Assembly (NCBI GenBank): GCA_016342325.1
Contig: JAEINR010000057.1
Span: 1 to 41,799, forward strand
Direction: 5' to 3'
Length of the DNA: 41,799 nucleotides
Source of the DNA: Desulfobacterium sp.
Lineage (GTDB): Bacteria; Desulfobacterota; Desulfobacteria; Desulfobacterales; Desulfobacteraceae
This document shows positions 1 through 41,799 of the stretch, piece after piece. Each line of letters opens with the position of its first letter. The stretch's first letter is position 1. The notes beneath the pieces were generated by a model, which was not told the origin of the DNA, ran no database searches, and saw only the letters and a program-made list of their open reading frames with translations. The position numbers and the translations under genes are program-made.

Positions 1-195
1 ACCCTGACAAGAGAAAAGTTCAGCCGCTCCAGATGGAGCTATTCGGATAAAATTAAATCAACTTTATAATATATAAAGTTGCCTGTTCCAAACCGTACCA
101 GGGCCACCAACAATTACCACCACACCTCAGAAAGGACAAAACAGTTGACACGAATGCCACCAAAATACGACAGTAAACCCATAGGAGGAGATTTT

Positions 196-1278
196 ATGGG
201 TGGATCTGTGCATCACGACAAAAAGTCGAACAGGTGGTTTATTTCTATTTATTGGGAGAGCAAGCGGTATAAAATTTTTAAACATCCTGTCACACAGGAG
301 CCTTTCTGGGCAAAAAAGTCAGCCGAAAAACAGCTCAACAAAATCAGAACAGAGATCGATGAAGGGTATTTCAACCCGGCAGCATGGTTTCCAGACTCCC
401 CTCTTTCCATTCGTCTTTATTGTGATGAGTGGTTGGAAGGAGCTGACGTAACAAAAAGAACCTTAGGGGATTACAGGGGGTATTGCAAAAACTATATAAT
501 CAAATATTTTAAAGATAAAGACATCCGCACCGTCAGGCATTCGGATCTTTTGAAATTCAAAAAATGGTTAGGGGAAATAGGGAGGTCGGAAAAAACGATA
601 TACAACGTGGTTTCAGCATTTCGAACCATGATGAATTACGCCTGGAAAGATGAGGTTATTTCAAGTGTCCCACCGTTCCCGGCCCTACCCTTTAAGCTTC
701 CAACGGTTGAGTATCTGACCATGGAACAACAAGATAAAGTGCTGGCTGAAATACCGGAAAAACACAGACCTATTTATGCCTTTATGATGGACAACGGCAC
801 CAGGGTCGGAGAGGCTTTGGCACTACAAAAAGATTGTATCAAGGAGGATTGTATTGAAATCAAACGGACATTTTCAGGGAACACTCTAAAGCTATGTTCA
901 GATAACAAAAAAGGGGGTGTGATTGGAATGACAGATTATACCCGTGACGTCCTGGCCGGAATCCCTCAACACTTGGGGCCGTTTATTTTTGTCAGGGATG
1001 ATGGGAAGCCGTATACAAATAAAAACCTGAATGCAATCTGGAGGGAAGCGTGTGGGAAAGTAGAGATCAAGATCAAACTATATAATGCAGTTCGTCATTC
1101 CCTTGGGTGCCAACTGCTTGACCAAGGAGAAGATATTGATCTCGTCCGGCAACAATTGAGACACACGAATATTAAAATGACCGAGAGATATGCAGAGAGA
1201 TCGAATAAGACAGTGACCGCTGCATTGAATAGAAGGAGATCAAAGATTGTTGATTTCCCCAAGAAGACAACAAAATGA
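196..1278 (+). CDS. Tyrosine recombinase / phage-type integrase
   Basis: A site-specific recombinase of about 360 residues. The start is set at the ATG at 196 because a strong AGGAGGAG lies 5 bases before it; the longer frame from a TTG at 79 has no such site. The N-terminal half (residues about 60-165) looks like a SAM-like core-binding domain. The catalytic domain shows Arg203 (NGTRVGEAL), Arg300 in the NAVRHS box, the Arg322-His323 pair in LRHTNIKM and the nucleophile Tyr332 in ERYAE. The usual His of the HxxR box is Asn (N297). The gene ends 74 bases from the CCA end of tmRNA, a classic integrase-beside-ssrA arrangement, so it probably drove integration of an island lying to the left, outside the window. 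Base composition is visibly more AT-rich than the metabolic genes. I am confident of the family; whether it is active is unknown. Confidence 0.93.
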   Translation: MGGSVHHDKKSNRWFISIYWESKRYKIFKHPVTQEPFWAKKSAEKQLNKIRTEIDEGYFNPAAWFPDSPLSIRLYCDEWLEGADVTKRTLGDYRGYCKNYIIKYFKDKDIRTVRHSDLLKFKKWLGEIGRSEKTIYNVVSAFRTMMNYAWKDEVISSVPPFPALPFKLPTVEYLTMEQQDKVLAEIPEKHRPIYAFMMDNGTRVGEALALQKDCIKEDCIEIKRTFSGNTLKLCSDNKKGGVIGMTDYTRDVLAGIPQHLGPFIFVRDDGKPYTNKNLNAIWREACGKVEIKIKLYNAVRHSLGCQLLDQGEDIDLVRQQLRHTNIKMTERYAERSNKTVTAALNRRRSKIVDFPKKTTK

Positions 1279-1351
1279 AAGTCCCTGACTATTCCCTGAC
1301 TGGAACGGTAAGGTCTTTATTTTATAACCTATTGATTTTATTAAAAAGGAG

Positions 1352-1390
1352 TGGTGGAGGTGCCGGGAATTGAACCCGGGTCCGAAAACA
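1352..1390. other. Probable attB/attL core at the 3' end of ssrA
   Basis: The T-arm and acceptor end of tmRNA directly abut the integrase gene. Integrases of this type commonly recombine within this segment and restore the RNA 3' end. The partner repeat is not in the window, so the core boundaries are inferred. Confidence 0.45.
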
Positions 1391-1709
1391 GTCAACGATG
1401 GCATCTACATACTTATCCCGAAATTTGAATTTTACTGGATAGTCTCCTCCGGGATGGATACGGACCAGTGTAGCCTGAATAATTTAACCTAAAAGGGCTC
1501 AGGCATCCCTTTTACGGCTGTCCCACATAGTCGACGCCCTTTACCAGAATCTGCAGGAAGAATCCCGGCAGGACGGAAGCCGCCTTAAGCAGCTACAGCG
1601 TAATTATAATCGTCTGCGATTACTTTTTTTTCCGCCAGTTTTACGAGTCAGCAGAAGCTCGATATGCAACCAAACGCTTCGTAATCTCCGTCGAAGCCAT
1701 TACACCCCC
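1352..1709 (-). ncRNA. ssrA: tmRNA (ssrA)
   Basis: Transfer-messenger RNA, which rescues stalled ribosomes by trans-translation together with SmpB. Read on the minus strand it begins GGGGGTGTAATGGC at 1709 and ends CACCTCCACCA at 1352. The seven acceptor-stem pairs (GGGGGTG with CACCTCC) form with one G-U, and the T-arm GGTTCAATTCC is intact. The tag reading frame (1617 down to 1585) encodes ADDYNYAVAA followed by TAA. The CCA is encoded. The 3' end faces the integrase gene and is the likely attachment site. Confidence 0.97.
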
Positions 1710-1733
1710 AAATTGTGAAAGAACAGTATGGCT

Positions 1734-1762
1734 AATATACAGTGTCCGCCATGCAAAGTCAA
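1734..1762 (-). promoter_or_regulatory. Sigma-70-type promoter of ssrA
   Basis: On the minus strand TTGACT (1762-1757) is followed after exactly 17 bases by TATATT (1739-1734). The mature tmRNA 5' end is 25 bases below the -10 box, so a short 5' leader would be trimmed by RNase P. It sits in the 65-base gap between smpB and ssrA, so ssrA can be transcribed separately. Confidence 0.7.
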
Positions 1763-1774
1763 TACCAAGGATCA

Positions 1775-2239
1775 TCAATCCTTATATTTTTTTCTTGCCC
1801 GATCAAGTTCACGGTTCACGTCCCGCTCCTTGATGGTCTCACGCTTGTCATAAAACTTCTTACCCTTGGCCAGGGCGATCTGCACTTTGACCTTGCCGTT
1901 CTTAAAATAGACCTTCAGGGGAATGATGGTGAATCCCCGCTCCTTTGTTTTTACAATGAGACGCTTGATCTCAGACTTGTTGAGCAGAAGCTTTCGGGAT
2001 CGAAGGGGGTCGTGGTTGTCATAGTGGGCAAAGGTATAAGGGCTGATGTGGAGCTGCCGCAGAAACAACTCTCCGTTCTTGACCTCGGCATAGGAGTCCT
2101 TGATGGTGACCCTTCCTTCGCGGATGGATTTCACTTCCGTGCCCTTGAGCACGATCCCGGCCTCCACCTCATCGGAGAGGTGGTAATCGCGCCTCGCCTT
2201 TCTGTTGTTTGCTATGATCTTTATGTGTTCCGATGTCAT
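1775..2239 (-). CDS. smpB: SsrA-binding protein SmpB
   Basis: A 154-residue partner of tmRNA that brings it to stalled ribosomes. The sequence has the family pattern: KIIANNRKARRDY at the N-terminus, the GIVLKGTEVKSIREG core, the SYAEV segment, HISPYTFAHYDNHDPLRSRKLLL, and a basic C-terminal tail (FYDKRETIKERD...RARKKYKD) that occupies the decoding centre. Length is normal for the family. It lies just upstream of ssrA on the same strand and 18 bases downstream of ptsI, so smpB may be read from the ptsHI transcript as well as serving the adjacent tmRNA gene. Confidence 0.97.
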   Translation of the reverse strand: MTSEHIKIIANNRKARRDYHLSDEVEAGIVLKGTEVKSIREGRVTIKDSYAEVKNGELFLRQLHISPYTFAHYDNHDPLRSRKLLLNKSEIKRLIVKTKERGFTIIPLKVYFKNGKVKVQIALAKGKKFYDKRETIKERDVNRELDRARKKYKD

Positions 2240-2257
2240 CTCTTGTACAACTCCAAC

Positions 2258-4033
2258 CTATTGCTGTTCATCCGAATCTTCCAGGGGAAGAATGTCCTTA
2301 TAACGTGCCTTTACCAGGTCCGATATCTCAGCGACACTCCGCATTTTAAGGATCTGCTCCACAAGTTTTTCCGTGTCTGCGGAATCAATTTTTCTGAGGA
2401 CCTGCTTGACAATGGGAATGGAACCCGGGTTCATGGAGAGCTCCTGAAGACCCAGCCCCATGAGCACGGGGATGTTAATGGGATCCCCTGCCATCTCTCC
2501 GCACATCACCACATCCACCCCTGTCTTTTTGGCAGCATCCATGATCATCTTGACCAGGCGGATCACGGCCGGATTAAAGGGATGGTAAAGATGGGCCACC
2601 TGTCGGTTCCTCCTGTCAATGGCCATGGAGTACTGGATGAGATCGTTGGTGCCGATGCTGAAGAAATCTACATACTCCCCAAGCTCCTCGGCCATGATCG
2701 CGGCAGATGGCACTTCGATCATGATGCCCAGAGGCACATTCTTGTTGAAGATCTTCTCCTCATCCTCAAGCTCCCACACGGCGGTCTCAATCACTTCTTT
2801 CACCTGGATGATCTCCTCGACGCACGAGATCATGGGGATCAAAAGTTTGATATTGCCAAAAGCCGCAGCCCTGAGAATCGCCTTTATCTGGGTGAGGAAT
2901 ATCTCCGGCCGGTTGAGACAGAATCGAACGGCCCGCATTCCCAAGGCCGGGTTGGCCTCTTCCGCTGTTTGCGAATAGGGAAGGACCTTGTCGCCGTTGA
3001 TGTCAAGGGTCCGAATGGTGACGAATTTGGGCGTCACAAGCTCGACCAGCTCCTTGTACTTGTCAAACAGCTCCTCTTCGGTGGGGAACCGCTTGAGATC
3101 AAGATAGAGAAACTCTGTACGGAACAGGCCTACCCCGTCAGCGGCATTGTCCTTGACGGACACCACCTCTTCCAGAAGCTCGATGTTTGCCATGAGGCCC
3201 ATGCGTTTACCGTCCAGGGTAACCGCCGGCAGATGGCTGTCCCGGGCAATGACGGCCCGGTACTCTTCGTACCTGGCCCGGCGCTCCTCATACTTGAACA
3301 GGGTGTCCTCATCGGGATTGATGATGATGATCCCGTTGGAGCCGTCCACGATGATGATGTCATCGTTGACCACGAACTGGGTGACATTTCCAAGACCCAA
3401 GACAGATGGAATGTCCAGGGACTTTGCAATGATACCCGTATGGGAATCCCGCCCCCCCCGGTCGGTGACAAAGCCCTTGATCCGCTCCAGCTGAATCTGA
3501 CTTGCGTCTGCCGGTGAGAGGTCATGGGCAACGAGGATGACCCGCTTGTTGATGTCTGAAATTTTTATATCCTGGGCACCCACAAGATGCCGCATCACCT
3601 GCTCAGACACCTGGACAATGTCCGTGACCCGGGCCTGGAGATAGGGGTCTTCCAGCTTCTCGAACATGGTTTTCACCTGGCGGGACACCTTTTTCAGGGC
3701 CCACTCGGCATTGACCTGGTCTTTTTCGATGGTCTCGATGGTCTTGCCATAGAGCATCTTGTCCTTGAACAGCACCATGTGCGTCTCAAGGATGTTGAGC
3801 TGGGAGCTCAAGTCATCGTTCAGGGATTCGATGATGGCGGCATGTTCATCCTTTGCCTTTTTAACAGCGCTCTTGAACCGGTTAATCTCCGGTTGAACCG
3901 AGGAATCAGCAATGAAATACCGCTTGATGATATCCACACCCTCGCGGTCCACGATATAAGCCTTGCCGATGCAGATCCCCGGAGAACCGCTAATTCCGTG
4001 GATTACCTTCTGGCCGGATTCTGTCTCACTCAT
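2258..4033 (-). CDS. ptsI: Phosphoenolpyruvate-protein phosphotransferase (PTS enzyme I)
   Basis: Enzyme I takes phosphate from phosphoenolpyruvate and passes it to HPr. At 591 residues it has the usual length. The N-terminal swivelling and HPr-binding domains carry the phosphorylated His198 in GGRDSHTGIIAKS. The C-terminal TIM-barrel has the expected signatures: GVGLFRTEFLYL, the RTLDINGDK loop, NPALGMRAVRF, FSIGTNDLIQYSMAIDR, and VVMCGEMAGDP with the catalytic Cys near the end. The start ATG at 4033 overlaps the end of ptsH by 8 bases, indicating translational coupling. No sugar-specific enzyme II genes lie in the window, so the role may be regulatory or serve transporters encoded elsewhere. 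Confidence 0.97.
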   Translation of the reverse strand: MSETESGQKVIHGISGSPGICIGKAYIVDREGVDIIKRYFIADSSVQPEINRFKSAVKKAKDEHAAIIESLNDDLSSQLNILETHMVLFKDKMLYGKTIETIEKDQVNAEWALKKVSRQVKTMFEKLEDPYLQARVTDIVQVSEQVMRHLVGAQDIKISDINKRVILVAHDLSPADASQIQLERIKGFVTDRGGRDSHTGIIAKSLDIPSVLGLGNVTQFVVNDDIIIVDGSNGIIIINPDEDTLFKYEERRARYEEYRAVIARDSHLPAVTLDGKRMGLMANIELLEEVVSVKDNAADGVGLFRTEFLYLDLKRFPTEEELFDKYKELVELVTPKFVTIRTLDINGDKVLPYSQTAEEANPALGMRAVRFCLNRPEIFLTQIKAILRAAAFGNIKLLIPMISCVEEIIQVKEVIETAVWELEDEEKIFNKNVPLGIMIEVPSAAIMAEELGEYVDFFSIGTNDLIQYSMAIDRRNRQVAHLYHPFNPAVIRLVKMIMDAAKKTGVDVVMCGEMAGDPINIPVLMGLGLQELSMNPGSIPIVKQVLRKIDSADTEKLVEQILKMRSVAEISDLVKARYKDILPLEDSDEQQ

Positions 4034-4316
4034 CTACATCCTCTCCAAACCCCGTGTCAATAAGTTCCTTGATCGAATCAAGTATGGGGATGTCAACCTC
4101 ATTTTCAGTTTCCAGCAGCACCTCGTATCCCTTTGAACAGCCCAGGGAAAGAATGTCGATGATGCTTGATGCATCGGCGCGGTTCTCTCCATCCCCTATC
4201 CAGACAACGGTATCGGCGTTCTGGGCCAGTTTTGCAATCATTGCTGCAGGCCTTGCATGCATACCAAGCTGATTAACGATGGTGGTTCTGCGTGATAATA
4301 TCTTATAGTCTGTCAA
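4026..4316 (-). CDS. ptsH: HPr family phosphocarrier protein
   Basis: A small phosphocarrier (about 96 residues) that receives phosphate from enzyme I. His20 lies in the signature NQLGMHARPAA. The regulatory-serine region reads ADASSIIDILSLG, so serines occupy the neighbourhood of Ser46. The C-terminus is the usual helix ending FGEDVDE. The start is uncertain: the frame opens with a TTG at 4316 whose nearest purine-rich site (AAGGAA) is about 14 bases away. The gene is coupled to ptsI by an 8-base overlap. Confidence 0.93.
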   Translation of the reverse strand: MTDYKILSRRTTIVNQLGMHARPAAMIAKLAQNADTVVWIGDGENRADASSIIDILSLGCSKGYEVLLETENEVDIPILDSIKELIDTGFGEDVDE

Positions 4317-4547
4317 TGGTTTAAATTAAGTTCCTTTATATATTATGTCCCGCGATCATACGTCTACAGCGTTAAAAAGTCAATGGAATCTAGGATCAAC
4401 CAACACGGATGGGACACCCCGGACCAAGCAAGAAGGCTACAAGCCAACAAAAAATCAGGCTTAGCCCATGGATCGAAAGGGAGGGGGGGGGGGAGAACAA
4501 GGTAAAAGTCATCCCTCCCCGCAGATTTTAATATCATCTCTTCGGGA
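4317..4547. other. Intergenic stretch with a long G tract
   Basis: Between ptsH and the symporter I see no gene. A run of eleven G residues (4483-4493) preceded by GGGA stands out and would be prone to slippage or sequencing length error. No convincing terminator was found for the symporter transcript reading into this gap. Confidence 0.5.
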
Positions 4548-5918
4548 TCAAATCAATCCCAGGGAGTGGAGAAAAACGATGGCGATGCCAATGGGAGCCA
4601 GATACTTGGCCGTGAACATGAACGCCCCGATAAAGGGAACCTTGAGCTTGCCTTTACAGGTCAGTTCCTCTTGGACACGATCCCTCTTGAGCATCCATCC
4701 CACAAAAAGCACTGAGATGGCGCCGCCGATGGGCATTTCCACGTTGGACACGGCAAAGTCGGCAAGGTCAAAGAAATTCATCCCAAAAAAGGTGAGTTGC
4801 TCCTGGTACTCGCCCATGGAAAGGGAGCAAACCACTCCCACGACCGAGATAAGCGCTGTGAGAAACAGGGTTGCCCGTTTCCGTGAAATGCCAAGATCCT
4901 CGGACACATAGGCCACGCTCACCTCCAACATGGAGATAGATGAGGTCAGGGCAGCCACGGTGAGCAGCACGAAAAAAAGCAGACAAAAGATATAGCCACC
5001 TGGCATCTGGGCAAAGACATTGGGCAGGGTCACAAAAACAAGGCCCGGCCCCTGGCCCGGCTCTACCCCAAAGGCAAACACGGCCGGAAAGATGGCAATG
5101 CCGGCAAGGAGGGCAATGGCGGTATCGGCGATGCAGATCTGAACGGCGGTGACGCCGAGGTTCTCCCGGGGATTGATATAGGAACCGTAGGTGATCATGG
5201 TTCCTACGCCAAGGCTTAAGGTGAAAAAGGCGTGGCCCAGGGCGTCCAGCACCCCTGCAGCCGAGAGCTTTGAGAAATCGGGTTTAAAGAGAAAGGCAAT
5301 GCCAGCCTCGGCCCCGGGTAGGGTGAGGGAGCGAATGCACAGGAGCACGATGATGCCGAGCAGTATGGGCATCATCACCTTTGAAAACGCTTCAATACCC
5401 TGTTTAACACCTGCATAGACAACCCCTGCAGTGATGGACATGAAGATGAGCTGGCAAACGATGGGCTTCACAGGAGAAACAATGAAACTGCCGAACATTT
5501 CCCCCACCTGGGCAGGACTCTTGTCGGCAAACCCATTGAATGCGGCCTTGACAATGTACTCCAGGGACCAGCCCGCCACAACGCCGTAGAAGCTGAGCAC
5601 CGTGGCGCTGCCGAACAGGGCGATGAACCCGCCAAAGAGCCAGGGACTCCGCTTCCCAGCCAATGCCCTGAAGGAGCCGACAACGCTTCCCCCTCCCCTG
5701 CGACCAATGATAAAATCGGATATCAACACGGGTAAACCAATGAGGGCGATGCAGCAAAGATATACGATGATGAAGGCAGCGCCTCCGTTCTTACCGGTAA
5801 TGTAGGGAAATTTCCAGATATTTCCAAGACCTATGGCAGAACCTGCAGCCACAGCGATGATTGACAGTCGGCCACTGAACAGCGGCCGTTTCTGGTGTTC
5901 CCCTTGGTTTAAATCCAT
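4548..5918 (-). CDS. Neurotransmitter:sodium symporter (SNF/NSS family) transporter
   Basis: A cytoplasmic-membrane sodium-coupled transporter of 456 residues with the LeuT fold. The N-terminus carries the unwound TM1 signature AAGSAIGLGNIWKFPY, followed by GGAAFIIVYLCC and the TM6-like segment AFFTLSLGVGTMITYGSY. About 11-12 hydrophobic segments span the whole length. Family members usually import amino acids; substrate cannot be read here. A HutC-like operator at 6571-6584, oriented toward this gene, lies about 650 bases upstream. Because the BMC cluster has no eutH, this protein is a candidate importer for the amine substrate, but that is inference. The start ATG gives the sequence MDLNQGEHQKRP just before the first membrane segment. 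Confidence 0.92.
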   Translation of the reverse strand: MDLNQGEHQKRPLFSGRLSIIAVAAGSAIGLGNIWKFPYITGKNGGAAFIIVYLCCIALIGLPVLISDFIIGRRGGGSVVGSFRALAGKRSPWLFGGFIALFGSATVLSFYGVVAGWSLEYIVKAAFNGFADKSPAQVGEMFGSFIVSPVKPIVCQLIFMSITAGVVYAGVKQGIEAFSKVMMPILLGIIVLLCIRSLTLPGAEAGIAFLFKPDFSKLSAAGVLDALGHAFFTLSLGVGTMITYGSYINPRENLGVTAVQICIADTAIALLAGIAIFPAVFAFGVEPGQGPGLVFVTLPNVFAQMPGGYIFCLLFFVLLTVAALTSSISMLEVSVAYVSEDLGISRKRATLFLTALISVVGVVCSLSMGEYQEQLTFFGMNFFDLADFAVSNVEMPIGGAISVLFVGWMLKRDRVQEELTCKGKLKVPFIGAFMFTAKYLAPIGIAIVFLHSLGLI

Positions 5919-6606
5919 GCGTGTTTCCTATCTATTTGTTTTCCGGCATCCTTTACTCAACTTACTCCCCAGATTCGCCACCGGGTCGGGATGCCAAAAA
6001 AAAACGACACCGACAAGCAAAACCCGAAGAGGCTTATACTACAGTATCGTTTTTATTTCAACCTGCTGAAATCATATTGCCAAACCGGGGTTTCAAAAAC
6101 AACGGACAAAATAAAACCAAACCCTTTGAAGTCCTTGCAATCACCCTCCATCAGGATCATTCTATCCGGCATCCCCTGCAGGTACAATTGCAACCGCTGT
6201 TCCCATGATCGTCTTTTCAGAAACTGGCATGGGGATCGTCCCGGAGACCCCGTCCCGCCGACAACTATCCCGCCAAATAGGATTATACAAGGACGCCGCA
6301 TCAGCGGCACGCTTGGTACTCATGGCGAAATTGTGAACAATTCAATTAATGAGCGGCAGGAGGGGATGTAATCACATGCTGGAATACAGGACAGAGCCGA
6401 TATCAACTTTCCGAAAAGACTTCTTACTGTTAACTAAAGAATTATTAATGACAAATTTTATGAAAGATAGGAGAAATATACCCTGACGTCCATGGAATCT
6501 CCCTTTTTGCATTACGGACCAAAGAGTGCGTCAAGAACGTTGCCCCCCCCTAAAAGAGGTTCAGCATATATGTCTATACAGACAATAAAGGTAACCACAC
6601 AGCAAT
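5919..6606. other. Long intergenic region upstream of the symporter
   Basis: About 690 bases without a convincing gene. Short open frames exist on both strands but none has family features or a good ribosome-binding site. The only clear signal is the HutC-like operator near its right end (6571-6584). The region may be a long leader of the symporter transcript or the remains of a lost gene. Confidence 0.5.
6571..6584 (-). promoter_or_regulatory. HutC/GntR-type operator, symporter side
   Basis: TGTCTATACAGACA has 5-base inverted arms and contains GTCTATAC, matching the GTnTAnAC pattern typical of HutC-subfamily GntR regulators. Read on the minus strand it is TGTCTGTATAGACA, with the same TGTATAGA core as the other three copies, pointed toward the symporter. 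It lies 23 bases beyond the end of the first gntR gene. Confidence 0.6.
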
Positions 6607-7371
6607 CTATTTCCTGGGGGTGTACTCCCCAAGCTCGAGTTCCAGGACATATTTGTCGCCCCTACAATAGGAGTAGAGAAGTTCCACAGGGGAATTGAGC
6701 CGGTCAAAGGTGATATTCTCCATGAGCAAACCCGCTGATTTTTCGGGAAGATTGAACATAGTGGATATTTTTTTATTAAGATTGACCGCTCTGATCACCT
6801 GGTGGGATTTTACCAGGTCAATCTTGAATTTTTCGGTGATGACCCGGTACAAGGACCCTGAGGCATCTTCAGCAGTAAGATCCTTGAACATATGATAGGG
6901 AAGATAGCTCTCCTCATAGATAAAAGGCGCACCATCACCGGTTCTCAACCGTTTAAGCAGCACCACCCGTCGTTCTGCCCCCAGCAGCAACCGATCTGCG
7001 ACCTCTTTGTCGGCAATCCCGTGCTCCAGCTCAAGAACGATGGTCTTCTCCTCAAGGTTGGCCGAGCCAAAATAGTCTTCAAAGCTGGCTATCTTATTGA
7101 TATCATGGCGAAGTTGAACATCCGGAGAGTCCATCACAAAGGAGCCGACGCCCTTTACCTTTTTAAGAAGCCCTTTGGCAACAAGCTCGGAGATTGCCTG
7201 CCTCAAGGTATTTCTGTTGACACCGCACATCTTTGACAACTCAACCTCGGACGGAAGTTTCTCTCCGGCCTTGAATCGACCGGTATCAATGAGTTCTGTC
7301 AACCACTGGCTTATCTGAAGATATTTCGGAACAGGATTATCAAGATTCACAACATTTACAACATTCATCAC
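6607..7371 (-). CDS. GntR-family transcriptional regulator, HutC subfamily (copy 1)
   Basis: A ligand-responsive repressor of 254 residues. Residues about 10-80 form the winged helix-turn-helix (YLQISQWLTELIDTGRF, LPSEVELSKMCGVNRNTLRQA, KGVGSFV). Residues about 90-250 form a UTRA effector domain (RRVVLLKRLRTGDGAPFIYEESYLP, ending in GDKYVLELELGEY). The start ATG at 7371 follows AAGGGTG by 5 bases. By eye it is closely similar along its whole length to the regulator at 18574-19326. It is divergent from the flavoprotein cluster, with a palindromic operator between them, so it probably represses that cluster. The effector is unknown; an amine or its phosphorylated form would fit the context. Confidence 0.93.
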   Translation of the reverse strand: MMNVVNVVNLDNPVPKYLQISQWLTELIDTGRFKAGEKLPSEVELSKMCGVNRNTLRQAISELVAKGLLKKVKGVGSFVMDSPDVQLRHDINKIASFEDYFGSANLEEKTIVLELEHGIADKEVADRLLLGAERRVVLLKRLRTGDGAPFIYEESYLPYHMFKDLTAEDASGSLYRVITEKFKIDLVKSHQVIRAVNLNKKISTMFNLPEKSAGLLMENITFDRLNSPVELLYSYCRGDKYVLELELGEYTPRK

Positions 7372-8265
7372 AACACCCTTGATTTAAAAGGTTTATAAAC
7401 CCACACCCTTTGATTTATGCGCCTTTAATTGCCGATTAAAACGAAAGAAAACCCATTGGATTCCCTGCCAAAAAGAACTGGTTTAATGACAGCTACACAT
7501 CCATACATCACAACTAAACAGAGATCAACAAAAAGCTCCATAGTATAGGTCCCAAACCATAGGCCACATGTCCACGGTGTCAACCACCTGGATTTACGGG
7601 CAAGAACCTTTAAGGACAAAGCTTTTCTACGTTACCTGGAGATTGGGGTCAGCCCTTTTTTCACCAGACCACTGTTTTTTTTGTTGACAAAAAAGTGATA
7701 CCAAATTACACCTGTATAGAACTCTATACTTTAACACTCGATTGTTTTTGTAATCATTAAACAAGGTGATTGTATGTTTTGGTTCGAAAAAAGACAACTT
7801 GTTATTCCCAATACCATGGAGACGGCTATACAACCGCAACCATGGAAATCTGGAGCAACATCTTCAACTTTGGCAAACCGCCTGTCCATGGGCGCTCACC
7901 AAACAGCCACACCTTACAATACAAAAAAACAAACAATCGTTCCCCCAGGTTTCATTAAAATCCACACCTTTATCAAAGATTCCACCACAATGGAAGGCAA
8001 AAGCGGTTCTTTCCAGACCAGAAGCGATGATAGCGGTGATGATTTTTGCAAATATGAACTTGAACGGCATGCCGAATTCACGACATCCCCAGGTTCAAAA
8101 GACCTTGCCTTGAGGCGTTTTTCGCGTCCGGGGCCTATAACCAAGCTGGAAAATAAGCAGAGGGCAGAGCTGGGCCGATCCAAAGAACACAATTCATAAT
8201 CGGCTGGCACCTTTGTTTAGAACCACTTTCTACAAAGCAACTTTTTTTAAGGAGTACTAGGCACA
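7372..8265. other. Divergent control region and long leader before the flavoprotein cluster
   Basis: About 890 bases. It holds a TTGACA box and palindromic operator (7684-7729), a lone GGGGTCAG half-repeat at 7645, and an open frame at 7774-8199 (141 codons) that has a good AAGGTGAT site 3 bases before its ATG. The product of that frame resembles no family I know and has no obvious domain, so I treat it as a doubtful leader reading frame. The flavoprotein gene has its own AAGGAG 11 bases before its ATG. Confidence 0.5.
7684..7729 (+). promoter_or_regulatory. Promoter -35 box with GntR operator for the flavoprotein cluster
   Basis: TTGACA at 7684-7689 is followed 23 bases later by the palindrome TGTATAGAACTCTATAC (7713-7729). 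Exactly the same 17-mer at exactly the same distance from TTGACA occurs before the NtrC-like gene (19371-19416). No strong -10 match is seen 17 bases downstream, so promoter strength may depend on other factors. A repressor bound at the palindrome would sit at or just below the start point. Confidence 0.65.
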
Positions 8266-10692
8266 ATGAAAGATCAAGCACGAGTAGTTGTCATCGGAGG
8301 CGGTATTGTTGGTTGCTCCATCCTTTATCACCTGGCAAAAGCCGGATGGAAAGATGTTGTAATGGTCGAAAAGGGAGAGGTGACAAGCGGTGCCACCTGC
8401 ATGGCAGCAGGACTCCTTACCCAGTTTAACTCATCCCCCACCATGATGCGGATGAGAAAGTACAGTACCGAGCTCTACGAGGAGCTGGGTGCCTATGAAA
8501 AGGTCGGAAGTGTCCGAATGGCCGCCACCAAAGAGCAGCACATGACCCTCCAGCGGGCCGTCAGTACTGCCAAGGGCGTGGGCCTGGACGTGGACATGAT
8601 CTCCCCCGAAGAAGCAATTAAGCTCATGCCCTGGGCCAGCCCCGAGGACCTCTACAGCGCGGTTTACCTCCCCAACGACGGTCACATCGATCCCCATGGA
8701 ACCACCTATGCCGTTGCAAAGGCTGCTAAGGACCTGGGCGCCGAGATCTACATCAAAACAATGGTCACCGGTATTGAGTTGACGCCTGAGGGCGAGGTCT
8801 GCAAGGTTCTCACCGATCAGGGCGACATCAAAACCAACATCGTGATCAACGCCGCCGGTCTCTGGGGCAAGCAGGTTGCCGCCATGGTCGGCATCAACGT
8901 TCCCTCAACCCCGGTAGTCCACCAGCATCTTGCCCTCCAGGCCGTACCCGGCTCAGAAGTTCCGGACGGCGCCCCCTGCTTCCGTGATACGGACCGACTC
9001 ATCTACGGTCGTCCCGAGCACGGTGGCATCCTGTTCGGCGGCTGGGAAGTCAACCCGCCCTCCATGTGGGAGGACGGCGTACCCTGGAGCCACAGTGCCA
9101 CCGAGGTTCAGTCTGACTTTGACCGCTACGAGCACCTGCTCGTCAACGCCATCAAGCGTTTCCCCTTTCTTGAAGATGCCGGAATTGAGCGCCTTGTCGC
9201 CCATCCCGACGCATTTACCCCGGATTCAAAGCCCCTCATCGGACCTTGGCCCACGGTAAAAGGCTTCTGGCTGGCCTGCGGTCTCTCCATGGAAGGCTTC
9301 GGCGGCGCCGGCGGTATCGGCAAGGCCCTTGCAGAATGGATCATCGACGGCGAAACCGAAGTGGATCTCTTTGGCTACCATGCATGGCGATTCGGCAAGA
9401 ACTTCCTGGATCCCCACTATGCGGCGGCCTGCGGTCGTGAGTGCTACAAGTACTACTACTACACCCGATACCCCAATGACGAAGATACGGAAATGCGTCC
9501 CAGGCGCATCACCCCCTTCAACTACAGACTCCAGGATCTTGGTGCCGTATTTGGCAAGAAGAACGGATGGGAGCGGGTCAACTATGTTGACAAGGGTCAG
9601 CCCTGGCGACGTGCCGGCGAGGACCAGCGGAATTACGGCGGATGGGTCAAGGATCCCAGCTTTGATATCATTGGCGAAGAGAGCAAGGCCTTCCGTGAGA
9701 GAATCGGCATGGTCGACATGACCGCCTTTGGTAAGATCGAGTTCAAGGGTCCCGGCGCCCTGCCCCTTCTCAACCGCATCGCCGTCTCCGAGATGGACAA
9801 ACCCGTTGGTTCCTGCATCTACACCCAGTTCTGTAGCCACACCGGCGGTCTTCTCGCCGACGTGACCATCACCCGACTGGGTGAGGACTACTACAGACTT
9901 GTTACCGGTTCCGGATTCATCGACAATGACCTTGGCCACATCAAGAGCCAGGTTCGCAAGGATGACCTGGAAGTTGAGATCAGGGACGTCACCGACGAGT
10001 ACTCCGTCATCGGCTTCTGGGGTCCGGATGCAAGAAATGCCCTTGAGAAGATCACCCAGGACGACGTATCCAACCAGGGCCTTCCCTACATGACCGCCAA
10101 GTTCATCACCATCAACGGTGTTGAAACACTTGCCCAGCGGGTCTCCTATGCAGGCGAGCTCGGATGGGAGTTCTACACCAAGGTAGACAAATCCATCATC
10201 GTATGGGATAACCTATGGAGTGCTGGCCAGGAGTTTGACATTGCCGCCTGCGGTTACAAGTCCCTGAACTCCCTGCGACTGGAAAAGGGTTACCTCTACT
10301 ACAGCGACGACATCACCACCCTGGAGAATCCCTACCAAGCAGGCATCGGTTTCACCGTGAGCAAGACAAAAGAGTTCCTCGGAAGCGATGCCCTTGCCAA
10401 GGTCAAGGAAGCAGGCATCAGCCAGAAGCTTTGCACCATCACCATCGGTGGCGAAGAGTGGCTGCCCCTCTACGGCGGCGAGGCTGTTGTTGTGGACGGC
10501 AAAGTAGTCAGCCGCCTCAGGGGAACAGGATATGGTTACACAGTGAAGAAGAACATCGGGAATGTCTACCTTCCCCTGGAACTTGCCAAGAAAGGTACAG
10601 CCATTAACGTTGAGATATTCGGAGAGATGGTTCCGGCGGTTGTTGCAGCCAGGGTTCTCTGCGATCCCAAGGGAGAAAAACTGAAAAAATAA
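8266..10692 (+). CDS. Dimethylglycine/sarcosine dehydrogenase-like flavoprotein with GcvT-type domain
   Basis: An 808-residue FAD enzyme. Residues 1 to about 390 form a D-amino-acid-oxidase-type flavin domain (VVVIGGGIVGCSILYHL, GGGIVG at 11-16; GMSMEGFGGAGGIGKALAEW near 340). Residues about 430-800 form an aminomethyltransferase (GcvT-like) domain with VSYAGELGWEFY, the family's folate-domain signature. Known relatives oxidatively remove N-methyl groups, hand the one-carbon unit to tetrahydrofolate and pass electrons to ETF, which fits the nearby etfBA. At the site where dimethylglycine and sarcosine dehydrogenases attach FAD covalently through His (motif WHAAGL) this protein has CMAAGL, with Met46, so the flavin should be non-covalent. 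The substrate is not determined; a mono- or dimethylated ethanolamine is my inference. Confidence 0.9.
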   Translation: MKDQARVVVIGGGIVGCSILYHLAKAGWKDVVMVEKGEVTSGATCMAAGLLTQFNSSPTMMRMRKYSTELYEELGAYEKVGSVRMAATKEQHMTLQRAVSTAKGVGLDVDMISPEEAIKLMPWASPEDLYSAVYLPNDGHIDPHGTTYAVAKAAKDLGAEIYIKTMVTGIELTPEGEVCKVLTDQGDIKTNIVINAAGLWGKQVAAMVGINVPSTPVVHQHLALQAVPGSEVPDGAPCFRDTDRLIYGRPEHGGILFGGWEVNPPSMWEDGVPWSHSATEVQSDFDRYEHLLVNAIKRFPFLEDAGIERLVAHPDAFTPDSKPLIGPWPTVKGFWLACGLSMEGFGGAGGIGKALAEWIIDGETEVDLFGYHAWRFGKNFLDPHYAAACGRECYKYYYYTRYPNDEDTEMRPRRITPFNYRLQDLGAVFGKKNGWERVNYVDKGQPWRRAGEDQRNYGGWVKDPSFDIIGEESKAFRERIGMVDMTAFGKIEFKGPGALPLLNRIAVSEMDKPVGSCIYTQFCSHTGGLLADVTITRLGEDYYRLVTGSGFIDNDLGHIKSQVRKDDLEVEIRDVTDEYSVIGFWGPDARNALEKITQDDVSNQGLPYMTAKFITINGVETLAQRVSYAGELGWEFYTKVDKSIIVWDNLWSAGQEFDIAACGYKSLNSLRLEKGYLYYSDDITTLENPYQAGIGFTVSKTKEFLGSDALAKVKEAGISQKLCTITIGGEEWLPLYGGEAVVVDGKVVSRLRGTGYGYTVKKNIGNVYLPLELAKKGTAINVEIFGEMVPAVVAARVLCDPKGEKLKK

Positions 10693-10705
10693 TAGTCTGA
10701 TAGGG

Positions 10706-10737
10706 TTGCGGGGCGGCTCCTTTTGGCCGTCCCGCAA
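10706..10737 (+). terminator. Intercistronic hairpin after the flavoprotein gene
   Basis: TTGCGGG (10706-10712) pairs with CCCGCAA (10731-10737), and an inner CGGC/GCCG continues the stem. No T-tract follows, so it is more likely an mRNA-processing or partial-termination structure than a full terminator. Confidence 0.45.
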
Positions 10738-10772
10738 TTGATCATTCACCTTCTAAATACAAGAGGCAGAAA

Positions 10773-11960
10773 ATGGACACCAGCAAAATGACATGTCTTG
10801 AAAAATTGGACTCCACCAAAAATTATGAACTGCTTGAAATCGCCCACAGTCTGGGCAAGGTTGCCAAGGAGCTTAAAATCACCCTTGAAAAAACCTTTTT
10901 ACGCGAGCAGATCATTGAAATTGTGGAGGGATCCTATGACATTGGCAGGGTGCTGGAGGTGTACGAAATATTTGGCGGTTACATCAACCGAAGCTTCGGT
11001 ATCGTCATTGAAAAGGACGGGAAGAAACAGAACTATTTCTTAAGAAAATACAAACGAGGTATCTCTGATAATGACATATTATTCGAACATGCCATGATCA
11101 GCCACGCCATCGCAAACGGTCTGGACATCTGCCCGGGCCTGATCCCCACAAAGGAGGACACCACCTTTGTAACGCCAGCAAACAGCCGCAGCAAGTTTGC
11201 CATTTACACCTTTCTCGAAGGGGAAGACAAATACACCTGGGACAATCCCATCATGGAAGACGAAGAGTATATCAGTGCCGCCCAGGTGCTTGCAACCTTT
11301 CACAATTCGTCAAGGAATTTCGATCCCAAGGGACTGAAACGCGCCGAACCCAAGATCCTTGACATGCTTCCCTCCCTCATCGACACCTTTACAGACTGTG
11401 CAAAGCAAGACCGCGACTCGAAGTTCCACGAGTATTACCGGGGCAAGATCGATACCATCATATCGACAATCAAAGCAAACACCATATCTGAACACGATGT
11501 CGCAAAAATGCCCCTGAACCCGATTCACTGTGATTTTCATCCGGGAAACCTCAAATTTAAAGACAACAAGGCTGTGGGTCTTTTCGACTTTGACTGGTCA
11601 AAAATCGACCTTCGCCTTTTTGAGATCTGCCTCTCCCTTGTATACTGCACCAGTTGCTGGGACGAGGAGAACGACGGCACCATGCTGTTGGATAAAATCA
11701 AATTATTCATGGTGTCCTACCAGAACACCCTGACAGAAATGGGTGGTCTTACCCCCATGAACAAAGCAGAGCTTGACAATTTTCCAACCATGATGGCCAT
11801 GGCCAATTTTTACCTTTTGAATTGGGACATCTCAGCCTATTACGCAGAGGATGATTTAAACGACTACGAATATCTTGCGTACTTGAAACACAATGTCAGG
11901 CTGTTGGAATGGATAGAAGCAAATAAAGGGGAATTTGCAAAAATAGCAGCATCCCTTTAA
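10773..11960 (+). CDS. APH-fold small-molecule kinase (choline/ethanolamine/homoserine kinase-like)
   Basis: A 395-residue soluble phosphotransferase. The N-terminal lobe has the FGGYINRSFGI nucleotide-loop region and a Lys-containing FLRKYKRG strand. The catalytic Brenner motif is HCDFHPGNLKF (His252, Asp254, Asn259), and the metal-binding FDFDWSKIDLRLFE follows with Asp272/Asp274. The family includes choline, ethanolamine, homoserine and hydroxylysine kinases. Placed between a demethylating flavoprotein and an MttB-like methyltransferase, and in a regulon that also holds the ethanolamine BMC, an amino-alcohol substrate is plausible but unproven. Phosphorylation might make the inducer of the GntR proteins or trap the imported substrate. 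The start ATG at 10773 follows AGAGGC by about 6 bases. Confidence 0.8.
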   Translation: MDTSKMTCLEKLDSTKNYELLEIAHSLGKVAKELKITLEKTFLREQIIEIVEGSYDIGRVLEVYEIFGGYINRSFGIVIEKDGKKQNYFLRKYKRGISDNDILFEHAMISHAIANGLDICPGLIPTKEDTTFVTPANSRSKFAIYTFLEGEDKYTWDNPIMEDEEYISAAQVLATFHNSSRNFDPKGLKRAEPKILDMLPSLIDTFTDCAKQDRDSKFHEYYRGKIDTIISTIKANTISEHDVAKMPLNPIHCDFHPGNLKFKDNKAVGLFDFDWSKIDLRLFEICLSLVYCTSCWDEENDGTMLLDKIKLFMVSYQNTLTEMGGLTPMNKAELDNFPTMMAMANFYLLNWDISAYYAEDDLNDYEYLAYLKHNVRLLEWIEANKGEFAKIAASL

Positions 11961-11999
11961 AATATGGAGTCAAGCGGACTCCTAATTTATACACCCAGG

Positions 12000-12032
12000 T
12001 TCAGGCCTGCCGGATAAGCCGGCCAGCCTGAA
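12000..12032 (+). other. Intercistronic hairpin before the mttB-like gene
   Basis: TTCAGGC (12000-12006) pairs with GCCTGAA (12026-12032), and the stem resumes with CCGG/CCGG after a two-base mismatch. There is no T-tract. It may stabilise the downstream mttB-like message. Confidence 0.4.
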
Positions 12033-12068
12033 GGATTAAAAGTATTACGACATTAATAGGAAAAAACG

Positions 12069-13352
12069 ATGCTCATCAACATTGATAAATTGATCGAGGA
12101 AGCCCCTGCAGAACACCGAGCGGCTTTGGTAGAGGAAAGGGAGACCTATGTAAGGGTCCAGGAAACCACTAAGGCAGTTCTGTCTGAAGTGGGTATTGAG
12201 ACAAGAAACAAAGAAGTGATCGAGATCCTCGAAGGAACCGGCCTTGCGGGTTATGATGAGTCCACCTCCAGGATCCACCTTCTTCCCGACCTTATCGACA
12301 TGGCCCTGGATTCGGCTCCCAAGACATATGCCGGAGACGAAGGCATGAACACCCTCGGCATCGGCGGAATCCCTCCCTTTCTTTACAGGGAGAACGACGA
12401 ATTCCCCTTGCCCGGCAGCTACGAAGATCTCGACCGGGTCATAAAGATGGTCGGCGAAAACCTGGACGTGGTTCGCTTCCTGAGCCAGCCGGTCAAGGTT
12501 CACAAGGGGGATGCCCTCAAGTGCAACCAGATCATGGATCAACTTGACAACTGCATCAAAGTCACCGCCAGCTGCTACATGAGCGATGCGGATGCCGTGG
12601 AGTTTTTCAAGGGAAGGGATGACTGGCACGACTCGGTCTGCGGTCTCAAGTCCCCCTTGAGCTGCATGGACGACATGATGGACGCCCTGGTCAAGTGCGC
12701 CCGGGTGGGTAACAACCTGAGAATGACCACCATGGCACTGGCAGGACGCACCGCACCCCAGACACCCGAGGGAATCATGGTCGTCAACCAGGCAGAGGTC
12801 ATGTTCATGCTGGCCGTTGCCCAGACCGTCAACCCCGGCATGCTCTGCATGTTCGGCGGCATGCCCTGCCCCACCAGACCGGACGGCGAGCTTGCCTGCG
12901 CCAGCGACGGCATGAACATGCTCAACACTGCCATTGCCCGGGCCAACATGTGGGTCACCGGTTTGCCCACGGTTCAGTCCGGCGGAAGCAGCGAGCAGAA
13001 GGTCCCCAACGAAGCAGCCGTCAAAGAAGGCATCCGGGGCCGTACCCTCCAGTGCGATTTCGGGGTTCACAACGCCCGCCACTGTTTCGGCGTTCTTGAC
13101 AACCTCAACTTCTTCAGTGAAGAGGCCTTCCTCAAGGATACCGAGGCCCAGCGCCAGTACGTCCAGGAGACCAAGGACAGGGAGTATGTTCTCAAACCCC
13201 TCTACATCCCCAAGGATGACAAGGCCTTTGACGTTATCCAGAATATCGGAAGCGGCGACTACCACGTGGATTACCACACCACAGCCAACATCTCCGCTTT
13301 TGAGGATTGGGCTGCGGATGCACAAGCCAAGGGTGTTCTTCCTGAGAAATAA
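12069..13352 (+). CDS. MttB-family (non-pyrrolysine) amine:corrinoid methyltransferase
   Basis: A 427-residue member of the trimethylamine methyltransferase superfamily. It shows the family's N-terminal VLSEVGIETRNKEVIEILE region, a TIM-barrel with substrate-pocket segments such as LKSPLSCMDDMM and MTTMALAGRTAPQTPEG, and the C-terminal KRDIT-like region replaced by DNLNFFSEEAFLKDTE. The frame contains no internal TAG, so it is not a pyrrolysine enzyme. Characterised non-Pyl relatives demethylate quaternary amines such as glycine betaine, proline betaine, carnitine or butyrobetaine, passing the methyl group to a corrinoid protein. No corrinoid protein or reactivase is present in the window, so those partners must be elsewhere. 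Choline would be a fitting substrate given the BMC, but that is inference. The start follows AGGAAA by 7 bases. Confidence 0.85.
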   Translation: MLINIDKLIEEAPAEHRAALVEERETYVRVQETTKAVLSEVGIETRNKEVIEILEGTGLAGYDESTSRIHLLPDLIDMALDSAPKTYAGDEGMNTLGIGGIPPFLYRENDEFPLPGSYEDLDRVIKMVGENLDVVRFLSQPVKVHKGDALKCNQIMDQLDNCIKVTASCYMSDADAVEFFKGRDDWHDSVCGLKSPLSCMDDMMDALVKCARVGNNLRMTTMALAGRTAPQTPEGIMVVNQAEVMFMLAVAQTVNPGMLCMFGGMPCPTRPDGELACASDGMNMLNTAIARANMWVTGLPTVQSGGSSEQKVPNEAAVKEGIRGRTLQCDFGVHNARHCFGVLDNLNFFSEEAFLKDTEAQRQYVQETKDREYVLKPLYIPKDDKAFDVIQNIGSGDYHVDYHTTANISAFEDWAADAQAKGVLPEK

Positions 13353-13386
13353 GATTTAACCACCCTTATATGTAAGCACCAGACGG

Positions 13387-13427
13387 AACCGCGGGAAGAG
13401 GAACTCTTTTCGCGGTTTTGTCTTTTT
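13387..13427 (+). terminator. Rho-independent terminator after the mttB-like gene
   Basis: AACCGCG (13387-13393) pairs with CGCGGTT (13411-13417), with an inner GAAGAG/CTCTT pairing, followed by TTTTGTCTTTTT. This would end most transcripts before the HAD gene, which has its own GAGAGGA ribosome-binding site just downstream. Confidence 0.75.
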
Positions 13428-13463
13428 GCAGAGAATGACCTTTATCAAGAAGAGAGGATACAC

Positions 13464-14084
13464 ATGCTGCTGAACTTTGATTACGACGGCGTCATCGCCG
13501 ACTCCCTGGGCAACCTTCTGAACCTCACCATAAAGGCCCAGGCATCCATGGCCGTTGGAAGGACACCCACCAGAAACGATTTTGCCACCCTTGAAGATAT
13601 GACCTTTGAAGAACTTGCCCGGGTCATTGAAATCCCGGCAGATAAGATTCCCACGTTCATTGAGACAGTGCGGGACCTGGAACACCGACCCACCGGTCCC
13701 ACCTTCCTCTTTCCCGATATTTCAACCGTGTTTGAAAAGCTGGCCCAGGACCACCAGATCGTCGTGATCACGGCCAGCACCACAGAGACGGTGACCCAGG
13801 TCCTTGAAGAGAACGGGCTTTCCCGGACGGTGGCAAAGGTGATGGGAGGTGAACTTGGATTGTCAAAGGCCAAGCGCATTGCCATGGCCCAGGCCGATTT
13901 TGATTCAAACTTGGAAAATACCGTCATGATCGGGGATGCCATCAGCGATATCCGCCAGGGAAAGCTTGCCAAGGTCAAGACCGTTGCCGTTACCTGGGGA
14001 TTCCAGTCACGGGCGCTTTTAATTGCTGAAAACCCGGACCACCTGGCAGACACCCCAATGGATCTGTTAACCTTTTTCAAGTAA
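13464..14084 (+). CDS. HAD-superfamily hydrolase (phosphatase-like)
   Basis: A 206-residue soluble haloacid-dehalogenase-type phosphatase. Motif I is DYDGVIADS near the N-terminus, motif II lies in VVITASTTETV, the conserved Lys is in GLSKAKRIA, and motif III is MIGDAISDI. Size and cap position fit the phosphoglycolate-phosphatase group. It follows a terminator-like hairpin, so it may be expressed at lower level than mttB. In the same cluster as an APH kinase it may dephosphorylate the kinase product or a related phosphoester; the substrate cannot be read from sequence. Confidence 0.85.
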   Translation: MLLNFDYDGVIADSLGNLLNLTIKAQASMAVGRTPTRNDFATLEDMTFEELARVIEIPADKIPTFIETVRDLEHRPTGPTFLFPDISTVFEKLAQDHQIVVITASTTETVTQVLEENGLSRTVAKVMGGELGLSKAKRIAMAQADFDSNLENTVMIGDAISDIRQGKLAKVKTVAVTWGFQSRALLIAENPDHLADTPMDLLTFFK

Positions 14085-14102
14085 ACCAGTTTCACGACAG
14101 CT

Positions 14103-14174
14103 GGGGTCAGGCTTTTTTTATTGCAACAAACGTGGCCATCCCTTCAATAAAGCCAATAAAGAAAGCCTGACCCC
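14103..14174. repeat. GGGGTCAGGC inverted repeat element
   Basis: GGGGTCAGGC with its flanking T-rich bases (14103-14123) is matched in inverse orientation by a copy ending GCCTGACCCC at 14174, giving about 21 paired positions with one mismatch around a spacer of roughly 30 bases. The same core recurs at 14311, 21781, 28568, 33439 and as a half-site at 7645. Confidence 0.7.
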
Positions 14175-14292
14175 CTCGAAACGAGCGAAGCAAACTCAGC
14201 CCACGCCTCCCCTCCCTCAAAGCGTAAACCCGCACCTGCCACCGTCCATCAAATAATCGCAACAAGCTAGCCCTGACCCAATGAAAAAACGG

Positions 14293-14324
14293 CAATAACG
14301 ACAATAAGCTAGGCCTGACCCCAA
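14293..14324. repeat. 32-base dispersed repeat, copy A
   Basis: A 32-base segment from CAATAACGAC to GCCTGACCCCAA is identical to the segment at 21763-21794. It ends in the GCCTGACCCC core shared with the inverted repeats nearby. Confidence 0.75.
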
Positions 14325-14339
14325 TAAAAAAACGCAAAA

Positions 14340-14371
14340 CGGCCGGTGGAGAACGGGATCTCCACCGGCCG
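14340..14371 (-). terminator. Strong terminator of the etf operon
   Basis: A perfect 13-base stem, CGGCCGGTGGAGA (14340-14352) with its inverse (14359-14371), around a 6-base loop. Read on the minus strand it is followed by GTTTTGCGTTTTTTT, so it should terminate the etfB-etfA-oxidoreductase transcript. Confidence 0.8.
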
Positions 14372-14474
14372 CTTAATAGGCAGGAATCACAGCTTGAGCC
14401 GAGCTTGGGGCTACGGGATATTCAAACCAAGTTAAAAATGATCACTGCCAGGATCTTACGATTTGTTTAACGCA

Positions 14475-16490
14475 TCAAAGGGTTGCCTCATCAACGATTT
14501 CGGCCAAGTCCTTGACCTCCATGTTGCTCTCCTTGCCGCTGTCCTTGATGCCGTCACTGAGCATGGTGATACAGAAGGGACAGGCCGCAGTGACGATGTC
14601 GGCCCCTGTTGCCATGGCCTCCAAGGCACGCTCGTTGTTGATGCGCTTTCCAATGTCCTCTTCCATGAACATACGGCCTCCGCCAGCGCCGCAGCACATA
14701 CCATTGTCTCCGTGCTTCTCCATCTCAACCACCTTGGTGGCGTAGTTCACTCTTTTCAGTACTTCCCTTGGAGATTCGTAGATGTTGTTCCACCGGCCAA
14801 GGTAGCAGGAATCATGAAAGGTGATCTTTCCGAAATCCTTGCCGCTTGTCTTGAGCCGTCCCTCTTCCAGAAGCTCAAGGATGAAATCCGTGTGGTGAAC
14901 CACTTCATATTTTGCGCCGAACTGGGGATACTCATTCTTAATAGTGTTGAAACAGTGGGGACAGCCCGTGAGAATTTTCTTGGGCTTGTACTGGTTCAGC
15001 GTCTCAACGTTTTCCTGGATCATCGTCTGGGCCAGGTACTCGTTTCCGCATCGCCTTGCCATGTCGCCGTTGCACCGTTCTTCATCACCAAGGATGGCAA
15101 AATTGACGCCGGCCTTCTTGAGTATGCTCACGATGGCCCGGGAGGTCTTGATGCCCCGGTCGTCATAGGAACCGGCACAACCTACAAAATAAAGAATGTC
15201 GGCATCCGGGTTATCCCGCATCAGGGGAACGTCCAGATCCTTGCACCAGTTGGCCCGGGTGTCTGCGCTGAAGCCCCAGGGGTTGGACTGGTTCTCAAGG
15301 TTGGTAAAGGTATCCTGGAGCTCAGGCGGGAAATCCGCCTCCATGAGCACCTGGAACTTTCTGGCTTCAAGGATGATGTCAAGGTGCTGGATGTTGACAG
15401 GACAGATATCCTCACATCCCCGGCAGGACGTACAGGCCCACAGTGCGTCCTTGCTGATCCTTGCGCCGTCGTCCCCCACAAGCAGAGGAATGGTTTCAAG
15501 ATCACCGTCTTCGGCCATCAAGGTTTCGGCATGCTCAAACAACTCCAGCTTGGCCTCGTGGATGATCTCCTTGGGAGAGAGGGGCTTGCCGGTGGAATGG
15601 GCAGGGCACCTTTCCTCACAACGCCCGCACTCGGTGCAGGAGTAGAGGTCGAGCACATGCTTCCAGTCAAACTCAGACACCTTGGAAAGGCCGAAGGTCT
15701 CGGCATCCTCATCCTCGATGTCGGTCTTGATCATGGCTTTTTCAACATCAAGGGGCTTGTAAAAAACGTTGGGAATACCGGCCAGCAGATGGAGATGCTT
15801 GGAACCGGGGATGTAGATCATGAAGCCCACAATGGTCAGCATGTGGATCCAGTAAGAAAGCTCAAGTCCCGTGGTCTTTGCAGCCAGGGAAAGATCGCTG
15901 AGCCCGAGCATGGAGGAGAGGATCGCGGAGAATGAAAAACAAGCGCCGTAATCAAAACCATCGCTGGGCATGACCATGTGGAATGCGTTGTAAAAATGAA
16001 AGGTGAGGATGATGACCGAGGTAAAAAGAATGATGAACTTTGCATCATTTCCATTGGTGAGATAGTCGGGTTTCACCACCAGGCGCCGGTACAGACCGTA
16101 GCCAAGTCCCATGAGAACAAAAAAGGCGAGGGCATCGGCCGTCGCGAGATAAACCGTGAAGAACCCGGGGAACATGTGGGCAACACTGAAACTGGGGAAA
16201 ATCCCCTGGACCATCAGCTCCAGGGAGTGGGGCTGAACCGCCAGGAATCCGAAAAAGATAAAGGTATGGGCAAGACCGGGCCAATACTTGCGCCTCACAT
16301 TGGATTGGCCCAGGATATCGGTGGCCAGAACCTTGATCCGTTCGCCGATGCGGTCCGGCATGGGAGATCGATCACCCTTGACCGATTGCATGATATTGAC
16401 AAGCCTGCGTACTCGAATGTAAAAATAGCCAAACCCGGCGGACAAAAGACACGCCATCAGTAAGGCTTTCACAATAGTATAGATTTCCAT
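14475..16490 (-). CDS. Membrane HdrD-like Fe-S oxidoreductase, probable ETF:(methyl)menaquinone oxidoreductase
   Basis: A 671-residue membrane protein of the DUF224/EMO type that takes electrons from EtfAB to the quinone pool. The start is placed at the ATG at 16490 (AGGAAAC 4-5 bases before it) rather than the upstream TTG. The N-terminal part has about six membrane segments resembling the NarI-type cytochrome b domain, with candidate haem histidines (HTFIFFGF, HFYNAFHM). Near residue 290 begin two [4Fe-4S] motifs, CTECGRCEERCP and CTSCRGCEDICP. The C-terminal half has two CCG domains (CAGSYDDRG ... CPHCFNTIKN; CYLGRWN ... CCGAGGGRMF). It sits directly downstream of etfA, as in other anaerobes that lack classical ETF-QO. 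Confidence 0.9.
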   Translation of the reverse strand: MEIYTIVKALLMACLLSAGFGYFYIRVRRLVNIMQSVKGDRSPMPDRIGERIKVLATDILGQSNVRRKYWPGLAHTFIFFGFLAVQPHSLELMVQGIFPSFSVAHMFPGFFTVYLATADALAFFVLMGLGYGLYRRLVVKPDYLTNGNDAKFIILFTSVIILTFHFYNAFHMVMPSDGFDYGACFSFSAILSSMLGLSDLSLAAKTTGLELSYWIHMLTIVGFMIYIPGSKHLHLLAGIPNVFYKPLDVEKAMIKTDIEDEDAETFGLSKVSEFDWKHVLDLYSCTECGRCEERCPAHSTGKPLSPKEIIHEAKLELFEHAETLMAEDGDLETIPLLVGDDGARISKDALWACTSCRGCEDICPVNIQHLDIILEARKFQVLMEADFPPELQDTFTNLENQSNPWGFSADTRANWCKDLDVPLMRDNPDADILYFVGCAGSYDDRGIKTSRAIVSILKKAGVNFAILGDEERCNGDMARRCGNEYLAQTMIQENVETLNQYKPKKILTGCPHCFNTIKNEYPQFGAKYEVVHHTDFILELLEEGRLKTSGKDFGKITFHDSCYLGRWNNIYESPREVLKRVNYATKVVEMEKHGDNGMCCGAGGGRMFMEEDIGKRINNERALEAMATGADIVTAACPFCITMLSDGIKDSGKESNMEVKDLAEIVDEATL

Positions 16491-16607
16491 CGCGTTTCCT
16501 AAAATTGGGTGAAAAATGACTGCATTTATCGATGTTCGCACTTGAATTGTTATCTGCTTTACCGGTTGCAATAAACAATCGGCTCAATTCCCATGCGAGG
16601 CGCTATA

Positions 16608-16640
16608 GGGGAGCAGCAGAATCAAAAAATGCCGCTCCCC
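16608..16640 (-). other. Hairpin between etfA and the oxidoreductase gene
   Basis: GGGGAGC (16608-16614) pairs with GCTCCCC (16634-16640). No T-tract follows on the minus strand, so it may moderate read-through or protect the etfBA message rather than stop transcription. Confidence 0.4.
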
Positions 16641-16659
16641 AGTAATTCCGGACCGGATT

Positions 16660-17607
16660 CTATTTTTTCAGGGCAGCGGTCAGGGCGGGAACTACCTCAA
16701 AGAGATCCCCTACGATGCCGTAGTCACACTTGGTGAAAATGGGAGCATCCTTATCATTGTTGATGGCAACGATCACCTTGGAGGTCTTCATGCCGGCAAA
16801 ATGCTGAACAGAACCCGAGAGTCCGCAGCCGATGTAGAGCTTAGGGCTCACGATTTTGCCGGTCTGGCCAACCTGCATGGCGTGGGAAGCAAAGCCTGAA
16901 TCCACGGCCACCCTTGAGGCACCCACAGCGCCGCCCATGGCGTTTGCGCACTCCTCCAGGATGGAAAAATTTTCCTTAGAGCCGATGGGACGACCGCCGG
17001 TGACGATGACATTCGCCTCGGAAAGGTCCACCTTGGCGGAACCACTGGCCTTCACTTCTTTGATGACAAGCTTTCCATCATCGGTGACATCGGCGGTAAA
17101 GGTCTCTGCTGTGATGTCGCAGGGGGCCTCGGTCTCTTCAATGGCGTTGGGACGGATGGCGCAGAGGAACAGGTCGCCGGAAAGCTTCAGGGTCGCTTCG
17201 GTCTTTCCTGCAAAATAGGGTTTCACACAGGTGCCGGCGTCAAGATCCACACCGATGCAGTCAAGGGCGAGACCGGAATGTGTTGCTGCGGCCATGCGCG
17301 CCAGCAGATCCTTGCCCCGGGTGCTGCTCAGGGTCAGAAGCGCGGTTATCTCAACGTTTTTCATTGCAGCCACAAGGGCTGCTGCCTGGAGATCGGGTTT
17401 CTTTGAAAAGTCACCGTCAGATGCCCCTACGGCGATGACCTTGGACACGCCGTAGGCTTTCAGGCCGTCCTGAAAGGCGGCTGCGTCTGCCTCAAGAACG
17501 AAGGCATAGATCTCGTTGCCCTCGCCCCTGGCTGCTGTGAGAACACCGAAATTGGCGGGTTTTACACTCTTTTCGTTTGTTTCAATCAATACACCGATTC
17601 TTGCCAT
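16660..17607 (-). CDS. etfA: Electron transfer flavoprotein alpha subunit
   Basis: A 315-residue cytoplasmic subunit that carries the FAD of EtfAB. The C-terminal FAD-binding domain is clear: ANVIVTGGRPIGSKENFSILEECANAMGGAVGASR, then KLYIGCGLSGSVQHFAGM and the terminal VIVAINNDKDAPIFTKCDYGIVGDLFEVVPAL. The heterodimer accepts electrons from acyl-CoA or N-methyl amine dehydrogenases. Here the likely donor in the regulon is the dimethylglycine-dehydrogenase-like protein, and the likely acceptor is the adjacent membrane Fe-S protein. It lies about 100 bases downstream of etfB. Confidence 0.96.
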   Translation of the reverse strand: MARIGVLIETNEKSVKPANFGVLTAARGEGNEIYAFVLEADAAAFQDGLKAYGVSKVIAVGASDGDFSKKPDLQAAALVAAMKNVEITALLTLSSTRGKDLLARMAAATHSGLALDCIGVDLDAGTCVKPYFAGKTEATLKLSGDLFLCAIRPNAIEETEAPCDITAETFTADVTDDGKLVIKEVKASGSAKVDLSEANVIVTGGRPIGSKENFSILEECANAMGGAVGASRVAVDSGFASHAMQVGQTGKIVSPKLYIGCGLSGSVQHFAGMKTSKVIVAINNDKDAPIFTKCDYGIVGDLFEVVPALTAALKK

Positions 17608-17709
17608 TGTTTTCTCCCGTATATGTCTAAATGACCTGGAATGTTTTTTTGCCCAAAAACAGGGAACAGTCTAACCCGGACAAGCCGGAACCAAAGCGTT
17701 TAAAAAGTA

Positions 17710-18477
17710 CTAATCCAGGACCTTGGCTTCGTCCCTGAGAAGTTTAACCAACGTATCAACCGCCTCTGTCACTGAACCTTCGAGCATCTTTGCGTTGGAG
17801 CGCTCGGGAACCTGCTCAAGTGACACAAGCTCTACAAGTCCGAGTGCATCCACCTTAAGGCTGCCTGCATCCATCTCATTGACCGGTTTTTTCTTGGCCT
17901 TCATGATGTCGGGAAGCTTGGGATACTTGACCTCGTTCAGGCCCTTTGTGGCACCAACCACACAGGGGGCGGTCATCTCGATCACCTCACGCTCACCACC
18001 GCCGATCTCACGCTCAACAATGGCCTTTCCATCGGCATAGGAGAAACCGATAACCTCTGTGGCCACGGGCATTCCAAGGTTTGCGGCCAAACGGTAGCAG
18101 GTCTGCATCCCTTCGGAGTCGGCAGCCTGTTTTCCGGCAAAGATCATGTCTGCGCCGCCATCTTCTTCAATGGCCTTTGCAAGGATCAGGGCGGTCTCGT
18201 CACTCTCCACAAACTGCTTGTCCGTCTTAATGAGAATTCCCCGATCACCGCCGATGGCAAGGGCTGCCCGGACAGTGGTCATGGCACTCGCTTTACCAAG
18301 GGTGACAATAACAACCTCTCCACCCTCTGCCTTCACTAACTTGCTTGCCTCTCCAATGGCGTATTCGTCATAGGGGTTGACAATGAACTTGACAGACTCA
18401 TCAAAACCGCTGCCACCAACCACTTTGATATTTGCTGCCGTATCGGGAACATGCTTCACACAAACATAAACTCTCAT
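17710..18477 (-). CDS. etfB: Electron transfer flavoprotein beta subunit
   Basis: A 255-residue subunit binding AMP in classical ETFs. It opens with MRVYVCVKHVPDTAANIK and shows the FIVNPYDEYAIGEASKL, FAGKQAADSEGMQTCYRLA, APCVVGATKGLNEVKYPKLPDIMKAKKKPV signatures. It is the first gene of the minus-strand operon etfB-etfA-oxidoreductase. A HutC-like operator lies 44-55 bases upstream, so expression should be co-ordinated with the flavoprotein cluster and the BMC operon. Whether this pair is bifurcating or not cannot be settled by eye; dehydrogenase-linked function is favoured by the downstream membrane partner. Confidence 0.96.
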   Translation of the reverse strand: MRVYVCVKHVPDTAANIKVVGGSGFDESVKFIVNPYDEYAIGEASKLVKAEGGEVVIVTLGKASAMTTVRAALAIGGDRGILIKTDKQFVESDETALILAKAIEEDGGADMIFAGKQAADSEGMQTCYRLAANLGMPVATEVIGFSYADGKAIVEREIGGGEREVIEMTAPCVVGATKGLNEVKYPKLPDIMKAKKKPVNEMDAGSLKVDALGLVELVSLEQVPERSNAKMLEGSVTEAVDTLVKLLRDEAKVLD

Positions 18478-18520
18478 TTTTCAATCCTTACCTTGGATGG
18501 TTATCGATTAACAGTGTACA

Positions 18521-18555
18521 TGTCTATACAGATATATCCACAAAAAATGCGAGGT
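18521..18555 (-). promoter_or_regulatory. etfB promoter with GntR operator
   Basis: TGTCTATACAGA (18521-18532) reads TCTGTATAGACA on the minus strand and contains GTATAGAC, a perfect GTnTAnAC match. About 25 bases upstream on that strand is TTGACA (near 18558), followed 17 bases later by GATATA. The operator lies just below the -10 region, a position suited to repression. Confidence 0.65.
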
Positions 18556-18573
18556 TGTCAACCCAAAAAAACA

Positions 18574-19326
18574 TTATTTTTTGGATTGATACTCACCAAG
18601 TTCTAGTTCCATTACATATTTATCCCCCCTGGAGTATGAAAAGAGCAGCTCCACCGGGGTATTATTCCTGTCATAGGTGATGTTCTCCATGAGCAGTCCC
18701 GCCGATTTTTCCGGCAGATTGAACATGGTTGCAATCTTTTTGGAAAGATTGACTGCCCGAACCACCTGGTGGGAACGGACAAGATCGATGCCGAATTTTT
18801 CCGTAATGGCCTTGTAAAGGGAACCGGAGGCTTCCACCACGGTGAGATCCTTGAAAAGGTTGTAGGGAAGATAGCTCTCTTCATAAATAAAAGGGGCACC
18901 ATCCCCGGTTCTCAACCGTTTCAGGAGAATCACCCGCCGCTCCGCTCCGAGAACCAGGCGTTCGGCAATATTCTTTTCAGCCACCATGGGCTCCATCTCG
19001 AGAACGATGGTCTTCTCCTCCAGATTGGCGTTACCAAAATAGTCCTTGAAACTTGCTATTTTGCTGATGTCATGGTGGAGCTCCACATAGGGAGATTCAC
19101 TGACAAAGGAGCCGACACCCTTGACCTTCTTGAGCCGTCCATCGGACACAAGCTCGGCAATGGCCTGCCTCAGGGTGTTTCTGTTCACATCACACATCCT
19201 TGAGAGCTCCACCTCGGAAGGGAGCTTTTCACCGCCCTTAAATCGTCCTGATTCGATGAGCTCCTTGAGCCACTGGCTGATCTGCAGGTATTTTGGAACC
19301 GGATTTTCAAGATTAACTACTACCAT
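18574..19326 (-). CDS. GntR-family transcriptional regulator, HutC subfamily (copy 2)
   Basis: A 250-residue paralogue of the regulator at 6607-7371. The winged helix-turn-helix spans roughly residues 5-75 (KLPSEVELSRMCDVNRNTLRQAIAEL) and the UTRA effector domain the rest, with the same RRVILLKRLRTGDGAPFIYEESYLPY stretch as copy 1. Recognition-helix residues look the same in both copies, consistent with both reading the same TGTATAGA operators. The ATG at 19326 follows AAGGAT by about 9 bases. It lies between the etf operon and the divergent NtrC-like/eut operon, with an operator on each side, so it is well placed to control both and itself. Confidence 0.93.
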   Translation of the reverse strand: MVVVNLENPVPKYLQISQWLKELIESGRFKGGEKLPSEVELSRMCDVNRNTLRQAIAELVSDGRLKKVKGVGSFVSESPYVELHHDISKIASFKDYFGNANLEEKTIVLEMEPMVAEKNIAERLVLGAERRVILLKRLRTGDGAPFIYEESYLPYNLFKDLTVVEASGSLYKAITEKFGIDLVRSHQVVRAVNLSKKIATMFNLPEKSAGLLMENITYDRNNTPVELLFSYSRGDKYVMELELGEYQSKK

Positions 19327-19370
19327 TGTAAAATATCCTTTTTATCTGCGCGTCTGCCATAACTTTTTTA

Positions 19371-19416
19371 TTGACAAAACTGCGTTATCAATTTATTCCT
19401 GTATAGAACTCTATAC
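19371..19416 (+). promoter_or_regulatory. Promoter -35 box with GntR operator for the regulator-eut operon
   Basis: TTGACA (19371-19376) is followed after 23 bases by TGTATAGAACTCTATAC (19400-19416), identical in sequence and spacing to the element at 7684-7729. It lies 63 bases before the NtrC-like gene. Confidence 0.68.
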
Positions 19417-19478
19417 GTAAATAATCAAGGTGTTTTTTTTAATCAACAGAACAAACCAATGGTTTTGACGGACGGATT

Positions 19479-20924
19479 ATGGGAAACGTACTGATAGTCG
19501 ACAGCAACCTCAGCTCATGCACAAAGATTAGCGACATCGTCACCAACATGCAGCACAATGCCGTTGATGTTCAGACGTTGGAAAGCGGTCTCTCAAAGGC
19601 CATGACCGGCGAGTTTGACCTTGTCTTCCTTAGCGCCACCCTTTCCGGCGGAAGCGGACTTGCCTGTACAGGTCAGATTCTTTCCATTCCCTCCCCCCCT
19701 GAAATCATCGTCATGGGCGAGCCGGACTCGGACATTGCCGAACGTGCCATTAAAAACGGTGCCTGGGACTACCTCCAGAAACCGATCTTGACCAAACCGG
19801 TGATCCAGGCGGTCAACCGGATATTCCGCTACCGGGCGGGCATCCAGGCAAGCCCCACACCCAGCGTCAGCCTCAAAAGAAAAGAAATCATCGGAACCAG
19901 CCGCCAGATGGAACAATGCCTTGCCACGGTGACCAAGGCGGCCAACAGCAACGCCAACGTGCTCATCACCGGTGACACCGGAACCGGTAAGGAGATCTTT
20001 GCCAGAGCCATCCACGCCAACTCCCTTCGGGCAAACGCACCCTTTATAGTAGTGGACTGTGCAGCCCTTCCGGCAACCCTGGTGGAAAGCGTACTCTTTG
20101 GCCATGAAAAAGGGTCCTTCACCGGTGCTGACAAGACGGTCCGGGGCCTTATCAGCCAAGCCCACGGCGGCACACTTTTCCTGGACGAGGTGGGGGAAAT
20201 GGATCTCAACCTCCAGAAGGCGTTCCTCAGGGTACTCCAGGAGCATCGGTACCGGCCCGTGGGCTGCAAAAATGAGGCGTACTCCGACTTCAGGGTCATT
20301 GCCGCCACCAATCGCAACCCGGACCAGATGGTAGAACAAAAGCTTTTCAGAAAGGATCTCCTGTACAGACTCAACGCCATCCCCCTTTGCCTGCCCACCC
20401 TCAAGGCCAGGATTGACGACCTGGAGGAGCTGGTAACCCGCCTCATGGAGGCCGCCTGCAATCGACTGGGCACCGAGACCAAGGGGGTTTCCCAGGATTT
20501 CATCCACACCCTGGGCCTCTACGACTGGCCCGGGAATGTCAGGGAGCTGATCAACACCCTTGAGAGTGCCGCCAGCGAGGCCTTTTACGAGCCCATCCTC
20601 TTTACAAAGCACCTGCCCGAGCACTTCAGGATCCTCATGGCCCGCTCAGCCATGGCGCCCCCGGGAGAACACGTCCGGGAGCCCCATGGGATCAGCCAGC
20701 CAGAAGAGACAGAGGCGCTGCCGCCCTTCAGGGAATTCAGGGAGTCGGCCCTGGCCCGGGCCGAAGAGCGCTACCTCAAGACCCTGATGAAGGCAACCCA
20801 GGGAAACATCAAAAAGGCTTGCTCCGTATCGAGCCTCGGCAGGACAAGACTCTACACCTTGCTAAAAAAACATGGCGTGGACCGAATGGGATGGAGCAAC
20901 CAGAGCCAAGAAGCTAAATCTTAA
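19479..20924 (+). CDS. NtrC-type sigma-54-dependent activator with degenerate receiver domain
   Basis: A 481-residue transcription activator. Residues 1-115 form a receiver-like domain, but the phospho-acceptor Asp is Ser52 ([14 protein letters not shown]) and the acidic pair near the N-terminus is reduced to one Asp (VLIVDSN); Lys101 is kept. Residues about 135-385 form the AAA+ domain: Walker A GDTGTGKE (165-172), GSFTGA sigma-54 contact loop (212-217), Walker [13 protein letters not shown] (230-241), and WPGNVREL (350-357). A Fis-type helix-turn-helix ends the protein ([24 protein letters not shown]). It starts the BMC operon and probably activates the sigma-54-type promoter before eutB. 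Loss of the Asp argues against ordinary phosphorelay control; no histidine kinase is nearby. Confidence 0.93.
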
Positions 20925-20938
20925 GACAAGGGGTAACC

Positions 20939-21283
20939 GTGGAAACAAAACAGAGAATGATCCAGGAGTATGTTCCGGGTAAGCAGGTAACCCTTCTCCA
21001 TATCATTGCAAGCCCCCAGCAGACCATCCATAAGCACCTGGGACTCGACGATTCCCAGGACAGCGCCATCGGCATTCTGACCATCACTCCGGGGGAAGCA
21101 GTCATCATTGCCGCAGACGTTGCCACAAAAGCGGCCGACGTCGGCATAGGATTCCTTGACAGGTTCGGGGGAGCTCTGGTAGTTACGGGCGATGTTTCAA
21201 GCGTCGAATCCTCCATGAACGAGGTACTCGCGGTGTTTGGCAATGTTTTAAAATTCAGTGTGGTGGATATCACACGTTCATAG
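20939..21283 (+). CDS. eutS: Microcompartment shell protein EutS (BMC-H, permuted)
   Basis: A 114-residue hexameric shell protein. It starts with GTG 5 bases after AAGGGG. The sequence follows EutS/PduU closely: an N-terminal beta-barrel strand region ([21 protein letters not shown]), then [55 protein letters not shown]. Circular permutation of the BMC fold is characteristic of this class. It begins 14 bases after the activator gene and opens the shell-gene series. Confidence 0.96.
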
Positions 21284-21296
21284 AGGAAAGTTAAGA

Positions 21297-21722
21297 ATGA
21301 AGAAGACCATGCTCGTGGGCAAAACCGGTTGCGGCAAGACCACCCTGATCCAGGCCATCCAGGGAAGAACCATCACGTATAAAAAAACCCAGGCGGTGAG
21401 CTTTTGCGACGCCATCATCGACACCCCGGGTGAATTTGTAGAGAACCGGCGCTTCTACTCAGCCCTGATGGCCACATCCACCCCCTGCGCCATGGTCGGG
21501 CTTGTCCAGGATGGCACGGCAAACAACAGCGTCTTCCCCCCAAAATTCGGCTCCATGTTCAACAAGCCCATCTTCGGCGTGATTTCAAAGACCGACATGG
21601 AAGAATGCAACCTTGAAAGGGCTGAGAAATTCCTTAGATGGGCCGGTGCCCAGGAGATATTTCTCACCAGCTCAATTGATAACATCGGCATCAAGCCCCT
21701 GCTCGAGCACCTTAGCCAATAA
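21297..21722 (+). CDS. eutP: EutP/PduV-family P-loop protein
   Basis: A 141-residue Ras-like P-loop protein associated with ethanolamine microcompartments. The ATG at 21297 follows GAGGAAAG by about 6 bases. The nucleotide-binding features are the P-loop VGKTGCGKTTLIQAI (residues about 6-20), the Asp-Thr-Pro-Gly switch (DTPGEFVENRRFYSAL) and the base-recognition motif SKTDM. Family members have been linked to GTPase activity, and some EutP proteins to acetate-kinase activity. It is a little shorter than the enterobacterial protein. It is transcribed with eutS. Confidence 0.93.
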   Translation: MKKTMLVGKTGCGKTTLIQAIQGRTITYKKTQAVSFCDAIIDTPGEFVENRRFYSALMATSTPCAMVGLVQDGTANNSVFPPKFGSMFNKPIFGVISKTDMEECNLERAEKFLRWAGAQEIFLTSSIDNIGIKPLLEHLSQ

Positions 21723-21762
21723 TCGAGACCATGGACCAACGACAGATGACACTTGATCCAAA

Positions 21763-21794
21763 CAATAACGACAATAAGCTAGGCCTGACCCCAA
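21763..21794. repeat. 32-base dispersed repeat, copy B
   Basis: Identical over 32 bases to 14293-14324, including the terminal GCCTGACCCC core. It lies just after eutP. Confidence 0.75.
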
Positions 21795-21920
21795 AAAGAA
21801 CACAACAGACCAGGCAAAGGGAACAGATGTTCACCTTTAGTGAACATCCCCTAATTTCCCAGGGAGGGAGCGGTCACACAGCCGAACAAATTTGTCCGAT
21901 TTCGGGCAAGTCAACATCTT

Positions 21921-21957
21921 GTTTTGCCTGCAATACCAGACCCATTGCAGGCAAAAC
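21921..21957. promoter_or_regulatory. Long palindrome, candidate activator-binding site upstream of eutB
   Basis: GTTTTGCCTGCAAT (21921-21934) and its perfect inverse ATTGCAGGCAAAAC (21944-21957) flank a 9-base spacer. It is centred about 50 bases upstream of the -24 element, in the range used by NtrC-type enhancers. No T-tract follows, so a terminator is unlikely. An RNA hairpin function remains possible. Confidence 0.55.
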
Positions 21958-21986
21958 AGCAATAAAGTACCGGTTAACAGAAATGT

Positions 21987-22002
21987 TGGCCACAGAATTG
22001 CA
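21987..22002 (+). promoter_or_regulatory. Sigma-54-type (-24/-12) promoter before eutB
   Basis: TGGCCACAGAATTGCA has GG and GC exactly 10 bases apart, as in the TGGCACG-N4-TTGCA consensus. The -12 half is a full match, the -24 half differs at three positions. Start of transcription would be near 22013, giving a leader of about 57 bases before eutB. The activator gene 1 kb upstream supports the call. Confidence 0.55.
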
Positions 22003-22069
22003 GAATAGACAAAAAAATCCAGATAAAGGTTTCAATCGAGGATCAACAACAATTGAAGGAGTTATCTAA

Positions 22070-23434
22070 GTGAACCTACGAAGTAAGATCAACAACCAGA
22101 TATTCACATTCAAATCCGTGACGGACGTGCTTGCCAAGGCAAACAACGAAAAATCCGGTGATGCCCTGGTGGGGCTTGCGGCCGAAACCGCAACCGAGCG
22201 GGTCGCAGCCAAGCTGTGTCTCTCCAAACTCCAGCTGAAGGATATCTATGAGAACCCTGTGATCCCCTATGAAGAGGATGAGGTCACCCGAATTATCTAC
22301 GATGATGTCAACACCGCCATCTACAAAAAGATCTGCAACTGGTCCGTGTCTGAACTCCGGGAATACATCCTGAGCAGTAAAAGCGGCCAGAACGAGCTGT
22401 TGAACATCTCCCGGGGCCTGACCAGTGAGATGATCGCAGCGGTTGCCAAGCTCATGTCCTCCATGGATCTTGTCTACGCATCCAAAAAGATCAAGGTTGC
22501 CGGCCACTGCAACACCACCATCGGTCTTCCCGGCACCCTCTCCTTCCGAAACCAGCCCAATCACCCCACCGACGATGTGGAAGGTGTTCTTGCATCCCTG
22601 AAGGAAGGACTCTCCTTTGGATGCGGTGATGCCGTCCTGGGACTCAACCCTGTTGAGGACAATGTCGAGAACTTCGAGCGGGTAATGATGGCCATCGTCG
22701 GCGTCAAAGAGAAGTACGAGATCCCGACCCAGTGCTGCATCCTGGCCCACATCACCACCCAGATGCAGGCCGCTAAAAACGGGATCCCCGTGGATCTGAT
22801 GTTCCAGAGCATTGCCGGCACCGAGAGCGCCAACACCGCCTTTGGTATTTCAGCGTCCATGCTCCAGGAAGCAAGGGAGATCGCCCTCAAACTCGGCACA
22901 TCCACCGGTCCCAACGTCATGTATTTTGAAACCGGCCAGGGATCTGAGATCAGCCTGGACTGCCACCATGGTGTGGATGAAATGACCCTGGAAGCACGAA
23001 CCTACGGTGTGGGCAGGCGGTATAGCCCCTTCATGGTCAACAACGTATCCGGCTTCATCGGACCTGAGACCATCTACACCGGTAAAGAAGTGCTCCGGGC
23101 CGACCTTGAAGATCTTTTCATGGGCAAGCTCCACGGACTTCCCATGGGTATTGCCCCCTGCTACACCAACCATATGAAGGCGGACCAGGACGACCAGGAA
23201 ATGGGCACCATGCTGTGCGCCATGGCCGGTGCCAACTTCTTCATGGGTGTCAGCGGCGGTGACGACTGCATGCTCAACTACCAGGACACAAGCTTTCATG
23301 ATGATGCCAGCATCCGGGAGATCCTGAACCTGAGACCGGCTCCTGAATTTGAAAAATGGCTTGAAAAAATGGGAATCATGGAGAATGGCAGGCTCACCGA
23401 CAGAGCCGGAGATCCTTCAATATTTGATAAATAG
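22070..23434 (+). CDS. eutB: Ethanolamine ammonia-lyase large subunit
   Basis: The catalytic, adenosylcobalamin-dependent subunit that splits ethanolamine to acetaldehyde and ammonia inside the microcompartment. It is 454 residues, matching the family. It starts with GTG about 11 bases after AAGGAG. Family segments include LSKLQLKDIYENPVIPYEEDEVTRII, SKKIKVAGHCNTTIGLPGTLSFRNQPNHPTDD, GLNPVEDNVENF, NVMYFETGQGSEISLDCHHGVDEMTLEARTYG, and CYTNHMKADQDDQEMGTMLCAMAGANFFMGVSGGDDCMLNYQ near the C-terminus. The gene has its own candidate sigma-54 promoter and is followed by eutC after 15 bases. Confidence 0.98.
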   Translation: MNLRSKINNQIFTFKSVTDVLAKANNEKSGDALVGLAAETATERVAAKLCLSKLQLKDIYENPVIPYEEDEVTRIIYDDVNTAIYKKICNWSVSELREYILSSKSGQNELLNISRGLTSEMIAAVAKLMSSMDLVYASKKIKVAGHCNTTIGLPGTLSFRNQPNHPTDDVEGVLASLKEGLSFGCGDAVLGLNPVEDNVENFERVMMAIVGVKEKYEIPTQCCILAHITTQMQAAKNGIPVDLMFQSIAGTESANTAFGISASMLQEAREIALKLGTSTGPNVMYFETGQGSEISLDCHHGVDEMTLEARTYGVGRRYSPFMVNNVSGFIGPETIYTGKEVLRADLEDLFMGKLHGLPMGIAPCYTNHMKADQDDQEMGTMLCAMAGANFFMGVSGGDDCMLNYQDTSFHDDASIREILNLRPAPEFEKWLEKMGIMENGRLTDRAGDPSIFDK

Positions 23435-23449
23435 GGAGAATAGAAAAAC

Positions 23450-24337
23450 GTGGATAACCAAATAGAGAAGGACATCGTAGAAAGCGTACTTGCCAAACTC
23501 CTGGAGCAGGGCATACTAAACCCGTCGGCCAAGCCGACCCAGGAAGCGGCCAACCAAAACACCATGGATACGGACTGCGAGCCCGTAACCCTGGAGCCCA
23601 TGGACTTCATCGGCGTTGAGAATCCCCACAACCCCGAGGCCCTGAAGATGATGAGAAAGTCCACGCCTGCGCGGATCCTCATGGGCCGGGCCGGCGCACG
23701 TCAGCGCACCGCATCGCTTCTCAACTTCCAGGCCGACCACGCCGCTGCCGTGGATGCGGTTTTCAAGGATGTGTCAGACGCGTTCCTTGCAGAGCACAAC
23801 CTGTTCAAGGTCAAGACCATTGTCAAGGACAAGGACGAGTATCTCATGAAGCCTGAGCTTGGCAAGAAGCTCAGCGAAGAGACCAAAAGGGAGATCCTCG
23901 ACAAGGGTGAAAAGGGCAAACAGGTCCAGATCATCGTGGTGGACGGATTGAGTTCCACCTCCATCGAGGCCAACATTGCCGACGTCATGCCCGCCCTGAT
24001 CCAGGGTCTTGAGACCCAGGGCATCACCGTGGCAAAACCCTTTTTCATCCAGTACGGCAGGGTCGGCGTCATGGACGACGTGGCACCCCTTGTGGCCTGT
24101 GACGTCATCGTTGAATTCATCGGCGAACGCCCCGGTCTCATCACGGCAGACAGCATGAGCGCCTACATGGCCTACCGTCCTGACCACAACACGGTTGAGG
24201 CGGAAAGAACGGTAATTTCAAACATCCACCGGGGCGGTACCCCCCCGGCAGAAGCGGGGGCCCACCTGGCAACCGTTGTTAAGAAAATGATCGACAACAA
24301 GGTCAGCGGCGTAAAGCTTGCCGAACTGATGAGATAA
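23450..24337 (+). CDS. eutC: Ethanolamine ammonia-lyase small subunit
   Basis: The 295-residue subunit that completes the B12-binding lyase with EutB. It starts with GTG after GGGAG. Residues 1-22 form an amphipathic helix (MDNQIEKDIVESVLAKLLEQG), followed by a flexible linker, as expected for an encapsulation peptide. The body carries ARILMGRAGARQRTASLLNFQADHAAAVDAV, VVDGLSSTSIEANIADVMPAL, PFFIQYGRVGVMDDVA, ERPGLITADSMSAYMAYRP and the terminal HRGGTPPAEAGAHLATVVKKMID. Confidence 0.98.
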   Translation: MDNQIEKDIVESVLAKLLEQGILNPSAKPTQEAANQNTMDTDCEPVTLEPMDFIGVENPHNPEALKMMRKSTPARILMGRAGARQRTASLLNFQADHAAAVDAVFKDVSDAFLAEHNLFKVKTIVKDKDEYLMKPELGKKLSEETKREILDKGEKGKQVQIIVVDGLSSTSIEANIADVMPALIQGLETQGITVAKPFFIQYGRVGVMDDVAPLVACDVIVEFIGERPGLITADSMSAYMAYRPDHNTVEAERTVISNIHRGGTPPAEAGAHLATVVKKMIDNKVSGVKLAELMR

Positions 24338-24349
24338 CCAGGAGTCACC

Positions 24350-25813
24350 GTGGGAACTTCTAACCTGCAGATCATACAGAGCGTCGGCATCGACATCGGC
24401 ACCTCCACTACCCAGTTCGTGGTGAGCCGACTCACCGTGAAAAACGTGGCTCCGGGAAGCCTGGTACCCAGGTTTGCCATCACGGACAAGGAGGTGACGT
24501 ACAAGAGCGACATCCACTTCACCCCCATTGACAGCAACAACCGGGTGGATGCGGACAAGATCTTTGCCCTGATCCGGTCGGAATTCAACCGGGCCGGGGT
24601 GAGCCCCGAAACCATTGATACGGGTGCTGTGATCATCACCGGGGAGACCGCCAAGAAAGAGAATGCCAGAAGCATCTCTGCCAAGGTGGCCGGGTTTGCC
24701 GGGGATTTTGTAGTGGCAACGGCCGGGGGAAAGCTGGAATCCATCATTGCCGGCAAGGGCTCGGGGGCTTCGGATCTTTCCAGGCGTGACTATACCACCG
24801 TTGCCAACATCGACATCGGCGGCGGCACAGCCAATGTGGGGATTTTCAAGAACGGCAAAGCCCTGGATTCTTGCTGCATCAACGTGGGGGGACGGCTTCT
24901 CCAGGTGGATCAAGCAACGGGCCGGGTCATTGCCGTAAGCGAACCCATGAAGTCGATTCTGGACGACTGCGATCTCGGACTTGCTGTGGGAGACCTTGTC
25001 ACCCTGGAAATCCTGGGCCGGATCTGCCGGCGCATGTCCATGGTGATCCTGGAATGCCTGGGAACGGGTCAGCTGAGCCCCCTTGCGGAACAGCTCCTCA
25101 TGACCGCGCCCCTGCGGCTGGACTATGACATCGATACGGTCATGGTATCCGGCGGGGTGGCAGACCATGTCTATGCCCCCTGCCCTTCCATGACCCTGGC
25201 CCATGCCACCCAATACGGTGATATCGGCCCCCTGTTCGGCATGGAACTTGCCAATCTGTTCCAGGCAAGAACGGTGCCCATGGCGCGACCCACGGAGACC
25301 ATCCGGGCCACGGTCATCGGTGCCGGTGCCCAGACCGTGGATGTCAGCGGCAGCACTATCCTGGCGGACGATGAAGTGCTTCCGTTCAAGAACGTCCCCG
25401 TTGCAATCCCTTTTTCAGACACGATCCCCAGGGATGAAACCACCATTGCAAAGGGGGTGACCCGGAGCATTGAAAACTTTTACGAGAAGGATTCCCTGGA
25501 CAAGATAGCCATCGGGCTCACCGGGACCCAGTACCTCTCGTTTAAGGAGATCCAGGTCCTTGCCAGGGGGCTCTTAAAGGGGCTTGCTCCGATCATCCAA
25601 GCGGGTTTTCCCGTGATCATCGTGCTTGAGGCCGACATCGGTAAGGTGCTGGGCCAGAGCATGAAAGCGATCAACAGCCGGATGAACATCGTCTGCGTGG
25701 ATCAGCTGTTGGTTACGGAAGGGGACTACGTGGATATTGGAAAATCCATTGCAGGGGGAACCGTGGTTCCCGTGGTGATCAAGTCTTTGGTGTTTGAAAC
25801 AAAACAAATTTAA
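24350..25813 (+). CDS. eutA: Ethanolamine ammonia-lyase reactivating factor EutA
   Basis: A 487-residue ASKHA-fold chaperone that exchanges damaged B12 on EutBC using ATP. It starts with GTG after AGGAG. The phosphate-1 loop is GIDIGTSTTQFVVS near the N-terminus and the phosphate-2 loop is NIDIGGGTANVGIF near residue 150. The C-terminal part (TVIGAGAQTVDVSGSTI, VILEADIGKVLGQSMKA) follows the family. It is placed directly after eutC, as its function requires. Confidence 0.95.
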   Translation: MGTSNLQIIQSVGIDIGTSTTQFVVSRLTVKNVAPGSLVPRFAITDKEVTYKSDIHFTPIDSNNRVDADKIFALIRSEFNRAGVSPETIDTGAVIITGETAKKENARSISAKVAGFAGDFVVATAGGKLESIIAGKGSGASDLSRRDYTTVANIDIGGGTANVGIFKNGKALDSCCINVGGRLLQVDQATGRVIAVSEPMKSILDDCDLGLAVGDLVTLEILGRICRRMSMVILECLGTGQLSPLAEQLLMTAPLRLDYDIDTVMVSGGVADHVYAPCPSMTLAHATQYGDIGPLFGMELANLFQARTVPMARPTETIRATVIGAGAQTVDVSGSTILADDEVLPFKNVPVAIPFSDTIPRDETTIAKGVTRSIENFYEKDSLDKIAIGLTGTQYLSFKEIQVLARGLLKGLAPIIQAGFPVIIVLEADIGKVLGQSMKAINSRMNIVCVDQLLVTEGDYVDIGKSIAGGTVVPVVIKSLVFETKQI

Positions 25814-25872
25814 CGATTCGGTTTTTGCGCAGGCACTGCCCGATGCAACAACCCTTAATTGGAGGCCATATA

Positions 25873-26526
25873 ATGAAAGGCGACGCACTACGCGCACAAG
25901 TACTCAGTATTAAACTCATCCCAAATGTCAATCCGGCCATGGCCAAGGAGCTCAACCTTGAGGCTGGCCACAGAAGCATTGGTATCTTCACCTGTGACAT
26001 CGACGATGTCGCCTATACCGCCCTGGATGACGCCACCAAGAAATCCGTGGTTTCCGTGGCCTATGCAAAGTCCTTCTACGGCGGAGCGGCCAACGCCAAC
26101 ACCAAACTGGCAGGTGAGTTCATCGGGATTCTCTCCGGTCCCACCCCGGCCGAGGTCAAGAGCGGCCTGAATGCGGTGGTGGACTTCATGGAGGGTGATA
26201 CCGCCTTCTACTCGGTCAACGATGACGATTCCATCTGCTACTATGCCCACTGCATCTCCAGGACCGGTACCTTTCTTTCAAAAGAAGCAGGCGTCGAAGA
26301 GGGCCAGGCCCTGGCGTATCTGATTGCGCCTCCCATCGAAGCCATGTATGCCCTGGATGTTGCCATGAAAGCGGCCGATGTTGAGATGGCGGCCTTTTAC
26401 GGCCCCCCTTCTGAGACCAACTTCGGCGGCGGTCTTCTCACCGGTAGCCAGTCGGCCTGCAAGGCGGCCTGTGATGCCTTTGCAGACGGTGTCAAATTCG
26501 TGGCTGAAAACCCCATGAGGTACTAG
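25873..26526 (+). CDS. eutL: Trimeric tandem-BMC shell protein EutL
   Basis: A 217-residue shell protein with two fused BMC domains, which forms trimers with a gated pore. The ATG at 25873 follows GGAGG by 8 bases; the longer frame upstream has no such site. Key segments are QVLSIKLIPNVNPAMAKELNL, GIFTCDIDDVAYTALDDATKKS, YGGAANANTKLAGEFIGILSGP and the second-domain AYLIAPPIEAMYALDVAMKAADVEMAAFYGPPSETNFGGGLLTGSQSAC. Length and sequence match the family. Confidence 0.96.
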   Translation: MKGDALRAQVLSIKLIPNVNPAMAKELNLEAGHRSIGIFTCDIDDVAYTALDDATKKSVVSVAYAKSFYGGAANANTKLAGEFIGILSGPTPAEVKSGLNAVVDFMEGDTAFYSVNDDDSICYYAHCISRTGTFLSKEAGVEEGQALAYLIAPPIEAMYALDVAMKAADVEMAAFYGPPSETNFGGGLLTGSQSACKAACDAFADGVKFVAENPMRY

Positions 26527-27129
26527 ATGAAAGACACAGCCCTTGGAGTCATAGAAACCTTTGGATTCGTTCCAGCAGTGGAAGCTGCGGACACGGCCGT
26601 GAAGAGTGCGGACGTGGAACTTGAAGGGTGCAGGTATGTAGGGGCGGGACTGGTATCGGTACTCATGAGCGGGGACGTGAGCTCAGTAAAGGCCGCTGTT
26701 GACGCAGGTGAAATGGCTGCACGGCGGCTTGGGGAAGTGGTTTCCACAACGGTGATCGCACGGACAGGGGAAGGACTTGAAACGATTCTCTTTGATGACG
26801 TGGAACCGCCTGAGCCCGAACCCGAGCCTCAACCGGAGCCTTGGCAGCTTAGGCAAAAAACCGTGTCCGGGGAAGTGGCAGCGGCAGCGGCAGCGGAAAC
26901 AGAATCACCCGCCAGCACGAAACAGCTGGCCCCTTCAGAGGGACCCGAATCTTCCAAGTCGCCCGCAACGCCAGAACAACCGCCCTTGGAAACAATGAGT
27001 GTGAAGCGGTTGAGAAACCTTGCACGGACCCTGGACCCTTTCTCCATTGCCAGGAAAAAGATAAAATTTGCCCGTAAGGACGAGTTGGTTCAGGCCATTT
27101 CCGACCATTACCGGCAAAAAAAGGATTAA
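26527..27129 (+). CDS. EutK/PduK-like BMC protein with SAP-like C-terminal tail
   Basis: A 200-residue shell-associated protein that starts immediately after the eutL stop codon. Residues 1-90 are a single BMC domain (LGVIETFGFVPAVEAADTAVKSADVELEG, VSVLMSGDVSSVKAAVDAGE). Residues about 95-155 are a Pro/Glu/Ala-rich linker. The last 45 residues form a basic helical segment (MSVKRLRNLARTLDPF, RKDELVQAISDHY) resembling a SAP or Rho-N nucleic-acid-binding motif rather than the helix-turn-helix seen in enterobacterial EutK. Its place after eutL matches the eutL-eutK order. The tail's ligand is not known. Confidence 0.85.
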   Translation: MKDTALGVIETFGFVPAVEAADTAVKSADVELEGCRYVGAGLVSVLMSGDVSSVKAAVDAGEMAARRLGEVVSTTVIARTGEGLETILFDDVEPPEPEPEPQPEPWQLRQKTVSGEVAAAAAAETESPASTKQLAPSEGPESSKSPATPEQPPLETMSVKRLRNLARTLDPFSIARKKIKFARKDELVQAISDHYRQKKD

Positions 27130-27132
27130 ACC

Positions 27133-28563
27133 ATGGTAGATACCGACCTATTATCCATCCAGGAAGCACGCTCCCTGGTCAGGTGCGCACGCACGGCCCT
27201 TGCCGAGTTTGCCAAGGCAGACCAGGAGCAGGTAGACGACATTGTAAAAGCCATTGCCGCCAGGGCGGCCTCCCAGGCAGAAGCCCTGGCAAAGATGGCC
27301 GTGGAAGAGACGGGATTCGGAAAATGGCAGGACAAGAAGCAGAAGAACATCCTTGCCAGCGAAATCGTGTGGAACCACATCAAATCCATTAAGACCATCG
27401 GCATACTCAAGGAAGACAAAGAAAAAAAGATCCTTGAGATCGCCACCCCTGCCGGGGTCATTGCCGGTTTGATCCCCTCCACAAACCCCACATCCACAGC
27501 CATATATAAAGTGATGATCGCCCTCAAGGCCGGGAACGCCATCGTGTTCAGCCCCCACCCCAGCGCCCTTAAGTGCATCACCGCCACCATCACCATGATC
27601 CAGGAAGTGCTCAAGGAAAAAGGGGTATCTGAAAACCTTGTCTCCGTGATGAGCTACCCCACCATCGAGGGAACGGCCGAGCTCATGAAGGTCTCGGACC
27701 TCATCCTTGCCACGGGCGGACCGGGCATGGTCAAGGCAGCTTACAGCTCCGGCACCCCGGCCCTGGGAGTCGGTTCCGGCAACGTGCCTGTCTTTGTGGA
27801 AAGAAGTGCCGACATAGAAGATGCCGTCACCAAGATCATTGCCAGCAAAACCTTTGACAACGGCACCGTGTGCGCATCCGAGCAGGCGTTGATCACGGAA
27901 AAGGTCATTGCCGACAAGGTGAAAGCCACCCTCATCGCCCAGGGCTGCTATTTCCTGGAAGGGGAAGATCTCCAGCGGGTCAAGGGTGTCATGGAACGGG
28001 CCGACGGCAGCATGAACCCGGCCATCGTGGGTCGGGACGCCCAGACTATTGCCAGTATGGCCAAGATCAATATTCCGGCCAACACCCGGATCATGATGAG
28101 TGAAGAAACAGAGGTCGGTCCCAAGGTTGCATTTTCCAAGGAGAAACTCACCGCCCTCATGGCCTTCTATGTGGTGGGAGACTGGCAGGAGGCCTGCGAA
28201 CTGTCCTTTAAGCTGCTCAAGAACGGCGGCCTTGGTCACTCCCTTGCCATCCACTCCAACAACGACGAAGTGGTCCGGGAGTTTGCCATGAAGAAACCAG
28301 TATCCCGGCTTCTGGTCAACACCCCTTCCACCCACGGCGCAGTGGGGCTGAGCACCAACCTGTCCCCGTCCCTCACCCTTGGGTGCGGCACAGTGGGCGG
28401 TGGTTCCACCTCGGACAACGTTGACACCCTTCACCTGTTCAACATCCGACGGGTCGCCTATGGCGTGAACACCAACGGCATGGAAGCCCCCCCGGTGAAA
28501 GAGGCTGAAATCGATGTCAGGCGCCTCACCGAGATGATCATGGAGCAGTTAAAGGCAATCTAA
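27133..28563 (+). CDS. eutE: CoA-acylating acetaldehyde dehydrogenase EutE
   Basis: Oxidises acetaldehyde to acetyl-CoA with NAD+ inside the shell. It is 476 residues. The substrate-binding region contains GLIPSTNPTSTAIYKVMIALKAGNAIVFSPHPSA, and the catalytic Cys is in DNGTVCASEQALI (near residue 245). The C-terminal catalytic face has GGLGHSLAIHSNND and LTLGCGTVGGGSTSDNV. Unlike PduP and enterobacterial EutE it lacks an N-terminal targeting helix; instead the last 22 residues form an amphipathic helix (EIDVRRLTEMIMEQLKAI) that resembles an encapsulation peptide at the C-terminus. It starts 3 bases after the preceding stop codon. Confidence 0.96.
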   Translation: MVDTDLLSIQEARSLVRCARTALAEFAKADQEQVDDIVKAIAARAASQAEALAKMAVEETGFGKWQDKKQKNILASEIVWNHIKSIKTIGILKEDKEKKILEIATPAGVIAGLIPSTNPTSTAIYKVMIALKAGNAIVFSPHPSALKCITATITMIQEVLKEKGVSENLVSVMSYPTIEGTAELMKVSDLILATGGPGMVKAAYSSGTPALGVGSGNVPVFVERSADIEDAVTKIIASKTFDNGTVCASEQALITEKVIADKVKATLIAQGCYFLEGEDLQRVKGVMERADGSMNPAIVGRDAQTIASMAKINIPANTRIMMSEETEVGPKVAFSKEKLTALMAFYVVGDWQEACELSFKLLKNGGLGHSLAIHSNNDEVVREFAMKKPVSRLLVNTPSTHGAVGLSTNLSPSLTLGCGTVGGGSTSDNVDTLHLFNIRRVAYGVNTNGMEAPPVKEAEIDVRRLTEMIMEQLKAI

Positions 28564-28566
28564 AAT

Positions 28567-28610
28567 CGGGGTCAGGCCTGGATTATTCGGATATTGCAAA
28601 CCTGACCCCG
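28567..28610. repeat. CGGGGTCAGG inverted repeat after eutE
   Basis: CGGGGTCAGG (28567-28576) and CCTGACCCCG (28601-28610) are perfect inverse arms of 10 bases around a 24-base spacer, with TCAAAAATG following. It belongs to the same family as the elements at 14103, 14293, 21763 and 33439 and could fold in RNA. Confidence 0.7.
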
Positions 28611-28677
28611 TCAAAAATGCTTGTATTCACAGTAAAGTACGTGTAAAACATCACGTTCTTCATAATGAAGATAAATA

Positions 28678-28728
28678 CAATGTTGAATAGCTAAGCTATT
28701 GAATAATACAAATTCAATGTTGAATAGC
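28678..28728 (+). repeat. Direct repeats upstream of the first eutM
   Basis: CAATGTTGAATAGC occurs at 28678-28691 and again at 28715-28728, 37 bases apart, with a near-palindromic TTGAATAGCTAAGCTATTGAA between. The segment lies just before the eutM ribosome-binding site and is markedly AT-rich. It may be a protein-binding site or RNA structure; I recognise no known operator. Confidence 0.4.
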
Positions 28729-28753
28729 AAAAACAACTCACAGGAGAAACAAT

Positions 28754-29032
28754 ATGTCATCAAGCGCATTGGGAATGATCGAGACAAAGGGACTGGTTGG
28801 AGCCATTGAGGCAGCGGACGCAATGGTTAAGGCGGCCAACGTCAAGCTCATTGGAAAGCAGCAGATCGGTGCAGGCCTTGTCACCGTCATGGTCAGGGGT
28901 GATGTGGGCGCTGTCAAGGCAGCCACGGATGCAGGCGCTGCCGCAGCCGACAGGGTCGGGGAGCTTGTCAGCGTCCATGTTATTCCAAGACCCCATTCAG
29001 ACGTGGAATCCATCCTGACAACAAAGGGATAA
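28754..29032 (+). CDS. eutM: Hexameric BMC shell protein EutM/PduA-type (copy 1)
   Basis: A 92-residue major facet protein. A CAGGAGAAAC site precedes the ATG. It has the canonical single BMC domain: [73 protein letters not shown]. By eye it differs from the second copy (33133-33411) at about ten residues, mostly at the ends, while the DNA differs at many synonymous positions. It follows a 190-base gap after eutE that holds repeats, so it may have separate expression control. Confidence 0.97.
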
Positions 29033-29038
29033 CCGACC

Positions 29039-29839
29039 ATGAAAGTCATCACGGAATTGTTTCTAAGGGAAAGCTTCAAGACATCTGTTCCTGAATCTTT
29101 CTGCCTTGGGGCGGGTCAGATCATGACCCCCTCGGCCGCCCAGTTCCTGGGAGAGAAACAGGTGGCTTTGGTTCGGGCCGGTGACAAAGCACCCTCTCCT
29201 GCTCCAGCGGAGCAGGAAGGGGCGGCGGCGTCCACTGGAGCGACTGCAGCAAAAACCGATCAGGATTCCCCGCCGGGCTATGAAACCCGGACCCGGTACA
29301 GATCGGCCAGCGACGGCGGCGTGTTTGAGAAAAAACCCGAGCACATGACCCAGCTCCACGGCAAGCTTCTCGTACCCAAGGACCATCCCAGGATCTATCT
29401 TCGGGGCAAGCTGGACTCCCTCCAGAGCTTTACCCTCCTGCTCCAGCACGGGGCAGACCAGGCAGGACTCACCGGCCTGGTTGAGGATTTGGGAGAGGTC
29501 TTATCCTGGGAACGGGAGATATTAAAGGCCGAGGTACTGGACCAGCCCCTTAAACAGGCAACCATCCTGGGCTTCACCGATCCTGAGCTCAGGGAACGCT
29601 CCCACAACCCCAAGAAGTTTTTCAAGACCGGGCATATCCTTCCGGCCCTTGGCATGGACCCCATGATCCTGAAGCTCAACAAGCTCAGGAGCGACGTGCG
29701 GGAAGTGGAGTTGGCAGCGGTGAAAGCCTTTAAGGGGGAATTCCAGGTTGAAAAAACCGACCTTCTCCAGGCCCTGAACAGAATGAGCAGCGCAGTTTAC
29801 ATCATGATGCTCAAGTTCAAGGCAGGCCTATACAATTAA
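29039..29839 (+). CDS. eutT: EutT-type cobalamin adenosyltransferase
   Basis: Makes adenosylcobalamin for EutBC from ATP and cob(I)alamin. It is 266 residues. It starts MKVITELFLRESF like other EutT proteins, with the N-terminal ITPSA-type motif (MTPSAAQFLGEKQVALVR). The C-terminal helical domain is typical: TILGFTDPELRERSHNPKKFF, LNKLRSDVREVELAAVKAF and the ending LQALNRMSSAVYIMMLKFKAG. The region that holds the HX11CCX2C metal site in enterobacterial EutT is here Ser/Thr/Ala-rich and contains no CC pair, so this enzyme should be of the metal-site-less type. It starts 6 bases after the eutM stop. Confidence 0.93.
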   Translation: MKVITELFLRESFKTSVPESFCLGAGQIMTPSAAQFLGEKQVALVRAGDKAPSPAPAEQEGAAASTGATAAKTDQDSPPGYETRTRYRSASDGGVFEKKPEHMTQLHGKLLVPKDHPRIYLRGKLDSLQSFTLLLQHGADQAGLTGLVEDLGEVLSWEREILKAEVLDQPLKQATILGFTDPELRERSHNPKKFFKTGHILPALGMDPMILKLNKLRSDVREVELAAVKAFKGEFQVEKTDLLQALNRMSSAVYIMMLKFKAGLYN

Positions 29840-29851
29840 CGGAGTGCTTTC

Positions 29852-30523
29852 ATGGACAAAACCATAATAGAGAAAATTGTTGCCCTGGTGATGGCGGAGC
29901 TTGCAGCCAAGCCCACCGCTATTCCGGTGGAGCTCTCTGCCCGGCATGTCCACCTGGCCCAGGCTGATATAGATGCGCTCTTTGGCGGGCAGTTGACCCC
30001 GGCCAAGGATCTCTCCCAGCCGGGTCAGTTTTTGAGCAAGGAACGGGTCAGGCTCATCGGTCCCAGGGGGGTGATCGACAATGTTGCTGTTCTTGGACCT
30101 GCCCGGCCCGAGTCCCAGGTGGAGATTTCCCTTACCGATGCCAGGATTCTGGGCATCGATACCCCCATCCGCCAGTCCGGAGAGATCAAGGACACCCCGG
30201 GCATTGTCCTTTCATCCCACAAGGGCATCGTGGGACTGGACCAGGGGGTCATTGTGGCTGGCCGCCATATCCACATGCCTGCAAAGGATGCAGCAGGATT
30301 CAACGTCAAGGACGGGGACCTGATCAAGGTGCGCATGAACAGTTCAAGACCCGTTGTCATGGAGGATGTCCTGGTCCGGGTCAACGACCAGTTCAACCTT
30401 GCCATGCACATCGATTTTGACGAGGGCAATGCCTGCGGATGGAAGCAGGGAGTGCCCGGCACCATCGTAGCAAAAGAGCCCAGCACCATTGCAACAAACC
30501 AGGAGAAAGTCGTTGAACTTTGA
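29852..30523 (+). CDS. pduL: PduL-type phosphate acyltransferase
   Basis: Interconverts acetyl-CoA and acetyl-phosphate, recycling CoA within the compartment. It is 223 residues. Residues 1-20 form an amphipathic helix (MDKTIIEKIVALVMAELAAK), a likely encapsulation peptide. Zinc-ligand motifs ELSARHVHLAQADIDALFG and GRHIHMPAKDA are in place. It takes the position and role of eutD (Pta-type), which is absent. Its last 11 bases overlap the start of eutJ. Confidence 0.96.
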   Translation: MDKTIIEKIVALVMAELAAKPTAIPVELSARHVHLAQADIDALFGGQLTPAKDLSQPGQFLSKERVRLIGPRGVIDNVAVLGPARPESQVEISLTDARILGIDTPIRQSGEIKDTPGIVLSSHKGIVGLDQGVIVAGRHIHMPAKDAAGFNVKDGDLIKVRMNSSRPVVMEDVLVRVNDQFNLAMHIDFDEGNACGWKQGVPGTIVAKEPSTIATNQEKVVEL

Positions 30524-31352
30524 ACAGATAGACCAGCAGATCGCAGCCCTTGAGGCCTGCATAGACACAACGGTCAAGGTAGGGGCTGATGAGCCGCTCC
30601 TCGTGGGCGTGGACCTTGGAACCGCCTACATTGTCGTTGTGGTGTTAAACAGTGAGAAAAAACCGGTGGCCTGTGCCATGGAGTTTGCCCAGGTGATCAA
30701 GGACGGCCTGGTGGTGGACTACATCGGCGCCAGCAGGATCGTCAGGAAACTTGTGGGACAGCTGGAAGAACGGCTGGGCAGGACCCTTGAAACCGCAGCC
30801 ATTGCGGTTCCACCGGGAACCGGGGAGCGGGACGCCAAGACCCACACCTATGTGGTGGAGGGGGCGGGCCTCACCGTCACTTCAATCCTTGACGAGCCCA
30901 CGGCCGCCAATGCCGTACTCGGCATCGAGGACGGGGTTGTCGTGGACATCGGCGGCGGCACCACCGGGCTTTCGGTGATTGAAAAGGGCAAGGTGGTATA
31001 CACGGCTGATGAAGCCACCGGCGGTACCCACCTGACCCTGGTCATGTCCGGGAACCATCGGGTGGATTTTGAAGAAGCCGAAAAAATGAAAAAAGATCCG
31101 GCCCGCCAGGGGGAGACCCTGCTGGTGGTCACCCCGGTGATCCAGAAGATGGCCTCCATTGTCCGGAACCACATCCAGGGCAGGAAGGTCAATGGGGTTT
31201 ACCTTGTGGGCGGCACCTGCTGCCTTAAGAACTTTGAGCGGGTGTTTGAGAATGCCCTCGGCTCTAAGGTATTTAAACCAGCCAACCCATTTCTCGTGAC
31301 CCCCCTTGGCATCGCCCTTAACTGCGGCACCCAGGAGACACCATGGAGTTAG
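30513..31352 (+). CDS. eutJ: EutJ, Hsp70/actin-fold ethanolamine utilisation protein
   Basis: A 279-residue ASKHA-fold protein of the eut locus, proposed to act as a chaperone. The start is set at a TTG at 30513 with AGGAGA 6 bases before it, overlapping pduL by 11 bases; a TTG at 30489 is an alternative. Phosphate-1 is LVGVDLGTAYIVVVVL, the connect region is AIAVPPGTGERDAKTH, phosphate-2 is VVDIGGGTTGLSVIE, and the adenosine motif is YLVGGTCCLKNFERVF. Residues 1-20 are helical and could be a targeting tail. The precise role of EutJ is not established. Confidence 0.92.
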   Translation: MNFEQIDQQIAALEACIDTTVKVGADEPLLVGVDLGTAYIVVVVLNSEKKPVACAMEFAQVIKDGLVVDYIGASRIVRKLVGQLEERLGRTLETAAIAVPPGTGERDAKTHTYVVEGAGLTVTSILDEPTAANAVLGIEDGVVVDIGGGTTGLSVIEKGKVVYTADEATGGTHLTLVMSGNHRVDFEEAEKMKKDPARQGETLLVVTPVIQKMASIVRNHIQGRKVNGVYLVGGTCCLKNFERVFENALGSKVFKPANPFLVTPLGIALNCGTQETPWS

Positions 31353-31957
31353 AAGACCTGATTCGGAAACTGACCCGGGAGATCATCCAGGAGCTGAACA
31401 CTGAAACCGGAACCGGGACCAAAGCAGAAGTACAACGGGAGACCGTCCTGATCTTTGGAAAAAAGGACGACACCTACACCGAGCCCCTTCTCTCCCTCAT
31501 TAACGGCAATGCCCGCATCTTGTATCTGGATGGGGACTGGCGGGACAAGGCCATAGACCGTTATGTCCTTCCGTTGCTCACCCTGGGCCAGATGGGAGAA
31601 CTCTCCCAGGGAATGGCACGGGGGCGGATCGGCGGTGAAGTACTGACCACGGTTCTTTCCGGCAACACCGTTGAAGTGGTCCAGTACGGTTACACCTATT
31701 ATCAGGACACTGCTCCTGAAGCGCTGTTAAGGCTATATGAAACCCAAAAGGAAACCCTGGAGGGATTCGGGATCAAAGCGTTTGAGCCCATGGGCCAAGA
31801 GCTGCTTCGATGCAGAAAACGACTGGTAACTGAAACCGAGGTTCAAAAGGCCAGGGACAAGGGGGCAGCAACCCTCCAGGTTCCAACGGACGCCGTGATA
31901 ACCCCCCTAGCAGCCGAGTTTGCCAGGGACAATTCAATTGAAATCCTGAAACGATAG
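31343..31957 (+). CDS. Ethanolamine-locus-associated protein of unknown function (TIGR02536-like)
   Basis: A 204-residue protein whose layout fits the eut-associated family otherwise described mainly in Gram-positive eut loci; I assign it by memory of that family, not by search. Residues 1-20 form a targeting-type helix (MELEDLIRKLTREIIQELN). The centre has an alternating beta/alpha pattern (VLIFGKKDD, ARILYLDGDW). The C-terminus (VPTDAVITPLAAEFARDNSIEIL) carries the TPxAxEF motif also seen in EutT and the small protein at 32797. It overlaps eutJ by 10 bases. No catalytic residues are recognised. Confidence 0.7.
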   Translation: MELEDLIRKLTREIIQELNTETGTGTKAEVQRETVLIFGKKDDTYTEPLLSLINGNARILYLDGDWRDKAIDRYVLPLLTLGQMGELSQGMARGRIGGEVLTTVLSGNTVEVVQYGYTYYQDTAPEALLRLYETQKETLEGFGIKAFEPMGQELLRCRKRLVTETEVQKARDKGAATLQVPTDAVITPLAAEFARDNSIEILKR

Positions 31958-31967
31958 GGGTGGTTCA

Positions 31968-32243
31968 ATGATTATTTGCAAGGTATTAGGAAGTGTGTGG
32001 GCGACCCGCAAGGAGGAGTCCCTCAACGGCATTAAACTGATGATCGTACAACGAATGGACGTGTCCAACAACACCAAGACCGAGACGTTTGTGGCCGCCG
32101 ACTTTGTCGGGGCCGGTATCGGAGACCGGGTTCTTGTGGCAACGGGCAGCTCGGCCAGGAACGCCTGCGGTCAGGCGGATGCCCCCATCGATGCAACCAT
32201 CGTCGGCATTATTGATGAACTTGAAACAGGGGCAGACGATTAA
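31968..32243 (+). CDS. eutN: Pentameric vertex protein EutN/CcmL-type (BMC-P)
   Basis: A 91-residue vertex-capping protein. It shows the BMC-P pattern: MIICKVLGSVWATRKEESLNGIKLMIVQ at the N-terminus, FVAADFVGAGIGDRVLVATGSSAR in the middle, and PIDATIVGIIDELE at the end. AGGGGTGG precedes the ATG. It ends directly against the next gene (stop codon 32241-32243). Confidence 0.96.
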   Translation: MIICKVLGSVWATRKEESLNGIKLMIVQRMDVSNNTKTETFVAADFVGAGIGDRVLVATGSSARNACGQADAPIDATIVGIIDELETGADD

Positions 32244-32792
32244 ATGAGCACTCTGGGTCTTGTAGAAACAAAAAGCATTGCCGCAGGCGTCCTGGTGGCG
32301 GATCTCATGATGAAGCGGGCATCCGTGGAACTTGTCAAGGCAACCACCATCTGCTCCGGACGGTATCTGATCCAGATTTCAGGAGAGCGGGAAGAGGTAA
32401 AGACCTCGGTGGAGGCGGCAAGGGAAGCCGGTGTCATCCTGGTCGCCACCTTTGTGCTCTCTAACATAAGCCCGGAAGTGCTGACGGCTCTGAAACGATC
32501 TCCCCTGGTGGGCAGAAACAATGCGCTTTCGGTTGTGGAGTGCAAAACAGCCTCGGCCGGCATTGCCGCAGCCGATGCAGCCGTAAAGGAATCCGGGGCC
32601 ACGTTGGCAAAACTGGTCACGGGCCAGGGAATCATGGGAAAATCCTACTTTGTCCTGGCAGGTGAGCTTACCTCGGTCCAGGCCGGCACCCGGGCCGCAG
32701 AGCACAACCTTGAAAAAAACCTCATCAACACCGTTGTAATCCCCTCCCCCGACTTTTCGGTAATGAACGCTCTTATAAAGGTTGAAAGGTAA
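32244..32792 (+). CDS. PduT-like tandem-BMC shell protein (copy 1), possible [4Fe-4S] pore
   Basis: A 182-residue BMC-T protein starting right at the eutN stop. The first BMC domain (STLGLVETKSIAAGVLVADLMMKRASVELV) carries Cys37 in TTICSGRYLIQISG, aligned with the Cys that holds an Fe-S cluster in the pore of PduT trimers. The second domain is ALSVVECKTASAGIAAADAAVKES, ending VVIPSPDFSVMNAL. A second PduT-like gene occurs at 36491. Fe-S binding is inferred from the Cys and its setting. Confidence 0.9.
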   Translation: MSTLGLVETKSIAAGVLVADLMMKRASVELVKATTICSGRYLIQISGEREEVKTSVEAAREAGVILVATFVLSNISPEVLTALKRSPLVGRNNALSVVECKTASAGIAAADAAVKESGATLAKLVTGQGIMGKSYFVLAGELTSVQAGTRAAEHNLEKNLINTVVIPSPDFSVMNALIKVER

Positions 32793-32796
32793 AACT

Positions 32797-33114
32797 ATGG
32801 GTAAAACACTGATTAGATGCAACTGTATCGAACAGCACATCTGCCAGGAAAACAATACCATCTATATGAACAACGCCATGATCCTGACCTCTGAAGCCAA
32901 GGATTATCTCAGGAACAAGGGAATCGCCATCGTTTACGGGGAGAAACCGGCGGCACCGGCAGTACCGGCAACTGCCCCGGCTCCGAACCAGGAGGAGATG
33001 GAATTAATCATGGAAAAGGTGATCACCATCCTCAGGGACGAGCACCAGATAACAGACACAAAAACACTGAAAGCTCTCGGTTTAAAAATTTTAACCAGAC
33101 TAAATTCAAACTAA
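32797..33114 (+). CDS. Small microcompartment-associated protein with CNC motif and helical tail
   Basis: A 105-residue protein of no family I can name. The ATG at 32797 follows GAAAGG by 7 bases. Residues 1-20 contain three Cys (IRCNCIEQHICQE). Residues about 30-48 have the MILTSEAKDYLRNKGIAIVYG stretch that resembles the ITPSA motif of EutT and EutQ N-termini. A Pro/Ala-rich linker follows, and the last 40 residues form an amphipathic helix (EEMELIMEKVITILRDEH) resembling an encapsulation peptide. It lies between a PduT-like and a EutM gene, so it is probably a cargo or adaptor protein. Function unknown. Confidence 0.75.
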   Translation: MGKTLIRCNCIEQHICQENNTIYMNNAMILTSEAKDYLRNKGIAIVYGEKPAAPAVPATAPAPNQEEMELIMEKVITILRDEHQITDTKTLKALGLKILTRLNSN

Positions 33115-33132
33115 AACAAGGAGTAAGGTATT

Positions 33133-33411
33133 ATGAATGCATTGGGAATGATCGAAACAAAGGGACTTGTCGGAGCCATTGAAGCTGCAGATGCCATGGT
33201 AAAAGCCGCAAATGTAAAGCTCATCGGTCGTGAGCAGGTAGGAAGCGGTCTTGTAACGGTAATGGTTCGTGGAGATGTCGGCGCTGTCAAGGCTGCAACC
33301 GATGCAGGCGCTGCTGCTGCCGATCGTGTGGGCGAGCTTGTCAGCATCCACGTCATCCCAAGACCCCACAGCGACGTCGAAGCCATCCTCCCCTCCTGCA
33401 CAGCAGAGTAG
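33133..33411 (+). CDS. eutM: Hexameric BMC shell protein EutM/PduA-type (copy 2)
   Basis: A 92-residue major shell protein, nearly identical in protein to copy 1 at 28754 over [29 protein letters not shown] and [25 protein letters not shown]. The ends differ (MNALG at the N-terminus, PSCTAE at the C-terminus). AAGGAG precedes the ATG by 9 bases. Many synonymous codon differences between the copies show the duplication is not recent or that it arrived separately. Confidence 0.97.
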
Positions 33412-33438
33412 CGGCGGCTGCCTTAAAGAGCGACAGAC

Positions 33439-33472
33439 GGGGTCAGGGTTTTCTTAAGAAAAGCCTGACCCC
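33439..33472. repeat. GGGGTCAGG hairpin between eutM copy 2 and the eutQ-like gene
   Basis: GGGGTCAGG (33439-33447) pairs with CCTGACCCC (33464-33472); one G/G mismatch then TTTTCTT/AAGAAAA extends the stem to the centre, leaving no loop beyond the TTAA tip. It lies inside the operon and is followed by ATGGATTGTCATT, not by a T-tract. Confidence 0.7.
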
Positions 33473-33526
33473 ATGGATTGTCATTGACACACGTAAACGG
33501 TTTGTTGTAAAAAGCGAGGTTTAAAA

Positions 33527-33979
33527 ATGGAAATTGATGAAAAAATACTCGAGAATCTCATCCGCAAGGTTATTTCAGAACAGCTGGGAAACTTCCGGCC
33601 AGACGAAACCAAAACCATTGACAAGAAAAGCGGTGTGATCACCATTAAGGCACCTGCCGTAACAACCGAACGGTTTGATACGGGCAAAGCCGGAGACCAG
33701 GTTTTTATCAAGGATGCAGTCACCCTTGAAGAGAGCCCGCGAATGATGTTTGGCATCATGGAGATGAAAGAGAGCTCAGCCTTTGACTGGACCCTTGGGT
33801 ATGACGAGGTGGACTACATCATCGAAGGCACCCTGGAGATCACGGTTGACGGTGTTAAAAGCACTGCCGGCCCAGGTGAAATCATCTTTATCCCCATGAA
33901 CACCTCCGTAACCTTCAGCACCCCGGATTCAACACGGTTCATGTACGTGACCTATCCGGCAAACTGGAGTGAGCAATAG
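33527..33979 (+). CDS. eutQ: EutQ-like cupin protein
   Basis: A 150-residue protein with a C-terminal cupin (TLGYDEVDYIIEGTLEITVDGVKSTAGPGEIIFIPMNTSVTFSTPDSTRFMYVTYPANW). Residues 1-20 form an encapsulation-type helix (MEIDEKILENLIRKVISEQL). It is shorter than enterobacterial EutQ because the N-terminal ITPEA domain is absent; that motif appears instead in separate proteins of this operon. EutQ of Salmonella has been reported to have acetate-kinase activity; that cannot be assumed here. Confidence 0.9.
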   Translation: MEIDEKILENLIRKVISEQLGNFRPDETKTIDKKSGVITIKAPAVTTERFDTGKAGDQVFIKDAVTLEESPRMMFGIMEMKESSAFDWTLGYDEVDYIIEGTLEITVDGVKSTAGPGEIIFIPMNTSVTFSTPDSTRFMYVTYPANWSEQ

Positions 33980-34011
33980 ATTTAATATAAAAAGACTCAA
34001 AGGAAGTACCA

Positions 34012-35118
34012 TTGACACAGTTTAACGGAAAAACGAAAATTTGTTACGATGAAAACGCCATGGAGGTCCTTGAGACCCTGCCGGCAAAGCATGCCCTCTT
34101 GGTCACCGATCCCTTCATGGTCAAGACCGGCTTTTCAAAAAGAATCGTCAGCCACCTTGAACGGGCAAACATCGCCTATACCATATTTGGCAACGTGGAA
34201 CCGGATCCGTCGTTAAACACCGTTAAACAGGGCATCCTGGCAATGGATGACGCCACGGACCTGATCATCACCCTGGGCGGCGGCTCTGCCATTGATACGG
34301 CAAAAGCCATCCTCTATTTCACCCACAAGGCCGCCCCTGGAGCCAAAAAGCCGATCCTGGTGGCCATTCCCACCACCGCCGGTACAGGCTCCGAGGTGAC
34401 AGCGTTCTCGGTTGTGTCAGATACGGAAAAAGGGATCAAGCTTCCCCTGGTGGACGAGCTCATGATTCCGGACATTGCGATTCTCGATGCCCGGTTCACA
34501 AGGACGGTACCGGCCTCGGTAACGGCGGCAACGGGCATGGACGTTCTTACCCACGCCATTGAAGCCTACACCGCCCGTAAGGCCAATGCGTTTACCGACC
34601 TTTACGCAGAACAGGCCATCAAATACGTGTTCAAGTACCTGGCCCGGTCCTACAGCTGCGGCGATGACATGGTCGCAAGGGAGAAGATGCTGCTTGCATC
34701 CTGCATGGCCGGCATGGCGTTCAACAACGCAGGCCTGGGCATCGGCCACAGCATCGCCCACGCCCTGGGCGGAGCCTTCCACATCCCCCATGGAAAGGCA
34801 AACGCCCTGGTGCTTCCCCATGCGATCCGGTTCAACACCTTTGACGCAGGTGACAAATACCGCTCCATTGCCGCCCTTCTGGGACTTCCCTCCGCCACCA
34901 TTGACGAGGGCGTCTCAAGCCTGATCCACGGCATTGACTGGCTCAACAAGCAGATGGAGATTCCCACCCGGGTCAAGGACCTTGGCGTAGACCCGGCCGA
35001 ATTTTCGGCAGCCGTTCCCACCATGGCAGCCCATGCCCTGGAAGACCCCTGCACCGAAGGCACCCCAAGGCAACCCAGCATCAGCGATCTGAAGACCATT
35101 CTGGAGCAGCTCTACTAA
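34012..35118 (+). CDS. pduQ: Iron-type alcohol dehydrogenase, PduQ/EutG-like
   Basis: Reduces acetaldehyde to ethanol and regenerates NAD+ inside the compartment. It is 368 residues. The likely start is TTG at 34012 with AGGAAG 5 bases before it. The NAD site is LGGGSAIDTAKAIL, and the iron ligands lie in GMDVLTHAIEAY, GLGIGHSIAHALGGAFHIPHGKANALVLPH. By eye it is closer to PduQ than to EutG in length and in the FTDLYAEQAIKYVF region. It is followed by pduS and pduT, the same order as in pdu operons. Confidence 0.95.
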   Translation: MTQFNGKTKICYDENAMEVLETLPAKHALLVTDPFMVKTGFSKRIVSHLERANIAYTIFGNVEPDPSLNTVKQGILAMDDATDLIITLGGGSAIDTAKAILYFTHKAAPGAKKPILVAIPTTAGTGSEVTAFSVVSDTEKGIKLPLVDELMIPDIAILDARFTRTVPASVTAATGMDVLTHAIEAYTARKANAFTDLYAEQAIKYVFKYLARSYSCGDDMVAREKMLLASCMAGMAFNNAGLGIGHSIAHALGGAFHIPHGKANALVLPHAIRFNTFDAGDKYRSIAALLGLPSATIDEGVSSLIHGIDWLNKQMEIPTRVKDLGVDPAEFSAAVPTMAAHALEDPCTEGTPRQPSISDLKTILEQLY

Positions 35119-35146
35119 GAACGGATTCACAGGATAAGAGATTGGA

Positions 35147-36478
35147 ATGAAAGAAACCATCATAGAAAAAGTAAAACAGGCAGGGATTGTCGGAGCCGGC
35201 GGCGCTGGTTTCCCAACCCATGTCAAGGTAAATGCCACGGTCGATACCGTGCTCGTAAACGGTGCCTCCTGTGAACCCCTCCTCATGAGCGACCCCTATC
35301 TCCTGGAGCAGGAGATCGACACGGTGATCAAAGGGCTAAAAACGGTCCTGGACGCCACCGGCGCCACCGAAGGCATCATCTGCCTCAAGGGAAAACACGC
35401 CAAAGCCATGGCATCCGTGGCCCGTGCCGTTGAAGCTGAAACCGATCCCCGGATCAAAATGTTCGAGCTTCAGGACTTCTACCCTGCCGGGGACGAGCAT
35501 GTGCTGGTCAACGAGGTGATGGGACGCACGGTCCCGGAAGCCGGACTGCCCCTGAACGTGGGCGCCGTGGTCTCCAATGTGGAATCCCTCTACAACATCG
35601 CCCTTGCCATGGCGGACAAACCCGTCACCCACCGCTATCTCACCGTCACCGGTGAGATCCGCAACCCCATGGTGGTGAAGGTTCCTGTTGGCGCGCTGGT
35701 TTCAGAGGTGCTGGACTTTGCAGGCGGTTCCCTGATCGAAAACTTCAGGGTGGTGGACGGCGGCCCCATGATGGGCCGGGTGCTCGACACCACGGACCAG
35801 CCGGTCACCAAGACCACAAGCGGCCTTATCGTGCTCCCCGAGACCCACAACGTGGTTGCAGGCAAGATTTTGGATCCAAAAACAATCCGGCGGATCACCA
35901 CCACGGTCTGCTGCCAGTGCAGCCAGTGCACGGATCTTTGCCCCAGGAACCTTTTGGGACACGATCTCCACCCCCATAAGCTCATGCGCCTCTATGCCAC
36001 GGACATGGTTCCGGCAGACGCGCGCAAAGAAGCACTGCTCTGCTCCGAATGCGGCATCTGCGAGAAGTTCGCCTGCCCCATGGGCATCAGCCCCAGGGAG
36101 GTGAACGCCCAGATCAAACGGGAACTTGCAGCCGAGGGAATCAGATGGCAGGCATCGGGCAAGATCCCGGAAAACAATCCGTTCCTGACCACCCGCCACA
36201 TTCCCACAAAACGGTTGATGCAGCGCCTGGATGTTACCCAATACGACACCCATCCGACCTTCTGCCAGACAGAGTTCCTGCCAAGCCATGTGAAACTTCT
36301 GTTGGGCCAGCACATCGGCGCACCCGCAATGCCGGTTGTGGCCGTGGGTGATTGTGTGACCGCTGGAAACCTTGTGGCCGAAATCCCGGAAAACGCCCTG
36401 GGCGCCAGGATCCATGCCAGCATCACCGGCGTGGTCACAGGGGTCACCAAGGACGCTGTTACAATAAAACATCAGTAA
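35147..36478 (+). CDS. pduS: PduS-type Fe-S flavoprotein (RnfC-like cobalamin reductase)
   Basis: A 443-residue RnfC-fold protein that in pdu systems reduces cob(III)/cob(II)alamin and may pass electrons across the shell. It opens with IVGAGGAGFPTHVKVN (flavin/NADH-binding region). Two [4Fe-4S] motifs are complete: C255-x2-C258-x2-C261-x3-C265 (CQCSQCTDLC) and C299-x2-C302-x2-C305-x4-C310 (CSECGICEKFAC). The C-terminal barrel-sandwich region (LGQHIGAPAMPVVAVGDCV, HASITGVVTGV) follows. It lies between pduQ and a pduT-like gene, its usual neighbour and interaction partner. Confidence 0.95.
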   Translation: MKETIIEKVKQAGIVGAGGAGFPTHVKVNATVDTVLVNGASCEPLLMSDPYLLEQEIDTVIKGLKTVLDATGATEGIICLKGKHAKAMASVARAVEAETDPRIKMFELQDFYPAGDEHVLVNEVMGRTVPEAGLPLNVGAVVSNVESLYNIALAMADKPVTHRYLTVTGEIRNPMVVKVPVGALVSEVLDFAGGSLIENFRVVDGGPMMGRVLDTTDQPVTKTTSGLIVLPETHNVVAGKILDPKTIRRITTTVCCQCSQCTDLCPRNLLGHDLHPHKLMRLYATDMVPADARKEALLCSECGICEKFACPMGISPREVNAQIKRELAAEGIRWQASGKIPENNPFLTTRHIPTKRLMQRLDVTQYDTHPTFCQTEFLPSHVKLLLGQHIGAPAMPVVAVGDCVTAGNLVAEIPENALGARIHASITGVVTGVTKDAVTIKHQ

Positions 36479-36490
36479 TCGAGGTTGATA

Positions 36491-37042
36491 ATGAACTTAA
36501 GAACAATCGGCTCTGTGGAGCTTAACAGCATAGCCGTCGGCATCCATGTGGCCGACGAGATGGTCAAGTGCGCCAGTGTTGATCTCCTGATCGCCCGACC
36601 CACCTGTCCGGGACGATATCTCATCATCGTTTCCGGCGACACAGGCTCGGTCAAGACAGCCGTGGAAACAGGACGGGACATTGGTAAAGACATGGTCATC
36701 GACTGGTTCACCATTCCCAGCGTCCATCCGTCCGTCATCCCGGCCCTGAGCGGCACCTCCCTCATCCCTGAGATCACGGCCCTGGGTGTCATCGAGACCT
36801 TCACAACGGTTGCCTGCATCCTTGCCGCCGATGCCGCCGCCAAGTCAGGCGCTGTGGATATCATCGAGATCCGTTCGGCATCCGGCCTTGGAGGCAAAGC
36901 CTTTGTCACCATGACCGGCGACGTGGGATCGGTGGAAGCATCTGTTGCAGCCGGCATTGAAGGCGTGGGCGATTCAGGACCCGTGGCAAGCCACGTGGTA
37001 ATCCCCTCCCCCAGCCAGGAACTGAAACAGAAGCTGTTGTAG
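36491..37042 (+). CDS. pduT: PduT-like tandem-BMC shell protein (copy 2), probable [4Fe-4S] pore
   Basis: A 183-residue BMC-T shell protein. The ATG at 36491 follows GAGG by 6 bases, 12 bases after pduS. The first domain (IGSVELNSIAVGIHVADEMVKCASVDLLI) has Cys39 in RPTCPGRYLIIVSG, matching the cluster-binding Cys of PduT. The second domain is ALGVIETFTTVACILAADAAAKSGAV and the C-terminus HVVIPSPSQELKQKLL. The pairing with pduS suggests an electron route through the shell. It is the last intact gene of the BMC locus. Confidence 0.95.
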   Translation: MNLRTIGSVELNSIAVGIHVADEMVKCASVDLLIARPTCPGRYLIIVSGDTGSVKTAVETGRDIGKDMVIDWFTIPSVHPSVIPALSGTSLIPEITALGVIETFTTVACILAADAAAKSGAVDIIEIRSASGLGGKAFVTMTGDVGSVEASVAAGIEGVGDSGPVASHVVIPSPSQELKQKLL

Positions 37043-37060
37043 TCCCCCAAAAAGAACACC

Positions 37061-37088
37061 CATTGCCCGGCTTCCCGGCCGGGCAATG
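37061..37088 (+). terminator. Hairpin after pduT
   Basis: CATTGCCCGGC (37061-37071) and GCCGGGCAATG (37078-37088) form a perfect 11-base stem with a 6-base loop, 18 bases after pduT. There is no T-tract, so termination efficiency is uncertain. The right arm overlaps the pseudogene's PGNV codons. Confidence 0.5.
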
Positions 37089-37231
37089 TCCAGGAGATGA
37101 AAAACGTGTTTGAACGGATCTGCATCATGCACAACGACAAGGCGTTGAACCGCTCCCACCTGCCCCCGGAAATCGAGGATTCCTTCTCTGAGTCGGCCTC
37201 CTTTGTGGAGATTCCAGAGCCAACCAGTTAA
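37079..37231 (+). pseudogene. Fragment of an NtrC-family sigma-54 activator
   Basis: The frame reads PGNVQEMKNVFERICIMHND then KALNRSHLPPEI, which is the end of a sigma-54 AAA+ domain (compare WPGNVREL...LP at the equivalent place in the activator at 19479). The upstream catalytic part and the downstream Fis-type helix-turn-helix are missing; the frame stops at 37229-37231. It is therefore a remnant of a second activator, not derived from the intact copy, whose sequence here differs. Confidence 0.7.
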
Positions 37232-37687
37232 CGGATGCCACGAGAAAATCATTTGACAGAACCTTGCCCAAATTCCCCGTCTCAGTCCTGGTACTCCCCG
37301 GGTTTCTATGTTTCAAGATTTTCCACCATGTTCAGGAGCCTGTTCCGGCGTCAAAGGTATCTGTTTCACTCAGGACCTCGACCCTAATTTTCATCCTGCT
37401 ATAATTGATGTTTATTGTTTTCACCCAATGTTGTATATTTCCAACAATTCGATTATTAAATAATACAACAAAGTTTAATGTCCAACCTGGTGTATACGCA
37501 ATCATAGCTTCTTTATCGGTTCTGCTATGGCACAATCAAAAACATATGATCTTGATGTCTACGTGTGCCCTCCTTGGTATCAACCCCGCACCCCCAAGGT
37601 TAGCGCATATTATAGCTGTGTTGAAAATCACTTTTGTCTCGCGTCAATTACTTTGTCCGGTCGAGATAGCGTTTAAAAACTAAATCG

Positions 37688-37882
37688 TTAATCATTTCTG
37701 GTACCACAATATTTAAAACCTGCACTCTTTAAAATTTCTTCCAAAACAACTCCGACCTCTCCTTTTTCCTTTAATTGGTCAAGCATCCATTTTTGGATGC
37801 GAACATTCACACGAACGCGCTTGAGGTGTGGAGGTAACTTTGGTTTTGGCTTCCCTCTGTATCCACCACGTTTGCTTTGCAT
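37688..37882 (-). CDS. Small ribbon-helix-helix-like protein (orphan antitoxin-like)
   Basis: A 64-residue basic protein. The ATG at 37882 follows AAGGTGAT by 6 bases on the minus strand. After a basic N-terminus (KRGGYRGKPKPKLPPHLKR) come a beta strand and two helices (VRVNVRIQKWMLDQLKEKGEVGVVLEEILKSAGF), the pattern of Arc/MetJ-type DNA-binding antitoxins. No toxin gene is visible on either side, so it may be an orphan or a remnant. Its AT-rich setting suggests acquired DNA. Confidence 0.5.
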   Translation of the reverse strand: MQSKRGGYRGKPKPKLPPHLKRVRVNVRIQKWMLDQLKEKGEVGVVLEEILKSAGFKYCGTRND

Positions 37883-38459
37883 ATCATCACCTTCTATTTG
37901 TCTTTAAAAGCCAGAAACACCTGGTGGTCGGTCATCATAGACAAATGTGGCACGCTTTACAAAAAAAGCAGCTCATTTTAGGGTAAAATTTTGGGGCTCC
38001 TTTCCATTTCATGTGGGTAAGAGCATGAGCAATATTGATAGATCGTGCCAAATCCCAGCTCCCAGAGTCTGAGTAAGGGGTCGCCTCCCGTCGCCGTCGT
38101 TGGTTACAGAAAAGCATGAAATTCAGAGCTTAAAGGCTGCGAGCTGGCGAGCACCCCCGAAGGGCTTGGCCTTTATAACTGTGAGTTTTTCATGCTATGA
38201 TATCAAACCAAGGCGAAAACGACTTGGGACATTAAGCTGACTTACCCACATTAAACGGAAAAGAGCCAAGCTTTCTCTCAAATAGATAGGAATAGAGTAA
38301 GGAAAAACGGGGAAGTACAAAGCCGCATCGACTATTACTCAAATTTAGAGGTGTCCAGGATCGAAACAGCATCACTTCCGACAAAAGATCGTAGGTTAAT
38401 CAGAACTGATAAGATGCAGCGACGAATTGCGGCAGCAGCAAAAAGCAGGGCCCCAATTT
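37883..38459. other. Intergenic region without supported genes
   Basis: About 575 bases. Short frames are present but have no family features. AGCATGAAA (about 38114) and TTTCATGCT (about 38187) form inverse copies 65 bases apart around a GC-rich patch; the meaning is unclear. This could be the remains of a mobile element. Confidence 0.4.
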
Positions 38460-38717
38460 ATGCCTCATAAACAGCTTTTTGTCATAATCCAACCAAATAA
38501 TGACGCTGTAGGGAAAAACATTGATGACCTGCACGGCTTAAAAATCGGAGGAATTATTAAATTCTCATACGGAGAGGAATTTGATAAAGCAGAGGACTCA
38601 GGAAAGCTGAACGTTCAACGGGTGAGTACGGATGTGCAAAATATCAAAAAACTTTTAGCCGGACGATTTCATATTTATCCCCAGGAGATCAATGTGGGGT
38701 TCTATACTTATCAGTGA
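38460..38717 (+). pseudogene. C-terminal fragment of an extracellular solute-binding protein
   Basis: The 85 codons from the ATG at 38460 encode QLFVIIQPNNDAVGKNIDDLHGLKIGGI, then YGEEFDKAEDSG and LAGRFHIYPQEINVG, the pattern of the second lobe of bacterial type-3 (amino-acid-type) binding proteins. There is no signal peptide and no first lobe, and the C-terminus is short, so it is a truncated gene. No transporter permease is nearby. Confidence 0.6.
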
Positions 38718-38781
38718 CTTCAGTTTGAAGTAAATGAAGTCATCGTTTCACCATATCCCAAAGTGTTAAAAATAATAAAAA

Positions 38782-38810
38782 TTGACATGACAAGCGTAAA
38801 CGTTTTATTA
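38782..38810 (+). promoter_or_regulatory. Possible promoter of the marR gene
   Basis: In the stretch before the marR gene, TTGACA (starting about 38783) is followed 17 bases later by TTATTA. The start of the box, TTGACATGACAA, partly resembles the palindromes upstream of the cytochrome operon, so autoregulation is possible. Confidence 0.4.
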
Positions 38811-38843
38811 GTTGATAGGATCAGCCAATAAAGATGAGGAAGC

Positions 38844-39272
38844 ATGGCTGAAAATATTGAACTGTTTTTAAAATATATCGATGAAATCGTCTGGCACTTT
38901 GGAATTCACACCCAGGACAGCAGCTGTTGCCGTGGGATGTCCTATGCCGATATCAGGGCATTGACAGAGATTTCCCAGGAAAACGACTGTTCCATGCAGA
39001 ATATTGCACAAAAACTGGGAATTACAAAAAGCGGCGCCACGCGGGTAGTGGACAGACTGCAGAAAAAGGCCCTTACAGAGAGACGGAAAAGTGAAACAGA
39101 TGGCCGTGTCTGCTGTGTGAAGGCCACGCCAAAAGGCCGGGAGGCCCTTAAGGAAATCAACGATAATGCCTATTCCAGAATGAATGATGTGGTTGAAAGG
39201 ATCGATGAGCCCATGAAGCAGATCATTCTGACCGCGTTAAGCAGCTTTCTCAGTGCTGCGAAGAAGTCATAG
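38844..39272 (+). CDS. MarR-family transcriptional regulator
   Basis: A 142-residue winged helix-turn-helix dimer-forming regulator. GAGG precedes the ATG. The DNA-binding part is CSMQNIAQKLGITKSGATRVVDRLQKKALTERRKSETDGRVCCVKATPKG. Near the N-terminus a vicinal Cys pair (Cys28-Cys29, DSSCCRGMSYADIRAL) could sense a metal or thiol state. It is followed by a strong hairpin and then the cytochrome operon, whose promoter carries two TTGAnnTCGTCAA palindromes, so that operon is the likely target. The effector is unknown. Confidence 0.92.
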   Translation: MAENIELFLKYIDEIVWHFGIHTQDSSCCRGMSYADIRALTEISQENDCSMQNIAQKLGITKSGATRVVDRLQKKALTERRKSETDGRVCCVKATPKGREALKEINDNAYSRMNDVVERIDEPMKQIILTALSSFLSAAKKS

Positions 39273-39285
39273 CACCGGAATTTTC

Positions 39286-39322
39286 TGTCCCGGAGAACAT
39301 GTTTACAAGGCTCTCCGGGACA
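39286..39322 (+). terminator. Hairpin after the marR gene
   Basis: TGTCCCGGAGA (39286-39296) and TCTCCGGGACA (39312-39322) form a perfect 11-base stem with a 15-base loop, 14 bases past the marR stop. No strong T-tract follows. Confidence 0.55.
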
Positions 39323-39362
39323 AAGATCAGTAAAAAGCATAATTTTAACCCACCTCAAATAG

Positions 39363-39404
39363 TTGAGGTCGTCAATAATACGAAAAGCAAATTGACATCG
39401 TCAA
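39363..39404. promoter_or_regulatory. Twin palindromes, candidate MarR operators
   Basis: TTGAGGTCGTCAA (39363-39375) and TTGACATCGTCAA (39392-39404) share the inverted TTGAC/GTCAA arms. The second overlaps the -35 box, so binding would block RNA polymerase. The neighbouring marR gene is the obvious candidate regulator. Confidence 0.55.
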
Positions 39405-39420
39405 CCCTTTTGTCTATATT
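39392..39420 (+). promoter_or_regulatory. Sigma-70-type promoter of the cytochrome operon
   Basis: TTGACA (39392-39397) and TATATT (39415-39420) are separated by exactly 17 bases, a near-consensus promoter. It is about 340 bases upstream of the first gene. The -35 box is part of the palindrome TTGACATCGTCAA. Confidence 0.72.
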
Positions 39421-39762
39421 ACTTTACTACCCCCCCGCTGGACATATTTCACACCATCACTATGTATAATCATCCACACAAAAAAAATACTGTTCACACC
39501 AAACCGTTAAGATAACAGCAAAAAACCTTGTTTTTCGCCCTGACCGACGCCCGATACTTTTTTTTATCAAAGTAAATTATTTTCCTAAAAAAAGACTTTA
39601 CTTAGCAAAACAAATGAGACATAATCCATTTCGCTATCGAGTAACACGGAATGGTTCAGGGTTTCGCCGCAGGAATTGTCAGTCAAACCCACTGTTTGTG
39701 ATGTGGGTTGCAGCAGTCTTCCATCGCTCCACCCGCCTAACCGATAATATATGGAGATTGCT

Positions 39763-40452
39763 ATGTTCATTTCCGATTTAATCAACGGCCCGCTTGTACG
39801 CTTTTCGTTCATATGTTTTTTTGCCGGCACACTTTACCAGGTCCTCTCCTTTATCACCTTAAGCAAAACCAGGGATAGACATCCGGCCCGTCAGCAGAGG
39901 GCTGCCCCGGAACGAAAAAAAGAGTCTGACCTTCTCGATAGGACCAGCTTCGCCTATCGGTTTGCAATGTTCCGGCTCACCGTATTCGGCAGGTATCCGG
40001 TCATGATGGCCGTGACGATCATCTTCCATCTGGCCTTGATCCTGACCCCTCTCTTTCTCTTTGGCCACAATATTCTGCTGGATGTTTCCACCGGACTCCA
40101 CTTCCCAAGCCTGCCCGAGTCAGTCACCGATTCTATGACCATGACAGTCCTTGCCTGCTGCCTGTTTTTTCTGTTCAGGCGCCTCTTTGTCAAAAGAGTC
40201 AGGGCGATCACCACTTTTTCAGATTACATGATGTTGTCCATTGCGGGGGCCCCTTTCTTAACCGGACTTCTTGCCTACCATCATGTAGGCCACTACGAAA
40301 CCATGATCCTGGCCCACATGCTCTCGGGCGAGATAATGATCATGATGCTGCCGTTTACAAAATTCATCCATATGATCTACTTTTTCATCAACCGTTTTAT
40401 TCTTATCAACCAAAACACTCTGGGCAAAGGAGGAAGCAGGGTCTGGCGGTAA
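39763..40452 (+). CDS. Membrane cytochrome b subunit (NarI/DsrM/TmcC-like)
   Basis: A 229-residue integral membrane protein with about five hydrophobic helices. The ATG at 39763 is chosen because GGAG lies 5 bases before it; an ATG at 39751 has none. Candidate haem-b histidines are in MMAVTIIFHLALILTPLFLFGHN, YHHVGHYETMILAHMLSGE and FTKFIHMIYFF, the spacing seen in NarI-type proteins. With the Fe-S and cytochrome c3 genes downstream it resembles the Tmc/Dsr type of transmembrane complex in sulfate reducers, which exchange electrons between periplasmic cytochrome c and the quinone pool or cytoplasm. Confidence 0.85.
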   Translation: MFISDLINGPLVRFSFICFFAGTLYQVLSFITLSKTRDRHPARQQRAAPERKKESDLLDRTSFAYRFAMFRLTVFGRYPVMMAVTIIFHLALILTPLFLFGHNILLDVSTGLHFPSLPESVTDSMTMTVLACCLFFLFRRLFVKRVRAITTFSDYMMLSIAGAPFLTGLLAYHHVGHYETMILAHMLSGEIMIMMLPFTKFIHMIYFFINRFILINQNTLGKGGSRVWR

Positions 40453-40473
40453 CCATGCCGACCCTCCCATGCC

Positions 40474-40875
40474 ATGACCACGCAAACGGAACCCGAAGTT
40501 GACACTCAAGAAATCCTAAAAATCCTGGATAGCAGAAAAAAAGAGATCTCAGTCACCCTTAAGAGCTGTGCCCACTGTTCCCTCTGTGCGGACAGCTGTT
40601 TTTTATACCGTTGCCGGAAGAACGATCCCGAGTATATGCCTTCCCACAAGGTGATCAACAGCATCGGCACCCTGTCCAGAAAAAAAGGAAAGGTTACCCG
40701 GGATGAACTTGAAGATATAAAGGAAATCGTATGGAAACGGTGCGTCCTGTGCACCCGGTGCTATTGTCCCCTCGGCATCGACATTCCATCGATGATTGCC
40801 CTGGCACGGAAAATCTGCCGGTCCCAGGGTGTTGTCTACCAATACGACGAGGAAAAAAGGGAGCCCCAGAAATGA
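40474..40875 (+). CDS. HdrC-like ferredoxin-type Fe-S protein
   Basis: A 133-residue cytoplasmic protein with two [4Fe-4S] motifs: CAHCSLCADSC near residue 32 and CVLCTRCYCP near residue 91. The domain order is that of HdrC or of the N-terminal part of TmcB/DsrK, but no CCG catalytic domain follows, so it is the short form. It should link the membrane cytochrome b to a soluble partner. Its stop codon overlaps the start of the cytochrome gene (ATGA). Confidence 0.88.
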   Translation: MTTQTEPEVDTQEILKILDSRKKEISVTLKSCAHCSLCADSCFLYRCRKNDPEYMPSHKVINSIGTLSRKKGKVTRDELEDIKEIVWKRCVLCTRCYCPLGIDIPSMIALARKICRSQGVVYQYDEEKREPQK

Positions 40876-41279
40876 ACGACATTAAACACCTGCTGATTGT
40901 ATCTGTTCTTTCTCTTTTTCTGCTGCCCCTGCCGGCCTCCGCCGACATGGATGAAATTATGCTGAACCAGAAGTCCCGGCACCAGCCGCGCCAACGTTCG
41001 GAAGTGCGCTTTCCCCATGACCTTCACATGGAAAACTTTGAATGCCTGGATTGCCACCATGATTACAAGGACAACAAAAATGTACTGGACGAGAACGAAC
41101 TCTATGAAGACAACCCGGACACCCGATGCAATGCCTGCCACAACCAGGAGGCATCCATGAACACCATGGAAGCGTTCCATCACCAGTGCATGGGCTGCCA
41201 CATCAAGGCCATAAAAGAGAATACAAAAGTCAGGGGCCATGAAATGTGCGGTTCCTGCCACACGAATAAAAATTTTTGA
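40872..41279 (+). CDS. Tetrahaem cytochrome c3-type protein
   Basis: A 135-residue periplasmic multihaem cytochrome. Residues 1-25 are a signal peptide (HLLIVSVLSLFLLPLPASA). Four CxxCH haem sites follow: CLDCH (with the preceding FPHDLH ligands), CNACH, CMGCH and CGSCH. The spacing fits class III cytochrome c3/TmcA. The start ATG at 40872 overlaps the upstream stop, indicating coupled translation. It probably collects electrons from periplasmic hydrogenase or formate dehydrogenase, encoded elsewhere, for the membrane cytochrome b. Confidence 0.93.
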   Translation: MNDIKHLLIVSVLSLFLLPLPASADMDEIMLNQKSRHQPRQRSEVRFPHDLHMENFECLDCHHDYKDNKNVLDENELYEDNPDTRCNACHNQEASMNTMEAFHHQCMGCHIKAIKENTKVRGHEMCGSCHTNKNF

Positions 41280-41304
41280 AGACCATCATTGCTGGAGAAA
41301 AATA

Positions 41305-41760
41305 ATGATCAAAGTAAAACAAAAAAGCCTCAAGGAAATTATGGAAGCGGTCCATTCCTATGACCGGGTTCTGGTGGTGGGATGCGGAGGATGTGCTTCG
41401 GTATGCCTTGGCGGCGGACAACATGAGGTGGACAGGCTCACCACGGAACTCAACCTCTTCTTCAAAACGGAACTTCGAAGGGGGCAAGCCACCGGTTTCA
41501 CCATTGAACGCCAGTGCAACCCCCTCTTCCTGGAAGAACTCTCACCGGTCATCAGCAACTATGACTGTGCCCTCTCCATGGCCTGTGGTGCCGGCTGTCA
41601 ATACATGGCCGAAACCTATTCCCGCATCCCAATTTTCCCGGCCGTAAACACCGTGGCCATCGGCATTGACAGGGACATCGGCGTATACGAAGAACGGTGC
41701 AGGGCCTGCGGCGAATGTGTGGTGGGTATAGTGGACCCAGGTTTTAAGACAGCAGTTTAA
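41305..41760 (+). CDS. MetV-like protein (methylenetetrahydrofolate reductase C-terminal domain)
   Basis: A 151-residue protein of the MTHFR-C type (the MetV partner of MetF in many anaerobes). The ATG at 41305 follows GGAG by 7 bases. Cys-rich segments include VLVVGCGGCASVCLGGGQHEVDRL, ERQCNPLFLE, ALSMACGAGCQYMAE and the terminal CRACGECVVGIVDPG, several of which could bind zinc or Fe-S. Families of this type attach MetF to electron-transfer partners such as HdrA/RnfC-like proteins. Its place after the cytochrome genes suggests that the complex handles electrons from methyl-THF oxidation. The window ends 39 bases later, so a metF gene may follow outside. Confidence 0.85.
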   Translation: MIKVKQKSLKEIMEAVHSYDRVLVVGCGGCASVCLGGGQHEVDRLTTELNLFFKTELRRGQATGFTIERQCNPLFLEELSPVISNYDCALSMACGAGCQYMAETYSRIPIFPAVNTVAIGIDRDIGVYEERCRACGECVVGIVDPGFKTAV

Positions 41761-41799
41761 GTTGTGCATAACGAATCCATCCGCCTAAGGTTTGAACAA

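What the first reader, a model, noticed from the sequence alone, without database searches (positions are those of the whole stretch)
4548..37042. A single GntR-type regulon may join amine demethylation, ETF electron transfer and an ethanolamine microcompartment
The same operator core (TGTATAGA) precedes four transcription units, each time in the sense direction: symporter, dimethylglycine-dehydrogenase-like/APH kinase/MttB-like/HAD cluster, etfBA-Fe-S oxidoreductase, and the NtrC-like/eut BMC operon. Two near-duplicate HutC-type regulators flank them. Known biochemistry of the families: MttB relatives take methyl groups off quaternary amines, DMGDH-like enzymes oxidise N-methyl groups with THF and ETF, and EutBC needs free ethanolamine. 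Inference: choline or N-methylated ethanolamines are first stripped of methyl groups, then the ethanolamine is broken down in the BMC. This differs from the known anaerobic choline route through CutC, which releases trimethylamine.
Basis: partly seen in the sequence, partly recalled or inferred. Interest (0 to 1): 0.85.

Follow-up and report, generated by a model that had tools for sequence, protein, structure and literature searches.

The report
Choline-stripping regulon feeding an ethanolamine microcompartment
In a sulfate-reducing type of bacterium, one pair of near-identical repressors seems to control a set of genes that would free choline, remove its methyl groups and break down the leftover ethanolamine inside a protein compartment, a route that would release no trimethylamine; the sequence makes this likely but nobody has tested it.

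Summary
TGTATAGA occurs four times in the window (0.2 expected), each upstream of, and reading towards, a named unit. The regulon is larger: the exact 18-bp palindrome occurs four times in this genome and at four orthologous places in the sister Desulfobacterium, and not in the third genome of the genus, which lacks a close regulator homologue. The two sites outside the window precede an alkaline phosphatase and a choline/ethanolamine kinase-family gene. All eight palindromes have TTGACA 22-23 bp upstream, as expected of repressor sites. The APH kinase + MttB-like pair resembles the choline pathway shown in Eubacterium limosum in 2025 (kinase MthK; MthB acts on phosphocholine). The window's eut operon lacks the EutH permease and sensor kinase that the genome's second eut operon has, so its ethanolamine is probably made inside the cell. 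Best reading: choline -> phosphocholine -> stepwise N-demethylation (MttB-like, then DMGDH-like with ETF) -> phosphoethanolamine -> ethanolamine -> EutBC compartment. The substrate is inferred. Weak points: no corrinoid protein in the window, an aberrant short MttB, a DMGDH without its FAD-binding His, an amino-acid-type symporter. In nine other genomes the demethylation loci have no eut beside them, so the coupling looks lineage-specific.

The parts
4548..5918 (-). SNF/NSS family Na+ symporter; closest solved relative 4us3 (MhsT, an amino-acid transporter; that name is recalled)
   Evidence: Pfam PF00209; 4us3_A E 9.4e-107
6567..6582 (-). operator A (TCTGTATAGACATATA), HutC-type GTMTAKAC, 3' of gntR1 and upstream of the symporter
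6607..7371 (-). GntR1, HutC-type regulator (GntR + UTRA)
   Evidence: PF00392 + PF07702; 78% identical to GntR2
7712..7729 (+). operator B, exact palindrome CTGTATAGAACTCTATAC; TTGACA 22 bp upstream
8266..10692 (+). dimethylglycine-dehydrogenase-like flavoprotein (DAO + GcvT domains); Met in place of the His that binds FAD covalently (position recalled)
   Evidence: PF01266, PF01571; 4pab E 2e-136 with alignment; motif comparison
10773..11960 (+). APH-family kinase, proposed choline kinase (MthK-like role)
   Evidence: PF01636; HCDFHPGN motif with H, D, N invariant in 8 sequences; kinase fold
12069..13352 (+). short MttB-superfamily protein, proposed phosphocholine N-demethylase (MthB-like role)
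   Evidence: PF06253 77.7 bits; 9yce and 2qne E about 2e-17; orthologues in 10 other genomes
13464..14084 (+). HAD hydrolase, proposed phosphoethanolamine phosphatase
   Evidence: PF13419; of the 11 MttB loci examined, found only in the two with eut beside them
14475..16571 (-). membrane Fe-S oxidoreductase, proposed to pass ETF electrons to the membrane
   Evidence: PF02754, PF13183; near MttB orthologues in L051 and L054/L055
16660..17607 (-). EtfA
   Evidence: PF00766, PF01012
17710..18477 (-). EtfB
   Evidence: PF01012
18517..18532 (-). operator C (TCTGTATAGACATGTA) upstream of etfB; TTGACA 24 bp upstream
18574..19326 (-). GntR2, HutC-type regulator
   Evidence: PF00392 + PF07702
19399..19416 (+). 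operator D, exact palindrome; TTGACA 22 bp upstream; precedes ntrC-eut
19479..20924 (+). NtrC-like sigma-54 activator; receiver looks degenerate (by eye); reduced to remnants in the sister genome
   Evidence: PF00158; remnant
20939..37042 (+). eut operon: BMC-shell gene, EutP, EutB, EutC, EutA, further BMC proteins, aldehyde dehydrogenase, EutT, PTAC, EutJ-like ATPase, EutQ, Fe-ADH, Complex1_51K/RnfC-type protein, BMC-T (labels EutS/K/L/M/N/J, PduS recalled); no match to EutH or to the sensor kinase of the second operon
   Evidence: Pfam; EutT model matched below its cut-off; EutB vs 2qez E 2e-182; tblastn

Best explanation
A choline-catabolic regulon. Two nearly identical HutC-type GntR repressors sit on operators just downstream of the -10 region of at least five promoters (possibly six). 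When an inducer is present (inferred: choline, phosphocholine, phosphoethanolamine or ethanolamine) they let go and six units are expressed: an alkaline phosphatase (start looks like a signal peptide) that frees choline/ethanolamine from phosphate esters; a choline/ethanolamine kinase; an Na+ symporter; the DMGDH-like / APH-kinase / MttB-like / HAD operon; EtfBA with a membrane Fe-S oxidoreductase; and a dedicated eut compartment. Proposed flow: choline is phosphorylated (APH and/or the choline kinase); the MttB-like protein moves one methyl from phosphocholine to a corrinoid protein encoded elsewhere in the genome and on to tetrahydrofolate; the DMGDH-like flavoprotein oxidises the remaining two N-methyl groups to methylene-THF, with electrons going to ETF and the membrane; the HAD phosphatase (or reversal of the kinase) frees ethanolamine; EutBC and the compartment turn it into ammonia and acetyl-CoA. 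Shown by sequence: families, operators, their position, conservation in the sister species, the extra regulon members, absence of EutH from this operon. Inferred: repression, substrate, order of steps, phosphorylated intermediates, inducer.
For: Operators: 4 exact 18-bp palindromes in G000 and 4 in G059, at orthologous genes; none exact in G058, which also has no regulator match at E <= 1e-15 and no MttB orthologue. A pattern covering all window sites: 6 hits in 6.67 Mb, 0 in the reversed control. TTGACA 22-23 bp before all eight palindromes and 24 bp before the etfB site in both genomes. Extra members: alkaline phosphatase PF00245 and Choline_kinase PF01633, 88% and 92% identical in G059 behind the same site. 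Precedent: E. limosum choline kinase MthK and the phosphocholine-specific MttB-superfamily protein MthB are adjacent and abundant in choline-grown but not lactate-grown cells (PMC12155760). The kinase lies in the same locus as the MttB orthologue in 8 of 11 genomes. G059 has an EamA transporter between kinase and mttB, as E. limosum has next to mthB. The genome's second eut operon has EutH and a PdtaS-type kinase; neither gives a match in the window or in the corresponding G059 loci (tblastn). Of the 11 MttB loci the HAD gene occurs only in the two with eut. In G059 the NtrC-like gene is reduced to remnants, which puts eut directly behind the operator.
Against: No corrinoid protein or pterin-binding methyltransferase in the window; the genome's PF02607 proteins lie on other contigs. 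The MttB-like protein is short (427 aa) and scores 77.7 bits against the MTTB profile (72.9 in the genome scan), while five others of the genome score 325-492 and a seventh scores 48. The DMGDH-like protein has Met in place of the FAD-binding His. The symporter is closest to an amino-acid carrier, and its operator is the weakest. The kinase fold matches N-acetylhexosamine kinase better than choline kinases. The regulon's choline-kinase-family protein has the guanitoxin-pathway kinase GntI as best NCBIfam match, 151 bits against a cut-off of 357. Orthology to E. limosum MthB/MthK could not be tested. Nothing measured shows induction or turnover. Relatives' clusters also hold transaldolase, alanine dehydrogenases and a HisC-like aminotransferase, which this pathway does not explain. 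The union with eut is seen in two close relatives only.
Confidence: 0.6

Rival explanations
1. Betaine-type catabolism plus shared ethanolamine control: the flavoprotein and MttB-like protein break down glycine betaine, dimethylglycine or sarcosine (brought in by the amino-acid-type symporter), and eut is regulated together with it only because both substrates come from the same lipid or osmolyte debris.
For: Symporter closest to an amino-acid carrier. Of 15 loci with 33-37% relatives of the short MttB protein, 5 have the same FeS or ETF genes next to it and 2 a neighbour that looks like a canonical MttB by eye. The closest solved enzymes are dimethylglycine dehydrogenase and glycine betaine methyltransferase.
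Against: A kinase in the same locus as the MttB orthologue in 8 of 11 genomes, and a choline-kinase-family gene and an alkaline phosphatase in the same regulon, are not expected for betaine. The genome has separate canonical MttB + corrinoid sets, one of them with a BCCT transporter confirmed by Pfam. EutH is missing from this eut operon.
Confidence: 0.17
2. General scavenging of phospholipid head groups, with phosphoethanolamine/ethanolamine as the main substrate: phosphatase and kinase handle phosphoethanolamine, eut breaks down ethanolamine, and the demethylation genes serve only minor methylated variants.
For: Alkaline phosphatase and kinase under the same operator. Named relatives of the regulators include PhnF/PhnR, matched below cut-off; their ligand type (aminoethylphosphonate; recalled) resembles phosphoethanolamine.
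Against: Ethanolamine from outside would need uptake, and the second eut operon with EutH already serves that. The demethylation and ETF genes are a large part of the regulon.
Confidence: 0.15
3. The sites are real but belong to autoregulation of two duplicated gntR genes; eut is in fact run by the NtrC-like activator and another signal.
For: Each gntR gene is bracketed by sites, as in a duplicated block. An NtrC-like gene lies between operator D and eut.
Against: The same sites stand on two other contigs, conserved at the same genes in a second species, and no regulator match at E <= 1e-15 lies on those contigs. The NtrC-like gene is reduced to remnants in the sister while operator D stays, and its receiver lacks the usual phosphorylated Asp (read by eye).
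Confidence: 0.06

Closest known systems
MthK/MthB/MthC/MthA choline demethylation of Eubacterium limosum (PMC12155760; abstract, Results parts 1-2 of 3, co-localisation section, Discussion and search passages read)
   Same: kinase of the phosphotransferase family beside an MttB-superfamily protein; kinase size fits (about 48 kDa by my arithmetic from the paper's kcat and Vmax; window protein 395 aa); EamA transporter beside mttB in the sister genome; the paper reports co-localised homologues in delta-proteobacteria
   Different: E. limosum stops at dimethylaminoethanol after one demethylation; here a DMGDH-like enzyme, ETF and a eut compartment follow; no MthC/MthA counterpart in the window; the MttB-like protein is short
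Ethanolamine-utilisation (EUT) microcompartments
   Same: EutBC, EutA, EutT, aldehyde dehydrogenase, PTAC, Fe-ADH, EutQ, EutP and shell proteins present
   Different: no EutH permease and no sensor kinase; HutC-type GntR sites; a second eut operon with both sits elsewhere in the genome
Mitochondrial dimethylglycine dehydrogenase / Arthrobacter dimethylglycine oxidase (species of 1pj5 recalled)
   Same: same two-domain build over the full length; the Asp that is changed to Ala in the 3gsi chain is present
   Different: covalent-FAD His replaced by Met in both Desulfobacterium proteins, kept as His in the 60% identical orthologue of G579
CutC choline trimethylamine-lyase pathway (recalled)
   Same: anaerobic choline use with acetaldehyde handled in a microcompartment (recalled)
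   Different: no glycyl-radical lyase among the window genes searched; not checked genome-wide
HutC-subfamily GntR regulators (PMC4494728; passages seen)
   Same: GntR + UTRA domains; operators A and C fit GTMTAKAC; GTATATAC lies upstream of the gntR orthologue in 3 of 3 related clusters that hold one
   Different: the other four sites of each genome use a longer GTATAGA-AC-TCTATAC palindrome

Membership tests
MthKBCA choline demethylation system | phosphotransferase-family kinase gene close to an mttB-superfamily gene | tested here: met
   window 10773-11960 / 12069-13352; same locus in 8 of 11 genomes
MthKBCA choline demethylation system | kinase catalytic (Brenner) motif | tested here: met
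   HCDFHPGN with H252, D254, N259 invariant in 8 sequences; motif definition recalled
MthKBCA choline demethylation system | cognate corrinoid protein in the cluster | tested here: not met
   8 PF02607 matches in the genome, none on the window contig C191; tblastn with a corrinoid protein of the genome: no window match
MthKBCA choline demethylation system | methylcorrinoid:THF methyltransferase in the cluster | tested here: not met
   pterin-binding protein of L086 gives no window match; such genes lie elsewhere (L086 by Pfam; L117 80% identical)
MthKBCA choline demethylation system | MttB-superfamily protein orthologous to MthB | not testable with these tools
   no E. limosum sequence at hand; plasmid searches gave no match
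MthKBCA choline demethylation system | canonical MttB length and profile score | tested here: inconclusive
   above Pfam's cut-off (77.7 vs 25 bits) but far below five canonical members of the genome
MthKBCA choline demethylation system | activity on phosphocholine | not testable with these tools
   needs enzyme assay
Dimethylglycine dehydrogenase family | DAO flavin domain fused to GcvT folate domain | tested here: met
Dimethylglycine dehydrogenase family | His that binds FAD covalently (position recalled) | tested here: not met
   SGATCMAAG against TWHAAG / STSHAPG in solved chains
EUT microcompartment | EutBC lyase plus BMC shell proteins and aldehyde dehydrogenase | tested here: met
EUT microcompartment | EutH permease and sensor kinase in the operon (common, not universal; recalled) | tested here: not met
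   no window match with those of the second operon, where they are present
HutC-type GntR regulator | GntR HTH plus UTRA domain | tested here: met
   both proteins
HutC-type GntR regulator | operator GTMTAKAC | tested here: met
   2 exact sites, at A and C; B and D deviate
CutC choline lyase pathway | glycyl-radical choline lyase CutC with CutD | tested here: not met
   none among the window proteins searched with Pfam; not tested for the whole genome

The most novel reading that the evidence does not exclude
A sulfate reducer carries a complete anaerobic choline oxidation route without trimethylamine: choline is kept as a phosphate ester while three N-methyl groups go to folate, the last two by a new kind of flavoprotein demethylase acting on N-methylated ethanolamine (phosphates) and feeding ETF. 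The ethanolamine made inside the cell enters its own permease-less eut microcompartment, all under one HutC-type regulon built by joining a Desulfobacterales demethylation module to a second eut operon.
Probability: 0.45. Interest if true: 0.85.

Novelty: new variant of a known kind. Interest (0 to 1): 0.74.

Why it matters
In coastal sediment, choline is reported to feed methane formation through trimethylamine (PMC6331629; abstract start and passages seen). A bacterium that demethylates choline all the way and oxidises the rest would divert that flow. The E. limosum pathway shown in 2025 removes one methyl group only; this locus predicts what removes the other two and what happens to the ethanolamine. 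It also predicts a eut compartment whose substrate is made inside the cell, and gives six defined operator sites and a few candidate enzymes with which to test the idea directly.

Tried and rejected
Structure of the MttB-like protein: the model was poor (mean pLDDT 61.8) and was not searched. Fold search of the kinase: many kinases, N-acetylhexosamine kinase first, choline kinases from rank 10 of the 50 listed; no substrate call possible. Rfam for a leader RNA in the long symporter leader: at gathering thresholds only the tmRNA was found. Plasmid collection for relatives of kinase and MttB: no match. Phylum-wide sample: 1 of 395 genomes (the window's own) had the MttB orthologue at E <= 1e-90; the order sample gave 11 of 389 including own and sister. 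Looser operator search (up to 3 mismatches over three genomes): beyond the 8 exact sites, 4 hits (2 in G000, 1 in G059, 1 in G058) against 7 in the reversed control; these were dropped. The 33-37% MttB relatives (15 loci) and the weaker ones were set aside as different groups after looking at their neighbours. Literature: the listings of searches (empty) showed no paper that joins stepwise choline demethylation to a eut compartment; only the open-licence library was searched, listings were capped, and most listed papers were not opened. Opened: PMC12155760 (sections), PMC12478193 (abstract and outline), PMC13044021, PMC9842639, PMC6331629, PMC4494728 (passages).


Full report
WHAT WAS CHECKED. 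TGTATAGA occurs four times in the window against 0.20 expected; no shuffle of 100 reached four. The four copies lie upstream of the symporter, the DMGDH-like gene, etfB and the NtrC-like/eut operon, and each reads towards its gene. The copies are of two types. B (7712-7729) and D (19399-19416) are an exact palindrome, GTATAGA-AC-TCTATAC. A and C are TCTGTATAGACAT and fit the HutC-subfamily consensus GTMTAKAC exactly, although that short consensus by itself is not significant in the window (2 found, 0.49 expected; consensus seen in a passage of PMC4494728). Each gntR gene has an A/C-type site behind its stop and a B/D-type site before its start; the two blocks align, which suggests a duplication. 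The regulators are identical at 198 of 254 aligned positions and share the stretch VNRNTLRQAI, also present in the orthologues of three other genomes.

THE ORGANISM. The window is contig C191 of a 6.67-Mb genome. Its genus holds three genomes in this set. So the window is taken to be from Desulfobacterium; that this genus reduces sulfate is recalled. G058, the third, is rated 100% complete. It has no MttB orthologue at E <= 1e-20, no regulator match at E <= 1e-15 and no exact palindrome, only one place with three mismatches.

THE REGULON IS LARGER THAN THE WINDOW. A pattern covering all four window sites has six hits in the whole genome and none in the reversed control. The two new ones are exact copies of the palindrome. 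Over the genus, the exact 18-mer occurs four times in G000, four times in G059, never in G058; hits with mismatches number 4 against 7 in the reversed control. The type A/C pattern, one mismatch allowed, has two hits in G000, two in G059, none in G058 and none in the control. The new sites lie before an alkaline phosphatase (PF00245; its start looks like a signal peptide, read by eye) followed by a YibE/F gene, and before a Choline_kinase-family protein (PF01633). Both have orthologues in G059 (88% and 92% identical) behind the same site. In all eight palindromic sites TTGACA stands 22-23 bp before the operator; before the etfB site it is 24 bp in both genomes; the symporter site has none in either. 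A repressor there would cover the start of transcription; that step is inference.

THE ENZYMES. The flavoprotein matches dimethylglycine dehydrogenase over its whole length (E 2e-136). The Asp that is Ala in the 3gsi chain is present, but the His that binds FAD covalently (position recalled) is Met in both Desulfobacterium proteins, while the 60% identical protein of G579 keeps His. The MttB-like protein scores 77.7 bits against PF06253; of the six other MttB matches in this genome five score 325-492 and one 48. Its best solved relatives are 9yce, named glycine betaine methyltransferase, and 2qne (E about 2e-17). The kinase has the HxDxxxxN motif, invariant at H, D and N in eight sequences. 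Its model is good (pLDDT 85), but the fold search lists sugar, antibiotic and choline kinases and does not decide the substrate.

THE PRECEDENT. In Eubacterium limosum, MthB (MttB superfamily), MthC (corrinoid), MthA and MthK are abundant in choline-grown and not in lactate-grown cells. MthK is a phosphotransferase-family choline kinase; MthB acts on phosphocholine and not on choline; the culture product is dimethylaminoethanol; an EamA transporter gene lies between mthB and mthA/mthC; co-localised homologues are reported in delta-proteobacteria (PMC12155760; abstract, Results parts 1-2 of 3, co-localisation section, Discussion, passages). From its kcat and Vmax MthK is about 48 kDa and MthB about 53 kDa (my arithmetic); the window kinase has 395 residues and the MttB-like protein 427. 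In G059 an EamA transporter (PF00892) sits between kinase and mttB. Orthology could not be tested, because no E. limosum sequence was at hand.

THE MODULE ELSEWHERE. Orthologues of the MttB-like protein (65-70% identical) were found in nine further genomes out of 389 searched in the order, besides own and sister. Of these nine, the kinase lies in the same locus in six, a DMGDH-like gene (in one a fragment) in six, FeS and/or ETF genes in three, the gntR orthologue in three. Several contigs end early, so these are lower bounds. None of these nine loci has a match to the eut genes or the HAD gene at E <= 1e-5; one of the nine genomes (71-97% complete) has an eutB match at E <= 1e-30, 40% identical. 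GTATATAC lies upstream of the gntR orthologue in each of the three loci that hold one, and one of them has a second copy upstream of a transaldolase gene; the other seven stretches scanned have one match to the consensus in all, inside the DMGDH-like gene of L053. The fullest cluster (G579) also holds a canonical MttB, a second DMGDH-like gene, a gene that starts like the transketolase-like gene of L034 (by eye), two alanine-dehydrogenase-like genes (one searched), a HisC-like aminotransferase and, nearby, an APH-M23-aminotransferase fusion. Such fusions resemble kinase plus phospholyase for phosphoethanolamine or phosphohydroxylysine (recalled). That would be another way to dispose of phosphoethanolamine, but transaldolase and the dehydrogenases remain unexplained.

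THE EUT SIDE. The genome has a second eut operon on C181 whose EutB is 59% identical. It carries EutH (PF04346) and a PdtaS-type sensor kinase. Neither gives a tblastn match in the window or in the corresponding loci of G059 (E <= 1e-3). The window operon starts instead behind operator D and an NtrC-like gene. That gene's receiver lacks the usual phosphorylated Asp (read by eye), and in G059 it is reduced to remnants while operator D stays. So the window's compartment looks like a paralogue retuned for ethanolamine made inside the cell under GntR control. This is inference from gene content.

CONCLUSION. The route is best drawn with phosphorylated intermediates. The main doubts are the corrinoid partner, the short MttB, the missing FAD-binding His and the symporter type. 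The union with eut is seen in two closely related genomes only, so it is supported by one lineage, not by repeated evolution.

Noticed in passing
79-1709: Tyrosine integrase gene (79-1278, +) next to a tmRNA gene (1352-1709, -): a typical integration site; the rest of any element would lie beyond the contig end.
   Followed up: no
38844-41760: MarR regulator, then TmcC/HmcE-like, HmcF/TmcB-like, cytochrome c7 and a methylene-THF reductase C-terminal (PF12225) gene at the contig end: electron-transfer genes that could serve one-carbon oxidation (NCBIfam matches below cut-off).
   Followed up: partly
7774-8199: ORF of 141 aa between operator B and the DMGDH-like gene; 57% identical in the sister genome while the genes on either side are 93-95%: doubtful gene or fast-changing leader.
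   Followed up: no
L075 4481-19735: Second eut operon of the same genome with EutH and a PdtaS-type histidine kinase.
   Followed up: partly
L013-L016, L019: Relatives (33-35%) of the short MttB protein sit beside the same FeS or ETF genes in other genomes; no kinase match within the roughly 4-kb loci: perhaps a shared accessory role in methylated-amine clusters.
   Followed up: partly
L054 1233-4316: APH-peptidase M23-class III aminotransferase fusion near the demethylation cluster of G579, a possible kinase-phospholyase.
   Followed up: partly
L086 5560-10106; L117 7562-10717: Canonical MttB genes of the window genome in sets with a corrinoid protein (PF02607) and a pterin-binding protein (Pfam in L086; 80% identical in L117), in L086 also a BCCT transporter: probable betaine systems and candidate corrinoid donors.
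   Followed up: partly
L032 12311-13675: The sister genome has a second SNF symporter (89% identical to the window's) between the HAD and FeS genes.
   Followed up: no
L056 (G000:C168:19512-20975): The best-scoring MttB match of the genome is listed with one TAA inside the matched stretch; left as found.
   Followed up: no
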